A stretch of DNA of 64,000 bases from Nitrospirillum viridazoti CBAmc (GTDB taxonomy: Bacteria > Pseudomonadota > Alphaproteobacteria > Azospirillales > Azospirillaceae): positions 868,001 through 932,000 of the forward strand of contig NZ_CP022111.1 in NCBI RefSeq assembly GCF_000730165.1, read 5' to 3'. Positions within the stretch are counted from its first letter, which is position 1. Each line of letters starts with the position of its first letter. The notes beneath the pieces were generated by a model, which made no database searches, was not told the origin of the DNA, and saw only the letters and a program-made list of their open reading frames with translations. Position numbers and translations under genes: made by a program. This document shows positions 1 through 64,000 of the stretch, one piece after another.

Positions 1-10
1 ATCCACCTAA

Positions 11-39
11 ACACGCCACATTCCCGCCATAAGGCGTGT
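11..39. terminator. Possible hairpin at the window start
   Basis: Arms 11-17 and 33-39 (ACACGCC/GGCGTGT) are complementary with a 15-nt loop. It could end a gene lying to the left of the window. There is no T-run, so the assignment is weak. Confidence 0.25.
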
Positions 40-189
40 CGAACATTGACTGGCTATTGACGGGTCAACTCTTGGGAAATGGCCTGCCCATACTGGAACA
101 GGCGTTCCCAGGGTGGATCCACGGGGCCCGGATGGCGGCCCTGCTCTTCAGTCCGACTGACACTTCAACCCCAAGTGAGGAAGACGACC

Positions 190-390
190 ATGAACAAGAA
201 CCGTATCGAGGGTAATGCCAAGATCGCCGGTGGCGCCGTGAAGGAAGCGGCCGGCAAGGTCATCGGTGACGACCAGATGGCGGCGGAAGGCAAGGCCAAG
301 AAGGTCGAAGGCCACGCCCAGAACGCTGCCGGCAAGATCCAGGAGGCCGGCAAGGCCCTGAAGGACACCGCCAAGAAGGCACTGGACTGA
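190..390 (+). CDS. CsbD family stress-response protein
   Basis: This small, soluble, strongly charged protein of 66 residues has the CsbD layout: an N-terminal MNKNRIEGNAK followed by lysine- and alanine-rich helical repeats with G-K-A/E-G patterns. CsbD-like proteins are general-stress proteins of unknown biochemical role. The start at 190 is chosen over an in-frame upstream ATG at 79 because family homology begins here and a GAGGAAG ribosome site lies just before it. It is the first of several small stress or envelope genes on this strand. The family call is confident; the function remains unknown in the family. Confidence 0.9.
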   Translation: MNKNRIEGNAKIAGGAVKEAAGKVIGDDQMAAEGKAKKVEGHAQNAAGKIQEAGKALKDTAKKALD

Positions 391-430
391 TAGGGCAGCG
401 GTGGTCTGCCGTTGCGCCCGCCGCTGGACC

Positions 431-454
431 GGTGACGGCGTGAACGCCGTCACC
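431..454 (+). terminator. Hairpin after csbD-like gene
   Basis: A perfect 10-bp stem (431-440 with 445-454) with a TGAA tetraloop lies 40 nt after the CsbD stop. A second GC-rich hairpin follows directly. There is no T-run, so it may be a terminator or an mRNA-stabilising structure. Confidence 0.45.
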
Positions 455-613
455 CCCCGCGCTGCGGCGGGGTCCCTGACCTTATTGACGAGTGCTTTGA
501 AACAGCAAAGGGAGCCGCCCGTGCGGCCGTTCCCGTCCACCATCCCCGCCGGCTGGACCCTCAGCGGCGATGGCTTGGCCGGTGCCCCCGGCCGGCCCAA
601 TAACGGAGTGACC

Positions 614-1360
614 ATGATGCCTGTGTCGCACATCTCGACGGCGGCCAAGCCGTCCCTGCAGTCCCGAGTCATTCCCGCCGCCCTGTCGGCCCTGATGGTT
701 TTCGGCGCCATGACCGCGACCGCGCCGCACGCGCTGGCCGCCGTCGCCTCGCATGGCACCGACCAGAGCAACCTGGTGGAGCGTGCCCGCGTCACCGTTG
801 ACGACCTGCGCAAGGACAAGGAATTCGGCAACGCCCGTGAGTTGATGAAGCGCGCCAAGGGCGTGCTGATCGTGCCCCAGCTGATCAAGGGCGGCTTCTT
901 CGTGGGCGGCGAGGGCGGCGACGCCGTGCTGCTGACCCGGGGCCCCAACGGCGAATTCAGCTATCCCGCCTTCTACACCCTGGGCTCGGCCTCCTTCGGC
1001 CTGCAGATTGGCGTGGAGCAGGCGGAGCTGGTCCTGTTCATCATGAGCGACAAGGCCCTGTCGTCCGTGCTGCAGGATGAATTCAAGATCGGGGCCCAGG
1101 CGGGCCTGGCCGTCGTGACCTTGGGCTCCACCGCCGAGGCCGCCACCGGCACCTCGATGAGTGGCGACATCATCGTCTGGTCCTCGGCCAGTGGCGCCTA
1201 TGCCGGCCTGACGCTCAACGGCTCGGTCCTGAAGCCGCGCGACAGCTGGAACGAGGCCTATTACGGCAAGCCGGAATCGGTGTCGGCCATCGTCTCGGCC
1301 CGCAGCGTCAAGAATGCCGACGCCGACGGCCTGCGCAAGAACCTGGCGACCATACGCTGA
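614..1360 (+). CDS. SYLF/Ysc84 domain lipid-binding protein, exported
   Basis: The protein has 248 residues. An N-terminal hydrophobic stretch ending near an AxA site (APHALAAVA) indicates a signal peptide, so it is probably periplasmic. The rest matches the SYLF (DUF500, Ysc84) fold: an ELMKRAKGVLIVPQLIKGGF segment, then glycine-rich strands (FVGGEGG) and the SADVIVWS-like run near the C-terminus. SYLF domains bind phosphoinositides in eukaryotes; the bacterial role is unclear. ATG 614 is preferred to an ORF start at 401 because of GGAGTG 5 nt upstream and the signal peptide that follows. Confidence 0.85.
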   Translation: MMPVSHISTAAKPSLQSRVIPAALSALMVFGAMTATAPHALAAVASHGTDQSNLVERARVTVDDLRKDKEFGNARELMKRAKGVLIVPQLIKGGFFVGGEGGDAVLLTRGPNGEFSYPAFYTLGSASFGLQIGVEQAELVLFIMSDKALSSVLQDEFKIGAQAGLAVVTLGSTAEAATGTSMSGDIIVWSSASGAYAGLTLNGSVLKPRDSWNEAYYGKPESVSAIVSARSVKNADADGLRKNLATIR

Positions 1361-1666
1361 CGGTTGTTGGCCGAAAGGGGTGGGGCGGCGTGCCGTCCCA
1401 CCTCATCCGGACAATGTTCGGGTCGCGTCGGGGTATGCCCATGGACGGAACGCTGACGCGTCCGATCTAGGAGGAAGGTCTTCCAATAATTGATCCGCCT
1501 CAAAGCTTAGACAAACATTATATACTATGAATAGCTGGCTAAATTTACTGATAAAGATATAGCAAACAATTTCTATGAAACAGTCCTTGTGCGGAGTTTG
1601 TTTATTTACGGTCGGGACAAATAATACGACCCCGACACGGTAATCATTCAAGGAGAGGAGCAGACC
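1361..1666. other. Intergenic gap, partly AT-rich
   Basis: A GTGGGGCGG/CCGTCCCAC hairpin (1380-1401, one G-U pair, loop CGTG) follows the SYLF gene. From about 1485 to 1640 the sequence is clearly AT-rich against the GC-rich background and includes TATATACTAT near 1521, so a promoter for the next gene is likely. I could not fix a -35/-10 pair. No gene is seen. Confidence 0.5.
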
Positions 1667-2149
1667 ATGATCCCGCCCACGGTTCCCCCCAGCGTCCCCC
1701 CCGCCGCCACGGAGCACTCCGTCAAGGTGTTGAATGACCTGATCGAGAAGACCCTGGACAGCGCCCTTGGCTATAAGGACGCCGCGGAAGAGGCGACCAA
1801 CGACAGCTTCAAGACGCTGTTCGCCACCCGTGCCCGCCAGCGCCGGCAGCTGACCACCGCCCTGCAGGCCGAGGTCATCAGCCTGGGCGGCCAGCCGGAA
1901 ACGGACGGCACGGTGCTGGGCGCCGCCCGCCGCATGTTCGTCAACCTGAAGAATGCCGTCACCGGCAGCGACCAAAGCGTCGTCGCCGCCGTCGAGGCGG
2001 GCGAAGATGACATCAAGACGAGCTTCGAGAAGGCGCTGCAGGGCGATCTGCCCATGCCGGCCCGCGAAGTGGTCGCCACCTGCTACGACAGCATCAAGGC
2101 CGACCACGACCAGATGAGCACCCTTAAACACGCGCTGGAACGCCGCTGA
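1667..2149 (+). CDS. DUF2383 / PA2169-type four-helix-bundle protein
   Basis: This 160-residue protein consists of four amphipathic helices, with EKTLDSALGYKDAAEEA early, a TLFATRARQRRQ helix in the middle and an acidic run EAGEDDIKTSFEKAL. This is the pattern of the PA2169 (DUF2383) family, a ferritin-like four-helix bundle of unknown function often found near other stress genes. A short proline-rich N-terminal extension precedes the bundle. It starts at ATG 1667 behind a strong AAGGAGAGGA site. Confidence 0.85.
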   Translation: MIPPTVPPSVPPAATEHSVKVLNDLIEKTLDSALGYKDAAEEATNDSFKTLFATRARQRRQLTTALQAEVISLGGQPETDGTVLGAARRMFVNLKNAVTGSDQSVVAAVEAGEDDIKTSFEKALQGDLPMPAREVVATCYDSIKADHDQMSTLKHALERR

Positions 2150-2268
2150 CCGGCGGCGCGTGACACCAGATCCGGCGGGCCTCTTTGCTTGAGCGGGCCC
2201 GCCAATCTGCGGGGGCCAATGCCGATACCCAACGGGTCGGCGCCCCCAACCGACGAAGGAGAAGGACG

Positions 2269-2514
2269 ATGAAGAGCGAAACCATCGACGCCGCCGCCAC
2301 CGCCGCCCGTACCGTGCGCGATGCCGCGCGGGAGGACGCCGACCACTTGTCCAACGCCATCAAGGCGGAGGCCAGCGACCTCTACAAGACGCTGGCGGCC
2401 AAGGGCGAGGCAGCCGCCAAGGCCGTGGGCACCCAGGTGGAGGCGCAGCCCATCACCAGCCTGTTGCTGGCCTTCTCCGCCGGTTTCATCGCCAGCCGCC
2501 TGCTGTCCCGCTGA
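2269..2514 (+). CDS. DUF883 / ElaB-YqjD-like membrane-anchored protein
   Basis: This protein of 81 residues has a long charged amphipathic helix (residues about 5-58) and a single C-terminal hydrophobic segment (ITSLLLAFSAGFIASRLL) ending in SR, the design of ElaB/YqjD/YgaM proteins. In E. coli those proteins are tail-anchored in the inner membrane and bind ribosomes in stationary phase; that role here is only an inference. ATG 2269 follows GAAGGAGAAGGA. The next gene resembles YqjE, the partner expected in a yqjD-yqjE arrangement. Confidence 0.8.
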   Translation: MKSETIDAAATAARTVRDAAREDADHLSNAIKAEASDLYKTLAAKGEAAAKAVGTQVEAQPITSLLLAFSAGFIASRLLSR

Positions 2515-2564
2515 GGCGGGGCGGGCGTGGTTGGATCATAAGCGCCGCATAAGGGGGACCGGTG

Positions 2565-3029
2565 ATGGAAGGCTGGACCAAGCTGGCCGTTATGGCCTTG
2601 TCGCAACTCGGGGTCATCCCCTTTGGTCCGGTGCACCGGTCCTCTCCGGCGCCGCTGGTCGACGGTGTCGTCACCGTCGTCATTACCGCCGTGATGGCCA
2701 TGCTGGCGGTTATCGCCGCGGTGGGCCTGCTCTGCGCCGCGCTGTGGGCCGGGCTGGAACCGCAGATGGGGCCGGTCTGGACGCCTGCGCTGGTGGCGTT
2801 GGCCCTGATCGTGCTGTGCCTGGTGCTGCTGCTGGTGATGCGGCTGCTGGTCAGCCGGCGAGAGCCGCCGGCCCCGCCGGCGGTGCATCCCGCCCTGGAT
2901 TTGGACCCCGAGGTGCTGCTGACCGAAGCCCAGCGCCTGGTGGTCAAACACAAGGTGCCAGCCTTGCTGGCCGCCGTGGTGGCCGGATTGATTGTCGGAA
3001 GCCCCGGCAGTCGCGCCGACCGCAAGTGA
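2565..3029 (+). CDS. YqjE-like/holin-superfamily small membrane protein
   Basis: This 154-residue protein has two adjacent membrane segments, VVTVVITAVMAMLAVIAAVG and a second around residues 80-105 (ALVALALIVLCLVLLLVMRL), and a soluble charged C-terminus. Its position directly after a YqjD-like gene suggests a YqjE/phage-holin-family protein, but the sequence is divergent and the family call is tentative. ATG 2565 is chosen (GGGGGA 6 nt upstream); GTG 2562 is possible and would add one residue. Confidence 0.6.
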   Translation: MEGWTKLAVMALSQLGVIPFGPVHRSSPAPLVDGVVTVVITAVMAMLAVIAAVGLLCAALWAGLEPQMGPVWTPALVALALIVLCLVLLLVMRLLVSRREPPAPPAVHPALDLDPEVLLTEAQRLVVKHKVPALLAAVVAGLIVGSPGSRADRK

Positions 3030-3061
3030 ATGCAACCCCTAGCCCATCAAGGAGGGCCACG

Positions 3062-3211
3062 ATGACTACGAAACTCCGCGCGCTTGTTCTTTTGTCCATG
3101 CTGGGCATGGGGGCGCTGGTCAGCGCCTGCCATACCACCGAGGGCGCCGGCGAGGATATCTCCGCCACTGGCCATACCATCAGCAAGGAGGCCCGCAAGG
3201 ACACGCCGTAA
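3062..3211 (+). CDS. Entericidin EcnA/EcnB-family lipoprotein
   Basis: This is a 49-residue peptide with a lipoprotein signal: hydrophobic LVLLSMLGMGAL, then lipobox VSAC with the cysteine at residue 23. The short mature part, with a GAGEDIS...TGHTISKEA pattern, is typical of entericidins. Enterobacterial EcnA/EcnB form an antidote/toxin pair linked to osmotic stress; in alphaproteobacteria single copies are common and their role is unknown. The start has AAGGAGGG just upstream. A strong hairpin terminator follows. Confidence 0.85.
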   Translation: MTTKLRALVLLSMLGMGALVSACHTTEGAGEDISATGHTISKEARKDTP

Positions 3212-3231
3212 TACGGCGTTCCCGTGCAGCC

Positions 3232-3277
3232 GCAGAAAAACACCCGCCCGCGACACCGCCGGCGGGTGTTTTTCTGC
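3232..3277. terminator. Bidirectional terminator between entericidin and Hsp70 genes
   Basis: A perfect 17-bp stem (3232-3248 with 3261-3277) encloses a 12-nt loop. It carries AAAAA on one side and TTTTT on the other, so it works in both directions. It sits between two convergent genes. Confidence 0.92.
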
Positions 3278-3282
3278 CCGCC

Positions 3283-4572
3283 TCAGCGATAGCGCTGGTG
3301 GGCCTCCAGCGTCAGGCCCAGGCCGACCGAGCCGAACTTGTCGCCCTCGACCACCCGGGCCTCCGGCAATTCCGCCAGGATGCTGGCACGCACATTGGGC
3401 AGTAGGGTGGATCCGCCGGTCAGGAACACGGCGTCGATCTTGTCCCGCGTGAGGCCGCTGTCGCCCAGCGCCTTGCGGATCATGCCGGCGATGCCGTCGG
3501 TCAGCGGCGTGGTGGCGGTGGCGAAGCCGGGCACGGTGAAGGGGATCGTCAGTCTACGCTGGATGAAGTCGAACGGAATGTCCACCACCAGGTCGGAACC
3601 ACCCGGCCCGCTGGAGGCCGACTGGGCCGCCGTGGCGCTGAGGCGAATCTTGGTGCGCTCCACCGTCATGGCAACGCGGTGGCCCAGATGCTCCTCCACC
3701 ACATGGATCAGCCGGCCGATCAGGTCGGGCTTCGCGGACTCGCGCAGCACCTGGCGCAGCTCCGCCATTACCTTGGGGGCGTAGAGGAAGTTGATCTTGG
3801 ACCAGGTGGCCAGGTCGTTGAAATAGCTGTTGGGCGCCAGCAGGCCGGCGCGCTTCATCGGCGACTGGTAGCCTAGGTGCGGCATGACGCCGTGCAGCGA
3901 CAGCAGACGGTCGAAGTCCGTGCCGCCGATGCGCACGCCGGTGCTGGCCAGAATGTCCTGGCCCCGATCGGCGGCCTCCCGCCGGTCCGGTCCGATGCGC
4001 ACGATGGAAAAGTCGGAGGTGCCGCCGCCGATGTCGGCGATCAGCGCGATCTCCTCCGCATTCACCTGGCGCTCGTAATCCAGGGCGGCGGCGATAGGCT
4101 CGAACTGGAAGGAGACGTCGGTGTAGCCGATGTCGCGCGCGATCTCCGCCAGCGCCGTTTCCGCCCGGCGGTCGGCCGCGTCGTCACCGTCCACGAAATG
4201 CACGGGGCGGCCGTGCACCACCTGGGTCAGGGGACGGCCGGCCCGCTCCTCCGCCCGGCGCTTGATTTCCGTCAGCAGCGTCTTCAGCACGTCGCGGAAG
4301 CGGATGCGCCGCCGGTCCAGCTGGGTTTCCATGTCGATCAGGTCGGTACCCAGCACCGACTTCAGCGAGCGCATCAGGCGGCCGTCGGCCCCCTCGGCAT
4401 AGATTTGGATAGCGGCGCGGCCGAACTCCTCCCGCTTGGCGGCGAAGTCGAAGAACAGGGCGCTGGGCAGGGTGGTCTCCTCCCCCTCCAGCGGCAGCAG
4501 GCGGGCCTCGCCATCCTCGACGACGCCCAGGGTGCTGTTCGACGTTCCAAAGTCCAGGCCGCAATAGCCCAT
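3283..4572 (-). CDS. Hsp70-family chaperone-like ATPase (YegD type)
   Basis: The protein has 429 residues. It opens with the actin/Hsp70 phosphate-1 loop YCGLDFGTSNSTLG and has the phosphate-2 loop IADIGGGTSDFS and adenosine motif FLTGGSTLLPNV near the C-terminus. It lacks the substrate-binding and lid domains of DnaK, matching the short YegD-like Hsp70 family. Client and partners are unknown. The start is placed at 4572, where homology begins; a longer ORF extends to 4689 without a recognisable domain. It is convergent with the entericidin gene. Confidence 0.88.
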   Translation of the reverse strand: MGYCGLDFGTSNSTLGVVEDGEARLLPLEGEETTLPSALFFDFAAKREEFGRAAIQIYAEGADGRLMRSLKSVLGTDLIDMETQLDRRRIRFRDVLKTLLTEIKRRAEERAGRPLTQVVHGRPVHFVDGDDAADRRAETALAEIARDIGYTDVSFQFEPIAAALDYERQVNAEEIALIADIGGGTSDFSIVRIGPDRREAADRGQDILASTGVRIGGTDFDRLLSLHGVMPHLGYQSPMKRAGLLAPNSYFNDLATWSKINFLYAPKVMAELRQVLRESAKPDLIGRLIHVVEEHLGHRVAMTVERTKIRLSATAAQSASSGPGGSDLVVDIPFDFIQRRLTIPFTVPGFATATTPLTDGIAGMIRKALGDSGLTRDKIDAVFLTGGSTLLPNVRASILAELPEARVVEGDKFGSVGLGLTLEAHQRYR

Positions 4573-4729
4573 GGTGCGCGCTCCAACGACGGCCGAAAGG
4601 ATCGGTTTTTGAATGGGGGCGCGGTTTGTAACGGAAATAGCCGGGCGCGGCCAGGAAAAATGGAGTCTTTCCCTTGGCGCCGGGCTCATTTCCGCAGGCT
4701 GGTAGGCTACAGCGGCGATGCCGCCGGCT

Positions 4730-5764
4730 TCACGTCGGCGGGGCGGTGGACTCGCGGACCACTAGGCTGTGGTCGAACACCTTCTTCAGGTAGCTGCCCA
4801 CCTGGCCGGCGGTGCGGTCGATGATGAAACGGGCGGCGGCGGCGCCCATTTCCATCACCGGCTGGCGCACAGTGGTCAGCGGCGGGCAAACGACGCTGGC
4901 GGCCGGCAGGTCGTCGATGCCGGCCACCGACAGGGCGCTCGGCACCGGGATGCCCATTTTGTAGGCCACGGACAGGACGGCCATGGCCATGCTGTCGTTG
5001 GCGGCGAAGATGGCGGTGGGGCGCCGCGGTTGTTCCAGCAGGGCGCGGGCGGCCGACAGGCCGCTGTCGAAGGTGAACAGGCCCGGCTGGATCAGACGGT
5101 CTGGGATGGGCCCGCCGTCGAACAGGGCGTCGCGATAGCCCGCTTCACGCTGAGCCGCCGCCGCGTGCTTGGGGTGGCCCTGAATGAAGCCGATGTCGCG
5201 GTGCCCTTGGTCCATCAGGTGGCGCGTCATCTGGAACGCTGCCTGGTAATTGTCGATGTCGACACCCCAGCCCCATTTCTCCTCGGCGCTGCCGTCCAGG
5301 GTGGGAGAGATGCGCACGCAGGTGACACCGCGCTGTGCCAGCAGGGACAACAACTGGGGATCGTCGCACAACGGGGGGATCAGGATGACGCCATCGACGC
5401 GCAGGGTGGAAACCAGGGTCTCCGTCAGGGCGGTAAAGTCGGACGCGCCCAGGTCGATGTATTCCGTCAGCAGGTGGTAACCGCCGGCGCGGCAGGCCTG
5501 GATGGCGCCCATCTGCAGTTCGGTCACGTACAGCATGGCGTTGTCCGACACCCCGCCGGAGGAGACCAGCGCGATCAGGAAACTGCGCGATCCCGACAGG
5601 GCGCGGGCCGACAGGCTGGGCGTGTAGTTCAGGCTGCGCGCCGCCTCCATCACCCGGGCGCGCGTCTCCGCGCTGGCTTTGGGTTCACCGTTCAGCACGC
5701 GGGATACCGTCTTGATGGAGACGTTGGCCACGCGGGCGACATCGTAAATGGTGGCCTTGCTCAA
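4730..5764 (-). CDS. LacI-family transcriptional regulator (first locus)
   Basis: The protein has 344 residues. An N-terminal helix-turn-helix (TIYDVARVANVSIKTVSRVL, then hinge LNYTPSLSARALSG) is followed by a periplasmic-binding-like sugar domain with AIFAANDSMAMA and AGIDDLPAAS. The start is TTG 5764: GGAGG lies 9 nt upstream and the helix-turn-helix begins directly after it. A longer reading frame to 5968 has no family support. The gene is divergent from a TBDT gene and most likely represses that locus in response to a sugar ligand; the ligand is unknown. Confidence 0.9.
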   Translation of the reverse strand: MSKATIYDVARVANVSIKTVSRVLNGEPKASAETRARVMEAARSLNYTPSLSARALSGSRSFLIALVSSGGVSDNAMLYVTELQMGAIQACRAGGYHLLTEYIDLGASDFTALTETLVSTLRVDGVILIPPLCDDPQLLSLLAQRGVTCVRISPTLDGSAEEKWGWGVDIDNYQAAFQMTRHLMDQGHRDIGFIQGHPKHAAAAQREAGYRDALFDGGPIPDRLIQPGLFTFDSGLSAARALLEQPRRPTAIFAANDSMAMAVLSVAYKMGIPVPSALSVAGIDDLPAASVVCPPLTTVRQPVMEMGAAAARFIIDRTAGQVGSYLKKVFDHSLVVRESTAPPT

Positions 5765-6008
5765 CGCCCCGAACCTCCAACCAGACCGCTGCCCCTGCCA
5801 TACCGGAGGTTTTTTGCCCCGCCTCCTGAAAGCGGCGGGATCATAGCATCGGCGGGCGGCAAAGATAGTGCGTGAAACCGGCAGCGGTGGGCCGGTGCTG
5901 ATACGGGGTGTCCTTGCAGCCGGTTTTTGAGAAACCCTCTTGCGTGGGGTTGTTCTGAATGATAACAAAATAGGGCCAACGAGGCCTCCTTATTTTTTCG
6001 ACACTGGG

Positions 6009-6020
6009 GACAGCGCTGTC
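6009..6020. promoter_or_regulatory. Candidate LacI operator of the first locus
   Basis: GACAGCGCTGTC is a perfect 12-bp palindrome with the central CG typical of LacI-family operators. It lies 245 bp from the start of the divergent lacI gene and upstream of the TBDT. Binding by the adjacent LacI protein is inferred. Confidence 0.55.
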
Positions 6021-6081
6021 ATTAAGCCCCGGGATCGAAGGACAACAACAAGGCGGGGCCCAACAAACGGGAGAGACGATC

Positions 6082-6123
6082 ATGCGTGACGCTTGCGCGT
6101 TCCAGGACCGGGCCATCCGGTAA
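6082..6123 (+). CDS. Possible 13-residue leader peptide
   Basis: ATG 6082 opens a 13-codon frame (MRDACAFQDRAIR, stop TAA) behind a strong GGGAGAG site 6 nt upstream. It lies in the long leader of the TBDT gene. It could be a leader peptide, or a fortuitous start with no function. There is no obvious codon run for one amino acid. Confidence 0.25.
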   Translation: MRDACAFQDRAIR

Positions 6124-6409
6124 GCCGGCCGCCCTTTTAAAAAACATCATCGGATATGAGCCATCGCGCCCCCATGGGGCGGCGGTGAACGGCGGGGGCT
6201 TGCCCTGAGCCGCCACCCCGCGCCCCGACAACGCGATGAAAGCCTGCCGGCTTAGCCACCCGCTTGGGTGCGGCTTGGCCCTTGGATGACAAGGGCCGGG
6301 GCGGGCGCCGCTCATCCTCAAGGCAGGCCCTAAAGAGGCTCGGCACAGAAGCCGGGGCCTGTCTTCACGACGACAAGAACAAAGAAGCAGAATGGGAGAA
6401 TTGGGAGAG

Positions 6410-8599
6410 ATGCGTACCCACACCCTGCTGGCCGCCACCGCGCTGGCCAGCCTGATCACCGCCCCGGGCTTGGCCCAGACCGCCGCCCCGCAAAACGCCT
6501 CTCCGGGGGCCGCGTCCCAGCAGCTGGAGGACATCGTCGTCACCGCCGAGCGCCGGCAGGAAACGACACAGAAGACGCCCATCGCCATCACCGCCTTTTC
6601 CGGCGACACCCTGCAGCAGCGCGGCGTTTCCAGCTCCACCGACCTGAACAACATGGTGCCCGGCCTGGCGGTGGGCAATAACGGCAGCGGGTCCGTCCAG
6701 ATTGCCATCCGTGGCATCGGCAGCACCAACGACACCGAGGTGGGTGACCCCGCCGTGGCCTTCAACGTCGACGGCGTCTACATGGCCCGGTCGCGCGCCG
6801 CCATCGGCGCGCTCTACGACATCGACCGGATCGAGGTGCTGCGCGGTCCCCAGGGCACGCTGTACGGCCGCAACGCCACCGCGGGCAGCATCAACGTCAT
6901 CACCAAGCGACCCACCGACAAGTTCGAGGGAAACGCGTCGCTGGATTACGGCAACTACAACAACCTTCAGACCTCCGGCATGCTGAACGTGCCGCTGACC
7001 GACACGCTGGCCGTGCGCGCCGCCTTTCAGACCAGCCGGCACGACGGCTACACCAACAACGGCCGCTCCAGCAATTTCAATGACGAGGATACGCAGGCCG
7101 GCCGCCTGCAGGTCCAGTTGACGCCCAGCGAGACGTTCAAGGCCCTGCTGTCGGTGGACATCTTCCATGAGGGCGGCGTGGGCTATGCCTCCGCCCCCAT
7201 CGGCCAGTACGCTAAGTTCGGTTCGCCCTACACCTATCCGGTGTCGGCGGACGGCAGCCTGAACCACACCAACAAGGGGGTATCGCTGACCACGGACTGG
7301 GATCTGGGCTTCGCCACCCTGACCTATGTCGGCGCCTACCGCACGGACACCGACCACACCCATGGCGGTTCCACGCAAAGCTCCACCTGCGCCGCCCCCT
7401 CCGGCGCGCTTTGCGCCTCCAGCATTTTCCGGTCCGATGAGGACCAGATGTCGCACGAACTGCGCCTAGCCAACAGCGATGGGCCGCTGAAATGGGTGAC
7501 AGGTCTTTATTACTTCAAGGAAAACAACGACGTCCTGTTCGCGCTGGACCCCATCGCTGGTATCACCTCGCTTGCCTTCGTCCAGCCGGTGGTGACGGAG
7601 GAGTCCAAGGCCGCCTTCGCCCAGGCGACCTACAGCCTCATCGACAGTCTGCGGGTGACGGGCGGCCTGCGCTATACCGAGGACAACAAGGCCCGCACCG
7701 GCGCCACCGAGGCCTTCGGCCACATTGTCGGCAACACCTATGTCGGCGGCTCCCCCCTGTACCTCAACGACGCGGACCTGACCTGGCATTCCACCAATTG
7801 GAAGGTGGGTGCGGAGTACGATCTGGCGCCGGACAGCATGCTCTACGCCTCGATCGGCACGGGCTACAAGGCCGGCGGCTATGGCGACGGCCAGCCGCCC
7901 AATAACAATCCCTACCAGCCGGAAAAGCTGACCGCCTATGAGGTCGGCGTGAAGAACCAGTTCATGGACAAGAAGCTGCAGCTGAACCTGACCGGCTTCT
8001 ATTACGACTATCAGGACTTCCAGGTCAGCGCGATTGGCCAGGTGGCGGGCCAGGCGTCCACCGTCACGGTCAACGCTGGCACGGCCGAGGTCTACGGCGT
8101 GGAGGTGGAGGGCGCTGCCCTGCTGACCCAGAGCGACCGGGTGGACGGCAGCGTTTCCTACATCCATGCCCGCTACACCGATTTCGTCCTGGCCACGGGC
8201 GACGTCTTCCACCCCAGCAGCGCCGCCGTCTACATCGGCAACACGCTGGCCAAGTCGCCCGAATGGACCATCAACCTGGGCTACCAGCACATGTGGGACC
8301 TGGCGTCCGGCGCCATGATCACGGCCCGCGTCGACAGCGTCTATGTCGGCGACCAGAACCTGGACTACCGCAACTTCGCCGTCACCGAGCAGAAGGCCTA
8401 CACCAAGACCAACCTGTCGCTGGCCTATGACGACGCCGACCGCCGGTGGCGGGTCATGGCCTATGTCCGCAACCTGGAGAACAACGCCGTGCTGGTCGTG
8501 GCCAACCCCGACACCAACGGGTCGGGCAACCGCCTGGCCGGCAGCGGCTCCTACGCCCCGCCCCGGACCTATGGTGTGAGGGTGTCCGCCAACTTCTAA
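6410..8599 (+). CDS. TonB-dependent outer-membrane receptor
   Basis: The protein has 729 residues. It has a signal peptide (to ...APGLAQ), a TonB-box-like LEDIVVTAERR, a plug domain (VQIAIRGIGS, then GVYMARS and RGPQGTLYGRNATAGSINVIT) and a beta-barrel ending in aromatic ...VRVSANF, the signature for outer-membrane assembly. It takes up a ligand using the proton-motive force through TonB. Neighbouring GH3 and esterase genes suggest a glycoside ligand. ATG 6410 (GGGAGAG upstream) is preferred over ATG 6392. A terminator follows, so the receptor may be expressed above the genes downstream. Confidence 0.92.
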   Translation: MRTHTLLAATALASLITAPGLAQTAAPQNASPGAASQQLEDIVVTAERRQETTQKTPIAITAFSGDTLQQRGVSSSTDLNNMVPGLAVGNNGSGSVQIAIRGIGSTNDTEVGDPAVAFNVDGVYMARSRAAIGALYDIDRIEVLRGPQGTLYGRNATAGSINVITKRPTDKFEGNASLDYGNYNNLQTSGMLNVPLTDTLAVRAAFQTSRHDGYTNNGRSSNFNDEDTQAGRLQVQLTPSETFKALLSVDIFHEGGVGYASAPIGQYAKFGSPYTYPVSADGSLNHTNKGVSLTTDWDLGFATLTYVGAYRTDTDHTHGGSTQSSTCAAPSGALCASSIFRSDEDQMSHELRLANSDGPLKWVTGLYYFKENNDVLFALDPIAGITSLAFVQPVVTEESKAAFAQATYSLIDSLRVTGGLRYTEDNKARTGATEAFGHIVGNTYVGGSPLYLNDADLTWHSTNWKVGAEYDLAPDSMLYASIGTGYKAGGYGDGQPPNNNPYQPEKLTAYEVGVKNQFMDKKLQLNLTGFYYDYQDFQVSAIGQVAGQASTVTVNAGTAEVYGVEVEGAALLTQSDRVDGSVSYIHARYTDFVLATGDVFHPSSAAVYIGNTLAKSPEWTINLGYQHMWDLASGAMITARVDSVYVGDQNLDYRNFAVTEQKAYTKTNLSLAYDDADRRWRVMAYVRNLENNAVLVVANPDTNGSGNRLAGSGSYAPPRTYGVRVSANF

Positions 8600-8636
8600 C
8601 CCGCTTCCTCCGAGGCCAGTCGCCTCACTTCCCCTG

Positions 8637-8680
8637 GGCGTGCCGCAGGAACTTCCTTCCCCGGCGGCACGCCTCTTTTT
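8637..8680 (+). terminator. Terminator between TBDT and first GH3
   Basis: A perfect 10-bp GC stem (8637-8646 with 8664-8673) is followed by TCTTTTT. It is a typical intrinsic terminator within the locus and would lower read-through to the hydrolases. Confidence 0.85.
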
Positions 8681-8708
8681 CCATTTCGCCTTACGGGATG
8701 AAAAGCCC

Positions 8709-10703
8709 ATGCCTTCGCCGCGCCGCCGCCTGACCGCCTTGGTGACCTTGAGCCTGCTGCTGGCTGCCCCCGCCCTCGGGAGCGGAACGGCTGGCGGACC
8801 GCCGCAGCCGGTGCTGGGCGGCCGAGTGAAGCCGCTGCTGTCGGTGGACGGGCTGTCTTTCCGCGACCTGAACGGCAACGGCAAGCTGGACCCTTACGAG
8901 GACTGGCGCCTGCCGGTCGACGCCCGCGTGACCGATCTGCTGGGCCGCATGACGGTGGCGGAGAAGGCGGGCACCTTGCTGCACGGCACGGTTCCGCCGG
9001 AAGGCGGCTTCACCTTCGCCACCATGCGGGGGCCCTACGATTTCCCGTTGGCCACCCACATGATCCGGGACTTTGGCATCACCACCCTGATTACCCGCCA
9101 GGCGACGCCGCCCCAGCAGTTGGCGGAACAGGACAACCGCCTGCAGGCGGTGGCGGAGGGCGGACGCCTAGGCATCCCCCTGACGCTCAGCACCGACCCG
9201 CGCAACCATTTCCAGGTGACGGCCGGCGCCAGCCAGCTGTCCGCCGGCTTCTCGCAATGGCCGGAGACGCTGGGCCTGGGCGCCATCGGCGACCCCGCCC
9301 TGGTGCGCCGCTTCGCCGACATCGCCCGCCAGGAATACCGGGCGGTGGGCATCCACCAGACCCTGTCGCCCCAGGCCGACGTGGCGACGGAGCCGCGCTG
9401 GTCCCGCATCAACGGCACCTTTGGCGAGGATCCCGTTTTGGACGGCCGCCTGGTGCAGGCCTATGTCGAGGGCTTTCAGGGCGGGGATGACGGCCCCGGT
9501 GTCACCGGCGTATCAGCGGTGGTCAAGCACTGGGTGGGCTATGGCGCGGCGGCGGAGGGCTTCGACAGCCACAACAGCTATGGCCGCTATTCCTTGGTGC
9601 GACCGGCCCATTTCGACCTGCACGTCCTGCCCTTCAAGGGCGCCTTCGCCGCCCACGTGGCCGGCGTCATGCCCACCTATTCCATCCTGAAAGAGATGGT
9701 GGTGGACGGAAAGCCGGTGGAGCAGGTGGGGGCGGGCTTCAATCATTGGCTCCTGACCGACCTGCTGCGCGGCACCTATGGCTTCCAGGGCATAATCCTG
9801 TCCGACTGGGCCATCGCCAATGACTGCAACGCGGTGTGCCGCAACGGCTTCCCTGCGGGTGAGCGGCCCACCTTCAAGGATTTCTCCACCGCCTGGGGCG
9901 TGGAGGACCTCTCCACCCCGGCGCGCTTCGCCAAGGGGCTGGAGGCGGGGCTGGACCAGTTCGGCGGCGTGGACGATCCCGCGCCCCTGCTGGCGGCGGT
10001 GAAGCAGGGTTTGGTGACCGAGGCGCGGCTGGATCAGTCGGTGCGCCGCATCCTGGCCCTGAAGTTCCAGCAAGGCCTGTTCGAGAACCCCTACGTGGAT
10101 GCCGACGCCGCCGCCAAGGTTGTGGGCACGCCGCAGTTCCTGGCCGAGGGCCTGGCGGCGCAATCCCGCTCCATGGTTTTGCTGGAGGCGGGTGAGGGCC
10201 CTGTGGCCCTCGCAGGCCGCAAGGTCTACCTGCGCGGCGTGTCGGCCGAGGCCGCCAAGGCCGCCGGCCTGACGGTGGTGGACGATCCCAAGCAGGCGGA
10301 GGTCGCCCTTCTGCGCCTGTCCGCGCCCTTCCAGACCCTGCATCCCAACTACACCTTCGGCAGCCTGCAGCATGAGGGCGATTTGGGCTTCCATGACGGC
10401 AACGCGGATTACGAGGGCTTGAAGGCCGTGGCCGCCGCCAGGGTGCCGGCGGTGGTCAGCGTCTATCTCGACCGCCCGGCCATCCTGAGCAACATCCGCG
10501 ACAAGGCCGCCCGCCTGTACGTTGATTTCGGCGTCAGCGACCGGGCCTTCCTGGACGTGGTCACCGGCAAGGTGGCGGCGCAGGGGCACCTCCCGTTCGA
10601 GCTGCCGCGCAGTATGACGGCTGTGGCGGCCCAGGCGTCGGACGTGCCGCATGACAGCAAGGATCCGCTGTACCCCATGGGTGCCGGCCTGCGTCTGCCG
10701 TGA
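8709..10703 (+). CDS. Glycoside hydrolase family 3 with N-terminal EF-hand-like loop
   Basis: The protein has 664 residues and a signal peptide (to about residue 25). Residues 53-64 (DLNGNGKLDPYE) fit a 12-residue EF-hand calcium loop. The GH3 barrel follows, with VVKHWVGYG and the nucleophile region ILSDWAI (Asp366), then a C-terminal alpha/beta sandwich (ARLYVDFGVSD). GH3 enzymes release terminal beta-linked glucose, xylose or N-acetylglucosamine; the specificity here cannot be read. The start at 8709 precedes the signal peptide. The gene runs into the next GH3 within 42 bp, so the two are probably cotranscribed. Confidence 0.88.
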   Translation: MPSPRRRLTALVTLSLLLAAPALGSGTAGGPPQPVLGGRVKPLLSVDGLSFRDLNGNGKLDPYEDWRLPVDARVTDLLGRMTVAEKAGTLLHGTVPPEGGFTFATMRGPYDFPLATHMIRDFGITTLITRQATPPQQLAEQDNRLQAVAEGGRLGIPLTLSTDPRNHFQVTAGASQLSAGFSQWPETLGLGAIGDPALVRRFADIARQEYRAVGIHQTLSPQADVATEPRWSRINGTFGEDPVLDGRLVQAYVEGFQGGDDGPGVTGVSAVVKHWVGYGAAAEGFDSHNSYGRYSLVRPAHFDLHVLPFKGAFAAHVAGVMPTYSILKEMVVDGKPVEQVGAGFNHWLLTDLLRGTYGFQGIILSDWAIANDCNAVCRNGFPAGERPTFKDFSTAWGVEDLSTPARFAKGLEAGLDQFGGVDDPAPLLAAVKQGLVTEARLDQSVRRILALKFQQGLFENPYVDADAAAKVVGTPQFLAEGLAAQSRSMVLLEAGEGPVALAGRKVYLRGVSAEAAKAAGLTVVDDPKQAEVALLRLSAPFQTLHPNYTFGSLQHEGDLGFHDGNADYEGLKAVAAARVPAVVSVYLDRPAILSNIRDKAARLYVDFGVSDRAFLDVVTGKVAAQGHLPFELPRSMTAVAAQASDVPHDSKDPLYPMGAGLRLP

Positions 10704-10744
10704 CCCCTTCTTTCAAAAGAAACAACTGGATGGAAACGCACCCC

Positions 10745-12976
10745 ATGACCGATCGCATGCGCCGCCTGCTGCTGGGCACAGCCCTGTCGCTCTCGCTCAC
10801 CGCTCCGTTGGCGACCACCGCCCTGGCCGCCGAGGCGGCGCGGCCGTGGATGGACACCAAGCTGTCGCCGGACCAGCGCGCCGACCTGCTGAACAAGGAA
10901 CTGACGCTGGATGAGCGCATAGGCCTGGTCCACGGGCCCATGGCCATGCCCTTCCTGGGCGCCAAGCTGCCCGAAGGCGCCATCGGATCTGCCGGTTACA
11001 TCCCTGGCGTGCCGCGCCTGGGCGTCCCGGCCCTGCAGGAGAGCGACGCCAGCCTGGGTGTCGCCAACCCCATGAACGTGCGACCGGGCGACCCGTCCAC
11101 GGCCCTGCCGTCCGGCCTGTCGCTCGCATCCACCTGGAACCCTGAGACCGCTTACAAGGGCGGCGCCATGATCGGGAAGGAGGCGCACGCCAAGGGCCTG
11201 AACGTCCTGCTGGCCGGTGGCGTCAACCTGGCGCGCGATCCGCGCAACGGCCGCAACTTCGAATATCTGGGCGAGGATCCCTTGCTGGCCGGCACCCTGG
11301 GCGGTGAATCCATCCGGGGCATCCAAGACCAGAACGTCGTTTCCACCATCAAGCACTTCGCGGTGAACGACCAGGAAACCCAGCGCATGACCCTGGATGT
11401 CAAGATCGCGGAGGCGGCGGCGCGCGAAAGCGACCTGCTGGCCTTCCAGATCGCCATCGAGAAGGGCAAGCCCGGCTCCGTCATGTGCGCCTACAACAAG
11501 GTCAACGGCGCCTATGCCTGCGACAACCCCTTCCTGCTGAACAAGGTGCTGAAGACCGACTGGGCCTATCCCGGCTGGGTCATGTCCGACTGGGGCGCGG
11601 TTCATGGTGTCGAGGCGGCTGTGAACGGCCTGGACCAGGAATCGGGTGAGCAGATCGACGTCATGCTCAGTCCCGGCGGCAAGGTCTGGTTCAATGAGCC
11701 GCTGAAGGCCGCCATCCAGGACAAGACCGTGCCGGCGGAACGCCTGTCCGATATGACGCGGCGCATCCTGCGCTCCATGTTCGCGGCCGGCCTGTTCGAC
11801 AAGCCGGCGGCCAAGGCGCCCATCGACTTCGACGCCCACGCCCAGGTGACCAAGGCGGCCGGGACCGAGGGCATCGTCCTGCTGAAGAACAAGGGCGATG
11901 TGCTGCCCCTGGCCACCAAAGGCAAGACCATCACCGTCATCGGCGGCTTCGCCAACGCCGGCGTGCTGTCGGGTGGCGGCTCTTCCCAGGTGGTGTCGGA
12001 CGCGGGCCCGGGCGCCAGCATCCCCTTGGGCGGCGACGGCATGATGGGCCCCTTCCGCACCGTGGTCTATCACGCGTCCTCGCCCCTGAAGGCCATCCGC
12101 GCCAAGGCGGGGGAGAAGCAGGTGCGCTTCAACGACGGTTCCTATCCGGCGGAGGCGGCGGCCGTGGCCAAGACCACGGACGTGGCCATCGTCTTCGCCA
12201 CCCAGTGGATGAGCGAGGGCGCCGACGCGCCGGACCTCAGCCTGCCCAACGGCCAGGACGCCCTGATCGCCGCCGTGGCCGCCGCCAACCCCAACACCAT
12301 CGTGGTGCTGGAGACGGGCGGGCCGGTGCACATGCCCTGGCTGGACAAGGTGGCCGGCGTGGTGGAGGCCTGGTATCCCGGCAGCCGGGGGGGCGAGGCC
12401 ATCGCCGATATCCTGTTCGGTGACGCCAATCCCTCCGGCCGCCTGCCCATCACCTTCCCGGCGGACGACAGCCAGTTGCTGCACCAGGACATCCCCGGTG
12501 CCGACAAGCCGGAGTTCAGCCCGGCGGAGATCACCTATACGGAGGGCGCCGACGTCGGCTATCGCCATTACGCCAAGACGGGGGCCAAGCCCCTGTTCCC
12601 CTTCGGCTATGGCCTGGGCTACAGCCACTTCAGCTATGGCGACGTGAAGGTGACGGGCGGCGACACCCTGACCGTCAGCTTCGAGGTCACCAACACCGGC
12701 AAGCGCCCCGGCCAGGACGTGCCCCAGGTCTATCTGACCAACGCCGCCGGTACCAAGACCCAGCGCCTGATCGGTTGGTCCAAGGTGGCCCTGGCCCCGG
12801 GAGAGAAGAAGCGTGTGACCGTCACCGCCGACACCCGACTGCTGGGCAGCTTCGATGAGGCCGCGCACGCCTGGCAGGTCAAGGCTGGCGAGTACCAGGT
12901 TGCCGTGGGGGCCTCGGCCACCGACCTGGATCTCAAGGGCGAGGCGGCCGTCAAGGCCTCCACCCGCCAGCCATAA
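10745..12976 (+). CDS. Glycoside hydrolase family 3 beta-glycosidase
   Basis: The protein has 743 residues. A signal peptide ends around ALAAEA. The GH3 N-terminal barrel carries GRNFEYLGEDP, STIKHFAVNDQE and the nucleophile motif VMSDWGAVH (Asp282). The second domain has the EGIVLLKN and AWYPGSRGGEAIADILFGDA motifs, and a C-terminal fibronectin-III-like domain begins near TVSFEVTNTGKRPG. This is the three-domain architecture of beta-glucosidase/beta-xylosidase enzymes. Start 10745 is chosen for its signal peptide and GGAAA site; ATG 10730 and an ORF start at 10700 are alternatives. Confidence 0.92.
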   Translation: MTDRMRRLLLGTALSLSLTAPLATTALAAEAARPWMDTKLSPDQRADLLNKELTLDERIGLVHGPMAMPFLGAKLPEGAIGSAGYIPGVPRLGVPALQESDASLGVANPMNVRPGDPSTALPSGLSLASTWNPETAYKGGAMIGKEAHAKGLNVLLAGGVNLARDPRNGRNFEYLGEDPLLAGTLGGESIRGIQDQNVVSTIKHFAVNDQETQRMTLDVKIAEAAARESDLLAFQIAIEKGKPGSVMCAYNKVNGAYACDNPFLLNKVLKTDWAYPGWVMSDWGAVHGVEAAVNGLDQESGEQIDVMLSPGGKVWFNEPLKAAIQDKTVPAERLSDMTRRILRSMFAAGLFDKPAAKAPIDFDAHAQVTKAAGTEGIVLLKNKGDVLPLATKGKTITVIGGFANAGVLSGGGSSQVVSDAGPGASIPLGGDGMMGPFRTVVYHASSPLKAIRAKAGEKQVRFNDGSYPAEAAAVAKTTDVAIVFATQWMSEGADAPDLSLPNGQDALIAAVAAANPNTIVVLETGGPVHMPWLDKVAGVVEAWYPGSRGGEAIADILFGDANPSGRLPITFPADDSQLLHQDIPGADKPEFSPAEITYTEGADVGYRHYAKTGAKPLFPFGYGLGYSHFSYGDVKVTGGDTLTVSFEVTNTGKRPGQDVPQVYLTNAAGTKTQRLIGWSKVALAPGEKKRVTVTADTRLLGSFDEAAHAWQVKAGEYQVAVGASATDLDLKGEAAVKASTRQP

Positions 12977-12993
12977 GCCTTTTTGGAACTTGG

Positions 12994-13032
12994 ATCGCCA
13001 CCGGTTCCGGCCAAGCTGCGACCGGTGGCGAT
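12994..13032 (+). repeat. Inverted repeat ahead of the esterase gene
   Basis: A perfect 12-bp inverted repeat (12994-13005 ATCGCCACCGGT with 13021-13032) spans a 15-nt loop between the second GH3 and the esterase. There is no T-run after it. It may stabilise or attenuate the transcript, or be an operator. Confidence 0.5.
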
Positions 13033-13054
13033 GATCCTGACAAGGGGAAATGCG

Positions 13055-14650
13055 ATGTCCAAGATGATGAAGCGGATCGCGGTCGCGGCGCTGCTGCTGA
13101 CCGCTGCACCACCGGCGCTCGCGGCGGAAGCGCCGGTGGTGCAGGTGGAACAGGGCCGAGTTTCCGGCGTGGTCAGCGGCGATGTGGCGGCGTTCAAGGG
13201 CATCCCCTTCGCCGCCCCGCCGGTGGGCCCCTTGCGCTGGCGCCCGCCGCAGCCGGCCGCCGCCTGGGCCGGCGTACGTTCCGGCGCCGAGTATGGCGCC
13301 GACTGCATGCAGAAACCGCTGCCGGGCGACGCGGCGCCCCTGGGCGTGGCCCCGGCGGAGGATTGCCTGTACCTGAACGTCTGGGCGCCCGCCGACACCG
13401 TCAAGCCGGGCGCCAAGCGGCCGGTGATGGTGTGGATCTACGGGGGTGGCTTCGTGAACGGCGGCAGCTCCCCCGCCGTCTATGACGGGTCGAACTTCGC
13501 CCGTGACGGCGTTGTGCTGGTCAGCTTCAACTACCGCGTCGGCCGCTTCGGCTTCTTCGCCCATCCCGCCCTGGTGGCGGAGGCGGGGCAGGGCCCCGTG
13601 GGCAACTATGGCTATCTCGACCAGCTGGCGGCCCTGCAGTGGGTGAAGCGCAACATCACCGCCTTCGGCGGCGACCCCGACAATGTCACCATCTTCGGTG
13701 AATCCGCGGGCGGCATCTCCGTCCACACCCTGCTGACCTCGCCCATGGCCAAGGGTCTGTTCAATCGGGGCATCGTCCAGTCGGGCGCCGGACGCGAGCG
13801 CATCCTGCCCACGCCGCCCTTGCATGCGGACGGTGACGCGCCGTCGGCGGAAAAATCGGGCCTGGCCTATGCCGCCCAGCACGACATCACCGACACGGGC
13901 GCCGCCGGCCTGGCGGCCCTGCGCGCCCTACCGGCGGAGGCGGTGGTGGACGGCCTGAACATGGCGACCATGAACGTGCCGACCTATTCCGGACCCATGG
14001 TGGATGGCGCCGTGGTCCGCTATTCGGCGCCGGTGCCGGCCTATGCGGCGGGGGCGGGCGCCGACGTGCCGGTGATGGTGGGCGCCACCGGGGCCGACGG
14101 CTTCTTCTTCGGTGGTTCGCTGGACGATGTGCTGGCGCCCTTCGGCGCCGACAAGGACAAGGCGCTGGCCCTGTTCGATCCCGACGGGTCACGCGACGTG
14201 AAGCTGATCGGCCACCGTGTGGCAGGCGCCTTCATGTTCATCGAGCCGGCGCGCGAGACCGCCCGCCTGCTGTCGGCTCACAAATCGCCCGTCTACCTGT
14301 TCCGCTATTCCTATGTGGCGGAAAGCATGCGCAAGGAATGGTGGGGCACGCCGCACGCGACGGAAATCCCCTTCGTCTTCGATACGGTGAAGGCCCGCTA
14401 TGGCGACGCGCTGACGGCGGCGGACGCGGCGGCGGCCAAGGCGGCGCACGCCTACTGGGTGGCCTTCGCCAAGACGGGCAAGCCGGAGCCCCAGGGATTG
14501 CCGGCCTGGACGCCCTTCAAGGCAGGCCAGGATGAGCGCCTGATGGACTTCGGCACCAAGGGGCCGGTGCTGGAGGTCGACCCGATGAAGGACCGGCTGG
14601 ACCTGGCGCAGAAGGTGGTGGAGCAGCGGACCAAGGCAGCATCGAACTAG
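13055..14650 (+). CDS. Type-B carboxylesterase/lipase, secreted
   Basis: The protein has 531 residues. Signal peptide to about PPALAAEA. It carries the carboxylesterase family markers FKGIPFAAPPVGPLRW, EDCLYLNVWAP, oxyanion-hole region YGGGFVNG and nucleophile elbow FGESAGG (Ser217), with a C-terminal GTPHATEIPFVF segment supplying the probable catalytic His. It hydrolyses carboxylic esters in the periplasm or outside. Placed after two GH3 genes, it may remove acyl or aryl ester groups from plant glycosides, but the substrate is not readable. ATG 13055 has AAGGGGA upstream. Confidence 0.9.
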   Translation: MSKMMKRIAVAALLLTAAPPALAAEAPVVQVEQGRVSGVVSGDVAAFKGIPFAAPPVGPLRWRPPQPAAAWAGVRSGAEYGADCMQKPLPGDAAPLGVAPAEDCLYLNVWAPADTVKPGAKRPVMVWIYGGGFVNGGSSPAVYDGSNFARDGVVLVSFNYRVGRFGFFAHPALVAEAGQGPVGNYGYLDQLAALQWVKRNITAFGGDPDNVTIFGESAGGISVHTLLTSPMAKGLFNRGIVQSGAGRERILPTPPLHADGDAPSAEKSGLAYAAQHDITDTGAAGLAALRALPAEAVVDGLNMATMNVPTYSGPMVDGAVVRYSAPVPAYAAGAGADVPVMVGATGADGFFFGGSLDDVLAPFGADKDKALALFDPDGSRDVKLIGHRVAGAFMFIEPARETARLLSAHKSPVYLFRYSYVAESMRKEWWGTPHATEIPFVFDTVKARYGDALTAADAAAAKAAHAYWVAFAKTGKPEPQGLPAWTPFKAGQDERLMDFGTKGPVLEVDPMKDRLDLAQKVVEQRTKAASN

Positions 14651-14654
14651 TCAT

Positions 14655-14689
14655 ATTGCGTCGCGGAAAATTTCATTTCGCAACGCAAT
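14655..14689. repeat. Inverted repeat before the MFS gene
   Basis: Arms ATTGCGTCGCG (14655-14665) and CGCAACGCAAT (14679-14689) pair with one G-U and enclose an AT-rich 13-nt centre. It lies in an AT-rich spot between the esterase and the transporter. It could be an operator, an attenuator or a weak terminator. Confidence 0.45.
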
Positions 14690-14785
14690 AAAATACGAAT
14701 GTGTCGTAATAGCCATTGAACCTGGGCCCGACGGATGTCAAACCCCTCGGGCCCGGACTTATCATACCGACTGGACGAACGATCG

Positions 14786-16108
14786 ATGTCGACCGCATCC
14801 GCCCACAATAAATCCATGACGTCGCTGGCCCCGATCGTCGTCATGCTGTTCTTCGCCTGGGGCTTCGCCACATCCATCGTGGACGCCGTGATCCCCAAGC
14901 TGAAGGAACAGTTCTCGCTGAACTACACCGAGGCGATGCTGGTGCAGTTCGCCTTCTTCCTGGCCTACTTCGTCGTGTCGGTTCCGGCGGGCGCCCTGCT
15001 GGCGCGCCTGGGCTATCTGCGCGGCATCGTCGCCGGCTTGGTCATCATGACCCTGGGCTGCCTGCTGTTCGTGCCGGCCTCCAGCATGGGTCTGTTCGCC
15101 GCCTTCCTGCTGGCATTGTTCGTCATGGCGGGCGGCATCACCGTGCTGCAGGTGGCGGCCAACCCGCTGATGTCGCTGCTGGGCCGGCCGGAGACGGCGT
15201 CCAGCCGCCTGAACCTGGCGCAGGCCTTCAACTCCCTTGGCACGACGCTGGGGCCCATCCTGGGTTCGGTCTTCATCCTGTCCAAGGCGGCGGATGGGGA
15301 TGCCAGCGCGCGCGGCGTGCACGTGCCCTTCCTCATGATCGCAGCCCTGCTGGTGGTCCTGTCCTTGCTGTTCTGGTTCCTGCGGGGCCGTGAGGGGGCC
15401 GCCACCGACCAGCAGTCGGGCAGTGCCCTCAGCCTGCGGGTGCTGCGCCACAGCCAGCTGGCTCTGGGCGTGGTTTCCATCTTCGTCTACGTCGGGGCGG
15501 AGGTGTCCATCGGCAGCGCCATGGTCAACTACCTGATCCTTGATCGCACGCGGGACGCGGCGTCCGAGCTGGGCACCTGGTACGCCGGCCTGATCCACTT
15601 GCACGACGTGCTGAACACGCCGGAGTCCAAGGCGGCCGTGCTGGTCAGCCTGTACTGGGGTGGCGCCATGGTCGGCCGCTTTATCGGGTCCGTCGTGCTG
15701 CGCTTCGCCCGGCCCGGCATCGTGCTGATGGCGTGCTCGCTGGCCGCCGCCCTGCTGGTCAGCCTGTCCATGGCCAGCAGCGGCACGCTCGCCATGGCCA
15801 CCATCCTGTCGGTGGGCCTGTGCAACTCCATCATGTTCCCGACCATCTTCACCATCGCCATCGATGGGCTGGAGGAAGAGACGCCCCAGGGCGCCGGCAT
15901 GCTGTGCCTGGCCATCTTCGGCGGCGCCGTGGTGCCCATGATCACGGGCAAGGTCGCCGATCTGACCAGCCTGGTGCTGGCCTTCATCGTGCCGGTGGCC
16001 TGCTACCTGATGATCGCCGGCTACGGCCTGCTGACCGGCCTGCATCTGCTGTCGGGCAAGCCCGCCGCCAAGACCGGCGGCGCTCCCCGTGCGGTGTCCA
16101 TGCACTGA
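14786..16108 (+). CDS. FucP/GluP-like MFS sugar transporter
   Basis: The protein has 440 residues and about 12 membrane segments. Its first segment VMLFFAWGFATSIVDAVIPKLKEQF and the LQVAANPLMSLLGRPETASSRLNLAQAFNSLGT stretch are typical of the FucP/GluP sugar:proton symporter family (fucose, glucose/galactose). It is the inner-membrane importer of the first locus. The start is uncertain: ATG 14786 fits the family N-terminus, while ATG 14735 would add 17 residues. Confidence 0.87.
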   Translation: MSTASAHNKSMTSLAPIVVMLFFAWGFATSIVDAVIPKLKEQFSLNYTEAMLVQFAFFLAYFVVSVPAGALLARLGYLRGIVAGLVIMTLGCLLFVPASSMGLFAAFLLALFVMAGGITVLQVAANPLMSLLGRPETASSRLNLAQAFNSLGTTLGPILGSVFILSKAADGDASARGVHVPFLMIAALLVVLSLLFWFLRGREGAATDQQSGSALSLRVLRHSQLALGVVSIFVYVGAEVSIGSAMVNYLILDRTRDAASELGTWYAGLIHLHDVLNTPESKAAVLVSLYWGGAMVGRFIGSVVLRFARPGIVLMACSLAAALLVSLSMASSGTLAMATILSVGLCNSIMFPTIFTIAIDGLEEETPQGAGMLCLAIFGGAVVPMITGKVADLTSLVLAFIVPVACYLMIAGYGLLTGLHLLSGKPAAKTGGAPRAVSMH

Positions 16109-16132
16109 CGCGTGTTGGCCTTTGACGTGATG

Positions 16133-16164
16133 ATCGGCGGCGTTGGGCACCCTGCGCCGCCGAT
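16133..16164. terminator. Convergent hairpin
   Basis: A perfect 10-bp stem ATCGGCGGCG (16133-16142) with CGCCGCCGAT (16155-16164) lies between the convergent MFS and AEC genes. There is no strong T-run. Confidence 0.6.
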
Positions 16165-16170
16165 GTCGTT

Positions 16171-17097
16171 TCAGGCGGTCAAGAAGGCCAGAAGCACCGG
16201 CAGGGTGACAGCCGCCGCCAGGGTCTGGACGGTGATGATGCCCGCCATCAGCGGGGCGTCGCCGCCCATCTGCCGGGCCAGGACGTAGGCGCTGACCGAG
16301 GTGGGCAGGGCGTTGTACAGCACCACGGCGACGAAGGCGTTGCCCTGGACGCCCAACGCCTTGGCCAGCAGTGCCGTGATGACGGGCAGGACGGCCAGGC
16401 GGGCGATGCTGCTGACCGCCACGGCCACCTTGGCGCCACGGATGGCGGAAAAGCCGAGGCCAGCGCCTACGGCCAGAAGTCCCAAGGGCAGGCTGGCCTG
16501 ACCCAGCACGTTCATGACGGGCGACACCACCGGGATCTGGCGGATGCCGGCCAGGTTCATCGCGGCACCCACGATGACGGAGCAGACCAGCGGGTTGCTC
16601 AGGATCTGCCACAGGGTGCGCAGCGGGTGGCGCTTCATGCCGGCCGGCATATCGCCGTGGCGTTGCATCACCAGAATGCTGAGGATGTTCACCGTGGGCA
16701 TGCAGAACAGCACGCCGATAGCCATCAGGGCCGTGCCATGCGGGCCCAGCAGCGCAGCGCCCAAGGCCATGGCGACATAGGTGTTGACCCGCACCGCCCC
16801 CTGGAAGACCGAGGTGTAGGCCGGGTCGCTGCCGGACAGGCGGCGGCAGCTGAGCTGCAGGGCGGCGCTCAGCAGCAGGATGCCGCCCACCAGGGCGCTG
16901 CCCATGGCCCAGATGTCCATGCCCGACAGATCGGTCTTGGCGGTGCCGTCGATCAGCAGCGCGGGGAACAGCAGGTAATAGATCAGCCGCTCGGCCGCGC
17001 CCCAGAAGGCGGCGTCGATCAGCTTGAAATGCCGCAACCCGAAGCCGATCGCGATCAGCAGGAAGGTGGGCGCCAGCGCCGTCAGGACCTGCAGCAT
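16171..17097 (-). CDS. AEC-family (auxin efflux carrier) transporter
   Basis: The protein has 308 residues and about ten hydrophobic segments spread over its length. Its N-terminal segment LAPTFLLIAIGFGLRHFKLID and the middle region with SNPLVCSVIVGAAMNLAG match the AEC (PF03547) fold, whose bacterial members export or import small organic acids and related anions. The substrate is unknown. It starts at ATG 17097 and ends 7 bp from ruvX on the same strand (ruvX is upstream), so the two may share a transcript. Confidence 0.88.
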   Translation of the reverse strand: MLQVLTALAPTFLLIAIGFGLRHFKLIDAAFWGAAERLIYYLLFPALLIDGTAKTDLSGMDIWAMGSALVGGILLLSAALQLSCRRLSGSDPAYTSVFQGAVRVNTYVAMALGAALLGPHGTALMAIGVLFCMPTVNILSILVMQRHGDMPAGMKRHPLRTLWQILSNPLVCSVIVGAAMNLAGIRQIPVVSPVMNVLGQASLPLGLLAVGAGLGFSAIRGAKVAVAVSSIARLAVLPVITALLAKALGVQGNAFVAVVLYNALPTSVSAYVLARQMGGDAPLMAGIITVQTLAAAVTLPVLLAFLTA

Positions 17098-17103
17098 GCC
17101 TGG

Positions 17104-17682
17104 TCAGTCATCCCGATCGCGGTCTTCTTCATCCTGTCTTCCATCCAGGCCCGCCGCGTCACCCTTCGCTTCGTCACGGGCGGCCAGGGCGGCGCGCGCA
17201 GCCTCGGCCGCCATGAAGTCCAGGGCGCCCTGAAGAATGTAGGCCGCGGCCATGCGGTCGACCACCTCGTCCCGGCGTTTCCGGGTCATGTCCCATTCGA
17301 TCATCATGCGGCTGACGGCCGAGGTGGACAGGCGTTCGTCCCAGAAGGCGATCTCGGGCACTTGGCCGCCCAGCAGCTGGGGCTGTTCGATCAGGTTCTG
17401 GGCGAAGCTGCGGGCGGATTGGGCGGCCGGGCCGTCGCTGCCGTCCATGTTGCGGGGCAGGCCGATGACGAAGCCGGCGACGTTGCGGCCGCGCAGCTCC
17501 TTGGCCAGATCCTGCACATCGGTCGTGAACTTGCGCCGCATGATGGTGCCGACCGGCGAGGCCACGGTCAGGCCGGGGTCGGAGATCGCCATGCCGATGG
17601 TCTTGGACCCCAGATCCAGGCCCATCAGCCGCCCGCCGGGGGGCAACTGGGCCTTGAGGTCCCTGATGTTGCGGATCGCCAT
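17104..17682 (-). CDS. ruvX: Holliday junction resolvase-like nuclease RuvX/YqgF
   Basis: The protein has 192 residues. The RNase H-like fold shows its first catalytic strand RLMGLDLGSKTIGMA, then VGLPRNMDGSDG-type and IAFWDERLST motifs with the acidic metal ligands, and DRMAAAYILQGALD near the end. YqgF proteins act in pre-16S rRNA 5' maturation and possibly in recombination. A hydrophilic, Asp/Arg-rich tail of about 30 residues (RQDEEDRDRDD) extends past the usual length. ATG 17682 is chosen over 17742 by family length; GGAAGG lies 11 nt upstream. It is divergent from gatC. Confidence 0.9.
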   Translation of the reverse strand: MAIRNIRDLKAQLPPGGRLMGLDLGSKTIGMAISDPGLTVASPVGTIMRRKFTTDVQDLAKELRGRNVAGFVIGLPRNMDGSDGPAAQSARSFAQNLIEQPQLLGGQVPEIAFWDERLSTSAVSRMMIEWDMTRKRRDEVVDRMAAAYILQGALDFMAAEAARAALAARDEAKGDAAGLDGRQDEEDRDRDD

Positions 17683-17783
17683 ACCGGGTGTTACCTTCCG
17701 CGCCGCCCGGGGGCCGGCGGCATACGACACGCCGCCTGTCATCGCCCCCGTGGCTCCTTATTCCGAAGGAGAGACTTAGCACC

Positions 17784-18071
17784 ATGTCCCTCGACAAGGC
17801 CACCGTGGCGAAGATCGCGCATCTCGCCCGCATCAAGGTCCCGGACTCCGATCTGGAGCAACTGGCCGGCGAACTCAACACCATCATGCATTGGGTGGAG
17901 ATGTTGGGCGAGGTGGACACCCAAAACGTGGAACCGATGACCAGCGTGGTCGCCGCCAACCTGCGCCGGCGCCCCGACGCCGTGACCGACGGCGGTTATC
18001 CGGAAAAGGTGGTCGCCAACGCCACCGATGCCACCGAGAATTTCTTTTCCGTGCCCAAGGTTGTCGAGTGA
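17784..18071 (+). CDS. gatC: Asp-tRNA(Asn)/Glu-tRNA(Gln) amidotransferase subunit C
   Basis: The 95-residue GatC is recognised by [13 protein letters not shown] at the start, the [16 protein letters not shown] helix and the TSVV...[14 protein letters not shown] tail. GatC stabilises GatA in the GatCAB complex that amidates misacylated Glu-tRNA(Gln) or Asp-tRNA(Asn). ATG 17784 follows AAGGAGAG. Its stop overlaps the gatA start, showing translational coupling. Confidence 0.96.
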
Positions 18072-19555
18072 TGACGAAGCTGACCCACCTGACCATGGCC
18101 GATGCCTTGGCCGGCCTGGCCGCCAAGGAGTTCACCGCCGTCGAGCTGACCCAGGCGCACCTGGACGCCATGGCGGCGACCAAGGAGCTGAACGCCTACA
18201 TCATCGAGACGCCGGACGTGGCGCTGAAGCAGGCGGCCGACGCCGACGCCCGCTACGCCAAGGGCGAGCAGCGGGCCCTGGACGGCCTGCCCCTGGGCAT
18301 CAAGGACCTGTTCTGCACCGAGGGCGTGCAGACCACGGCCGCCAGCCACATCCTGGACGGCTTCGTCCCGCCGTATGAGAGCACGGTCACCACCCAGCTG
18401 TTCCGCGACGGCGCCGTCATGCTGGGCAAGCTGAACCTGGATGAATTCGCCATGGGCTCGGCCAACATCACCAGCCACTACGGCCCGGTGATCAGCCCGT
18501 GGTCGCCCAAGGACGAAGCCGGTAACTTCACCCGCAAGCTGGTGCCCGGCGGTTCCTCGGGTGGCTCTGCCGCCGCCGTGGCCGCGCGCCTGGCGCTGGG
18601 CGCCACCGGTACCGACACCGGTGGTTCCATCCGCCAGCCGGCCAGCTTCGTCGGCATCGTCGGTATCAAGCCCACCTATGGCCGCTGCTCGCGCTGGGGC
18701 ATCGTCGCCTTCGCCTCGTCCCTGGACCAGGCCGGCCCCATGACCCGCACGGTGAAGGACGCGGCGCTCATGCTGCGCTCCATGGCCGGTTACGACCCCA
18801 AGGACAGCACCTCCATCGATGTGCCGGTGCCGGACTACGCCGCCGCCCTGACCGGCGACATCCGCGGCCTGCGCGTGGGCATTCCCAAGGAATACCGCGT
18901 CGATGGCATGCCGGCGGAGATCGAGAAGCTGTGGCAGCAGGGCATCGAATGGCTGAAGGCCGCCGGCGCCACGCCGGTTGAGATCAGCCTGCCGCACACC
19001 AAGTACGCCCTGCCGGCCTACTACATTGTCGCCCCGGCTGAGGCCTCCTCCAACCTGGCCCGTTATGACGGCGTGCGTTTCGGCCTGCGCGTCGAGGGCA
19101 AGGACCTGAAGGAGATGTATGAGAATACCCGCGCCGAGGGCTTCGGCGCCGAGGTGAAGCGCCGCATCATGATCGGCACCTACGTGCTGTCGGCCGGCTA
19201 CTACGACGCCTATTACCTGAAGGCGCAGAAGGTGCGGGCCCGCATCGCCGAGGACTTCACCAAGGCGTACGAGCTGTGCGACGTCATCCTGACGCCCACC
19301 GCCCCGTCGGCCGCCTTCGGCATCGGCGAGAAGATGGACGATCCCATCGCCATGTACCTGAACGACGTCTTCACCGTTCCCGCCAACCTGGCGGGCCTGC
19401 CCGGTCTGTCGGTGCCGGCCGGCCTCAGCGGCGAGGGCCTGCCCCTGGGCTTGCAGGTGCTGGGCCGTCCGTTCGATGAAGCCACCGTGTTGAAGGTCGG
19501 CCACGTCATCGAACAGGCCGCCGGCCCGCAGCCCCTCCCGCCGCTGGTGTCGTAA
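18071..19555 (+). CDS. gatA: Asp-tRNA(Asn)/Glu-tRNA(Gln) amidotransferase subunit A
   Basis: The protein has 494 residues and the amidase signature fold. Visible catalytic elements are Lys78 in GIKDLF, cis-Ser in [11 protein letters not shown] (Ser162 region) and the nucleophile Ser in [11 protein letters not shown] (Ser186). GatA releases ammonia from glutamine or asparagine for transfer to the charged tRNA. ATG 18071 overlaps the gatC stop by one base. gatB, the third subunit, is not next to it: the downstream genes are on the other strand behind a terminator. Confidence 0.97.
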
Positions 19556-19577
19556 GCGCCGTTCCGGTCCCGGAATG

Positions 19578-19611
19578 AAAAAGGCGGCGTCCTCGCGGGC
19601 GTCGCCTTTTT
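19578..19611. terminator. Terminator after gatA (bidirectional)
   Basis: Arms 19578-19589 and 19600-19611 (AAAAAGGCGGCG / CGTCGCCTTTTT) pair with one G-U. A-run and T-run flank the stem, so it can serve both gatA and the convergent small membrane gene. Confidence 0.9.
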
Positions 19612-19613
19612 CG

Positions 19614-19811
19614 TTAGAGCCGCCGCTTGGACCGGCGCCGCAGGGTCATGCCCAGGTCAACGGCGGATGCGACTATGAAGAGCACGACCGAATGCCGGAC
19701 GAGGGCGCTGTCGTGGACACCCTCAACGGCGTCGACGCCGGCGCATAGGGCGGCCATGATCAGGCCCGAGAACATCGACCATCCGATCTCCGCCAGTGTC
19801 GGCCGGATCAT
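19614..19811 (-). CDS. Small membrane protein coupled to RNase T2
   Basis: This 65-residue protein has two hydrophobic stretches (SMFSGLIMAALCAGV and HSVVLFIVASAVDLGM) and a basic tail RRRSKRRL. I do not recognise a family. Its ATG overlaps the RNase T2 stop codon (ATGA arrangement at 19808-19811), the main reason to believe it is a real, translationally coupled gene. Confidence 0.65.
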   Translation of the reverse strand: MIRPTLAEIGWSMFSGLIMAALCAGVDAVEGVHDSALVRHSVVLFIVASAVDLGMTLRRRSKRRL

Positions 19812-20584
19812 TTGAACCCCGCCACCTTCAGCGCCTCATCCGGGTTGCCCTTGTCGCAGCGGCCGGGCTGGTCGGCGGGGCTGTCGGTCAGGTGGGCGGC
19901 GTCCAGCGCGGTGGTGCCGTCGTCGGCCGCCTTCAGGGTGAAGGTGATCTGGGTCAGGAAGGCGGCCTTGCCCGTGCCCAGCACGGCGGACTGGCGCGCG
20001 GCCTCGCCGAAGTCGGCGGCCAGGGCGTCGCACAGGGCCTTGCGCGTCACGCTTTTGCCCGTGGCGTCGGCCAGCAGGGTGCCGGCCTTGCCGCCGCCCA
20101 GCGTCTTCACCATGGCGCCGGCCTGGGCGTAGTACTGGTCGGCGGACAGGCCGCTGCAGTAGCCGTGCTTCTGCCATTCATGCAGGGTGAGGCCGGACGC
20201 GATGCCGGGCATGACCTCCGCCAAGGTGCCTTGCACCGCGGGCGACAGGGGCGGCAGCACGCGGTCCTTCCAGGTGGGGTCGTTGTCCTTGGCGGACAGG
20301 GAGCACGCGCTGCTCCACTGCGGCCACAGGCCATGCAGGGTCAGGTGGGTGGCACCGAAGCTGGTGGCGCGGTCGCCGGCGGCACACTCCGGATGGCCAT
20401 CGCCGTGCAGGTAGCAGAACTCCGGCTCCCAGCTCAGCACGAACATGTAGGTGTGGTGGCCCGGTGTCTGCTTGTCGCCGGGAACCGACGCGCCTCCGGC
20501 GGCGTCGGCCGCCAAGGCGCCGCCGCCGGCCAGGCAGGCGGCCATGACCAAAGCCGTGGCGGTGTTCCGAAGACCCTTGCGCAT
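19808..20584 (-). CDS. Secreted ribonuclease T2 family protein
   Basis: The protein has 258 residues and a signal peptide (LVMAACLAGGGALAADA). Both conserved active-site segments are present: THLTLHGLWPQ (CAS I) and LHEWQKHGYC (CAS II), each with a catalytic His. Cysteines (FCYLH, PECAAG, SACSL, GYCSG) suggest disulphides. RNase T2 enzymes cut RNA through a 2',3'-cyclic phosphate in the periplasm or outside. Start 20584 is preferred because GGGGAG lies 9 nt upstream; ATG 20593 would add three residues. Confidence 0.92.
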   Translation of the reverse strand: MRKGLRNTATALVMAACLAGGGALAADAAGGASVPGDKQTPGHHTYMFVLSWEPEFCYLHGDGHPECAAGDRATSFGATHLTLHGLWPQWSSACSLSAKDNDPTWKDRVLPPLSPAVQGTLAEVMPGIASGLTLHEWQKHGYCSGLSADQYYAQAGAMVKTLGGGKAGTLLADATGKSVTRKALCDALAADFGEAARQSAVLGTGKAAFLTQITFTLKAADDGTTALDAAHLTDSPADQPGRCDKGNPDEALKVAGFK

Positions 20585-20676
20585 CGCGTGCATCTCCCCA
20601 TCCGGTTTGCCCTTATGGAGTGTGGGAACACGCGGTCGCCGTCAAGGGGAAAGAGGTCCAAAAGGGGAACAAAAGG

Positions 20677-20707
20677 AATAGGCCTGGCGATGGTGGCCAG
20701 GCCTATT
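20677..20707 (-). terminator. Terminator after mini membrane genes
   Basis: A perfect 12-bp stem (20677-20688 with 20696-20707) has a 7-nt loop and, read on the minus strand, is followed by CCTTTT. It lies 24 bp beyond the stop of the 20732 gene. Confidence 0.88.
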
Positions 20708-20731
20708 CGGCGTTGTCGGGCCTTTAAGGCG

Positions 20732-20917
20732 TCAAGGCGTCCTGCGGAACAGGCCCGCCAGGAACTGCAGCAGGAACAGGAAGACACCGATGCCGACGAT
20801 GATGCGCAACACCTCTGCCAGGATGGGCGGCAGCAGGGTCACGGCCAAATCCACCAGCATGATGATCAGCAGCAGGCTGAGGATGGCGTAAAGGATGTTG
20901 CGGAGGGGGGCGTTCAT
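20732..20917 (-). CDS. Mini membrane protein, paralogue of its neighbour
   Basis: This 61-residue protein is almost wholly hydrophobic, with a first membrane helix around AILSLLLIIMLVDLAVTLLPP and a second around IIVGIGVFLFLLQFLAGLF. No firm family is recognised. GAGAGAG precedes its ATG by 8 nt, and the ATG overlaps the stop of the upstream gene. It aligns with that gene over its whole length (LRN[IL]L, DLA, LLPP/VLPP, VG/F-rich second helix). Confidence 0.75.
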   Translation of the reverse strand: MNAPLRNILYAILSLLLIIMLVDLAVTLLPPILAEVLRIIVGIGVFLFLLQFLAGLFRRTP

Positions 20918-21171
20918 GGGGCGATCTCTCTCGTCAGGGAACCGGGATGGGGGCCGGTCCCAGGCTTGGGCAAGGGAATGCTCGGCAGGCGGGCATGGCG
21001 GACGGCGGCCACCAGCACCTGGCCCATGAAGGCCAGGAAGACCAGGCCCACCAGCAACGGCGGCAGCGCGCCGATGACGGGGGGCAGCACCTGCATGGCC
21101 AAATCCGTCAGGGGAACCAGCAGCAGAAGAACGACGGTGACCGACAAAAGGTTGCGCAGGGCATTCAGCAC
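20914..21171 (-). CDS. Mini membrane protein, first of a tandem pair
   Basis: This 85-residue protein reads from GTG 21171. An ORF from ATG 21225 exists, but GGAGG sits 6 nt before the GTG, and this start makes the N-terminus (MLNALRNLL) match the downstream paralogue (MNAPLRNIL). Two membrane helices with a DLAMQVLPPV turn are followed by a proline-rich tail that the paralogue lacks. The stop overlaps the next ATG (20914-20917). The function is unknown. Confidence 0.7.
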   Translation of the reverse strand: MLNALRNLLSVTVVLLLLVPLTDLAMQVLPPVIGALPPLLVGLVFLAFMGQVLVAAVRHARLPSIPLPKPGTGPHPGSLTREIAP

Positions 21172-21804
21172 GGGCGACCTCCAGACCTTCTTAGACGGCC
21201 CCCAACGGCGCATCTCACGATCCATTCGGAAGGGCCCACCGGGCCTTCCCTGGTAACAAATTGGGAAATAGCGGGGTCGGTTGCCGTGGCAACAGGCAGG
21301 CGGGCCAAAGCGCTAAGGGCCGTGCCGGAATGCCTATCCACCCATCAGGCGGGTCGAGGATGGGAATATCCGGCCTGCCGGCCGGCATGACCAAAGGCGG
21401 CCGGTGGAGAGGCGAAACTGTGTCTTCGGCCATTCGGCCTATGACCTGCGTCAAATGGCCCAGCCGGCCGAAGGGCGCCTTCCCAACCCTCCACTGGCCG
21501 TCCGGGAAGTCCGTCGGCGGGCCGGCTGTGTGGGGCATTCCAAGGAAAACAAGCGTTCCGCCCACGGTGCGCGCGATGCGGCGTAATCAAATCGTCACAG
21601 CGATGAGGCGCTAACCATAAAATTTAGGAATGTCTCCAATAAATCGGGCGGCGCCTGCGCTGAAATGGCCCATTGCCCTGTTCCTGCAAAGATGCGATCC
21701 CGCGTTTCCTTGGTTTTTGCGGTGCACCGTGCGGATGCGTCATCGCGACGCGGCTGTTTAGGCCTTCCCCCGTTTGCCCGCGACTGTCGCGTGGAGTGTT
21801 TAGG
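21172..21804. other. Gap before the RND efflux operon
   Basis: About 630 bp lie between divergent transcripts. There are GC-rich inverted repeats around 21370-21410 (GCCTGCCGGCCGGCATG). An AT-rich patch at 21588-21645 (ATCAAATCGTCACAG ... CATAAAATTTAGG) is a likely promoter area. No convincing gene is seen. Confidence 0.45.
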
Positions 21805-23055
21805 GTGCCTTCTTTCCGCCTTCTTCCCGGTCCCGGTCGTGGGCTGCAGTGGCTGGGTGCCGCCTTGCTGGTGGCCGCGGTGGTGGGAATGATCGTGATC
21901 AGGGAAAGCGATGCGCCGCCGGCGCCGCCGCCTCAGCCCGAGGCCGCCCCCGGCACCTTCCAGGTGACGCCGGGCCAGTGGGCGACGCTGGGCATGGAGA
22001 TCGTGGCCCCGCACCCCTTCCAAACCCACATCGACACCGATGGCCGGGTGACGGCCAATGACGAGGCGACGACGCCGGTCTATTCCCCCGTTTCCGGTCA
22101 GGTGGGAACCGTGACCGCCCGCGTGGGCGATCATGTGGCCAAGGACGCCGTGCTCATGACCGTTGACGCCACTGACATGGCGCAGGGGCGCAGCGACCTG
22201 GCGGCCGCCGCATCGGCCGCCGCCGCGGCTGATGCCCAACTGCGGCAGGCGCGGGTGACGGAACAGCGCCAGCGTGACCTGTACCAGGCCGACGGCGGCG
22301 CTCTGAAGGATTGGCAGCAGGCTCAGGTGGACCTGGTGACGGCGGAAACGGCCGCGCGCACGGCGCAGGCGGCCCTGGCCGCCGTCCGCGACCGGCTGCG
22401 GGTGCTGGGCCGCACCCCGCAGGAGATCGCGGCCCTTACGCATGAGGGGGTCGCCTTGGCACCGACCCCGGTGCGCGCGCCCGTCGCCGGCACTGTGCTG
22501 CAGCGCCAGGTTTCCCCGGGCCAGTACGTCAACGGGGCGGCCAACGGCGGCACCATGGCCTTCAGCCTGGCCGACCTTTCCACCGTCTGGCTGTTGGCCA
22601 ATGTGCGCGAGGGCGATGCCCCGGCGGTGGCCGTGGGGCAGGAGGTCGAGGTGCGCGTGCCCGCCTATCCGGCCCGGGTGTTCCGCGGCCGGGTGGCGGC
22701 GGTGGCCCCGGCCATCGACCCCGCCACCCGGCGCCTGGCGGTGCGCGTCACCCTGGACAACGCCGACGGCGCCCTGAAGCCGGAGATGATGGCGACCGTA
22801 CGCCTGTTTACCGACCCTGGGGCCAGCGCCCCCGCCGCCCCGGCCCTGGCCGTGCCGGAACGGGCGGTGATCCATGAGGGCGACGTGTCGCGCGTCTGGG
22901 TGGCCGACGCCGCCCACCACGCCCTGGCGCTGCGCCCCGTGACCCTGGGGCGGCAGCAGGACGGGCTGGTGGAGGTGTTGGACGGCCTGAAGGCCGGCGA
23001 CAGTGTGGTGACCAAGGGCGCCCTGTTCATCGACCGCGCGGCGCAGGGCGACTGA
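21805..23055 (+). CDS. RND efflux periplasmic adaptor (CzcB/CusB type)
   Basis: The protein has 416 residues. An N-terminal membrane anchor (LQWLGAALLVAAVVGMIVI) precedes a barrel-sandwich hybrid half (VYSPVSGQVGTVTARVGDHV), an alpha-hairpin rich in Ala, Gln and Arg (about 115-205) and the second half (VRAPVAGTVLQRQVSPGQYV), followed by beta-barrel and membrane-proximal domains. The start is read as GTG 21805 (GGAG 8 nt upstream); frames going back to 21673 give a cysteine-rich N-terminus with no family match. It links the RND pump to the outer-membrane channel. Confidence 0.87.
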   Translation: MPSFRLLPGPGRGLQWLGAALLVAAVVGMIVIRESDAPPAPPPQPEAAPGTFQVTPGQWATLGMEIVAPHPFQTHIDTDGRVTANDEATTPVYSPVSGQVGTVTARVGDHVAKDAVLMTVDATDMAQGRSDLAAAASAAAAADAQLRQARVTEQRQRDLYQADGGALKDWQQAQVDLVTAETAARTAQAALAAVRDRLRVLGRTPQEIAALTHEGVALAPTPVRAPVAGTVLQRQVSPGQYVNGAANGGTMAFSLADLSTVWLLANVREGDAPAVAVGQEVEVRVPAYPARVFRGRVAAVAPAIDPATRRLAVRVTLDNADGALKPEMMATVRLFTDPGASAPAAPALAVPERAVIHEGDVSRVWVADAAHHALALRPVTLGRQQDGLVEVLDGLKAGDSVVTKGALFIDRAAQGD

Positions 23056-23059
23056 CATC

Positions 23060-26000
23060 ATGAACAAGGTCGTCATTTTCGCGCTGCGCCAGCGCGTCCT
23101 GATGCTGGCGGCGTTGGCCGTCCTGCTGGTGGTGGGCGTGGGCGCCTTCCTGCGCCTGAACATCGAGGCCTATCCCGATCCGGTCCCACCCATGGTGGAG
23201 ATCGTGACCCAGAACAGCGGCCAGTCGGCCGAGGAGATCGAGCGCTACATCACCGTGCCCATCGAGGTGCAGATGGCCGGTATTCCCCATGTCACGGCCA
23301 TCCGCTCCGTCTCGCTGTTCGGGCTGTCGGACATCAAGATCCAGTTCACCTACGACTTCACCTATGACGAGGCGGTGCAGCGGGTGGTCAACCAGCTGTC
23401 GCAGCTGTCCAACCTGCCGTCGGGCGTGCAGCCGGCCATTTCGCCTGAAAGCCCCATCGGCGAGATCCTGCGCTATCAGGTGGTGGGGCCGCCGGGCTAT
23501 TCCGTCACCGACCTCAAGACCCTGCAGGACTGGGTGCTGCAGCGCCGGTTCAAGGCCGTGCCGGGCGTCATCGATGTGTCGGGCTGGGGCGGCAAGACCA
23601 AGGCGTACGAGGTGACGGTGGACCAGCGCAAGCTGACCGCCTACGGCCTGACCATCCCCGGCGTGCTGCAGGCCCTGAACAACGCCAATATCAATGTCGG
23701 CGGCCAGACGGTGAACATCGGCGACCAGGCCATGGTGGTGCGCGGCGTGGGCCAGATCCATTCGCTGGACGACATCCGGGGCACCATGCTGGCGGCCAAC
23801 AACGGCACGCCGGTGCTGGTGGGCGACGTCGCCACCGTCACCGTGGGCAACCAGCCGCGCCTGGGCATCGCCGGCCGCGACGGCCAGGACGACATCGTCC
23901 AGGGCATCGTGCTCATGCGCCGGGGGGCGGAGAGCAAACCCACCATTCTGGCCGCCAAGGCGGAGATGGAGAAGATCAACACGTCAGGCATCCTGCCGCC
24001 GGGCGTGTACCTCAAGACCATCTACGACCGGTCGGACCTGATCGACCTGACCACCCACACCGTGCTGCACAACATGGTCATGGGCATCGTCCTGATCTTC
24101 TTCGTGCAGTGGCTGTTCCTGGGTGATCTGCGCAGCGCCGTCATCGTGGCCGCCACGGTGCCCTTCGCCCTGTTCTTCGCCATCCTGATCATGACCCTGC
24201 GCGGGGAGTCGGCCAACCTGCTGTCCGTCGGCGCCATCGACTTCGGCCTGATCGTGGACGCCACCGTCATCATGGTGGAGAACATCTTCCGCCACCTGGC
24301 GCAACCGCCCAAGGAACGGTTCGCCAAATCCTCCATCATGCACAGCGTGCGGCAGGAGGTGATCCTGCGCGGCCGGTTCGGCGTCATCGCCAACTCCGCC
24401 GTCGAGGTCAACCGCGCCATCTTCTTCTCCGCCGCCATCATCATCGCCGGCTTCGTGCCGCTGTTCACCCTGTCGGGGGTGGAGGGGCACATCTTCGGCC
24501 CCATGGCCAAGACCTACGCCTATGCCATCGCCGGCGGCCTGATCGCCACCTTCACCATCTCCCCCGCCTTGAGCGCCATCCTGCTGCCCGAGCAGGTGCG
24601 GGAGCGTGACACGGTGGTGGTGCGTGTGCTGCACCGCCTCTATCCGCCCCTGTTGCGCCTGGCCTTGGCCAACAGGCGCCTGGTGCTGGCCGTGGCCGGC
24701 GCGCTGATGGTGCTGGCCATCGTCTGCACCCGCTTCATGGGCATGGAATTCCTGCCGCACCTGGAGGAGGGCAACCTCTGGATCCGTGCCAACCTGCCCC
24801 TGTCCATCTCGCTGGAGGCGGGGACCGAGGCGGTGGACGGCATCCGCCGCATCATCAAGGATTATCCGGAAGTGGAGACCGTCATCTCCCAGCACGGTCG
24901 ACCCGATGACGGTACCGACGCGACCGGCTTCTTCAATGCCGAATTCTTCGTGCCGCTGAAGCCCTTCGACAACTGGCCCAAGGGCTGGGACAAGGAACGC
25001 CTGACCCGCGACATCGAGGCGAAGCTGAGCGAGCGCTTCCCCGGCATCGAGTTCAACTTCTCCCAATATATCGAGGATAATGTGGAGGAGGCGGCCAGCG
25101 GCGTTAAGGGCGAGAACTCGGTCAAGCTGTTCGGCAACGACCTTGAGACGCTGGAGAAGACCGCCAACCGCATCAAGCAGGTGATGTCCACTGTGCCCGG
25201 CGTGACCGACCTCGGTGTCTTCAAGTCGCTGGGCCAGCCCACGATCAAGATCACGGTGGACCGGGCCAAGGCCGCCCGCTACGGCCTGTCCACCGGCGAC
25301 GCCAACGCCGTTGTCCAGGCCGCCATCGGCGGGCAGGCGGCCGGCAACCTGTATGAAGACGGCAGCGACCGCAACTTCCCCATCATGGTGCGCCTGTCGC
25401 CCGAGGATCGCGGCAGCCTGGACGCCATCCGCCACATCACCGTGGGGACGACCGCGCTTGGCACGGGGACGGCCCCCATTCCCTTGGCCGACGTGGCCGA
25501 CATCCGCATGGTCTCCGGCGCGTCCTTCATCTATCGCGAGGGGCAGGGGCGCTACATCCCCATCAAGTTCAGCGTGCGCGGACGCGACCTGGGCAGCGCG
25601 GTATTGGAGGCGCAGCAGAAGGTGGCGGAGCAGGTGCAGCTGCCCGGCGGCTATCGCCTGGAATGGGTGGGGGAGTTCGGCAACCTTCAGGATGCGGTGC
25701 GCCGCCTGGCGGTGGCCGTCCCGGTCAGCCTGGCGCTGATCTGCGTGCTGCTGTACCTCAACTTCGCCTCCATGACCGACACGCTGCTGGCGGCCAGCGT
25801 CATGCCCATGGCGCTGATCGGCGGCATCTTCATCCTGGCAGCCACGGGCACGCCCTTCTCCATCTCCGCCGCCATCGGCTTCATCGGCCTGTTCGGCATC
25901 TCGGTGATGGAGGGCATCATCGTCATCTCCTACTTCAACCAGCTGGTCCATGCGGGGATGGAACGGGCGTCGGCGCTGGTGAAGGCGGCGGAGACGCGCC

Positions 26001-26233
26001 TGCGTCCCGTCATGATGACCTGCATCGCCGCCTGTGTCGGCCTGCTGCCGGCCGCCCTATCGCACGGCATCGGGTCGCAGGTGCAGCGGCCGCTGGCCAT
26101 GGTGGTGGTGGGCGGCATCCTGCTGGCGCCCATCCTGATCCTGGTGGTGCTGCCGGTGCTCATCAGCCTGTTCTCCAGCCGTACCGCGCTGCCCATGCAG
26201 GACGGGCCGGTCCAGGTGGGGGAGGCTGAATGA
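23060..26233 (+). CDS. RND efflux pump, heavy-metal (CzcA/CusA-like) branch
   Basis: The protein has 1057 residues, the usual RND length. It opens with VVIFALRQRVLMLAALAVLLVV and has two periplasmic porter loops and about 12 membrane helices. The helix-4 motif is DFGLIVDATVIMVEN, resembling the HME-type DFGxxxDGxVxxVEN with Ala-Thr in place of Gly-Ala. It uses the proton gradient to expel its substrate. Cation class cannot be assigned from this motif. It starts 4 bp after the adaptor and overlaps the outer-membrane channel gene. Confidence 0.9.
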   Translation: MNKVVIFALRQRVLMLAALAVLLVVGVGAFLRLNIEAYPDPVPPMVEIVTQNSGQSAEEIERYITVPIEVQMAGIPHVTAIRSVSLFGLSDIKIQFTYDFTYDEAVQRVVNQLSQLSNLPSGVQPAISPESPIGEILRYQVVGPPGYSVTDLKTLQDWVLQRRFKAVPGVIDVSGWGGKTKAYEVTVDQRKLTAYGLTIPGVLQALNNANINVGGQTVNIGDQAMVVRGVGQIHSLDDIRGTMLAANNGTPVLVGDVATVTVGNQPRLGIAGRDGQDDIVQGIVLMRRGAESKPTILAAKAEMEKINTSGILPPGVYLKTIYDRSDLIDLTTHTVLHNMVMGIVLIFFVQWLFLGDLRSAVIVAATVPFALFFAILIMTLRGESANLLSVGAIDFGLIVDATVIMVENIFRHLAQPPKERFAKSSIMHSVRQEVILRGRFGVIANSAVEVNRAIFFSAAIIIAGFVPLFTLSGVEGHIFGPMAKTYAYAIAGGLIATFTISPALSAILLPEQVRERDTVVVRVLHRLYPPLLRLALANRRLVLAVAGALMVLAIVCTRFMGMEFLPHLEEGNLWIRANLPLSISLEAGTEAVDGIRRIIKDYPEVETVISQHGRPDDGTDATGFFNAEFFVPLKPFDNWPKGWDKERLTRDIEAKLSERFPGIEFNFSQYIEDNVEEAASGVKGENSVKLFGNDLETLEKTANRIKQVMSTVPGVTDLGVFKSLGQPTIKITVDRAKAARYGLSTGDANAVVQAAIGGQAAGNLYEDGSDRNFPIMVRLSPEDRGSLDAIRHITVGTTALGTGTAPIPLADVADIRMVSGASFIYREGQGRYIPIKFSVRGRDLGSAVLEAQQKVAEQVQLPGGYRLEWVGEFGNLQDAVRRLAVAVPVSLALICVLLYLNFASMTDTLLAASVMPMALIGGIFILAATGTPFSISAAIGFIGLFGISVMEGIIVISYFNQLVHAGMERASALVKAAETRLRPVMMTCIAACVGLLPAALSHGIGSQVQRPLAMVVVGGILLAPILILVVLPVLISLFSSRTALPMQDGPVQVGEAE

Positions 26234-27711
26234 TGCGCCGCGTCCTTCCCTTCATCCCCGCCCTGCTGCTCGCGGCCTGCGCCGTCGGTCCGGACTACCA
26301 GGCGCCGGCCGCCCCGCCCAAGACGGCGCTGGCCCCGCCGCCCAAGCTGCCGGACCAGGGCCTGTTGGCCGGCCGCGACATTCCGGCCGACTGGTGGGCG
26401 CTGTTCAGGTCGCCGGCCCTGGACGGGCTGGTGCGTGAGGCTATGGCCCACAACGCCGACGTCGCGGCGGCGCAGGCGGCCCTGCGCGTGGCGCGGGAAA
26501 ACGCCTACGCCAACGCCGGCTCCTTCCTGCCCGCCATCGACGCCAGTTTCCAGGCCACGCGGCAGAAGGACCCCACCGGCACTGTGGCGCCCACGGCGGC
26601 CAACAACGCGCCACAGCTGAACCTGTTCACCCCGCAGCTGTCGGTGTCCTACAGCCCGGATCTGTGGGGCGGCACCCGGCGGGGGCAGGAGGCGCTGGAC
26701 GCCACCACCGAGGGCCAGCGCTTCCAGGTCGAGGCGACGTACCTGACCCTCACGTCCAACGTGGTGGTGGCGGCGGTGACGGAGGCCAGCCTGCGCGGCC
26801 AGATCGACGCCACCCGGTCCATCATCGCCGACGCCGGCAAGGCCCTGGCCATCCTGCGACGCCAGCGGGACCTGGGCCAGGTCTCGGCCGCCGACGTGGC
26901 GGCGGGGGAGACGGCGCTGGCGCAAGCCGAGCAGACGCTGCCGCCGCTGGAAAAGCAGCTGGAGCAGCAGCGCCATCAGCTGAACGCCCTGCTGGGCCGC
27001 ATGCCGGCCGACCCGACGCCGGAGACCTTCCAGCTGGGCGACCTGGCCCTGCCGGGGGAGCTGCCCTACAGCCTGCCGGCACGGCTGGTGGAACAGCGGC
27101 CCGACATCCGCCTGGCCGCCGCCAACCTGCATGTCGCCAGCGCCAACGTCGGTGTGGCCGTGGCCAACCGCCTGCCCAACCTGACGCTCAGCGGGGCGGC
27201 GGGGTCCAGCGCCTCGGCACTGAACAGCCTGTTCACCGCCGGCAACGGCTTCTGGAACTTCGGCGCCAGCCTGACCCAGCCGGTGTTCGAAGGGTTCAGC
27301 CTGGCGCATAAGGAAAAAGCGGCGCGGGCGGCCCTGGACCAGGCGGCGGCGCAGTACCGGTCCACCGTGGTCCTGGCTTTCCAGAACGTGGCCGATACCC
27401 TGTCGGCGCTGAAGAGCGACGGCGACGCCCTGGCGGCGGCGCAGCGGGCGGACGCCGCCGCCGCCCATGCCCTGGACCTCGCCCGGCGGCAGCTGGCCTT
27501 GGGGGCGGCGGCGCCCTCGGCCGTGCTGGCGGCGCAGCAGGCGGCGGCGCAGGCGCGGATGGCCCTGGTGCAGGCCCAGGCCACTCGCCTGATGGACACC
27601 GCCGCCCTGTTCCAGGCCCTGGGCGGTGGCTGGTGGAACGTGCCGCCGGCGCAGGAGGGGGACGAGCCCGGCCACGCCGCCCCGCCCGATGGAGGCTTCA
27701 TCACCCGATAG
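26233..27711 (+). CDS. Outer-membrane efflux lipoprotein (NodT/TolC family)
   Basis: The protein has 492 residues. A lipoprotein signal ends in LLLAAC, followed by VGPDYQAP, the usual NodT start. Two repeated TolC-type helical halves follow, with the conserved PDIRLAAANLHVASANVGVAVANRLPNLTLSG segment between them. It forms the outer-membrane channel for the RND system. ATG 26233 overlaps the pump stop and keeps a normal spacing from GGAGG; ATG 26230 would sit only 4 nt from it. The C-terminus is unusually Gly/Asp/Pro-rich. Confidence 0.92.
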   Translation: MRRVLPFIPALLLAACAVGPDYQAPAAPPKTALAPPPKLPDQGLLAGRDIPADWWALFRSPALDGLVREAMAHNADVAAAQAALRVARENAYANAGSFLPAIDASFQATRQKDPTGTVAPTAANNAPQLNLFTPQLSVSYSPDLWGGTRRGQEALDATTEGQRFQVEATYLTLTSNVVVAAVTEASLRGQIDATRSIIADAGKALAILRRQRDLGQVSAADVAAGETALAQAEQTLPPLEKQLEQQRHQLNALLGRMPADPTPETFQLGDLALPGELPYSLPARLVEQRPDIRLAAANLHVASANVGVAVANRLPNLTLSGAAGSSASALNSLFTAGNGFWNFGASLTQPVFEGFSLAHKEKAARAALDQAAAQYRSTVVLAFQNVADTLSALKSDGDALAAAQRADAAAAHALDLARRQLALGAAAPSAVLAAQQAAAQARMALVQAQATRLMDTAALFQALGGGWWNVPPAQEGDEPGHAAPPDGGFITR

Positions 27712-27791
27712 TCCTTCGATGGTTCATTTGGTTAACCATCTGGAAACCCAATCCTGGCACCGTGTGTCGCAGGGACGATTTGTCACAGGCG

Positions 27792-28634
27792 ATGGCGGGG
27801 CTGGCTTTGCGGAGTTTTTCCTTAAGAACCGGATTGTGGGCGGTGGCGCTGTTGGCCACGGCCGGCATCGCACCCGCCTTCGCTGAAGAGGGGGGCTTGC
27901 GCGAATTCGCGCCAGACCGGCCGGACAAGACCGACGGCCCCTACACGATCGATCCGGGCCACGTCCAGGTCGAGACGGACATCATCAGCCACAACCGCGA
28001 CTTCTATAACGACGACGGCACGCGCAAGCACGAGTCCGTCTTCATGGCGCCCAACATCCGCATCGGCGTCTGGGACGACACGGAATTGGACATCATCGCC
28101 CCCGCGTACACCGTCATGGGCCTGTCGGAGCGGGGGGGCGGCCACACCCGCCTTCACGGCTGGTCGGACATGACCGTGCGCGCCAAGATCAACCTGTGGG
28201 GCAATGACCGCGAGGGCACGACTGCCCTGGGCCTGATCCCCTTCGTGAAGCTGCCCACGGCCGCCACCGCCTACGGCAACGGCGCCTTCGAGGGCGGCAT
28301 CGGCGTGCCCTTCGCCATCAAGCTGGGTGGGGAATGGGAACTGGGCACGCAGACCACGCTGGCCGTGAACCGCAACGCCATCGGCGACGGCTACGACCCC
28401 GACCTGACCTTCTCCGTCAGCCTCAGCCACCCGCTGGGCGAGGTGCTGGACGGCTATGTCGAGCTGTATGGCGAGCGGCAGACCGGCCCCGACGCCGCCA
28501 CCGTCGCCACCCTGGACTTAGGCGTGACCTATCAAATGACGCCGAACTTCTCCGTGGATGGCGGCGTGAACATCGGCCTGAGCAAGGCGGCCGATGATGT
28601 GAACCCCTTCATCGGCTTCACCATCCGCTTCTGA
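27792..28634 (+). CDS. MetA-pathway-like outer-membrane transporter family protein
   Basis: The protein has 280 residues. A signal peptide (VALLATAGIAPAFA) is followed by a beta-rich protein starting REFAPDRPDKTDGPYTIDPGHVQVETD and ending in FIGFTIRF, the C-terminal aromatic of outer-membrane barrels. This pattern matches the PF13557 (phenol MetA degradation) barrel family, often annotated simply as transporter. It follows the RND genes by 80 bp and may add a second outer-membrane pore. ATG 27792 is used; TTG 27780 with AGGGA upstream is an alternative. Confidence 0.75.
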   Translation: MAGLALRSFSLRTGLWAVALLATAGIAPAFAEEGGLREFAPDRPDKTDGPYTIDPGHVQVETDIISHNRDFYNDDGTRKHESVFMAPNIRIGVWDDTELDIIAPAYTVMGLSERGGGHTRLHGWSDMTVRAKINLWGNDREGTTALGLIPFVKLPTAATAYGNGAFEGGIGVPFAIKLGGEWELGTQTTLAVNRNAIGDGYDPDLTFSVSLSHPLGEVLDGYVELYGERQTGPDAATVATLDLGVTYQMTPNFSVDGGVNIGLSKAADDVNPFIGFTIRF

Positions 28635-28675
28635 TTTTTTGACTTGGATTTCGTGACCGAACCCGGAGGCCCGCG

Positions 28676-30343
28676 ATGAAACTGGCACACAAACTGACCC
28701 TGTCTTCGGCCATGACCGTGCTGATGATCCTGCTGATCGCGGGGGTCTTCACCCTGACCCTCAGCTGGTTGGCCGAGAGCAAGGCGACGCTGACGGGCAC
28801 GTCTGGCGTGGCTTCCAAGTCGGTGCGCGCCGTGTCGGCGGGCAACGACCTCTACGCCATCGTTGCGGACGCGGAGATCAACCACAACCTGGATGAGACG
28901 CGCAAGGACTGGGCCGAGAAGAAGCAAGGCATCCTGGCCATGTTCAAGGACCTGCGCGCTGAGGCCGACCTGCCGGAGGAGAAGGCCGCCCTGGATGGTG
29001 CTGAGGCGGGCTTACGCGACTACATGGCTATCTTCGAGCAGCAGATGCTGCCGGCGCTGGAGAAAACCGATGCCTTGACCCCCGCCATTCGTGAGCTTGA
29101 CGGCAAGGTGGACGAGGCGCGCGACCAGATGACCCAGAACCTGGAGAAGATGGCGGCGCTGAACCTGCAACAGTCGGAGGATGCGGAGAAGGCCTTCGAC
29201 GCCGCCTCCGCCAAGGGCCGCGCCCTGGGCTTCGCCTTCGCCGGCATCGCCATCGCGTTGAGCCTGGTGCTGTCCTGGGCCACGGGGCGGTCCATCACTC
29301 GGCCCGTGGATCTGCTGCGCGGCGTCATGGAGACCATGGCCGGTGGTGCCCGGCAGGTGGATGTGCCCGGCGTGGCGCGCGGGGATGAGATCGGCGCCAT
29401 GGCCCGCGCGGTCGAGGTGTTCAAGGAAAGCCTGATCCAGGGCGACGCGTTGGCGGCCGAGCAGGCGACGCTGAAGGCCGCGGCCGAGGCCCAGCGCAAG
29501 GCAGCCATGGCCAGCGCCGCCGATCACTTCGAGGCGACGGTGCGCGCGGTGGTGGACAAGGTGGCGACCGCCGCCGCCGACATTCAGATGACGGCCCGCG
29601 AACTGGGCTCCGCCGCCGAGGAGAGCCTACAGCAGACCACCACCGTGTCGGCCGCCGCCAGCCAGTCCGCCGGCAACGTGCGCACCGTGGCGACGGCCAG
29701 CGAGGAGTTGTCCTCCTCCATCGGGGAGATCAGCCGACAGGTGGAGAATTCCGCCGTCGTGGCCCGCGAGGCGGTGGTCCAGGTGGATGCGACGCGCGGC
29801 ACGGTCGACGGCCTGGCCGACGTGGCCAACCGCATCGGCGCCGTGGTCCAGCTGATCAGCGACATCGCCGGGCAGACCAACCTTCTGGCCTTGAACGCCA
29901 CCATCGAGGCGGCGCGGGCGGGTGAGGCGGGCAAAGGCTTCGCCGTCGTGGCATCCGAGGTGAAGGCGCTGGCCGCCCAGACGGCCAAGGCCACGGATGA
30001 GATCGCCGCCCATGTCGGCGCCATCCAGGGGGCCAGCGGTCAGGCGGTGACGGCCATCGGCGATATCGGCGCCACCATCCGCCGCATCGACGAGATCGCC
30101 TCCATCATCGCCGCGGCGGTGCAGGAGCAGGGTGCCGCCACCCAGGCCATCGTCAGCAACGTGGGCGAGACGGCGCGGGCGACGGAGGAGATCACCGAGA
30201 ACATCTACGGCGTCAACGAACGTGCCGGCAAAACGGCCCGCAAGTCGGCGGAGGTCGAGGCCTCCTCCACCGAGCTGACCAGCGAGGCCCAGGTGCTGCG
30301 CACGCAGGTCGACGCCTTCCTGGCGCAGCTGCGCGCGGCGTAG
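28676..30343 (+). CDS. Methyl-accepting chemotaxis protein
   Basis: The protein has 555 residues. A first membrane helix (about 8-32), a periplasmic helical sensor region of about 150 residues resembling a four-helix bundle, a second membrane helix (about 183-200), a HAMP domain beginning SITRPVDLL, and a cytoplasmic signalling domain whose tip reads [22 protein letters not shown]. It relays ligand sensing to CheA/CheW. GGAGG precedes ATG 28676. It follows the efflux and MetA-like genes by 41 bp on the same strand. Confidence 0.95.
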
Positions 30344-30379
30344 CCGCGGGGGCATTCATGATAGGCGGCAGGCCGGTCC

Positions 30380-32779
30380 TCAGGCGAGGGCCAGCCTACC
30401 GTTCTTAAGGGCCAAGCGTTTCTCGCCACCAGCCGGCACCGTCACCGCCACCACGTCTTCGCCTAACCGCACCTGCCAGCGTCGCGGCTGCGCGCCGGCG
30501 TTGCGCAAGGCCGCCTGCGCCAGGGTGCCGTCCTTCCAAGCCAGGTCCAGCCGGCCCTGGCCGCGCACCCGCACGCCGCGCAGGCTGCCGTGGCCCCAGG
30601 CGCGGGGCAGGGCGGGCAGCAGCTCGATATCGTCGCCGATGCTCTGCACCAGCATCTCCACCATGCCCGCCGTGCCGCCGAAGTTGCCGTCGATCTGGAA
30701 GGGCGGGTGGGCGTCGAACAGGTTGGGGTAGGTGCGGTCGGGCCCCAGCAGCAGCTTCAGGATCGCGTGCGCGTGGTCGCCGTCGCCCAGGCGCGCCCAC
30801 AGGTTCAGGCGCCAGCCCAGGCCCCAGCCGGTGGCATCGTCCCCCCGGATCTCCAGCGTCCTGCGCGCGGCCCTGATCAGGTCCGGCGTGCCGCGCCGGG
30901 TGATCTGGTCGCTGGGGTAGACGGCGTAGAGGTGGGAGACGTGGCGATGGTGGATCTCCGGCGCCTGCATGTCCCAGTCCTCCAGCCATTCCTGCAACTG
31001 GCCGGCACCGCCGATGCGGTCCGGGGGCAGGCGCTCGCGGGCGGCCGTCACCTTGGCGCGGAAGTCGGCGTCCTTGCCCAGGATTTCGCCGGCCTTGACG
31101 GTGATGGCGAACAGGTCGCGCAGGATCTGCCGGTCCATAGCCGGCCCGGCGCACAGCGAGGTGCCCAGGGGGTGCACGTTTTCCGGCGACAGCGACGGGT
31201 TGGTGACCAGCCAGTCGCTGCCCGGCAGGACCATGAGCGTATCCAGGAAGAACTGCGAGGCGCCCTTCAGGATGGGGTAGATGTCGGCGAGGAACGTCTT
31301 GTCCCGGCCATAGTCGTAATGGTCCCACAGGTGGCGGCAGAGCCACGCCCCACCCATGGGCCAGAGGCCCCATTTTGGGCCGTCAGGCGGCCCCACCACC
31401 CGCCAGACGTCGGTGTTGTGGTGGGCCATCCAGCCGCCGGCGCCGTACATATCCCGCGCCGCCCGCGCGCCGGTTTCCGACAGGTCCTTCAGCATGCCCA
31501 CCAGGGGCTGCACACATTCACCCAGGTCCACCAACTCCGCCGGCCAGTAGTTCATCTCGGTATTGATGTTGATGGTCCACTTGGATTCCCAGGGCGGATC
31601 CACCTGCTCATTCCAGATGCCCTGCAGGTTGGCGGGCTGGCCGCCGGGGCGGGAACTGTTGATCAGCAGGTAGCGGCCGTAGTTGAAGTAGAGGGTGGCC
31701 AGGGCAGGGTCGTCCTGCGGGGCGGCGGCGCGCACCCGCTCATCCGTGGGCAGGCCGGCGGCGGGCGTCGTCCCCAGGTCCAGGGCCACGCGGCGGTATA
31801 GGCGCTGATGCTCCGCCACATGGTCGGCCAGCAGCCGGGTATAGGGCTTGGCGGCGGCTTGGGCCAGGGTGGCGGCCGTCAGGGCCGCCGGATTGGCGCT
31901 GATGTCGTCGTAGCGCTTGTAGCCCGTGGCGGCGGTGATTAGCACCACGGCTTCATCCGCGTGGTCGATGACGATGCCGTCGCTGCCGGCCCGCACCGCG
32001 CCGCCGCTGGCAATGACCTTCAGGCGCACGGCGAATTTCAGCCGCCCCTCTATGCCGGAGCGGCTGGGGCCGGTGCCGGTCAGCAGCAAGCCGTCCGGGC
32101 CATCCGCCACCAAGGTGGCGTTCTGTGGCGTCAGCAGCGACAGGTTGGCGCTGACCAGGCCCGGCTTGTTGGCCGAGAGCCGGGTGACGATCACCTGGTC
32201 CGGCGCGCTGGCGAACACCTCGCGCGTGTGGGTGGACGACCAGGCGCCGTCGCCGCTGACAAGGCGGGTGGTGGTCACGGCGGTGTCCAGATCCAGCCGG
32301 CGGTGATAGTCGTGCACCGTGTCCAGGCTCTGGAACAGCAGCACGGCGTTGCCCAGCGTCTGATAGGGCATTTGCTTCAGGGGTTTGGCCATCAGCTTGG
32401 CGCCGGCCAGCGCCTCCGCCTCCAGATACTTGCCCTGGAAGATCAACTCGCGCACCTGCGGCAAGTTGGCCTTGGCCTCCGGATTCACGCCGTCGTAAGG
32501 CCCGCCGGCGTAGAACGTGTCCTCGTTCAACTGCAGCCGTTCCATGGAAATGCCGCCGAACACCATCGCGCCCAGCCGGCCGTTCCCCACGGGCATGGCC
32601 TCCACCCACTGCGCCGCCGGCTGGTTGTACCAGAGCGTCTGCGCCGGATCCGGGGTGGGCAGGGGCGCCACCGGGGCGGCGGACGGCGCTTCCTGCGCCA
32701 GGACGGGCCGCGCGGCGCTGGCCGACAGCAGGGCAGCGGCGCTGGCCATCAGGATTTCCCGGCGCGATATGCTGGACAT
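30380..32779 (-). CDS. Glycoside hydrolase family 95 (alpha-L-fucosidase type)
   Basis: The protein has 799 residues. The N-terminus has a twin-arginine signal (SRREILMASAAALLSASA). GH95 features follow: LWYNQPAAQWVEAMPVGNGRLGAMVFG, RLQLNEDTFYAGGP, the (alpha/alpha)6 barrel with NLQGIWNEQVDPPWESKWTI and WPAELVDLGECVQPL, and near the end FQIDGNFGGTAGMVEML. GH95 enzymes remove alpha-1,2-linked L-fucose or L-galactose, for example from xyloglucan side chains. ATG 32779 begins the Tat signal. It is divergent from a GH3 gene across a region with two LacI-type boxes. Confidence 0.93.
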   Translation of the reverse strand: MSSISRREILMASAAALLSASAARPVLAQEAPSAAPVAPLPTPDPAQTLWYNQPAAQWVEAMPVGNGRLGAMVFGGISMERLQLNEDTFYAGGPYDGVNPEAKANLPQVRELIFQGKYLEAEALAGAKLMAKPLKQMPYQTLGNAVLLFQSLDTVHDYHRRLDLDTAVTTTRLVSGDGAWSSTHTREVFASAPDQVIVTRLSANKPGLVSANLSLLTPQNATLVADGPDGLLLTGTGPSRSGIEGRLKFAVRLKVIASGGAVRAGSDGIVIDHADEAVVLITAATGYKRYDDISANPAALTAATLAQAAAKPYTRLLADHVAEHQRLYRRVALDLGTTPAAGLPTDERVRAAAPQDDPALATLYFNYGRYLLINSSRPGGQPANLQGIWNEQVDPPWESKWTININTEMNYWPAELVDLGECVQPLVGMLKDLSETGARAARDMYGAGGWMAHHNTDVWRVVGPPDGPKWGLWPMGGAWLCRHLWDHYDYGRDKTFLADIYPILKGASQFFLDTLMVLPGSDWLVTNPSLSPENVHPLGTSLCAGPAMDRQILRDLFAITVKAGEILGKDADFRAKVTAARERLPPDRIGGAGQLQEWLEDWDMQAPEIHHRHVSHLYAVYPSDQITRRGTPDLIRAARRTLEIRGDDATGWGLGWRLNLWARLGDGDHAHAILKLLLGPDRTYPNLFDAHPPFQIDGNFGGTAGMVEMLVQSIGDDIELLPALPRAWGHGSLRGVRVRGQGRLDLAWKDGTLAQAALRNAGAQPRRWQVRLGEDVVAVTVPAGGEKRLALKNGRLALA

Positions 32780-32913
32780 GGGCAGGCGACCTTCCCCTCG
32801 GTGGAGCAACAGTCAGGACAGGGGATCGGTATTCGGCGGACCCGCCAGGCCGCCGGCCGCGCTCGGGCGCCCGTTTCCTCCATCACCGGCGATCAGCGCC
32901 GCCGTTGCCGGTG

Positions 32914-32942
32914 ATCCTAATGTGACCGGTATCATGGAGCAA
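32914..32942 (-). promoter_or_regulatory. GH95 promoter with LacI-type box in the spacer
   Basis: Read on the minus strand, TTGCTC (32942-32937) and TAGGAT (32919-32914) form a -35/-10 pair 17 bp apart. Box TGTGACCGGTATCA (32921-32934) fills the spacer, the classical position for repression. Confidence 0.6.
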
Positions 32943-32954
32943 GGTGTGGCTCGC

Positions 32955-32983
32955 TTGCCCGCGCTGGATGATAGCGTTATCAT
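32955..32983 (+). promoter_or_regulatory. GH3 promoter with LacI-type box over the -10
   Basis: TTGCCC (32955-32960), 17-bp spacer and TATCAT (32978-32983) form a promoter. Box TGATAGCGTTATCA (32969-32982) covers most of the -10; the wider 18-bp element 32967-32984 is palindromic at 16 of 18 positions. Confidence 0.68.
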
Positions 32984-33140
32984 CTTATTAATTCGCGCCC
33001 CTGAAAATCCGCCCATCCCGACGGGAATAGAGGTGGGACGGGGCCCCGCGGATCCACCTGTCCGGCACTAGGGAGGTCCGGGGCGGTGGCGGCATCGGCT
33101 AGCGGCACCCAAGAAGACCTGAGAAGAACAAGGAACATCC

Positions 33141-35735
33141 ATGAAGCACCGCATGGCCCTTCTGGCGTCCGTGACGCCGGCCTTACTGCTTGCGGCCCTG
33201 ACACCGCTCCAGGTCTCAGCCCGGCAAACCTCAAATCCCCCGCAGAAGGCAGCTTCCACCGTGACAGACAGCGCCCGCGGCGTCGCCCACCCTGAGCTGT
33301 GGCCGGCCGCCAAGAGCAAGGGCCTGGTGGACGCCAAGACCGAAGCCTTCGTGACCGGCCTGATGGCCAAGATGAGCTTGGAGGACAAAGTCGGCCAGAT
33401 GATCCAGGCCGACATTTCCACCGTAACCCCAGCGGACCTGGCCAATTACCCCTTGGGCTCCATCCTGGCGGGTGGCGACAGTGCGCCGGCGGGCGGCGAC
33501 GATCGCGCCGGCCCCGACAAGTGGGTGGAGACGGCGCGCGCCTTCCGTGCGGCCTCGCTGGCGGAACGGCCCGGGCACGTGGCCATCCCCATCATGTTCG
33601 GCATCGACGCCGTGCACGGCAACAACAACGTGGTGGGCGCCACGCTGTTTCCCCACAACTCCGCCCTGGGTGCCACCCACGATCCCGCCCTGATCCGCCG
33701 CATCGGCGTCGCCACGGCGCAGGAGACTGCGGCAGCGGGCATCGACTGGGCCTTCGGTCCCACCCTGGCGGTACCGCAGGACCACCGTTGGGGCCGGACC
33801 TATGAGGGCTATTCCGAGGATCCGGACATCGTGCGCCAGTACGCGGGCGAGATGGTGCTGGGCCTGCAGGGTCAGGCGGGCGCCGGCCAGGCGCTGCAGC
33901 ACGGCCACGTCGCGGCCTCGGCCAAGCATTTCCTGGGAGACGGCGGCACCACCAACGGGGTGGACCAGGGCGACGCCGACGTCAGCGAACAGGATCTGAT
34001 CCGCATCCATGCGGCGGGGTATCCGGCGGCGGTGGACGCCGGCATCATGACGGTGATGGCCAGCTTCTCCAGCTGGCAGGGTGCCAAGATGCACGGCAAC
34101 AAGTCGCTGCTGACCGATGTGCTGAAGGGCCGCATGGGCTTCGACGGCTTCATCGTCGGCGACTGGAACGGTCATGGCCAGGTGCCGGGCTGCACGGCGG
34201 ACTCCTGTCCCACCGCCGTCCTGGCCGGTCTCGACATGTTCATGGCCCCCAACGACTGGAAGGCGTTGTTCACCAACACCGTCGCCCAGGTGAAGGCGGG
34301 CGAGATTCCCATGGCGCGCATCGACGACGCCGTGCGGCGCATTCTGCGGGTCAAGGCCAAGCTGGGCCTGTTCGACCCCGCCCGCCCGTTCGAACTGAAG
34401 GATGGCGTCATCGGCAATGCCGAGCACCGCGCCCTGGCGCGCGAGGCGGTGCGCAAGTCTCTGGTGCTGCTGAAGAACAACGGCCAAGTGCTGCCGCTGA
34501 AGGCCAAGTCCCACATCCTGGTGGTGGGGGAGGCGGCGGACGAGATCGGCCGCCAGACGGGCGGCTGGACCCTGTCGTGGCAGGGCACCGGCAACAAGAA
34601 CAGCGACTTCCCCGGCGCCACCTCCCTCTATGAGGGCATCCGCCAGGCGGTGACCGCTGGTGGCGGCAGCGTGGACCTCAGCGCCGACGGCAGTTTCACC
34701 ACCAAGCCGGACGTGGCCGTGGTGGTGTTCGGTGAGACGCCCTATGCCGAGTTCCAGGGCGACATTCCCAGCCTGGAGTTCCAGGCGGGCGACAAGCAGG
34801 ATCTGGCACTGCTGAAGAAGCTGAAGGCCCAGGGCATCCCGGTCGTCTCCATCTTCCTGTCCGGCCGTCCGCTGTGGGTGAACCCGGAGATCAACGCGTC
34901 CGACGCCTTCGTGGCGGCCTGGTTCCCAGGGTCGGAGGGGGGCGGCGTGGCCGACGTGCTGGTGGGCGACCGCGCCGGCAAGCCGCGTTATGACTTCACC
35001 GGCACGCTCTCCTATTCCTGGCCCAAGACGGCGGCGCAGGCGACACTGAACCGGCTGCGCCAGCCCTATGATCCGCTGTTCCCCTTCGGGTATGGCCTGC
35101 GTTACGCCGACGCCGAGCCCATGACCGTGCCGCAATTGCCGGAGGTATCGGGCGTGGATGCGGCGGCGGCCAACATCGACACCTACTTCGTGAAGGGCCG
35201 CAACCCCGCACCGTGGAGCTTCGTGCTGCGCCACGGGTCCGCCAGCATGCCCGTGCTGGGCGACGGCACGGCGACCGAGGTGGCGGGCGTCCTGGCGCTG
35301 AAGCCGGTGGACGCCGGCGGCATACAAGGCGCTGGCCGTCAACTGAGCTGGACCGGCAAGGGGGAAGCCGCCATCGCCGTGACCGGCGGCAACGCCCTGG
35401 ACCTGACACGCCAGGCCAACGGCGCCCTGTCCTTGCAGGTGGACTATCGGGTGGATGAGGCGCCGGCCGGCACCGTCTGGCTGATTTCCGGCCCGGGGAG
35501 CGGCACCGGGCCCGCCATGCCGGGCGCCCTGGACCTGACCAGCGTGCTGAAGGCGGCCCCCGTGGGCCAATGGCAGACCCTGAAGGTCAAGCTGTCCTGC
35601 TTCAAGCAGGCGGGGGCCGACCTGTCCCGGGTTACCACCCCCTTCGCGCTCAGCACCAGCGGCACCCTGCGCCTGTCGCTGGCCACGGTGCGGCTATCCG
35701 CCGATCCAGCGGGCTCCATTTGTCCGGGCCATTGA
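33141..35735 (+). CDS. Glycoside hydrolase family 3 exo-beta-glucosidase with C-terminal extra domain
   Basis: The protein has 864 residues and a signal peptide (LLLAALTPLQVSA). The GH3 barrel shows MFGIDAVHGNNNVVGATLFPHN, GRTYEGYSEDP and the nucleophile motif FIVGDWNGHG (Asp341). The second domain has AWFPGSEGGGVADVLVGD and FPFGYGL. A further C-terminal beta domain of about 170 residues (from PWSFVLRHG) resembles that of ExoP-type beta-glucosidases. Expected to release glucose from beta-glucan or de-branched xyloglucan ends. AAGGA precedes ATG 33141. Confidence 0.92.
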   Translation: MKHRMALLASVTPALLLAALTPLQVSARQTSNPPQKAASTVTDSARGVAHPELWPAAKSKGLVDAKTEAFVTGLMAKMSLEDKVGQMIQADISTVTPADLANYPLGSILAGGDSAPAGGDDRAGPDKWVETARAFRAASLAERPGHVAIPIMFGIDAVHGNNNVVGATLFPHNSALGATHDPALIRRIGVATAQETAAAGIDWAFGPTLAVPQDHRWGRTYEGYSEDPDIVRQYAGEMVLGLQGQAGAGQALQHGHVAASAKHFLGDGGTTNGVDQGDADVSEQDLIRIHAAGYPAAVDAGIMTVMASFSSWQGAKMHGNKSLLTDVLKGRMGFDGFIVGDWNGHGQVPGCTADSCPTAVLAGLDMFMAPNDWKALFTNTVAQVKAGEIPMARIDDAVRRILRVKAKLGLFDPARPFELKDGVIGNAEHRALAREAVRKSLVLLKNNGQVLPLKAKSHILVVGEAADEIGRQTGGWTLSWQGTGNKNSDFPGATSLYEGIRQAVTAGGGSVDLSADGSFTTKPDVAVVVFGETPYAEFQGDIPSLEFQAGDKQDLALLKKLKAQGIPVVSIFLSGRPLWVNPEINASDAFVAAWFPGSEGGGVADVLVGDRAGKPRYDFTGTLSYSWPKTAAQATLNRLRQPYDPLFPFGYGLRYADAEPMTVPQLPEVSGVDAAAANIDTYFVKGRNPAPWSFVLRHGSASMPVLGDGTATEVAGVLALKPVDAGGIQGAGRQLSWTGKGEAAIAVTGGNALDLTRQANGALSLQVDYRVDEAPAGTVWLISGPGSGTGPAMPGALDLTSVLKAAPVGQWQTLKVKLSCFKQAGADLSRVTTPFALSTSGTLRLSLATVRLSADPAGSICPGH

Positions 35736-35805
35736 CGGTTAAATAGATTAATATGCTTTATTAATTGGGATCCCGGCTGCGGGGTCCGCATGGGAGGAAC
35801 CTTGA

Positions 35806-36555
35806 ATGAAGAAACGTACCGTCGCTGCCGCCCTGATGCTGGCCGGTCTGATGGCCGCCCCGGCGCTGGCCGAGGACAACAAGCCGCCCAGTGCTGAGCA
35901 GGTGGCCAAGTGGCACCAGGAAGAGGAAGACCGCCTGCACAACGACTTCGCCTACCTCAACCGTTATGCCGCGGACAATGAGAAGCTGAAGCCAGGTTCG
36001 GTGCAGGTGGTGTTCATGGGCGACAGCATCACCCAGCTGTGGGTGGATAAGACGCCCGGCTTCTTCACGCCCGGCCGCGTGGGCCGGGGCATCAGTGGCC
36101 AGACCACGGCGCAGATGCTGCTGCGCTTCCGGCAGGATGTCATCGACCTGCACCCCAAGGTCGTGCACCTCATGGCCGGTACGAACGACCTGGCCCAGAA
36201 CTGGGGGCCGGTATCGCCGCAGCAGCTGAAGAACAACATCATGAGCATGGTGGAGCTGGCGCAGAAGCACGGCATCACCGTGATCCTGGCCGGCATTCCC
36301 CCGGCGCTGGACTTCAAGTGGCACCATGGCCTGGACCCGGCGCCCAAGATCGCCGCGCACAATGCCTGGCTGAAGGACTACGCGGCCCAGGTGGGCGCCC
36401 TGTTCGTTGACTACAAGGACGTGGTGGGTGACGGCAAGGGCGACTTCAAGCCCGGCCTGGCGTCCGACGGCGTGCACCCGACCGAGGCCGGCTACGTCGC
36501 CATGGCCCCCCTGGCCGACAAGGTGGTGAAGGAAGCGCTGGCCAAGGCCAAGTAA
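35806..36555 (+). CDS. Secreted SGNH/GDSL-family esterase
   Basis: The protein has 249 residues and a signal peptide (ALMLAGLMAAPALA). SGNH blocks are complete: MGDSITQ with Ser74, a GRGISGQTT glycine block, AGTNDL with the oxyanion Asn, and DGVHPTEAGY with the catalytic Asp and His. Such enzymes in plant-polymer loci often remove O-acetyl groups; acetylated galactose on xyloglucan is a plausible target here, by context only. GGGAGGAA precedes ATG 35806. It lies 70 bp after the GH3 gene on the same strand. Confidence 0.88.
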   Translation: MKKRTVAAALMLAGLMAAPALAEDNKPPSAEQVAKWHQEEEDRLHNDFAYLNRYAADNEKLKPGSVQVVFMGDSITQLWVDKTPGFFTPGRVGRGISGQTTAQMLLRFRQDVIDLHPKVVHLMAGTNDLAQNWGPVSPQQLKNNIMSMVELAQKHGITVILAGIPPALDFKWHHGLDPAPKIAAHNAWLKDYAAQVGALFVDYKDVVGDGKGDFKPGLASDGVHPTEAGYVAMAPLADKVVKEALAKAK

Positions 36556-36579
36556 ACCCGCCGAACGTTGCCGGAAAGA

Positions 36580-36613
36580 CGAACGCCCGGGACTGGCTGG
36601 TTCCGGGCGTTCG
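36580..36613. terminator. Terminator between esterase and DUF418 genes
   Basis: A perfect 11-bp stem (36580-36590 with 36603-36613) has a 12-nt loop and is followed by GGTGTGTTT. It sits in the 65-bp gap between convergent genes. Confidence 0.75.
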
Positions 36614-36620
36614 GGTGTGT

Positions 36621-37865
36621 TTACGCTGCGTCCGCCAGCGCCGCCTTCGGGGTGTGGCGCAGGGGCAGGGACAGGGTGCGGAAGGTGGCGGCGCGCCAGA
36701 CCCATTCCAGCGGACCGTAGCGATAGCGGCGCAGCCACCAGTGGGCGACGGCGCACTGCAGGATGACGAAGGCCATGCCGCTGGCCACACTGTAGAACGG
36801 GCCCATGTAGCGATAGAGCCCCAGGCCGTAGCCGTAGAATAGCGGCACGAAGACCAGGGCCTGGGTGACGTAGCAGGTCAGGCTCATGCGCCCGAAAGAG
36901 GCCAGCGCCCGCAGCGGTGCCAGGGCCTGGAGGCGGGGATACAGCAGGACGAAGCCGCTGGCCCACATGGCCATCTGGGCCAGGCCGCAATAGGCGCTGG
37001 CCAGGTTCGTCACCTCATAGGCTGTCATGGCTGGCAGGCCGGCGCCCTCCGCCAGGCGCTTCAGGGGATAGAGCACGGCGAAGGCCAGCGCGCCGCTGGC
37101 TAGGATGCCCTGCAGCAGGCGGCGATGCTGGGATGCCCGCTCCAGGACGTGGTTGCGCCCCACCACCAGACCCACCAGGAACAGGCCCATCATCTGCATA
37201 TAGCGGCCAGTCTCGATGGTCCAGAAGGTGCGGGCCAGCACGCCCTGCCACAGGTTGGCCCTCACCACGTCCCAGAAGCCGCCGTTTGCGTAGATGGGCA
37301 TCAGGCCCTCATACACCGTCCAGTGGACGGGGACGGCCGGCGTGGGGGCGGTGCCGCTCAGCAGGCCCGCCACCTGCCACAGGGTGGGCGGCTGGATCAG
37401 CAGCACGGCCGCCTGGGCCAGCAGAACCCGATCGCCAAGGCGGTGCAGCAGCACCAGGGGGGCGCCCATGACGGCCAGGATGGTCAGGATGTCGCCGCAG
37501 TAGATCAGGCCGTGCAGATAGCCGATGGCGAACAGCACGGCCAGCCGCCACAGGAAGCGCGCGGACGTGCTGCCCGCCCGCCGCGACCAGCTGCCCAGGA
37601 TCAGGGAGAAACTGATGCCGAACATCAGGGCGAAGATGCCGTAGGCCTTGCCAGCGAACAGGAAGAAGGCCGTGTCGTGAGCCGCGGTGTCGAACGGCTT
37701 CAGCCAAGCCGGCGGCACGGCCGCATCGCTCAGGAAATCGAAATGCTCGATGGTGTGCAGCAGGAACAGGCCCACCAGGGCCGTTCCCCGCAAGGCGTCG
37801 ATGACGGTGATGCGGTCGCCCGATCCGTCCACACCCGATCTCGATGCGCTTCCCGATGCACTCAT
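36621..37865 (-). CDS. DUF418 (YeiB-like) membrane protein
   Basis: The protein has 414 residues and about ten membrane helices. It opens with DRITVIDALRGTALVGLFLLHTIEHF and has FAGKAYGIFALMFGISFSLIL, then a C-terminal block with FGRMSLTCYVTQALVFVPLFYGYGLGLY and GPLEWVWRAAT. This is the DUF418 family, distantly related to acyltransferase-3 proteins; its function is unknown. ATG 37865 is chosen by family alignment; the ribosome site is weak. It lies 64 bp after the halogenase-like gene on the same strand and may be cotranscribed with it. Confidence 0.87.
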   Translation of the reverse strand: MSASGSASRSGVDGSGDRITVIDALRGTALVGLFLLHTIEHFDFLSDAAVPPAWLKPFDTAAHDTAFFLFAGKAYGIFALMFGISFSLILGSWSRRAGSTSARFLWRLAVLFAIGYLHGLIYCGDILTILAVMGAPLVLLHRLGDRVLLAQAAVLLIQPPTLWQVAGLLSGTAPTPAVPVHWTVYEGLMPIYANGGFWDVVRANLWQGVLARTFWTIETGRYMQMMGLFLVGLVVGRNHVLERASQHRRLLQGILASGALAFAVLYPLKRLAEGAGLPAMTAYEVTNLASAYCGLAQMAMWASGFVLLYPRLQALAPLRALASFGRMSLTCYVTQALVFVPLFYGYGLGLYRYMGPFYSVASGMAFVILQCAVAHWWLRRYRYGPLEWVWRAATFRTLSLPLRHTPKAALADAA

Positions 37866-37929
37866 ATCAGGCCATCCCGTTGTTCTTCTTACCCCCTGGC
37901 TGGACATCTTCCCGGGGATGCCAGCGTTG

Positions 37930-39456
37930 TCATGCTGCCACCGGCCGGTCGGCGCGGCAATGCCGGTTGATGAAGTCGGCGTGGGTGGGCAGGGCGTCGG
38001 CCATGCGCCGGATGGCCTCGCGGATGCGGGCAAGGCGCGCCGTCACCTCCGCCTCCGGCATGACGTCGGCCACGGGGTCGTAGGAGTGCGGCTGGATGCC
38101 CTGGCCCAGGAACACGGCCACCCAGCTGGGCTCCGCGAACAACTGCTCATCAAAGCGGGCGATGCGGCCCCGGGCGCGGAACAGGTCGATCTTGTGCCGC
38201 AGGCTGTCGGGGATCTCCATGGTGCGGCAGTAATTCCACAACGGAGAATCGTCCCGCTCGACCGCATGGTAATGCAGGATCAGGAAGTCGCGGATCTGTT
38301 CGTATTCGATGTTGGTCAGGCGGTTGTACTCATCCACCGTCGCCTGCTCGAACCCGTCGCGGGGTAGCAGCGAGACCATGCGGAACAGGCCGCTCTGCAC
38401 CAGATGGATGCTGGTGGATTCCAGCGGCTCCATGAAGCCGGAGGCCAAGCCCAGGGAGATGCAGTTCTTGGTCCAGGAATTCCGGCGGCGCCCGGTGGTG
38501 AAGCGCAGCGGGCGCGGGTCGGCCAGGGGCCTGCCGTCCAGGTTGGCCAGCAGGGTGGCCGTCGCCTCGTCATCGCTGATGAAGCGGCTGCTGTAGACAT
38601 GGCCGTTGCCGATGCGGTGCTGCAGCGGGATGCGCCACTGCCAGCCGGCCGGCCGCGCGGTGGAGCGGGTGTAGGGCGTGATCGCCGCCACGCCCTCGCA
38701 CGGCACGGCCACCGCGCGGTCGCAAGGCAGCCAATGGGACCAGTCCTCATACGGGGCCTTCAGCGTCTCCCCGATCAGCAGGCCGCGGAAGCCGGAGCAG
38801 TCGACGAACAGGTCGCCCGCCACGCGGGTGCCGTTCTCCAGCACCAGGCTGTCGATGAAGCCATCGGGGGCGCGCCGCGTCACCTGGACGATCTTGCCCT
38901 CGGTGCGCTTCACGCCGTTGCGCTCGGCGATGCCACGCAGGTACTGGGCGTATAGGCCCGCGTCAAAGTGATAGGCGTAGGCGATGACGGGGCCGCCGGG
39001 TCGCGCGTCCGGTGCCGGCGGCTGGAACTTGCCCATGCGCGCTGCGACGGTGGAGGGGGAGTAGTCGCCGATGTCGCTGGTGTCGCCCTTGGCTCGCTGG
39101 CGCAGCCAGTAATGATGGAAGGACACGGCGTCGATGGTGTGGCCATGCGGCCCGAAGGGATGGAAATAGCGGTGGTTCAGCCGCGTCCAGTCCACGAACT
39201 CGATGCCCAGCTTGAAGGTGGCCTGGGTCTTGCGGACGAAGTCGACCTCGTCGATGCCCAGCAGATGGTTCAGGAACTGGATGGGGGGGATGGTGGCCTC
39301 ACCCACGCCGACGGTGCCGATTTCGGCGGATTCCACCAGTTCGATGGTGCCGTATCTGCCCTTCAGCACCCGGGCCAGGACAGCCGCGGCCATCCAGCCG
39401 GCGGTGCCGCCGCCCACGATCACGATCCTACGCCCGCTCCGCATCGCCTCGGCCAT
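37930..39456 (-). CDS. Flavin-dependent tryptophan-halogenase-like protein 1
   Basis: The protein has 508 residues. The FAD-binding GGGTAGW motif (residues 15-21), the candidate catalytic lysine Lys82 in ATFKLGIEF, the halogenase signature WQWRIP (272-277), and EPLEST (343-348), whose Glu corresponds to the active-site Glu of PrnA-type enzymes, are all present. Family members chlorinate or brominate indoles using FADH2 from a separate reductase; none is seen nearby. GGGAGG precedes ATG 39456. It follows a TBDT gene behind a hairpin. The substrate is unknown. Confidence 0.88.
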
Positions 39457-39527
39457 GGCGGCATCCTCCCCACATGATCTTATCGTTGGCCGCCCAGCTT
39501 ACGGCAGGGAACGGCCTTAAAGAAGGA

Positions 39528-39575
39528 GGCCCTGCCTTCCCGGCGCGACCAGCGCGACCGGGAAGTGACAGGGCC
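39528..39575 (-). terminator. Hairpin between TBDT 2 and halogenase 1
   Basis: A long imperfect stem (GGCCCTG/CAGGGCC and CTTCCCGG/CCGGGAAG) lies 29 bp after the TBDT stop on the minus strand and is followed by TCCTTCTTTA. It is likely a partial terminator within the module. Confidence 0.65.
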
Positions 39576-39603
39576 AGACAACGAGACTCCCCGGGAGAAA
39601 GCG

Positions 39604-42537
39604 TTACAGGGAGCCGCGGATGACGAAGGCGTAGCGCCGGTCGGCGTCGACCCAGTTGTGATAGGTCAGATGGCCCGGATATCCCACCAGGATGCGGGTC
39701 TGCGCATCGGTCAGGTTGGCCGCCTCCACGCCCACCTTCAGGTAGCTGTTGACGGTGTAGAAGAAGGACGCGTCCAACTGGCCGTAATCGTCCGACCAAG
39801 CCGGGATGTTGATGTTGGCCGCCGACGTGGTCAGCAGGTAGCGCTGGCGCCAGTTGTAGGCCAGGCGGAACTCAAACGGGCCCTTCTGGTAAATGCCCGC
39901 CAGGTTGTAACTCCACTTCGACATGCCTTCCAGCGGCAGGCTGGTGCTGGTCGGCGCGGCGTTGGTGACCTGGGTGGCGTCGTAGGGGTTGGCCGCCGCG
40001 TTGCGGCCACCCTCGCTTTGCACGAAGGTGACGTTGCCCTGGAAGCCCAGGCCGCTCAGGATGCCCGGCAGGAAATCATAGAACTGGGTGTAGCCGAACT
40101 CGAAGCCCTTAACGCTGCCCTGGCCGGCGTTGTAGGGCTGCACCACCAGGACGTTCCGGGTCACGCCGTTGTTGGTGAACGCGACGTTCTGGGGCGACGT
40201 GGTGATGAAGTCGAACACATCCTTGTTGAACACCGCGGCGGTGATGCTGCCCGTGGGGGCAAAGTACCACTCGATCGAGGTGTCGAACTGGTTGGACCGC
40301 ATCGGCTTCAGGTTCGGGTTACCGGCATAGCCCGTCCACTGATAGACGCAGTTGCCCGTGGCGCCCGTTCCCAGGCTCTGGCAGTGGCCGCTGCTATCCA
40401 GCAGGCCGGCGGTCGCGCCGATGTTCAAGGACGGCTGCAACTGCGAGAAGTCCGGACGAACGATGGACTGGGCGAAGGCGAAGCGCCACTGCAGGTCGTC
40501 GCGCAGCTTCAGGCGCAGGTTCACGCTGGGCAGCAGGTCGGTGTAGTTGCGGCCGCCGCTGATGACCGTGCGGGCGCCGTTGGCGAAGGCCAGGTCCGAC
40601 GAGGGCGCGCCGTTGAGGTTGGTCACGGTTACGAAGTTGGCGTTGCCCGAGCCCTGGGCATCGGTGTTGACGACGCGGAAGCCGACATTGCCGTCAAACG
40701 GCTTGTTGCCGCCGAAGAAGGGCACATCATGTTCGAAACGCACCAGGGCATAACCGGCCGTGGTCTCTTCCGTCTGGGTGTTCACACCGGCGCCGCCGCC
40801 GTTGTAGCTGCTGTAGTCGCCGTTGAATGGGACCCAGTTGCCGAACGAGTCCGCCGCCGACAGCGCCTTCAGTTGGGCCGCGACCCCATTGTAGAAGCCC
40901 TTGCTCAGCGAGGCGCTGGGGATGACGAACTGCGTCGGGACGGTCACGCCGCCGCGATAAAAGTTCTGCAGCGGCCACACGCTGGCCGACGACGCGCCGG
41001 GCGTGGTCTGGTTCAGCGTCTGGATGCCGTTGGCGCCCCAGCTCTGCACCACGCCGCCCCAGTTGTAGTTGGTTTCACGCGTGATGGACTTGCGGTCGGT
41101 GTGACGGACGCCGAAGCGGAAGGACTTCAGCCAATCGGCGTCGTCGAAGCTGTACTCGGCGTCCAGGCGCTCGGCCCACTCATGCGCCTCGTTGTTGTTA
41201 TGATAGTCCATCGCCGCGTTGTAGTAGTAGTTCGCGGGGTTGGAGATGAAGCTGCTGTTGGCAGGAATGTTGATGGTGGGCAGACCGCTGCCGTTCAGCG
41301 TCAGCGTCGCCGCCGGCAGGGGATTGGTCAGTGCTTCGAAAACCGTGAAGTCCAGCTGCTTGCTGGTGGCGTCGATGTACTGGGCGTCGCCGCTGATGTT
41401 CCAGTTCTTGGTCGGCGTCCACTTCATGTGCAGGGAATAGTCGGACGTGACCGATTCCTTGATGTCGTAGCGGCTGTCGATGACGTCGGGGTTGTTGGTG
41501 GTGCCGCCCACGGTGTCGGCGATGGTGCCGGAGATATAGTTGCCTTGGGCGTCATACTTGAAGCTGGTCCCGGCGGCCGGCCCGTTGCCGGTGCCGGAAT
41601 CCAGGCCGATGGCGTTCTCCAGCGACTCTTCCGTGGCTTCCGACCGGATGTACTGCGCCGTGAATTCCAGGTCGCTGCTGGGCCGCCACTGCAGCGCACC
41701 GACGATGCCCTTGCGTTCCCGCGTGAATTCCAGGCTGCGGTAACCGAAGCCGGTGGGGACATAGACGGTCTGGCCGGGCACCAGGTCGGTGCGGGCCTGG
41801 AAGGGGTCGACCGACACGGTGTCGGTACGGCTGGCGAACTTGCCGTCCGCCACGTCGATCAGCACGCCCACTTCGCCGATGCCGGTGTTCCAGCGGTCGC
41901 TGTAGAGGGCGGAACCGGACGGCTTGCCCTTGCCCACCAGGTCGCCATAGCTGTAATCGGCGGAGTAGGCGAGGATGCGCTCTTCGCTGTCGAAGGGTAG
42001 GCGCGTGCGCAGATTGATGGTGCCACCGATGCCGCCTTCGACCAAATCGGCCGATGGGTTCTTGTAGACGTCGACGCCGGCCATCAGTTCCGACGGGATG
42101 TCGGCGAAGCTCAGCGTGCGGCCGCTTTTGGCCGAGAAGCTGTCGCGGCCGTTGAATTCACCGCGCACCCAGCTCAAGCCGCGCACCTGTACACCGTCGC
42201 CCTCGACCGAAATGCGGTCGGCGTCGCGCGGGTCGGGCGTGCGCTGGATGGTGATGCCGGAGATGCGCTGCAGGGCTTCGGTCACGCTGCGGTCGGGCAG
42301 GGCGCCGATGTCCGTCGCGGTGATGGAATCCACCATCTGTTCGGAGTTCTGCTTGATGGCCTGCGAGCTTTCGATGCTCTTGCGAAGGCCAGTGACGACG
42401 ATTTCCTGCAAATCATCGCCCGCCGCTGGGGAGGCGGTTTGTGCATATGCGAAAGACGTGGCGCCGATCGCGCCAATGGTCAGCGCCGAAGCGCCCGCCA
42501 ACATGAAATTACGATAGGAGCGATTGGAGCGTCGCAT
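39604..42537 (-). CDS. TonB-dependent receptor 2 (oligosaccharide class)
   Basis: The protein has 977 residues. Signal peptide to FAYAQ; TonB-box region LQEIVVTGLRKSI; plug with LPDRSVTEALQRISGITIQR, GVQVRGLSWVRGEFNGRD and GGIGGTINLRTRLPF; then a large barrel ending VIRGSL. This long class with LPDxSVxEALQRxxG is common in carbohydrate-uptake loci of Caulobacter- and Xanthomonas-like bacteria. AGGGAA precedes ATG 42537. Its promoter carries two LacI-type boxes. It forms a module with halogenase 1 downstream. Confidence 0.94.
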   Translation of the reverse strand: MRRSNRSYRNFMLAGASALTIGAIGATSFAYAQTASPAAGDDLQEIVVTGLRKSIESSQAIKQNSEQMVDSITATDIGALPDRSVTEALQRISGITIQRTPDPRDADRISVEGDGVQVRGLSWVRGEFNGRDSFSAKSGRTLSFADIPSELMAGVDVYKNPSADLVEGGIGGTINLRTRLPFDSEERILAYSADYSYGDLVGKGKPSGSALYSDRWNTGIGEVGVLIDVADGKFASRTDTVSVDPFQARTDLVPGQTVYVPTGFGYRSLEFTRERKGIVGALQWRPSSDLEFTAQYIRSEATEESLENAIGLDSGTGNGPAAGTSFKYDAQGNYISGTIADTVGGTTNNPDVIDSRYDIKESVTSDYSLHMKWTPTKNWNISGDAQYIDATSKQLDFTVFEALTNPLPAATLTLNGSGLPTINIPANSSFISNPANYYYNAAMDYHNNNEAHEWAERLDAEYSFDDADWLKSFRFGVRHTDRKSITRETNYNWGGVVQSWGANGIQTLNQTTPGASSASVWPLQNFYRGGVTVPTQFVIPSASLSKGFYNGVAAQLKALSAADSFGNWVPFNGDYSSYNGGGAGVNTQTEETTAGYALVRFEHDVPFFGGNKPFDGNVGFRVVNTDAQGSGNANFVTVTNLNGAPSSDLAFANGARTVISGGRNYTDLLPSVNLRLKLRDDLQWRFAFAQSIVRPDFSQLQPSLNIGATAGLLDSSGHCQSLGTGATGNCVYQWTGYAGNPNLKPMRSNQFDTSIEWYFAPTGSITAAVFNKDVFDFITTSPQNVAFTNNGVTRNVLVVQPYNAGQGSVKGFEFGYTQFYDFLPGILSGLGFQGNVTFVQSEGGRNAAANPYDATQVTNAAPTSTSLPLEGMSKWSYNLAGIYQKGPFEFRLAYNWRQRYLLTTSAANINIPAWSDDYGQLDASFFYTVNSYLKVGVEAANLTDAQTRILVGYPGHLTYHNWVDADRRYAFVIRGSL

Positions 42538-42633
42538 CGCGTTTCCCTTCCCTGATTTATATTATTCCACGGCAGAACCGCGGCTCTTTTTGCCAAGGCG
42601 CCGCTCTAAGGCGTCAGCCTGTGGTCATATAAA

Positions 42634-42705
42634 TCCATATGGGACTTCTCGCCTGCATGCAACCAAAGAATGTTAGCGCTCCCATCAAAAATGGTAGCGG
42701 TCCTT
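42634..42705 (-). promoter_or_regulatory. TBDT 2 promoter with two upstream LacI-type boxes
   Basis: On the minus strand TTGCAT (42662-42657), a 17-bp spacer and TATGGA (42639-42634) form the promoter. Box 1 (42671-42684, TGTTAGCGCTCCCA) starts 8 bp beyond the -35 and box 2 (42692-42705, TGGTAGCGGTCCTT) starts 21 bp further. The shared decamer TCATATAAAT (42625-42634) follows the -10. Confidence 0.62.
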
Positions 42706-42965
42706 TACACAATGTTTAGGAAGTCGCGGTTTTAACCAATATCCAAACGCTCCATAGCGTAGCGAATATTGAAAAAGTGTTTTTAAATCCTGCACATAGC
42801 AACCACCTCTGGTAGTTGCTTCGCCGCGGCGGCGAGGTGTTGCGCGGATGCCGCTATCCGTGACAAAGACAGCGCGATTTCGGTTCCCACGCCCCACCGC
42901 CGCCACGCCCGCGATCGCTACTTAGGTAGGCCTGAGACTCAGGTCGTATTTTTCAGACAAGAGTC

Positions 42966-42997
42966 AAAAACCGCCGGAGAGGACCTCCGACGGTTTT
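42966..42997 (-). terminator. Terminator after halogenase 2
   Basis: A 13-bp stem with one mismatch (42967-42979 with 42985-42997, 5-nt loop) ends in a T-run on the minus strand, 37 bp after the halogenase stop. Confidence 0.88.
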
Positions 42998-43033
42998 ATC
43001 AGACATTGGGCGAGGGCTGCTTCGGGAGAGCGC

Positions 43034-44707
43034 TTAGCGGGATAGGCCGGCCATGCCGGAGGACAGGTTGGCCCGGCCTGAGGGGGCGCCCCCGAAGGGC
43101 GTGCGCGGGCGCAGGCCATGGCGGTAAATCTGTGTGATCAGGTCGCGGTGCCGGGGCAGGGCGGCCAGGGCCTGCTCCGTGCCGGCGCGGATGGCGGCGA
43201 ACTGCTGACGCGCCTCATCCATATGGCGGAAGGCGCCGGCCTGGGCGCTGAGATCGGTGTGGTAACCCATGCCGTACAGCACGAACTGCCAGCTGGCCTC
43301 GCTGAAGGTGTCAAGGTTGAGGTCGAAGTCCAACCCCTCCGGTGGGCGATGGCGCCAGCGGTCCAGCAGGTCGTGCAGCGTGTCGGGCACGGTGGCCGCG
43401 TCGGCGTTGTCGCGCCAGAAGGCGGTATCGGTCCGCCGTGTCAGGCAATAGTGCAGCTTCAGGAAGTCCAGCGCCCGTTCATAGCGCTGGCGCATGATGC
43501 GGTTGAACTGCCGCGCCGCCGTGGCCATGTCACCCGCCCAGGGGAACAGGCTGGTCAGCAGCACGGACGCCACCTCGATCAGGACGATACCGGTCGATTC
43601 TAGGGGCTCGAAGAAGCCGCTGGACAGGCCGATGGCAACACAGTTGCGCACCCAGGGTTCCGGCCGGTAACCGGCCTCGAAGCGGAAGGTCCGGGCCGTC
43701 TTGTCGGCGGCCGCGGGGCCGATGTAGTCGCGCAATACCTGTTCGGCCCGCGCGTCGTCGGTATGGTCGGAGGAATAGACGTGGCCGATGCCGCGCCGGG
43801 TCTCCAGCCCAATGTCCCAGGTCCAGCCGGCCTCGTGCGCGGTGGAGATGGTGTAGGAGGGGATGGGGGCGTCCGGCTGGTCATAGGGCACCTGCAGCGC
43901 CACGGCGCGGTCGCAGAACAGCCACTTGCGGCAGGACTGGTAGGGGGACTTCAGCGCCTGGCCGATCAGCTGGGCGCGGAAGCCGGTGCAATCGATGTAG
44001 AGGTCGGCCGTCAGGGTTCCGTTTTCGCGCGTGACCACGCCGGCGACGGCGCCCGTTTCGTCCAGGGGCACAGCGTCCACCGTGTCGATCACGTGGCGGA
44101 CGCCCAGATCCGTGGCGACGACGCGCAGCAGACGGGCGAACTTCACCGCGTCGAAATGATAGGCGTAGTTCAGGGGGGCCGCGTAGTCGGCATCGCCGGA
44201 GCGCTTGGGCGCCAGGGCCGCGTCGGCCACCCGCTTCTGCATCGTCAGCGCGGTATCCAGCGGCACGCCATCGCCCGCGGCACCCAGCAGCCAATAGGGT
44301 ATCAGGTCCAGATCCTGCGGGCCGATGGCGGACTGGAAGGGGTGGAAGTAATGGTCACGCTGGCCGGCGCCCGTGGCGGATGGGCCCGGGGCATGCTGCC
44401 AGTGATCGAAGCGGATGCCTTGCTTGAAGGTCGCCTCGCTCTCGCGCATGAACACCGATTCATCGATGCCGATACGGCGCAAGGTGCGTTGGATGTTGGG
44501 GAAGGTGCCTTCGCCCACGCCCAGGATGCCGATGTCGGCCGATTCCACCAGGGTGATGCGCGCGCTGCCCGGTTGGCCGATGGACAGCGTGCGGGCAAGG
44601 TAGGCCGCGGCCAGCCAGCCGGCGGTGCCGCCCCCGACGATGAGGACGTTCTTGACCGGTGCGCCTTTGGCGCGGGCGTCATCGGTGGGGGCCTCAGTGT
44701 CGGCCAT
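43034..44707 (-). CDS. Flavin-dependent tryptophan-halogenase-like protein 2
   Basis: The protein has 557 residues. GGGTAGW (25-31), candidate catalytic Lys95 in ATFKQGIRF, and EPLEST (367-372) are intact. The usual WxWxIP signature reads WTWDIG (295-300), losing the final proline that halogenase 1 keeps. An insert near HAPGPSATGAGQ also makes it longer. Chemistry is probably of the halogenase type but is less certain than for halogenase 1. GGAAGGA precedes ATG 44707. It follows TBDT 3 behind a terminator. Confidence 0.85.
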   Translation of the reverse strand: MADTEAPTDDARAKGAPVKNVLIVGGGTAGWLAAAYLARTLSIGQPGSARITLVESADIGILGVGEGTFPNIQRTLRRIGIDESVFMRESEATFKQGIRFDHWQHAPGPSATGAGQRDHYFHPFQSAIGPQDLDLIPYWLLGAAGDGVPLDTALTMQKRVADAALAPKRSGDADYAAPLNYAYHFDAVKFARLLRVVATDLGVRHVIDTVDAVPLDETGAVAGVVTRENGTLTADLYIDCTGFRAQLIGQALKSPYQSCRKWLFCDRAVALQVPYDQPDAPIPSYTISTAHEAGWTWDIGLETRRGIGHVYSSDHTDDARAEQVLRDYIGPAAADKTARTFRFEAGYRPEPWVRNCVAIGLSSGFFEPLESTGIVLIEVASVLLTSLFPWAGDMATAARQFNRIMRQRYERALDFLKLHYCLTRRTDTAFWRDNADAATVPDTLHDLLDRWRHRPPEGLDFDLNLDTFSEASWQFVLYGMGYHTDLSAQAGAFRHMDEARQQFAAIRAGTEQALAALPRHRDLITQIYRHGLRPRTPFGGAPSGRANLSSGMAGLSR

Positions 44708-44766
44708 GGTCCTTCCTTCCCGTGGTGGTATCAGCCCCTATGGAGCCTGGACCTTAACAAAGGGAA

Positions 44767-44795
44767 AACCCCCGGCCCATGACAGGCCGGGGGTT
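44767..44795 (-). terminator. Terminator between TBDT 3 and halogenase 2
   Basis: A perfect 11-bp stem (44767-44777 with 44785-44795, 7-nt loop) is followed on the minus strand by TTTTCCCTTTG. Located 36 bp past the TBDT stop, it would let only part of the transcripts reach the halogenase gene. Confidence 0.88.
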
Positions 44796-44830
44796 CCGTT
44801 ACCGACGGAATATCATCCGCGAGCGGAGGA

Positions 44831-47704
44831 TCAATAGTTGAAGCGCAGCACGGCGGAGTAGCGACGGTCCGCAACGAACCAGCTGCGGCCGTACTGCTGG
44901 TTGCCGAAGCCCATCAGCGTCTTGGTTTCGCTGTTGGTCAGGTTCTGGGCTTCGATGGTCAGGGTGATGTGATCGTCGAAGCTGTAGGCGACCGAGGCGT
45001 CCAGCGTGCCGTAGTCATCCGCGAAGACGGGCAGGTTGTAGGTGACCGTCTGGCCGGCGGCATTGGTGTAGGTGCCGTTGGTGCCGTTGGCCGTCGGGGT
45101 CAGCAGATACTTGCTGCGCCAGGTGTAGGCGAGGCGGGCCGAGATCGGGCCTTTCTCGTACATGCCGGTGATGTTGTAGTTGTAGCGCGAGAGCAGATCC
45201 ACCGGCAGGCCGTTGATGCGGTTGCCCAGCATGTCATAGGACAGATCGCCGGGGCTCTTGCTGTAGATGTAGGTGAAGTTGGTGTCGATGCCCAGGCCAT
45301 CGAACGGCGCCGGCAGGAAGTTGAAGAACTTCTGCAGGCCGATTTCAGCACCCTTCACATAGGCGGGCTGGGCGTTGAAGTAGCCGCTGACCGCCGCCCT
45401 CATGCTCTGCGTCACGCCGCCGGGCAGGGCGAAGGGGACATCGACCGAGGTCACGCCGTAGGAGATGTAGTCCTTGATCTGCTTGTAGAAGCCGGCGACA
45501 TGGAACTGGCCACCATCAGGCATGTACCACTCGGCCGAAACGTCCAGGTTATTGGCCAACTGCGGCTTCAGATTCGGGTTACCCGAGGTCGCGGTCGCAC
45601 CGGTGATGAGGTGGTTGTTGTCGGTGGTCAGGCCGAGCGAACCCGAGGCGTTCAGGTTGCTGAAGCTGGGGTTGGTCATGTTCTGGTACGCGGCGAAGCG
45701 CAGATGCACCTCGTCGGTCGGCATGAATTGGATATTGAACGACGGCAGGGCGATCAAGCTGTTGTGGCCGCCGCTATTGGCGGTGAAACCGCCCGGCAGG
45801 GTGCCCGAGGCGCCGTTATAGAACACGGTGCCCGTCGGCTGCTGGATGAAGCCTTCGCTCGTGTTCTCGTTGTTGACGACACGGACACCGAAGTTGCCGT
45901 TCATCTTCCAGCCGAACAGATCGTCGTCACCGAACCGGGTCATGATGTAGGCGGCTTCGGTGCGGGTCTTGGTGTGCGACAGGCTGGAGGCCGTGTAGGT
46001 CACCGGCTGGGTGTTGTCGCCCGGCTCGCCATAGGCTTGGTGGATGGCGGTCAGGTTAGCCGGATAGCCTTCGGCCAAGGCCCAGGACGGGAAGGCGGCG
46101 GCGCTGGGCAGGCCCGTGGCGCCGCGGAAGAAGTTGCTGAAGCCGCTGACGGTCACGGCGCCGGGGGCGGCGTTGCTCAGGTACTTGAAGGTGGACGGGT
46201 CGTTGAATGACGCCGTCAGGCCCACCCAGTTGTAGCCGGAGACGTTGTCCTTCTCGGTCCGGTCGGCGAAGCGGGCGCCGACCTTGATGCCGCGCAGGAA
46301 GCCGGTGTCGGAGATATGGTAGTCGGCATCGCCCGACCAGGACAGCTCGCGGCCGATATGGTTCTCCAGATGGTCCATGGTCGCGCCCCAGATCGTGCGC
46401 GACGGGTCGGCGACCTGGGCCGGGTTGCTAACCTTGATGGACGGCAGGTCGCCGGTCAGGTCGATGGCGTAGCTGGGCACGGAGACCTGGGAGAACAGGT
46501 CGATGCGCTGCGTCTGCGACTGCGAGATGGCGTACTGGAAGTCGGTGTTGATGGTCCAGTTCTTCGTCGGCGTCCACTTCATGCCCTGGGACAGGTCGGT
46601 GGTGACGTTGTGCTGGTTCGTCAGGCCGGGATTGGCGGAAGCCACGCTGCCACCGGTCTCGGAGCCGATCTGCAAGGGATCGCCGGCGGTGGAGCTGAGG
46701 TTGTTGGAGGTCAGCAGACCGCCCGAAGCGCTAAAGGTGCTGGTGCTGCCGGGGCTTACCGTGACGGCGTTGCCACCCGCGTTGTAGACACCGGCCTCGG
46801 TCGACCTGCTCCAGTAATCCGAGCGGAAGCCCGTCTGGTAGAAGGTCAGGTCCGGATTGGGCGACCACTGCAGGGCCTCATAGGCACCCAGGCGCTTGCG
46901 GTCGAACTCGCCGGAGCGCCAGTCGAAGCCGCCGGGAACGTAGACGTTCTTGCCGTTGAAGGTCTGCGGGAAGTAGGGCTCGACCTGGATGGTGTCGTGG
47001 CGGGTGCTGATGTCGCTGTAGGCGACGTCGAACATGGCGCCGACCTCGCCGATGCTGGTCTGCCAGCGGTTGGCGTACAGGACCGAGGCTTCGGGCTTGG
47101 TCTGCTGGATGAAGTCGCCGTAGTTCGCGCCGACGGACCCGCTAATGGTCTGCTTGTCGTAGTCGAACGGCATCTTGGTGCGCAGGTTGACCGAGCCGCC
47201 GATGCCGCCCTCGATGACGTCGGGCGTGCCGCTCTTGAGCACGTCGATGCCGGCTAGCAGTTCCGGCGGCACGTCCTCGAACAGCAGCGCGCGGCCGCCG
47301 TTGGCGCTGAAGGCCTCACGGCCATTCAGGGTGCTGCTGACCTGGGACAGGCCGCGCACGGTCACGCCGGAGCCTTCCACCGAATAGTGGTCGGGGTCGC
47401 CCACGGCGGCGAAGTGGGTGATGGACACGCCGGGGACGCGCTGCAGCACTTCGGTCACGCTGTTGTCCGGCAGCTTGCCGGCGTCGTCGGCGGAGATGCT
47501 GTCCAGGATCTGGTCGGCGTTGGCCTTGCGCTTATTGGCATCGGACAGGGCGAAGCGCTGACCGGTGACGACGATCTCCTGCAGGTCGTCATCGGCCGCC
47601 GCGGCCTGGGCCCGCGCGACGGAGGCGGCGGTCAGGGCGCCGAGAACCAGCACGGACGCACCGGCCAGCACAAAGGAACGATAGGAATTCTGGGGCCAAC
47701 TCAT
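44831..47704 (-). CDS. TonB-dependent receptor 3 (oligosaccharide class)
   Basis: The protein has 957 residues and is a paralogue of TBDT 2. Signal peptide to SVARAQ; TonB-box region LQEIVVTGQRF; plug with LPDNSVTEVLQRVPGVSI, GVTVRGLSQVSSTLNGRE and GGIGGSVNLRTKMPF; barrel ending RRYSAVLRFNY with the terminal aromatic. The 5' leader next to the start (GGGAAGGGAAACGC) is nearly identical to that of TBDT 2. It imports a TonB-dependent ligand, probably an oligosaccharide by context. Confidence 0.94.
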   Translation of the reverse strand: MSWPQNSYRSFVLAGASVLVLGALTAASVARAQAAAADDDLQEIVVTGQRFALSDANKRKANADQILDSISADDAGKLPDNSVTEVLQRVPGVSITHFAAVGDPDHYSVEGSGVTVRGLSQVSSTLNGREAFSANGGRALLFEDVPPELLAGIDVLKSGTPDVIEGGIGGSVNLRTKMPFDYDKQTISGSVGANYGDFIQQTKPEASVLYANRWQTSIGEVGAMFDVAYSDISTRHDTIQVEPYFPQTFNGKNVYVPGGFDWRSGEFDRKRLGAYEALQWSPNPDLTFYQTGFRSDYWSRSTEAGVYNAGGNAVTVSPGSTSTFSASGGLLTSNNLSSTAGDPLQIGSETGGSVASANPGLTNQHNVTTDLSQGMKWTPTKNWTINTDFQYAISQSQTQRIDLFSQVSVPSYAIDLTGDLPSIKVSNPAQVADPSRTIWGATMDHLENHIGRELSWSGDADYHISDTGFLRGIKVGARFADRTEKDNVSGYNWVGLTASFNDPSTFKYLSNAAPGAVTVSGFSNFFRGATGLPSAAAFPSWALAEGYPANLTAIHQAYGEPGDNTQPVTYTASSLSHTKTRTEAAYIMTRFGDDDLFGWKMNGNFGVRVVNNENTSEGFIQQPTGTVFYNGASGTLPGGFTANSGGHNSLIALPSFNIQFMPTDEVHLRFAAYQNMTNPSFSNLNASGSLGLTTDNNHLITGATATSGNPNLKPQLANNLDVSAEWYMPDGGQFHVAGFYKQIKDYISYGVTSVDVPFALPGGVTQSMRAAVSGYFNAQPAYVKGAEIGLQKFFNFLPAPFDGLGIDTNFTYIYSKSPGDLSYDMLGNRINGLPVDLLSRYNYNITGMYEKGPISARLAYTWRSKYLLTPTANGTNGTYTNAAGQTVTYNLPVFADDYGTLDASVAYSFDDHITLTIEAQNLTNSETKTLMGFGNQQYGRSWFVADRRYSAVLRFNY

Positions 47705-48657
47705 GGCGTTTCCCTTCCCTGGATATCTTATTCTCGCGGGTCAAAAAGGCCCGCGCGCGTTTTGGCCCGGAGTGCCGTTTTAATGCGTCACGCCGTAGTC
47801 ATATAAATGCATATGGAGATTCATGCGGACCTGCAACGGGAGAATGTTAGCGCTCCCATGAAAGTTGGTACCGGTCCCTTCACGAGGCGGGCGATTTTGC
47901 GAATTTATCAGCAAAATCAATATGCTCAACTATAGATATGTGTTGCGATAAGGGCACAGACGCCTCTTTTGGAGGAATTTTCGTCCCCTTTCCCACCCCT
48001 TTCGGGAGAGAGCGGGCGGGATGCGTGTCCTCCTGGCAGCTCAGTCCGCCACTCCATGCCAAGGGATTGATCCGTCTAATTTTGCGGGGGATTAGAGCGG
48101 ACACGTTTCGCGAATTGGGCGCGGTTAAGTCCTTTGCCGCCGGCTATGGCCATTATCGGGATCGCCAAGGGAATCTGCCGACGAGGGTGTCAGAATTTAC
48201 ACGTTAAAATAGCAGGCTTCATTGCTGGGAAATTGTGCATCTCTGCCAAGTCACTTCCAAACTTCAAATGATATAACCAACATAGATGTCAATTTAAAAC
48301 AACAGAAAGATATTACGTTGAGTGGTAAAAGAAAATATGCGGTTCTTGTCACAAGATATCTTGCGGCCATGCGAATCTGCTAAATATGATAATTTGTGCC
48401 AACTGGGGAATGCAGCCCCGCTGAAGCCGGGAGCCGCGAAGCCCGTGTTGTTCCGGCCATTTTGTTTGGCCTGGACGTATGAAACTTGACGGTGGCCAGG
48501 TCAAGGCCAAGAGTGCCGGCCGGCGCCCTCGTGGTCCGCTGAACAGCGCTTCCAAATACTCGCGGTTCCGGTCGCCGCGACCGTTTGTCCCGCCCTGGCT
48601 GTGGGGACGACCTACGCAGTCTATAGGCGTGCCCCAACGCGCAAGGAAATGCCCTTT
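47705..48657. other. Long non-coding gap upstream of TBDT 3
   Basis: The first 180 bp hold the TBDT 3 promoter. Beyond that nearly 780 bp contain no convincing gene. The 48190-48400 part is strongly AT-rich against the surrounding GC-rich DNA and has a 12-bp palindrome CAAGATATCTTG (48352-48363). It may be a decayed gene or imported DNA; I see no recognisable remnant protein. Confidence 0.5.
47808..47879 (-). promoter_or_regulatory. TBDT 3 promoter with two upstream LacI-type boxes
   Basis: On the minus strand TTGCAG (47836-47831), a 17-bp spacer and TATGCA (47813-47808) form the promoter. Box 1 (47845-47858, TGTTAGCGCTCCCA, identical to TBDT 2 box 1) starts 8 bp beyond the -35. Box 2 (47866-47879, TGGTACCGGTCCCT) starts 21 bp after box 1, the same spacing as at TBDT 2. 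Confidence 0.62.
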
Positions 48658-49215
48658 CTACTTGATAAGGGCGATGACCTTGCGGAAGCGCGGATGTTCC
48701 GCGCTTTCCAGCCATTCGAACACCGCCATTTCGGTGGTGATGATCTCCGCCCCCTCGGCCGCCAGGCGGCGCAGGCCGGCGGCCTTGTTCTCCACCGTGC
48801 GCGAGCCCACGGCGTCCTCTACCACGCAGACGCGGCGCCCCCGCTCCAGCAGCCCCAGCGCCGTCTGCAGCACGCAGACATGGGTTTCGCACCCCGTCAG
48901 CACCACGGCATGGTCCGGGGGCAGGCGATCCAGGAAGCCGGGCGCCGGCGTGGCGTCGAAGGTCATCTTGGCGATCACCGATGACGCGTCGGGCGCCAAT
49001 TCCGGCACGGTGGCGCCCAGGCCGCGCGGGTTCTGCTCGGTGAACAGGGCGGGAATGTCCAGCAGCGCGGCGGTGGCCAGCAGGCGCCGGGTGTTGGCCA
49101 CCACGCCGCTGCCACCCTGGATGGCCGGCATCAGCCGGGCCTGCAGGTCGATCACGGCAAGGGTGCTGCGGCGGGGATCAAGACGGGGCACGGCTAGGCT
49201 TTTCGGCTGGGGCAA
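48658..49215 (-). CDS. Isochorismatase-family cysteine hydrolase
   Basis: The protein has 185 residues. The fold shows STLAVIDLQARLMPAI with the catalytic Asp, a central Lys (IAKMTF), and the nucleophile Cys in TGCETHVCVLQTALGL. Relatives hydrolyse isochorismate, nicotinamide or related amides; the substrate here is unknown. The start is uncertain: TTG 49215 gives the full domain, GTG 49191 is possible, and neither has a good ribosome site. It lies upstream of TBDT 3 on the same strand but 950 bp away. Confidence 0.85.
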   Translation of the reverse strand: MPQPKSLAVPRLDPRRSTLAVIDLQARLMPAIQGGSGVVANTRRLLATAALLDIPALFTEQNPRGLGATVPELAPDASSVIAKMTFDATPAPGFLDRLPPDHAVVLTGCETHVCVLQTALGLLERGRRVCVVEDAVGSRTVENKAAGLRRLAAEGAEIITTEMAVFEWLESAEHPRFRKVIALIK

Positions 49216-49329
49216 AGGGGGTGAAACCCACTATGTGAGGGGCCGGCCGCATCGGCAACAGCGGCGGATCGCCTGGGGCAGACGCGAACGGCTAGGCCAA
49301 AAGTAAGGGCGTGCGCCGCCACACGGCCT

Positions 49330-49381
49330 TGGTAGCGGTATCAGACATGCGGATTGATTTGATACCGCTAACGCGTATGAT
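49330..49381 (+). promoter_or_regulatory. GH35 promoter with two LacI-type boxes
   Basis: TTGATT (49354-49359), a 16-bp spacer and TATGAT (49376-49381) form the promoter. Box TGATACCGCTAACG (49360-49373) fills the spacer. A second box, TGGTAGCGGTATCA (49330-49343), lies 30 bp upstream in inverted orientation, suitable for cooperative binding. TCATATAAAT follows at 49401. Confidence 0.68.
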
Positions 49382-49489
49382 CGCGCCCGGGTCACTATGA
49401 TCATATAAATGTGGCTAGTGCTGGATGGGATGGGGGCTGGCGTGACCGGCGCCCTGAATAAAGAGATACGGGCTTGGGAGGGCCTGCCG

Positions 49490-51142
49490 ATGATACGCGT
49501 TTCGAACATAACGAAGGCTGGGCGTTCCCTGCTGATGGCGGCCACCATGCTGTCCGGCCTGGCCCCGATGGCGCACCCCTCGGGGGCGCAAGCCGCCGAT
49601 GGGCACAGCGCTGAGATGCCGCGCCTGGTGCGTGAGGACGGCCGCTATGCCCTGATGGTCGATGGGGCGCCCTATCTGGTGCTGGGCGCCCAGGCCAACA
49701 ATTCCAGCAACTGGCCCTCGGTGCTGCCGCAGGTGTGGCCGGCGGTGGACCAGGTGCAGGCCAACACCCTGCTCATGCCCATCGCCTGGCAGCAGATCGA
49801 GCCTACGGAAGGCAAATTCGACTTCAGCTTCCTCGACACCCTGTTGGCCCAGGCGCGCGAGCACAAGAAGCACCTGGTGCTGCTGTGGTTCGGCACGTGG
49901 AAGAACAATAGCCCGTCCTACGCGCCGGATTGGGTGAAGCTGGACAACGACCGCTTCCCCCGTGTCGTGGAATCCAAGGGTATCATGCGCGGTTCCCTCT
50001 CGCCGCTGGCCCCCGCCACGCTGGACGCCGACAGGAAGGCCTTCGTCGCCTTCATGCGCCATCTGAAGCAGGTGGACGGCCAGCAGCACACGGTGCTGAT
50101 GGTGCAGGTGGAGAATGAGACCGGCACCTATCGTGCCATCCGCGACTTCAGCCCCATGGCGCAGAAGGTGTTCGACGGCAAGGTGCCCGACGATCTGGTG
50201 AAGGCCCTGAAGAAGCAGCCCGGCACCTGGAAGGATGTGTTCGGCAAGGACGCGGATGAGTTCTTCCACGCCTACTACGTCGCCCGCTTCGTCGACCAGG
50301 TCGCGGCCGCCGGCAAGGCGGAATACCCCATTCCCATGTACGTGAACGCCGCCCTGCGCGACCCGTTCAAGGACCAGGACCCCTACAGCTATTCCAGTGG
50401 CGGCCCCACCTGGAACGTGCTGGACATCTGGAAGGCGGCGGCGCCCAACATCGACCTGATCGGGCCGGACATCTACGAGCGCGGCTACGATTTCTACACC
50501 AAGACCCTGGAACAGTATAAGCGGCCGGACAACGCCCTGTTCGTGGCCGAGACGGGCAACGACAGCGTCTATGCCCGCTATGTCTTCGCCACCCTGGGCC
50601 ACCAGGGCATCGGCTTTGCGCCCTTCGGCATCGACTACACCCGCTATGTGAATTACCCGCTGGGGGCGGCCAAGATCGATGCGGAGGCGCTGGAACCCTT
50701 CGCGATGAACTTCAAGCTGCTGGGCTCCCTGAACCGCGAACTGGCGGCCCTCAGTCTGAAGGGCAAGGTCTGGGGTGCCTCGGAGCCGACGGCCGAGCAT
50801 AGCAACACGCTAGACCTCGGGCCGTACAAGGTCACCGTCGGCTATGGCTTGCCGCAGTTCGGCGAGGCCAAACCCACCGGCAACGACAAGCCCTGCGGCG
50901 GCGTCGTCATCGCCGAGTTGGCGCCCAACGAATACCTGGTGGCGGGATATCACGCCCGCGTCGACTTCGCCCAGACCACCAAGGCCGGCAAGAACGGCTT
51001 CATGATGGCCAGCGTGGAGGAGGGGCACTTTGAGAACGGCAAATGGGTGTTCGAGCGCCTGTGGAACGGTGACCAGACCGACTACGGCCTGAACTTCACC
51101 TCCATCCCCCAGATCCTGAAGGTGCGGTTCGCCACCTACTGA
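49490..51142 (+). CDS. GH35-like beta-galactosidase with DUF5597 C-terminal domain
   Basis: The protein has 550 residues and a signal peptide (LLMAATMLSGLAP...AQAA). The barrel has GH35-type residues: VQVENETG with the candidate acid/base Glu210, and LFVAETGND with candidate nucleophile Glu354. The C-terminal 150 residues fit DUF5597, found in GH35-related beta-galactosidases. In xyloglucan loci such enzymes remove galactose from L side chains. ATG 49490 (GGGAGG 8 nt upstream) is chosen over ATG 49409. The GH31 gene follows 75 bp downstream. Confidence 0.88.
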   Translation: MIRVSNITKAGRSLLMAATMLSGLAPMAHPSGAQAADGHSAEMPRLVREDGRYALMVDGAPYLVLGAQANNSSNWPSVLPQVWPAVDQVQANTLLMPIAWQQIEPTEGKFDFSFLDTLLAQAREHKKHLVLLWFGTWKNNSPSYAPDWVKLDNDRFPRVVESKGIMRGSLSPLAPATLDADRKAFVAFMRHLKQVDGQQHTVLMVQVENETGTYRAIRDFSPMAQKVFDGKVPDDLVKALKKQPGTWKDVFGKDADEFFHAYYVARFVDQVAAAGKAEYPIPMYVNAALRDPFKDQDPYSYSSGGPTWNVLDIWKAAAPNIDLIGPDIYERGYDFYTKTLEQYKRPDNALFVAETGNDSVYARYVFATLGHQGIGFAPFGIDYTRYVNYPLGAAKIDAEALEPFAMNFKLLGSLNRELAALSLKGKVWGASEPTAEHSNTLDLGPYKVTVGYGLPQFGEAKPTGNDKPCGGVVIAELAPNEYLVAGYHARVDFAQTTKAGKNGFMMASVEEGHFENGKWVFERLWNGDQTDYGLNFTSIPQILKVRFATY

Positions 51143-51217
51143 TCCCGGTTGATCCGGCTTGGCCTCTGGGGCCGGGCCGGATCCCGCCTTCCCGATCTTC
51201 TCCCACGGAGAATCGCC

Positions 51218-54136
51218 ATGAACGTTCGTTCCTGGGCCTTGGCCTCTGCCGCTTTGGCGCCCGTGCTGCTGCTCGCCTCCTGCGAGACGGCCAAATCCCC
51301 GTCCGATGTCGCCGCCATGACGGCGCCGTCGCCGCCCTTCCAGCAAACCGCCGACGGCGTGGTGGTCACGGTTACCAGCGCCGCCGTCAAGAAGGTGCGG
51401 CTGCAGGTCATCAACGACCGCATCGTCCACGTCACCGCCGTGCCGGGTGACAGCCTGGATCTGCCCGCCAGCCTGATGGCCGTGGCCAAGCCCGCCACCG
51501 GCGGCTTTCAGGTGGCGGAGCACGGCGGCCAGGTCATTCTGACCACGCCGCAGCTGCGGGCCGAGGTCAGTGTCGCCAGCGGCGCCGTCAACGTCTTCGA
51601 CGCCAAGGGGCAGCCCCTGCTGACGGCGGTGGATGGCGGCAGCTTCGCGCCCGCCACCCTGCCCACGGGCGAGGCCGGCTTCTTCCAGGTGCGCCAGCAG
51701 TTCAACCGCGGCACGGATGAGGGCTTCTATGGCCTGGGCCAGCACCAGAACGCCCAGATGAACTATAACGGCGAGGACGTCGAACTCGCCCAGCACAACA
51801 TGGACATCGGCATTCCCTTCGTGGTGTCGACGCGCAATTACGGCGTGCTGTGGGACAACAACGGCATCACGCGCTTCGGCGATGCCCGCGAATACCCGCT
51901 GATGTCCAAGGAACTGAAGCTCTTTGATGCCGACGGGAAGGAGGGCGGCCTGACCGCCCGCTACTACCAGGACGGCAAGCTGAAGCTGACCCGCGTCGAA
52001 AGCGACATCAACTATCAGTACATCAAGGATCTGGCCGCCTGGCCGGAGGAGGTCGGCGGCAGCCGCGTCAACGCCAAGCAGCGCGCCACCAAGGACAAGT
52101 CCGTGGTGTGGGAAGGCAAGATCGAGTCCCCGGTGGACGGCGTCCACCGCTTTCAGGTCTATGCCAGCGGCTATTTCAAGGTGACGCTGGACGGCAAGGT
52201 GGTCATGGACCGCTGGCGCCAGGACTGGAACCCCTGGTACCACAATTTCGATCTGCCCATGGTGGCGGGCAAGGCCCAGACGCTGAAGGTGGAATGGGTG
52301 CCGGAAGGGGGCTTCATCTCCCTGATGCATCAGAACCCGTTGCCGGATGGGGAGCGGCATGAGCTGTCGCTGACCTCCGACGTCGCCCGCGCCATCGACT
52401 ATTACGTCGTGGCGGGCAAGGACATGGACGACGTCATCGCGGGATACCGCCAGCTGACCGGCAAGGCGGTGATGATGCCGCGCTGGGCCTATGGCCTGTG
52501 GCAGAGCCGCCAGCGCTACAAGACGGCCGACGAGCTGACCGGCACGGTGGCGGAGTTCCGCAAGCGCAAGCTGCCGCTGGATAACATTGTCGAGGATTGG
52601 TTCTACTGGCGCGAGGACGACTGGGGGAGCCACAAGTTCGACGCCACCCGCTTCCCCGACCCGCAGGGCCTGGTCGACACCCTGCACGGCCAGAACGCCC
52701 ACTTCATGATTTCCGTGTGGCCCAAGTTCTACCCCACCACGGACAACTATAAGGAGCTGGACGCCAAGGGCCACATCTACCGCCGCAATGTCGAGGTGCA
52801 TGAGCACGACTGGGTGGGCAAGGACGGCTATGAGAACGCCTTCTACGATCCCTATTCGGCGGAGGCGCGGCAAATCTATTGGCGCCAGATCAATGAGAAC
52901 CTGAACAAACTGGGCATCGACGCCTGGTGGCTGGATGCATCGGAGCCGGATACCCACTCCAACCTCGACATTCCGGAGCGCATGCTGCGCATGGGGCCCA
53001 CGGCGATGGGACCGTCGGCGGCGTTCTTCAATTCCTACCCGCTGATGCACACCAAGGCGGTGTATGAAGGCAACCGCGCCGCCAACCCCGACAAGCGCGC
53101 CTTCATCCTCACCCGCTCGGGCTTCGCCGGCCAGCAGCGCAACGCTGCGGCCAGCTGGAGCGGCGACGTTGCCTCGCGCTGGACCGACCTGCGCAACCAG
53201 ATCTCGGCTGGCGTCAACTTCTCCCTGTCCGGCGTGCCCAACTGGACGACGGATATCGGCGGCTTCGCCCTGGAAAAGCGCTATTCGGCCAAGAACCCCA
53301 AGGCGTCCGACGTGGCGGAGTGGCGGGAGCTGAACCTGCGCTGGTTCCAATTCGGCGCCTTCTCTCCCCTGTTCCGCTCGCATGGGGAGTTCCCGTACCG
53401 CGAAATCTATAATCTCGCGCCCAAGGGGTCGGAGGTTTACGACAGCCTGGTCTGGTATGACGAGCTGCGCTACCGCCTGATGCCCTACATCTACACCCTC
53501 GCGGCCGACACCTATCACCGCGACGGCACCATCATGCGCGGCCTGGTGATGGACTTCCCAGCCGATCGCCAGGTGTGGGACATCAATGACCAGTACCTGT
53601 TCGGCCATGCCTTCCTGGTGGCGCCGGTGACGGATTACCGGGCGCGCAGCCGGGCCGTGTATCTGCCCTCAGGCGCCCAGTGGTACGACTTCCAGACCGG
53701 CAAGCTGTATGACGGCGGCCAGCGCATCGCCGCCGACGCGCCCCTGAAGCGCATGCCCTTGTTCGTCCGTGCCGGGTCCATCGTGCCCACGGCGCCGGTG
53801 ACGCAGTACACGGGACAGATGCCGGACGCGCCGCTGACCATCGTCGTCTATACCGGCGCCGACGGCCACTTCGACCTCTATGAGGACGAGGGCACGACCT
53901 ACGGCTATGAGCACGGCGCCTTCAGCCGCATCCCGCTGTCCTTCGACCAGGCGTCGGGCACGCTGACCATCGGCACCCGCGCCGGCAGCTTCCCCGGCAT
54001 GGTGCAGGATCGTGTGATCAACGTCCGCTTCGTCGGGCCTGGTGCCCAGGCGGCCCCGGCCGACTTCACCGCCAAGCCAGACCAGACGGTTCGCTACACC
54101 GGGCAGGCCGTCACGGTAACGCGGGCCAAGGTGTGA
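51218..54136 (+). CDS. Glycoside hydrolase family 31 alpha-xylosidase with PA14 insert, lipoprotein
   Basis: The protein has 972 residues. A lipobox (LLLASC) predicts a lipid-anchored enzyme. A GH31 N-terminal domain (FYGLGQHQNAQMNYNGEDV) is interrupted by a PA14-like insert at about residues 243-385 (GGLTARYYQDG to GFISLMHQ). The catalytic barrel has the nucleophile motif WWLDASEPD (Asp573) and acid/base Asp650 in SWSGD. WLDASEPD and the PA14 insert are features of Xyl31A of Cellvibrio japonicus, which removes xylose from xyloglucan oligosaccharides. ATG 51218 follows ACGGAGA. Confidence 0.93.
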   Translation: MNVRSWALASAALAPVLLLASCETAKSPSDVAAMTAPSPPFQQTADGVVVTVTSAAVKKVRLQVINDRIVHVTAVPGDSLDLPASLMAVAKPATGGFQVAEHGGQVILTTPQLRAEVSVASGAVNVFDAKGQPLLTAVDGGSFAPATLPTGEAGFFQVRQQFNRGTDEGFYGLGQHQNAQMNYNGEDVELAQHNMDIGIPFVVSTRNYGVLWDNNGITRFGDAREYPLMSKELKLFDADGKEGGLTARYYQDGKLKLTRVESDINYQYIKDLAAWPEEVGGSRVNAKQRATKDKSVVWEGKIESPVDGVHRFQVYASGYFKVTLDGKVVMDRWRQDWNPWYHNFDLPMVAGKAQTLKVEWVPEGGFISLMHQNPLPDGERHELSLTSDVARAIDYYVVAGKDMDDVIAGYRQLTGKAVMMPRWAYGLWQSRQRYKTADELTGTVAEFRKRKLPLDNIVEDWFYWREDDWGSHKFDATRFPDPQGLVDTLHGQNAHFMISVWPKFYPTTDNYKELDAKGHIYRRNVEVHEHDWVGKDGYENAFYDPYSAEARQIYWRQINENLNKLGIDAWWLDASEPDTHSNLDIPERMLRMGPTAMGPSAAFFNSYPLMHTKAVYEGNRAANPDKRAFILTRSGFAGQQRNAAASWSGDVASRWTDLRNQISAGVNFSLSGVPNWTTDIGGFALEKRYSAKNPKASDVAEWRELNLRWFQFGAFSPLFRSHGEFPYREIYNLAPKGSEVYDSLVWYDELRYRLMPYIYTLAADTYHRDGTIMRGLVMDFPADRQVWDINDQYLFGHAFLVAPVTDYRARSRAVYLPSGAQWYDFQTGKLYDGGQRIAADAPLKRMPLFVRAGSIVPTAPVTQYTGQMPDAPLTIVVYTGADGHFDLYEDEGTTYGYEHGAFSRIPLSFDQASGTLTIGTRAGSFPGMVQDRVINVRFVGPGAQAAPADFTAKPDQTVRYTGQAVTVTRAKV

Positions 54137-54171
54137 AAACGCGAGCACGGTCAAGTCCTTAAGGGGGAACG

Positions 54172-54208
54172 GCCCCGCCGCTTTGCAGATTTGGCAAGGC
54201 GGCGGGGC
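54172..54208 (+). terminator. Terminator after GH31
   Basis: A 14-bp stem (54172-54185 with 54195-54208) has one G-U pair and a 9-nt loop, ending 36 bp past the GH31 stop. It is followed by GCTTTGCC. Confidence 0.82.
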
Positions 54209-54333
54209 GCTTTGCCGACTCGCCGGCAGGCCCCGAGGCCAAGTTGCGACCCCCATAGCCCTGTATTGGCGCCACTTTAACGCCGCCTACCCATGTAAAG
54301 CGGCATCAAACATCCCTGCAGGCCTGCATCCCG

Positions 54334-54356
54334 GCCAGTTTTTACACAAAACTGGC
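54334..54356. promoter_or_regulatory. Palindrome upstream of lacI 2
   Basis: GCCAGTTTT and AAAACTGGC form a perfect 9-bp inverted repeat around TACAC. It lacks the central CG of the LacI boxes, so it may be a site for another regulator. Confidence 0.45.
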
Positions 54357-54365
54357 AGCAGGCGA

Positions 54366-54395
54366 TTGCGCAAATCCCAATGGTACTGCTATCAC
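54366..54395 (+). promoter_or_regulatory. lacI 2 promoter with LacI-type box
   Basis: TTGCGC (54366-54371), an 18-bp spacer and TATCAC (54390-54395) form a weak promoter. Box TGGTACTGCTATCA (54381-54394) overlaps its -10, as at the GH3 gene, and suggests autoregulation. The centre is TG, not CG, so the site may be weaker. Confidence 0.5.
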
Positions 54396-54447
54396 CGATG
54401 CAAACCGGCAGTGGATGCGCGGATCCGATAAGCGGAGCAGGAAGCGT

Positions 54448-55500
54448 ATGGAAAAGCGGCGTGGGCGGAGTTCGCAGGGGGTCACCATTCGTGAGGTGGC
54501 GGCGCGCGCCGGTGTTTCCCCGATGACGGTGTCCCGTGTCATCAACAATGAGAACAACGTCACGCCGGCCACCTCCGCCGCCGTGATGGCCGCCATTCAG
54601 GAGCTGAAGTACACGCCCAACCCGGCGGCCCGCCGTTTGGCGGGCTCGGAAACCTTCCGTATCGGCCTGCTGTACAGCAACCCCAGCGTCGCCTTCCTGA
54701 GCGAATTCCTGCTGGGCGCGCTCGACGAAAGCAGCAAGACCGGTCATCAACTGGTGGTGGAAAAGTGCGGTGCCACCGCCGCCACGGAAAAGGCGGCCCT
54801 GCAGAAGCTGTTGCAGAGCGGCGTCGACGGCGTCGTCCTGCCGCCGCCGCTGTGCGAGGCCAAAAGCATCCTGGCGGAGATCGCCAAGTCCGGCGTGGCC
54901 GCCGTGGCCGTGGCCGCCGGTCAGCCGGGCCCTGATGTCGCCACCGTGCGCATCGATAATTACAAGGCCGCGCACCGCATGACCCAGCACCTGCTGTCGC
55001 TGGGCCACCGCACCATCGGCTTCATCAAGGGCCACCCCAATCAGACCGTCAGCGACCAGCGCCTGCATGGCTTCCTGGATGCCCTCAGCGAGGCGGGGCT
55101 GGATCCCGCGGCGGCCCCGGTGGAGCAGGGCTACTTCAACTACCGTTCCGGCTTGGCGGCGGCGGATAAGCTGCTGGCCCTGAAGGACCGGCCCACCGCC
55201 ATCTTCGCCGCCAACGACGACATGGCCGCCGCCGTGCTGGCAACCGCTCACCGCCTGGGCCTGAACGTGCCGGTCGACCTGTCCATCGCCGGCTTCGACG
55301 ACACGCTGATCGCGGGGACCATCTGGCCGGCCCTGACCACCGTGCGCCAGCCCATCGCCGCCATGGGCCGCGCCGCCGTCAGCATGCTGCTGGACGAGGT
55401 CAAGCGCCGCCGCGGCGGCGGCACCAGCGCCCCGGCGCAGCAGCTGCTGCGCCACACGCTGGTGGAACGCGAGTCGACGGCGGCCCCCTCCGGAAAATAA
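54448..55500 (+). CDS. LacI-family transcriptional regulator (xyloglucan locus)
   Basis: The protein has 350 residues. The helix-turn-helix TIREVAARAGVSPMTVSRVI and hinge LKYTPNPAARRLAGS are followed by a sugar-binding domain with AIFAANDDMAAAVL and AGFDDTLIAG. A box like those at the neighbouring promoters lies upstream, making it the best candidate regulator for them. Inducer unknown; a xyloglucan-derived sugar is plausible. ATG 54448 follows AGGAAG closely, with GGAG 10 nt upstream. It is similar to the first LacI protein, including the C-terminal ESTA motif. Confidence 0.92.
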   Translation: MEKRRGRSSQGVTIREVAARAGVSPMTVSRVINNENNVTPATSAAVMAAIQELKYTPNPAARRLAGSETFRIGLLYSNPSVAFLSEFLLGALDESSKTGHQLVVEKCGATAATEKAALQKLLQSGVDGVVLPPPLCEAKSILAEIAKSGVAAVAVAAGQPGPDVATVRIDNYKAAHRMTQHLLSLGHRTIGFIKGHPNQTVSDQRLHGFLDALSEAGLDPAAAPVEQGYFNYRSGLAAADKLLALKDRPTAIFAANDDMAAAVLATAHRLGLNVPVDLSIAGFDDTLIAGTIWPALTTVRQPIAAMGRAAVSMLLDEVKRRRGGGTSAPAQQLLRHTLVERESTAAPSGK

Positions 55501-55512
55501 TTTCCGTCGGTC

Positions 55513-55539
55513 GGGAATAAGCCGGGGCACCGGCCGGTC
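55513..55539 (+). promoter_or_regulatory. Candidate ECF-type promoter of the phosphoesterase operon
   Basis: GGGAATAA (55513-55520) followed 14 bp later by CGGTC (55535-55539) resembles ECF sigma promoters, which often pair a GGAA-type -35 with a GTC-type -10. Recognition by the sigma factor of the same operon is a guess. Confidence 0.35.
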
Positions 55540-55543
55540 TTGC

Positions 55544-55568
55544 CCCCTGGAACCACCTTTTCCAGGGG
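55544..55568 (+). promoter_or_regulatory. Hairpin covering the phosphoesterase ribosome site
   Basis: A perfect 9-bp stem (55544-55552 CCCCTGGAA with 55560-55568) has a 7-nt loop. Its 3' arm contains AGGGG of the ribosome site for ATG 55578. It may control translation or end lacI 2 transcripts. Confidence 0.5.
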
Positions 55569-55577
55569 AGCGGCAGC

Positions 55578-56543
55578 ATGGCCCACCAACCTTCATTGCC
55601 TGCGGATGAGATCGACACGGGGCGCCGGCACGCCCTGAGGTGCATGGCCTGGGCCGGCACTGGCCTGGTATGGAGCGTGGCTGGCGGCGTGCCGCTGACG
55701 GCCGGCCTGATTGGCGGCGGCGCTCAGGCGGCGCCGGTCCATCCCGGCCTGACCTTCGCCCAGATCAGCGACAGCCATGTCGGCTTCGACAAGCCGGCCA
55801 ACCCCGACGCGCTGGCGACCTTGCGGGAGGCGGTGTCCGGTGTCCGCAGCCTGCCGACCAAGCCCGCCTTCGTCATCCACACCGGCGACATCAGCCACCT
55901 GTCGCGCGATGAGCAGTTCGACGCCGCCGACCAGGCCTTGAAGGAACTGGGCGTGCCCGTCTTCTTCGTGCCCGGCGAGCACGATGTGCTGGACGACGGC
56001 ATGGGCGCCGCCTATCTGGCCCGTTACGGCAAGGGGCCCAACGGCAAGGCGCTGGGGGCGGGCTGGTACAGCTTCGACCATGGGGGCGTGCACTTCGTGG
56101 CCCTGGTCAATGTCGTGAACCTGAAGGGCGGCGGGCTGGGCAACCTGGGGGAGGACCAGTTGGCCTGGCTGGCCGATGACCTGCGCGCCCTGTCCGCCAG
56201 CACGCCGGTGGTGGTGTTCGCCCATATCCCGCTGTGGACCGTCTATCCGGAATGGGGCTGGGGCACCGACGACGGCGCCCGCGCGCTGAGCCTGCTGGCC
56301 CGCTTTGGCAGCGTCACCGTGCTGAATGGCCACATCCACCAGATCCTGCAGAAGGTGGAGGGCAACGTGGCCTTCCACACCGCCCGCTCCACGGCCTTCC
56401 CCCAGCCGTCACCCGGCAGCGCCCCGTCGCCGGGGCCCATGAAGCTGCCGGCGGACAAGCTGCGCGGCGCCCTGGGAGTCACCACCGTTACCTACCGCGC
56501 CAAGGCCGGCCCCCTGGCCGTCGTCGACGCCACCCTCGGTTAA
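55578..56543 (+). CDS. Exported calcineurin-like metallophosphoesterase
   Basis: The protein has 321 residues. The N-terminus (GRRHALRCMAWAGTG) looks Tat-like. Metal-binding motifs run in order: DSHV, HTGDIS, PGEHD (GNHD variant), FAHIPLW and NGHIHQ, the complete set for a dinuclear metallophosphoesterase. The substrate is unknown. It is the first gene of a tight operon with a cupredoxin, an ECF sigma factor and its anti-sigma. GGGGAGCGG precedes ATG 55578, partly inside a hairpin. Confidence 0.9.
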   Translation: MAHQPSLPADEIDTGRRHALRCMAWAGTGLVWSVAGGVPLTAGLIGGGAQAAPVHPGLTFAQISDSHVGFDKPANPDALATLREAVSGVRSLPTKPAFVIHTGDISHLSRDEQFDAADQALKELGVPVFFVPGEHDVLDDGMGAAYLARYGKGPNGKALGAGWYSFDHGGVHFVALVNVVNLKGGGLGNLGEDQLAWLADDLRALSASTPVVVFAHIPLWTVYPEWGWGTDDGARALSLLARFGSVTVLNGHIHQILQKVEGNVAFHTARSTAFPQPSPGSAPSPGPMKLPADKLRGALGVTTVTYRAKAGPLAVVDATLG

Positions 56544-56555
56544 GCGAGAAAGCCC

Positions 56556-56906
56556 ATGCGTTCCTTTATTCATGCCGCGCGCGTCGCGGCCGTGCTGTTC
56601 TGCGCTCTGGCGGGACAGGCTCAGGCCGAAACTGTCGAGATCCGCATCGACAACTTTACCTTCAGCCCGGCGGAGGTGCGTGTGGCGCCGGGCACCACCA
56701 TCGTCTGGATCAACGCCGACGACATTCCCCATGCCGTGGCTGCCAACGACAAGTCCTTCAGGTCCAAGGTGCTGGACACGGAGGAGAAGTACAGCCGCAC
56801 CGTGGCGGGGCCGGGTACGATCGATTACTTTTGTTCCCTGCACCCGCATATGACCGGTCGCATCATCGTGGATGGCAACGGCTCAGGTGGGGCAGGGGGG
56901 CATTAG
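56556..56906 (+). CDS. Periplasmic cupredoxin (plastocyanin/amicyanin-like)
   Basis: The protein has 116 residues. Signal peptide to AGQAQA. Cupredoxin motifs: FTFSPAEVRVAPGTTIVWIN, the His of IPHAV, and the copper-binding loop FCSLHPHMTG giving Cys, His and Met ligands of a type-1 copper site. It likely carries electrons or handles copper in the periplasm. It starts 12 bp after the phosphoesterase stop. Confidence 0.92.
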   Translation: MRSFIHAARVAAVLFCALAGQAQAETVEIRIDNFTFSPAEVRVAPGTTIVWINADDIPHAVAANDKSFRSKVLDTEEKYSRTVAGPGTIDYFCSLHPHMTGRIIVDGNGSGGAGGH

Positions 56907-56918
56907 GAGGCGGGCGCC

Positions 56919-57467
56919 TTGAAGGGTGACGAGACGGCGGACAGGACCCGTCGCTTCCAGGACCTGGTGCTGATCCACCTCGACGCCGCCTATGGCTTGG
57001 CGCGCTACATGACGCGCGACCCGGTGGTGGCGGAGGATATCGTCCAGGACGCCTTCCTGCGGGCCCACCGCGCCTTCGACGGCTTTCGCGGCGGCGACGC
57101 CCGGGCCTGGCTGCTGACCATTGTGCGCAACAATGTCCGCAGCTGGGCCGCTGCCCGCCGTGACCGGGCCGAGCAGGCGCTGGAGTCGGTGCCCGGGCAG
57201 GGCGCGGACATCGCCGATGAGGCGGCGCCGACCCCGGAGGCCTGGCTGGCGGCGCAGGAGGATGCGGCCGACCTGCGTGCCCTGATCGAGGGACTGCCGC
57301 CGGCCTTTCGTGAAACCCTGCTGCTGCGGGAGATGGAAGAGATGTCCTATCGCGACATCGCCGCCGTGACCGGCGCGCCCGTGGGGACTGTCATGTCGCG
57401 GCTGGCCCGCGCGCGCGACCTGCTGGCCGCCGCCTGGCGGCGGCGAGAGGCTGGAGAGACGAGATGA
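56919..57467 (+). CDS. ECF-type RNA polymerase sigma factor
   Basis: The protein has 182 residues. Region 2 carries ARYMTRDPVVAEDIVQDAFLRAHRAF; region 4 carries LPPAFRETLLLREMEEMSYRDIAAVTGAPVGTVMSRLARAR. It starts at TTG 56919 with GGAGG 8 nt upstream; no better ATG exists. It overlaps the anti-sigma gene by 4 bp, and the pair is translationally coupled. Confidence 0.93.
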   Translation: MKGDETADRTRRFQDLVLIHLDAAYGLARYMTRDPVVAEDIVQDAFLRAHRAFDGFRGGDARAWLLTIVRNNVRSWAAARRDRAEQALESVPGQGADIADEAAPTPEAWLAAQEDAADLRALIEGLPPAFRETLLLREMEEMSYRDIAAVTGAPVGTVMSRLARARDLLAAAWRRREAGETR

Positions 57468-58267
57468 CGGCATGCCCGGACAAGGCGGAGCTGCTGCACG
57501 GCCTGCTGGACAACGAACTGGATGCGGCCCATGCCCGCGAGCTGGAGGCGCACATCGCCACCTGCCCGGCTTGCGCCGAGGCGTTGGCGGAGCTGTGGGC
57601 CCTGCGCGCGCTGCTGGCCGATCCCACCCTGCGGCCCAAGGCGCCGGCGGCCTTGCGCGCCCGCGTCCTCGCGGACATCGGCGCCGTCGATCCTTTGCGC
57701 CCTGTCGGCAAGTCTCAGGGCCGGCCCCGGGGCCGACCCTGGTCCCGCCAGCTGCGGCGCTGGGGCGGGGCGGGGATGGGTGTCGCCATCGCCGCCAGCC
57801 TGCTGTTGCTGATGGTGGCCCCGTTCGGGGGCGACGCGGCGCTGGAACGGGAATTGGTGGCGGGGCATGTCCGCTCCCTTCAGGCGCAGCACCTGCTGGA
57901 CGTACCGACCAGCGACCACCATACGGTGAAGCCCTGGTTCGCCGGCAAGCTGGATTACTCCCCGCCCGTGCCGGAACTGGCGGCGGCCGGCTTCCCCTTG
58001 CAGGGCGGGCGGCTGGATTACCTGGCCGGCCGGCCGGTGGCAGCCTTGGTCTATCGCCACGGCGCCCATGTCCTGAACCTCTATGTCTGGCCCGGCGACG
58101 GTCCCCGCGAGCCGGCCTTCGAGGCGCGTGATGGCTACAACCTCATGAGGTGGCGGGACGGCGGCATGGCCTACTGGGCGGTGAGCGACGTGGGTGTGGA
58201 GGAGATGCACGCCTTTGCCACAGCCCTGGCCGGGGCCGTCGCGGCCCAGAATCCTGGCAAACCTTAG
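57464..58267 (+). CDS. Membrane anti-sigma factor with zinc-finger motif
   Basis: The protein has 267 residues. An N-terminal anti-sigma zinc-finger pattern (HARELEAHIATCPACAEAL, H-x3-C-x2-C) is followed by a linker, one membrane helix (VAIAASLLLLMVAPF, about residues 104-120) and a periplasmic C-terminal domain with aromatic-rich strands (LVYRHGAHVLNLYVWPGD). It should hold the sigma factor until a periplasmic signal arrives. Its ATG overlaps the sigma stop. Confidence 0.9.
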   Translation: MTACPDKAELLHGLLDNELDAAHARELEAHIATCPACAEALAELWALRALLADPTLRPKAPAALRARVLADIGAVDPLRPVGKSQGRPRGRPWSRQLRRWGGAGMGVAIAASLLLLMVAPFGGDAALERELVAGHVRSLQAQHLLDVPTSDHHTVKPWFAGKLDYSPPVPELAAAGFPLQGGRLDYLAGRPVAALVYRHGAHVLNLYVWPGDGPREPAFEARDGYNLMRWRDGGMAYWAVSDVGVEEMHAFATALAGAVAAQNPGKP

Positions 58268-58322
58268 CGCGAAACCTTCGTGCGTCCCGCGTCGAATTCC
58301 GGACTGGTATGGTAACGTCGCC

Positions 58323-58363
58323 TTGACAGCGCTTCTCCCTGGCCTCTAATGTTAGCGTTAACA
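58323..58363 (+). promoter_or_regulatory. xylX promoter and LacI-type operator
   Basis: TTGACA (58323-58328), a 16-bp spacer and TCTAAT (58345-58350) form a good sigma-70 promoter. Box TGTTAGCGTTAACA (58350-58363), palindromic at 12 of 14 positions, begins at the last base of the -10. It resembles the operator I recall at Caulobacter xylX. A partial box (TGACAGCGCT) overlaps the -35. Confidence 0.75.
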
Positions 58364-58405
58364 AGGGCCGCCTGGCGATAACGCACCTTGGGAGGAGTTC
58401 AAGAG

Positions 58406-59587
58406 ATGGGGTACCCGGTCGACACGCCGGTGCAGACTACGCACGACAGCATTTTTCCCGAGGACAGCGCGGACGCCGTTCTGTTGGGCCGTATCGACGC
58501 GGGCGAGGGGCCGACGCCCATCCTGATCCGCAACGGCGAGATTTTTGACCTGTCGGGCGTGGGCCCGACCGTGTCCGAACTGATGAACCGTCTTGAGCCC
58601 GGCCAGATCCCCGAGGGCAAGTCCATCGGCCGCGTGGCCGACTGGGACCTGAACCCCACCTGGGCCGGTGGCACTAAAGGCGCCAAGCTGCTGACCCCCA
58701 TTGACCTGCAGTGCATCAAGGCCGCCGGCGTGACCTTCGCCGTCTCCGCCCTGGAGCGCGTGATCGAGGAACGGGCGCGCGGCGATGCCGGCAAGGCCCT
58801 GGAAATCCGCCAGGCCCTGTCGTCCCGTGTCGGCACCGACCTGCGCCTGGTGAAGCCTGGTTCCGAGAATGCCGCCCGCCTGAAAGAGGCGCTGATCGCC
58901 GACGGCCTGTGGTCACAGTACCTGGAAGTGGCCATCGGTCCCGACGCCGAGGTGTTCACCAAGGGTCCGACCCTGTCCGCCATGGGCTGGGGCGTGGAGA
59001 TTGGCGTGCGCGCCGACAGCCACTGGAACAACCCGGAGCCCGAGGTGGTGATCCTGTGCGACGGCCAGGGCCGCGCGCGCGGCGCCACGCTGGGCAACGA
59101 CGTGAACCTGCGCGACTTTGAAGGCCGCAGCGCCCTGCTGCTGTCCAAGGCCAAGGACAACAACGCGTCCTGCGCCATCGGCCCCTTCGTCCGCCTGTTC
59201 GACAACACCTTTACCATGGACCACGTCCGCGAGGCCGTGGTGCACCTAAACGTCACGGGCGAGGACGGCTTCGTCCTGGACGGCAAGAGCACCATGTCCG
59301 AGATCAGCCGCGATCCCCTGGACCTGGTCGGCCAGACCCTGAACAAGAACCACCAGTATCCCGACGGCTTCGCGCTGTTCCTGGGGACGCTGTTCGCGCC
59401 GGTCGAGGATCGCGACGCGCCGGGCCGTGGCTTCACCCACAAGACGGGCGACATCGTCAGCGTCTCCAGCCCGCGCCTGGGTACCCTGGTCAACAAGGTG
59501 GTGCCCTGCCACGAGGCGGCGCCCTGGACCTTCGGCCTGACCGAGCTGATGCGTAACCTGGCCCGCCGCGGCCTGCTGAACGGGTGA
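58406..59587 (+). CDS. xylX: 2-keto-3-deoxy-D-xylonate dehydratase XylX (FAH family)
   Basis: The protein has 393 residues and belongs to the fumarylacetoacetate hydrolase-like family, with VGIGPDAEVFTKGPTLS and GWGVEIGVRADSHWNNPEPEVV providing the metal-binding acidic residues, and ALLLSKAKDNNASCAIGPFVRLFD. Gene order and length match Caulobacter XylX, which turns 2-keto-3-deoxyxylonate into alpha-ketoglutaric semialdehyde. ATG 58406 is preceded by GGGAGGAG; an in-frame TTG at 58388 is rejected. It is the first gene of the xylose operon. Confidence 0.88.
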   Translation: MGYPVDTPVQTTHDSIFPEDSADAVLLGRIDAGEGPTPILIRNGEIFDLSGVGPTVSELMNRLEPGQIPEGKSIGRVADWDLNPTWAGGTKGAKLLTPIDLQCIKAAGVTFAVSALERVIEERARGDAGKALEIRQALSSRVGTDLRLVKPGSENAARLKEALIADGLWSQYLEVAIGPDAEVFTKGPTLSAMGWGVEIGVRADSHWNNPEPEVVILCDGQGRARGATLGNDVNLRDFEGRSALLLSKAKDNNASCAIGPFVRLFDNTFTMDHVREAVVHLNVTGEDGFVLDGKSTMSEISRDPLDLVGQTLNKNHQYPDGFALFLGTLFAPVEDRDAPGRGFTHKTGDIVSVSSPRLGTLVNKVVPCHEAAPWTFGLTELMRNLARRGLLNG

Positions 59588-59656
59588 TGCCCCTGGCGTC
59601 ACCCACCCAAATCCGTTCTTTTGGGCAAACCCTTTCCTTTTGGGCCTGAATACATC

Positions 59657-60418
59657 ATGACGCACGCCATCTATCCCAGCCTGCAGGGCAAGCGGGTCAT
59701 TGTTACCGGTGGCGGCTCCGGCATCGGCGCCGCCATCACCGAGGCGTTCGTCCGTCAGGGCGCCCAGGTCTCCTTCCTGGACATCGCGGAAACCGACAGC
59801 CGCGCCCTGGAACAATCGCTGGCCGAGGGCGCGACGCATGCGCCCAAGTTCTATAAGTGTGACCTGACCAACCTGGATCAACTGAAGGCGACGCTGGCGG
59901 AAATACAGAACGCCGGCCCGGTCGACGTGCTGGTGAACAACGCCGCCAACGACGACCGGCACACGATCGAGCAGATCACGCCGGAATACTGGGACAACCG
60001 CATGGCGGTGAACCTGCGGCACATGTTCTTCGCGTCCCAGGCCGTCGTGCCGGGCATGAAGCAGCAGCGCAGCGGGGCCATCATCAACTTCGGTTCCATC
60101 TCCTGGCATGTGGCCCTGCCGGAGCTGCTGATGTACCAGACCGCCAAGGCCGGCATCGAGGGCATGACCCGCTCGCTGGCCCGCGACCTGGGGGAGCACA
60201 ACATCCGCGTCACCTGCGTGGTGCCGGGCGGCGTGCGCACGGAGCGCCAGATGCGCCTGTGGCACAACCCGGAGGAAGAGGCCCGCATCCTGTCGCAGCA
60301 ATGCCTGAAAGAACGCGTGGACCCGCCGCACGTCGCTGCCATGGTGCTGTTCCTGGCCTCCGACGATGGCCGCATGTGCACCAGCCACGAATACTTCGTC
60401 GACGCCGGCTGGCGCTGA
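59657..60418 (+). CDS. xylB: D-xylose 1-dehydrogenase XylB (short-chain dehydrogenase)
   Basis: The protein has 253 residues. Nucleotide-binding TGGGSGIG (17-24), VLVNNAA (93-99), Ser at FGSIS (148/150) and the catalytic pair Tyr161-Lys165 (YQTAK) form a complete classical SDR. Context in an xylX-B-C-D operon points to NAD-dependent oxidation of D-xylose to xylonolactone. ATG 59657 is used; an in-frame start at 59621 has no support. The ribosome site is weak. Confidence 0.88.
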   Translation: MTHAIYPSLQGKRVIVTGGGSGIGAAITEAFVRQGAQVSFLDIAETDSRALEQSLAEGATHAPKFYKCDLTNLDQLKATLAEIQNAGPVDVLVNNAANDDRHTIEQITPEYWDNRMAVNLRHMFFASQAVVPGMKQQRSGAIINFGSISWHVALPELLMYQTAKAGIEGMTRSLARDLGEHNIRVTCVVPGGVRTERQMRLWHNPEEEARILSQQCLKERVDPPHVAAMVLFLASDDGRMCTSHEYFVDAGWR

Positions 60419-60430
60419 GGATTGGGGCCG

Positions 60431-61300
60431 GTGACGATGGAGCCGCGCTGCATCTGGGCCTTGGGCGCCACCTTGGGGGAGGGACCGGTGTGGTCCCCCC
60501 GCGACCGGGCCCTGTGGTTCGTGGACATCAAGAAGCGGCAAATCCACCGCTTCCGCCCCGCGGACGGGGACACCCGCAGCTTCGACGCGCCGGACCAGCC
60601 GGGCTTCGCCCTGCCGCGCGCCGGGGGTGGGTTGATCGTGGGCCTTCCCGGCAAGCTGGCTCGTTTCGATAGCGAAACGGGTGTGTTCGAGCCCTTGGTG
60701 CCCCTGGAATGGGATCGGGCGGGCAACCGCCTGAATGACGGCTTCGTCGATGCCCAGGGCCGGCTGTGGTTCGGCTCCATGGATGACGCGGAGGAGGGGC
60801 CGACCGGCGCCCTTTATTCCTGGACCGGGACGCTGAAGCGCCATGTGGACGGCATCGTCATCACCAACGGGCCCTGCACCAGCCCGGACGGCCGCACCTT
60901 CTACCACACCGATACCCTGGGCAAGACCATCACCGCCTACGACCTGTCGGTCGATGGCGCGCTGGACAACGGCCGCCTGCTGATCACCATCGAGGACGGG
61001 GCCGGCTGGCCCGACGGAACGGTGGTGGACGCGGAGGGCTGCCTGTGGGTGGGCCTGTTCGGCGGCTGGGCCGCCCGCCGCTACTCCCCGGCGGGGGAGT
61101 TGTTGCAGGTCGTGCGCTTCCCCTGCGCCAACATCACCAAGCTTGCCTTCGGCGGCGATGACCGCTTGGATCTCTACGCCACCACCGCCGCCAAGGGCCT
61201 GAGCGACGACGATCGCGCCGCCCAGCCGCTGGCCGGCGGCTTGTTCCATTTCAGGGCCACGGTGCCGGGCCTGCCCCCGGCGGAGATAGCGTATGGTTGA
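60431..61300 (+). CDS. xylC: Xylono-1,4-lactonase XylC (SMP-30 family)
   Basis: The protein has 289 residues and is a six-bladed SMP-30/gluconolactonase propeller: ATLGEGPVW supplies the metal-binding Glu, VITNGPCTSPDG the Asn, and WPDGTVVDAEG the Asp. It hydrolyses the lactone made by XylB to xylonate. The start is debatable: GTG 60431 gives the same length I recall for Caulobacter XylC, ATG 60437 is two codons shorter, TTG 60422 three longer. Its end overlaps xylD by 8 bp. Confidence 0.88.
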   Translation: MTMEPRCIWALGATLGEGPVWSPRDRALWFVDIKKRQIHRFRPADGDTRSFDAPDQPGFALPRAGGGLIVGLPGKLARFDSETGVFEPLVPLEWDRAGNRLNDGFVDAQGRLWFGSMDDAEEGPTGALYSWTGTLKRHVDGIVITNGPCTSPDGRTFYHTDTLGKTITAYDLSVDGALDNGRLLITIEDGAGWPDGTVVDAEGCLWVGLFGGWAARRYSPAGELLQVVRFPCANITKLAFGGDDRLDLYATTAAKGLSDDDRAAQPLAGGLFHFRATVPGLPPAEIAYG

Positions 61301-63071
61301 CCGTCCTTCTGTGCGATTCCGCTCCCGCGATTGGTTTGACGCGCCGGACCGGATCGACATGACCGCGCTCTATCTGGAGCGCTTCATGAATTACGGCATC
61401 ACGCCGCAGGAACTGCGCTCCGGCAAGCCCATCATCGGCATCGCCCAGACCGGCAGCGACATCTCTCCCTGCAATCGTATTCACCTGGATTTGGCCAAGC
61501 GCGTCCGCGACGGTATCCGCGACGCCGGCGGCATTCCCATGGAATTCCCGGTACACCCCATCTTTGAGAACTGCCGTCGTCCGACGGCGGCCATGGACCG
61601 GAATCTCGCTTACATGGGCTTGGTGGAGATCCTATACGGCTATCCCATCGACGCCGTGGTGCTGACCACCGGCTGCGACAAGACCACGCCCGCCGGCATC
61701 ATGGCCGCCAGCACGGTCGACATTCCGGCCATCGTCCTGTCCGGCGGCCCCATGCTGGATGGCTGGCACGAGGGAGACCTGGTAGGGTCGGGTACCGTCA
61801 TCTGGCGCAGCCGCCGCAAACTGGCGGCCGGCCTGATCGATGAGGAGGAGTTCCTGGACGCGGCGGCCTCCTCGGCGCCGTCGGCCGGCCACTGCAACAC
61901 CATGGGCACGGCCAGCACCATGAACGCCGTGGCCGAGGGCCTGGGCCTGTCGCTCACCGGCTGCTCCGCCATTCCCGCGCCCTACCGCGAACGCGGGCAG
62001 ATGGCGTACGAGACCGGCCGCCGCATCGTCGACATGGCCTATGAGGATCTACGCCCGTCCAAGATCCTGTCGCGCGAAAGCTTCCTGAACGCCATCAAGC
62101 TGGTGGGTGCGCTCGGCGGCTCTAGCAACGCGCAGCCGCACATCAACGCCATGGCCCGCCACGCCGGCGTGGAACTGACGGCCGACGACTGGCGCATCCA
62201 CGGCTATGACGTACCGCTGTTGGTCAACATGCAGCCGGCGGGCAAATATTTGGGCGAACGCTTCCACCGCGCCGGCGGCGTGCCCGCCGTGATGTGGGAG
62301 CTGCAGCAGGCGGGCAAGCTGTTCGACAAGGCGATGTCGGTCACCGGCCGCCCCATCGGCGAGAACCTGGAGGGCCGCGAGAGCCCGGACCGGGAGATGA
62401 TCACGCCCTACAGCGCGCCCTTGAAGGAGCGTGCTGGCTTCCTGGTGCTGAAGGGCAACCTGTTCGACTTCGCCATCATGAAGACCAGCGTGATCTCGGA
62501 AGAGTTCCGCCAGCGTTACCTGAGCGAGCCGGGCCGCGAGGGTGTGTATGAGGGCCGGGCCATCGTCTTCGACGGGCCGGACGATTACCACGAGCGCATC
62601 AACGACCCGGCGCTGAACATCGACGAACGCTGCATCCTGGTGGTGCGCGGCGCCGGTCCGCTGGGCTTCCCCGGCTCGGCCGAGGTGGTGAACATGCAGC
62701 CGCCCGACGCGCTGCTGAAGGCCGGCATCACCAGCCTGCCGACCATCGGCGACGGCCGCCAGTCCGGCACCTCGGACAGCCCGTCCATCCTGAACGCCTC
62801 GCCGGAGAGTGCAGTAGGCGGAGGGCTGGCATGGCTGCGCACCGGCGACACCATCCGCATCGACCTGAACCAGGGTACCTGCGACATGCTGGTGGATGAT
62901 GCCGAGATCCAGAAGCGCAAGGCCGATGGCATCCCGCCCACCCCGCCCAGCTACACGCCGTGGCAGGAGATGTACCGCCAGACCGTGGGCCAGCTGGATA
63001 GTGGCGGCTGCATGGAGCCGGCGTTGAAGTATCGGGGTGTCGTGGCCCATCCGCCACGGCACAACCATTGA
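61293..63071 (+). CDS. xylD: D-xylonate dehydratase XylD (IlvD/Edd family)
   Basis: The protein has 592 residues, the usual length for pentonate dehydratases. Cysteines for the Fe-S cluster are present: Cys60 (SPCNRIH), Cys128 (TTGCDKTTPAG) and Cys201 (GHCNTMGTASTMN). It dehydrates D-xylonate to 2-keto-3-deoxyxylonate, the XylX substrate. ATG 61293 overlaps the xylC end, indicating translational coupling. L-arabinonate dehydratase is a close relative and cannot be fully excluded without alignment. Confidence 0.92.
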   Translation: MVDRPSVRFRSRDWFDAPDRIDMTALYLERFMNYGITPQELRSGKPIIGIAQTGSDISPCNRIHLDLAKRVRDGIRDAGGIPMEFPVHPIFENCRRPTAAMDRNLAYMGLVEILYGYPIDAVVLTTGCDKTTPAGIMAASTVDIPAIVLSGGPMLDGWHEGDLVGSGTVIWRSRRKLAAGLIDEEEFLDAAASSAPSAGHCNTMGTASTMNAVAEGLGLSLTGCSAIPAPYRERGQMAYETGRRIVDMAYEDLRPSKILSRESFLNAIKLVGALGGSSNAQPHINAMARHAGVELTADDWRIHGYDVPLLVNMQPAGKYLGERFHRAGGVPAVMWELQQAGKLFDKAMSVTGRPIGENLEGRESPDREMITPYSAPLKERAGFLVLKGNLFDFAIMKTSVISEEFRQRYLSEPGREGVYEGRAIVFDGPDDYHERINDPALNIDERCILVVRGAGPLGFPGSAEVVNMQPPDALLKAGITSLPTIGDGRQSGTSDSPSILNASPESAVGGGLAWLRTGDTIRIDLNQGTCDMLVDDAEIQKRKADGIPPTPPSYTPWQEMYRQTVGQLDSGGCMEPALKYRGVVAHPPRHNH

Positions 63072-63135
63072 TCTGACGGATCCCCGGTGCCTGGCGACGT
63101 CATGTCCGGGTGCCGGCGGTGATCTGAGGTGCAAA

Positions 63136-63167
63136 GGCGTCCCCGTTCCAGGTGGAGCGGGGGCGCC
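63136..63167 (+). terminator. Intercistronic hairpin between xylD and the transporter gene
   Basis: A 10-bp GC stem with one G-U pair (63136-63145 with 63158-63167, 12-nt loop) lies 65 bp after xylD. There is no good T-run, so partial termination or 3' protection is likely. Confidence 0.5.
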
Positions 63168-63215
63168 TGGCTTTAGGACAAATGGCGGGCGACGTAGCCC
63201 GTCGGGGAGGAATGA

Positions 63216-64000
63216 ATGGGCAACAAGCAAGGCGCACTGTCGCTGACGACGGGCCTGACACTGATCGCCACCCTGGGCGGTCTGTTGTTCGGGTATGACA
63301 CCGCCGTCATTTCCGGCGCGATGGCCAGCATCGACATCAATTTCATCAAGCCGCTGAATCTGACGGAAACAGCGCATGACAGCCTTAAGGGCCTGACCAT
63401 TTCCAGCGCGCTGGCCGGCTGCGTCGTCGGTGGCCTCGTCGCGGGCAAGATGGCCGACCGTTTCGGCCGTAAGCCGACGCTGATCGTCGCCGCCTTGATG
63501 TTCCTCATCTGCTCGCTGGGATCGGCTTGGCCGGAGTTCGGTCTGGGCACCATCGGCCAGATGGGCCCGGACGCGCTGACGCCCTTCAACATCTACCGCA
63601 TCATCGGCGGCGTCGGTGTGGGCATCGCCTCGCTGGTTTCCCCCCTCTACATCGCCGAGATCGCGCCGGCCGAGTCCCGCGGCCGCCTCATCTCCTTCAA
63701 CCAGATCGCCATCGTCGGCGGCATGGTGGGCGTCTATTTCGTGAACTGGGCCATCGCCGGCCTCGGGGACGAAACCTGGCTGCATAGCACCGGCTGGCGC
63801 TGGATGTTCGCCTCCGAAGGGCTGCCCTCCATCCTGTTCGCCGTCCTGTTGCTGTTTGCCCCGGACACCCCCCGCTACCTGGTCATGCAGCGCCGTGACA
63901 ATGAGGCGTTGGACGTGCTGAAGCGTCTGGGCGGTGCCACCGACCCCAAGGTCACGCTGGTCGAGATCGAGGAAAGCCTGGTCGTGACCAACGAACGCCT
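63216..64000 (+). CDS. MFS sugar porter, xylose/H+ symporter type (cut by window end)
   Basis: The first 261 residues are visible. They show sugar-porter family motifs: GGLLFGYDTAVISGA in helix 1, GKMADRFGRKPTLI between helices 2 and 3, RIIGGVGVGIASLVSPLYIAEIAPAESRGRLISFNQ, and PDTPRYLV after helix 6. This is the XylE/GalP group. Placement after xylD suggests D-xylose import (xylE in Caulobacter-type operons). ATG 63216 has GGGGAGG 5 nt upstream. The C-terminal half lies outside the window. Confidence 0.9.
   Translation, partial: MGNKQGALSLTTGLTLIATLGGLLFGYDTAVISGAMASIDINFIKPLNLTETAHDSLKGLTISSALAGCVVGGLVAGKMADRFGRKPTLIVAALMFLICSLGSAWPEFGLGTIGQMGPDALTPFNIYRIIGGVGVGIASLVSPLYIAEIAPAESRGRLISFNQIAIVGGMVGVYFVNWAIAGLGDETWLHSTGWRWMFASEGLPSILFAVLLLFAPDTPRYLVMQRRDNEALDVLKRLGGATDPKVTLVEIEESLVVTNER

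Follow-up and report, generated by a model that had tools for sequence, protein, structure and literature searches.

A probable xyloglucan-utilization locus in Nitrospirillum viridazoti CBAmc, apparently coupled to xylose oxidation through shared operator-like sites

Xyloglucan-utilization loci (XyGULs) have been described in Cellvibrio japonicus, with xyl31A, bgl35A, a TBDR gene and afc95A (PMC4285296), and in Xanthomonas citri, for which the CE20 xyloglucan acetylesterase is described as a modular SGNH protein of about 638 residues with an inserted X448 domain (PMC8245568). Here we consider a window of 64,000 nucleotides, the whole stretch of DNA analyzed, from Nitrospirillum viridazoti CBAmc. 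Judged from its gene families, it probably carries a locus of the same Cellvibrio/Xanthomonas kind, a reading to which we assign a probability of roughly 0.87. Nitrospirillum comprises plant-associated bacteria that fix nitrogen; one species, N. amazonense, is known from sugarcane. A limited literature search for the genus together with xyloglucan returned single mentions of xyloglucan only.

All the genes that the earlier note had placed within 25 kb (GH95, GH3, SGNH, GH35 with DUF5597, GH31 with PA14, two TonB-dependent transporters and LacI) are present, SGNH by PDB matches and motifs and the others by Pfam. The Pfam matches of the GH95, GH3, transporter, GH35, GH31 and LacI genes, and of two halogenase genes, all exceed the curated cut-offs. 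The GH95 gene (30380–32809, minus strand; catalytic domain 574 bits) encodes a probable alpha-1,2-L-fucosidase with a Tat-like signal motif found by pattern. It is divergent from a GH3 gene (33141–35735, plus strand) for a probable beta-glucosidase with an Exop_C domain (best PDB match 3usz, 754 bits), and the promoter region between them contains two LacI-type operator-like sites (32921 and 32969, together 32921–32982). A single-domain SGNH/GDSL esterase gene (35806–36555, plus strand) follows GH3 after 70 bp; signal peptides were recognized by eye in both products. The minus strand then carries a DUF418 membrane protein gene (36621–38033; Pfam, 128 bits), whose start is uncertain and whose ORF overlaps the next gene, flavin-dependent halogenase A (37930–39456), followed by the transporter TBDT A (39604–42537), halogenase B (43034–44707), TBDT B (44831–47704) and an isochorismatase-like hydrolase gene (48658–49215). 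Each transporter gene has an operator-like site with one mismatch upstream (42671–42684 and 47845–47858, respectively). The DUF418 and isochorismatase-like genes are additional members of the span. A 275-aa ORF in the gap before GH35 (48479–49306, plus strand) is probably not a gene, because it has no Pfam family and the isochorismatase-like gene lies on the opposite strand. Two further sites (49330 and 49360, together 49330–49373) precede the plus-strand genes for a GH35 beta-galactosidase with DUF5597 (49409–51142; NCBIfam GH35 516 bits, cut-off 500) and a GH31 alpha-xylosidase with a PA14 insert (51149–54136; lipobox pattern at residue 42). GH35 is immediately upstream of GH31 in 51 of 55 related loci, and thus the grouping goes beyond chance. 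The LacI-family gene (54415–55500, plus strand) has its own site with one mismatch (54381–54394).

The nearest characterized relatives of GH31, GH35 and GH95 are in each case solved enzymes of xyloglucan loci, as a comparison with PDB sequences demonstrates. The three best matches of GH31 are alpha-xylosidases, CjXyl31A (2xvg, 1198 bits), 7kmp (1176 bits) and BoGH31A (5jou, 913 bits); the fourth is another alpha-xylosidase (323 bits) and alpha-glucosidases rank lower, so that a grouping with the latter is not observed. In the alignment to 7kmp, with positions counted by hand, the protein has the same letters at W328, W453, W524, D564 and D640, the residues named for XacXyl31 (PMC8245568). Hence it belongs with the xyloglucan alpha-xylosidases that have PA14 and the aromatic platform. 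GH35 is of the Bgl35A/GalD type (3u7v, 738 bits; 7kmn, 712 bits; Bgl35A, 660 and 656 bits). GH95, a predicted alpha-L-fucosidase by family and nearest relative, matches 7kmq best (999 bits), then 4ufc (686 bits), and carries the TININ and QID motifs. The esterase is less specific. Its best PDB matches are GDSL-like proteins and it retains GDSI, GTND and DGVH blocks, but no xyloglucan or sialate acetylesterase occurs, by name, among its 26 PDB matches and the NCBIfam scan gave no match; a minus-strand ORF overlapping its gene (35761–36990) has no Pfam match. At 249 aa in one domain it is not a CE20 xyloglucan acetylesterase of the modular, X448-containing type.

The functional unit seems to extend beyond position 55500 into a D-xylose operon, xylX-xylB-xylC-xylD (58388–63071, plus strand; Pfam and NCBIfam), followed beyond the window end by genes for a sugar porter and an aldose 1-epimerase (L056:1216-3698). 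Of the oxidative pathway these four genes are present, for xylose dehydrogenase, lactonase, dehydratase and XylX. XylB alone among them passes an NCBIfam equivalog model (451 bits, cut-off 400); XylD was assigned by broader dehydratase models; the assignment of XylC and XylX relies on their Pfam domains and the order of the genes. Thus, the bounds of the candidate locus in the earlier note, 30380–55500, enclose the genes it listed, but leave out this operon and a GH74 gene on another contig.

That note had recognized the LacI regulator and missed the operators it may share with its neighbors. A LacI-type palindrome with at most one mismatch occurs eight times in the window against 0.39 expected (none of 100 shuffles scored as high), although the pattern was picked after viewing the sequence and the second-best of 1260 permuted palindromes has seven matches. 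All eight sites are intergenic (intergenic share of the window, 10.2%), and each precedes LacI, xylX or a gene of the locus. With two mismatches allowed, 14 sites stand against 9.4 expected, a weak excess that 8 of 100 shuffles reach. The xylX site (58350–58363) has no mismatch and is identical in loci L001–L004; both GH35 sites are found in L001, L002 and L004, and one in L003. L001–L004 and the Asticcacaulis loci L042, L047 and L048 all retain sites in front of GH35, LacI and xylX. Of the 27 related loci examined, 6 lack any site with at most one mismatch. The window LacI is 50–51% identical to the LacI encoded beside xylX in three Asticcacaulis loci. Neighborhood, identity and sites together suggest a XylR-type regulator, and the xyloglucan locus is apparently coupled to xylose oxidation through shared DNA switches. 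We infer one xylose-repressor regulon over receptors, enzymes, LacI and the xylose operon, with less certainty than the xyloglucan locus itself.

An unlikely but serious alternative is that LacI controls only the xylose operon, and that a different LacI paralog with the same operator type governs the genes for uptake and for the enzymes. In the whole genome, 82 sites fit the pattern with no more than one mismatch (187 when it is read backwards), and therefore other LacI paralogs may use it; some of the 82 are near other carbohydrate genes, such as a GH39/GH3/receptor/halogenase cluster (L062), a GH3 gene (L068) and a GH31 paralog (L069). Against this, the LacI gene directly follows GH31 with a site of its own, and conservation of the sites joins GH35, LacI and xylX across L001–L004 and the three Asticcacaulis loci.

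The single-regulon model also includes a candidate endo-xyloglucanase. The GH74 gene on the other contig is of the xyloglucanase kind (7kn8, 520 bits; 2cn2, named xyloglucan hydrolase, 504 bits) and has a conserved operator-like site. GH74 is present in all four genomes of L001–L004, and adjoins LacI in Asticcacaulis L042. GH5 and GH12 were discarded as endo-enzymes, with no genome match at E up to 0.001. Sortilin-type matches at C2:422579-423253 are not a second GH74: Asp-box-like repeats, judged by eye, cover only part of a 507-aa frame, which overlaps the end of an aldehyde dehydrogenase gene. A GH9 gene elsewhere in the genome, matching BoGH9A only weakly, has two operator-like sites that are kept in all five relatives with this gene. 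We do not claim it as a regulon member, because GH9 does not track GH31: genome G188 has GH9 and the sites without the full-length xyloglucan-type GH31, and G192 has that GH31 without GH9.

The receptors agree with the enzymes. When the receptor of a Massilia xyloglucan locus (L021) was used as the single query, TBDT A (603 bits) and TBDT B (561 bits) ranked first among the 105 receptor matches of the genome, followed by one of 128 bits. The two are 37% identical and their promoters are alike through the operator. The halogenases, however, have different nearest solved relatives, and we rejected the idea that a receptor-halogenase module was simply duplicated in tandem.

Specificities differ among the members of GH95, of GH35 and of GH3. 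The locus could instead serve a different plant glycan decorated with galactose and fucose, xyloglucan being a side substrate. The enzyme 4ufc, which ranks second among the matches of GH95, is described as an alpha-L-galactosidase (PMC8245568). We consider this very improbable, given the position of GH31 and of both receptors, the GH74 gene and the nearby xylose operon; the xyloglucan reading of the earlier note is sustained by GH31, GH35, GH95 and the receptors alike. One might also see the genes as leftovers no longer working as a system, since N. amazonense is known from sugarcane and a full-length GH31 is missing from one of seven Nitrospirillum genomes. Xanthomonas species of grasses are without most of the locus (PMC8245568), but here the frames are open, the motifs looked for are kept and six of the seven genomes have full-length GH31 at 87–100% identity, and this explanation is hardly credible.

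On the xyloglucan reading, we deduce activities, cell locations, LacI binding and inducer from what the sequence provides, that is, gene families, kinship to characterized enzymes, and sites with their conservation. The GH74 lipoprotein would cut xyloglucan outside the cell, and TBDT A and TBDT B would bring the oligosaccharides into the periplasm. There, the SGNH esterase may remove acetyl groups, GH95 fucose and GH35 galactose, with GH31 and GH3 alternating to remove xylose and glucose from the non-reducing end. Xylose would enter via the sugar porter and be oxidized by XylB, XylC, XylD and XylX. LacI is predicted to repress the receptors, the enzymes, itself and the xylose operon via the common palindrome, and to be released by xylose or a product of xylose. 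Such a model, in which a single palindrome of xylose type would govern the receptors, the enzymes, xylose oxidation and GH74 on another contig, is simple and testable.

The defining residues of flavin-dependent halogenases are the FAD motif, catalytic Lys and Glu, and WxWxIP. Both halogenases keep the FAD motif, the Lys and Glu motifs and WxWxI, and thus belong to the class; A has FK, EPLEST and WQWRIP, and B has WTWDIG in place of WxWxIP. They share these motifs with their nearest solved relatives (6y1w, 9luq and 6frl for A; 2pyx for B), but here the genes adjoin sugar receptors. The locus had been described as enlarged with an esterase and two receptor-halogenase modules. These genes exist, but the esterase is small and single-domain, and halogenases are no special enlargement, since they occur in 13 of 55 related loci. 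Six of the eight halogenases of the genome are encoded within 1.5 kb of a receptor, which turns tryptophan-halogenase genes beside sugar receptors from an oddity into a countable, testable association. A limited literature search for this link found nothing beyond leads on iron limitation and oil response. It is a doubtful, speculative idea that halogenases take part in the function of carbohydrate receptor modules. Made under the receptor's repressor, they would then add halogen to an aromatic compound of the cytoplasm, or to the chain of the receptor itself ahead of its export, while plant-wall oligosaccharides are taken up, and would so tie feeding on the wall either to a chemical signal or to maturation of the receptor.

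A near-complete xyloglucan pathway thus appears in Nitrospirillum, within an order in which a full-length relative of the alpha-xylosidase has a patchy distribution, being present in 12 of 82 genomes from two genera. The GH31 tree (56 rows, no characterized-enzyme sequence among them; L044 was omitted because its aligned stretch contains a stop) does not settle which group is sister to the Nitrospirillum clade, and therefore we name no donor.

Among related loci, those of Asticcacaulis such as L042 are similar in GH35-GH31, GH74, LacI, xylX-xylB and the sites upstream of GH35, LacI and xylX. Unlike the window, L042 has a GH29-type fucosidase and a SASA-type esterase, and the stretch examined contains no GH95, halogenase or receptor. 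Like the C. japonicus XyGUL, the window unites GH31, GH35, GH95 and a receptor, with GH31 probably lipidated and the endo-enzyme outside the locus; here GH3, SGNH, a second receptor, halogenases, LacI and the nearby xylose operon are present in addition (PMC4285296). With the X. citri XyGUL it shares two TBDTs, GH31, GH35, GH95, an esterase, neighboring genes for xylose use and a sugar porter, and GH74 in the genome. It differs from that system in having GH74 on another contig, GH3 in the locus, halogenases, and a small GDSL esterase instead of the modular CE20; by gene content, xylose is oxidized here and isomerized in X. citri (PMC8245568). The locus can thus be regarded, from its sequence relationships, as a probable variant of the known Cellvibrio/Xanthomonas-type systems.

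The window (G000:C2:868001-932000) lies in a 7.38-Mb genome of four contigs. The earlier note had read it as carrying a candidate xyloglucan-utilisation locus. Every gene it named is present at or near the position it gave, as judged by Pfam and PDB matches, and the interpretation is upheld, with candidate operators and a xylose operon now added as its regulatory and metabolic frame. The top three PDB matches of the GH31 protein are alpha-xylosidases (1198, 1176, and 913 bits; 57 PDB sequences matched at E up to 1e-20), followed by MeXyl31 at 323 bits and, below it, by alpha-glucosidases, with YicI at 115 bits. GH35 matched eight PDB sequences, including 3u7v, 7kmn, and Bgl35A, and GH95 matched 7kmq (999 bits) and 4ufc (686 bits), with seven more below. 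The PDB listings themselves name 2xvg as Xyl31A, 5jou as BoGH31A, 5jaw and 4d1i as Bgl35A, and 6dht as BoGH9A; we take 7kmp, 7kmn, 7kmq, and 7kn8 to be the Xanthomonas citri enzymes of the xyloglucan-locus paper, 3u7v to be Caulobacter CC0788, and 6frl to be BrvH. For 7kmp and 7kmq this assignment is backed by residue numbers, since, with a single fixed offset per protein (+21 and -4; manual count), the residues named in the available part of PMC8245568 coincide with the expected letters. The letters of XacXyl31 residues W328 (in PA14), W453, W524, D564, and D640, as given there, are identical in the window GH31. GH95 retains the TININ and QID motifs and has Thr at a debated position, as does XacAfc95, described in the same part of PMC8245568 as fucose-specific. 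PDB matches and motif blocks place the SGNH protein among the GDSL proteins; relatives of it occur in six of the 55 related loci (L010, L011, L013, L016, L017, and L052), and SASA-domain esterases take its place in L007 and L042.

Two Nitrospirillum amazonense strains have a GH31 with 97% identity to the one in the window; for N. iridis and Azospirillum sp. B4 the figure is 91%. Genomes G187 and G189, whose GH31 positions agree with those of the N. amazonense loci, are assigned to the window's own genus. Among 82 genomes of the order, all from one family, a full-length GH31 relative at 60% identity or more was found in 12, comprising 6/7 genomes of the same genus and 6/11 of one other genus, and in none of the 45 genomes of the largest genus or the remaining 19. 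In the other genus, four of the six aligned GH31 stretches contain one stop. Across the 55 related loci, seen with flanks of at most 10 kb per side and often less, GH35 directly precedes GH31 in 51, while GH95 is present in 19, halogenases in 13, and LacI together with xylX in seven.

The candidate operator is the palindrome TGNTANCGNTANCA, read off by eye from the window's intergenic stretches. At up to one mismatch it has eight sites there (shuffle mean 0.39; none of 100 shuffles reaches eight), but with two mismatches allowed its enrichment is weak (14 sites, 9.4 expected; 8/100 shuffles as high). All eight sites are intergenic, the intergenic share of 28676-63071 being 10.2% by a gene list without the isochorismatase-like gene. 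Among 1260 permuted-half-site palindromes it ranks first, the runner-up having seven sites; the shuffle and permutation tests are not independent, because the palindrome was picked after the sequence had been viewed. Conservation across loci is better support. Sites stand upstream of GH35, LacI, and xylX in the loci of close relatives (L001-L004) and of Asticcacaulis (L042, L047, and L048). In the 27 of 55 loci searched at up to one mismatch, six had no site (L005, L006, L008, L009, L019, and L021), the sole site fell within GH31 in L024 and L031, and the sole site fell within the aligned start of GH35 in L038 and L055; each of the remaining 17 carries one or more sites at other positions, mostly upstream of one of the locus genes. 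The genome holds 82 sites, 23 of them exact (three in the window), and 187 of the reversed pattern; the motif is therefore not private to the xyloglucan locus.

One such site, with one mismatch, lies about 50 bp upstream of a lipobox-bearing GH74 gene on another contig (C4:60487-62898), the probable source of the endo-xyloglucanase, and is kept in 4/4 relatives. The best PDB matches of this GH74 are 7kn8 (520 bits) and 2cn2 (504 bits), the latter listed as a beta-1,4-xyloglucan hydrolase. Ten of the 15 genomes of related loci have a match to this protein, which falls within the locus stretch itself in L007, L011, L021, and L042. Regulon membership is ambiguous for a GH9 gene elsewhere in the genome (L060, 6338-8866), which has two operator-like sites, kept in 5/5 relatives having the gene, and a weak likeness to the Bacteroides xyloglucanase BoGH9A.

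Downstream of LacI follow a metallophosphoesterase, a small secreted-looking protein (cupredoxin-like by eye), an ECF sigma factor, and an anti-sigma factor (55578-58267), then xylX, xylB, xylC, and xylD, and after these a sugar porter and an aldose 1-epimerase. XylB exceeds the NCBI cut-off for D-xylose 1-dehydrogenase (451 vs 400 bits). The metallophosphoesterase, sigma, and anti-sigma genes are also present between LacI and xylX in L001-L004.

Both receptors resemble that of the Massilia locus L021, where GH95, receptor, GH35, and GH31 stand in a row. Used as a query against the whole genome, with its 105 receptor matches, the Massilia receptor gave TBDT A (603 bits), TBDT B (561 bits), and a third match at 128 bits. 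TBDT A and TBDT B are 37% identical, and their promoters have the operator and its surroundings in common. N. iridis has an additional receptor upstream of GH35 (L004, 4536-7433; 49% to TBDT B), whereas the corresponding gap in the window holds just an isochorismatase-like gene.

The pairing with halogenases is the part that would still strike a specialist as odd. Halogenases A and B retain the FAD, Lys, Glu, and WxWxI motifs. An imported periplasmic sugar is an unlikely substrate, because inspection by eye revealed no signal peptide on either protein. Six of the eight halogenases in the genome have a receptor within 1.5 kb, and five of these halogenases lie directly downstream of their receptor on the same strand. 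In a class sample of 115 genomes, searched for halogenases at E up to 1e-60 and for receptors with eight receptors of this genome, eight genomes bear halogenases, this one included, and 11 of their 22 halogenase loci have a receptor within 1.5 kb. The split (6/8 here, 4/8 in G027, 1/6 in the rest) shows that the pairing, though frequent, is not a general rule. Elsewhere in this genome such pairs accompany different glycosidases. One cluster (L062, C4:630001-650000) runs GH39, GH3 with PA14, receptor, halogenase, SapC, and cupin, with a second halogenase on the opposite strand and three exact operator-like sites; another (L066, C3:1372001-1388000), looking like a malto-oligosaccharide locus, runs receptor, halogenase, two alpha-amylase-family (GH13) genes, and GH97. 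In the window, a DUF418 membrane protein (36621-38033) ends the receptor A-halogenase A unit; it had no match in the 55 related loci, most of which may stop short of its position. Just upstream of the locus (23060-28634) lie an RND pump, an outer-membrane efflux protein, and a Phenol_MetA_deg protein.

The locus differs from its Xanthomonas counterpart in gene content. A GH3 gene lies inside it, the protein matching the exo-1,3/1,4-beta-glucanase 3usz in the PDB, whereas no beta-glucosidase gene was found in the Xanthomonas locus according to the available part of PMC8245568. As the accessible portion of PMC1790865 describes, a palindrome known from the xylose regulon of Caulobacter also stands upstream of xylose and receptor genes in Xanthomonas; compared by gene placement rather than by letters, the sites in the window fit this picture.
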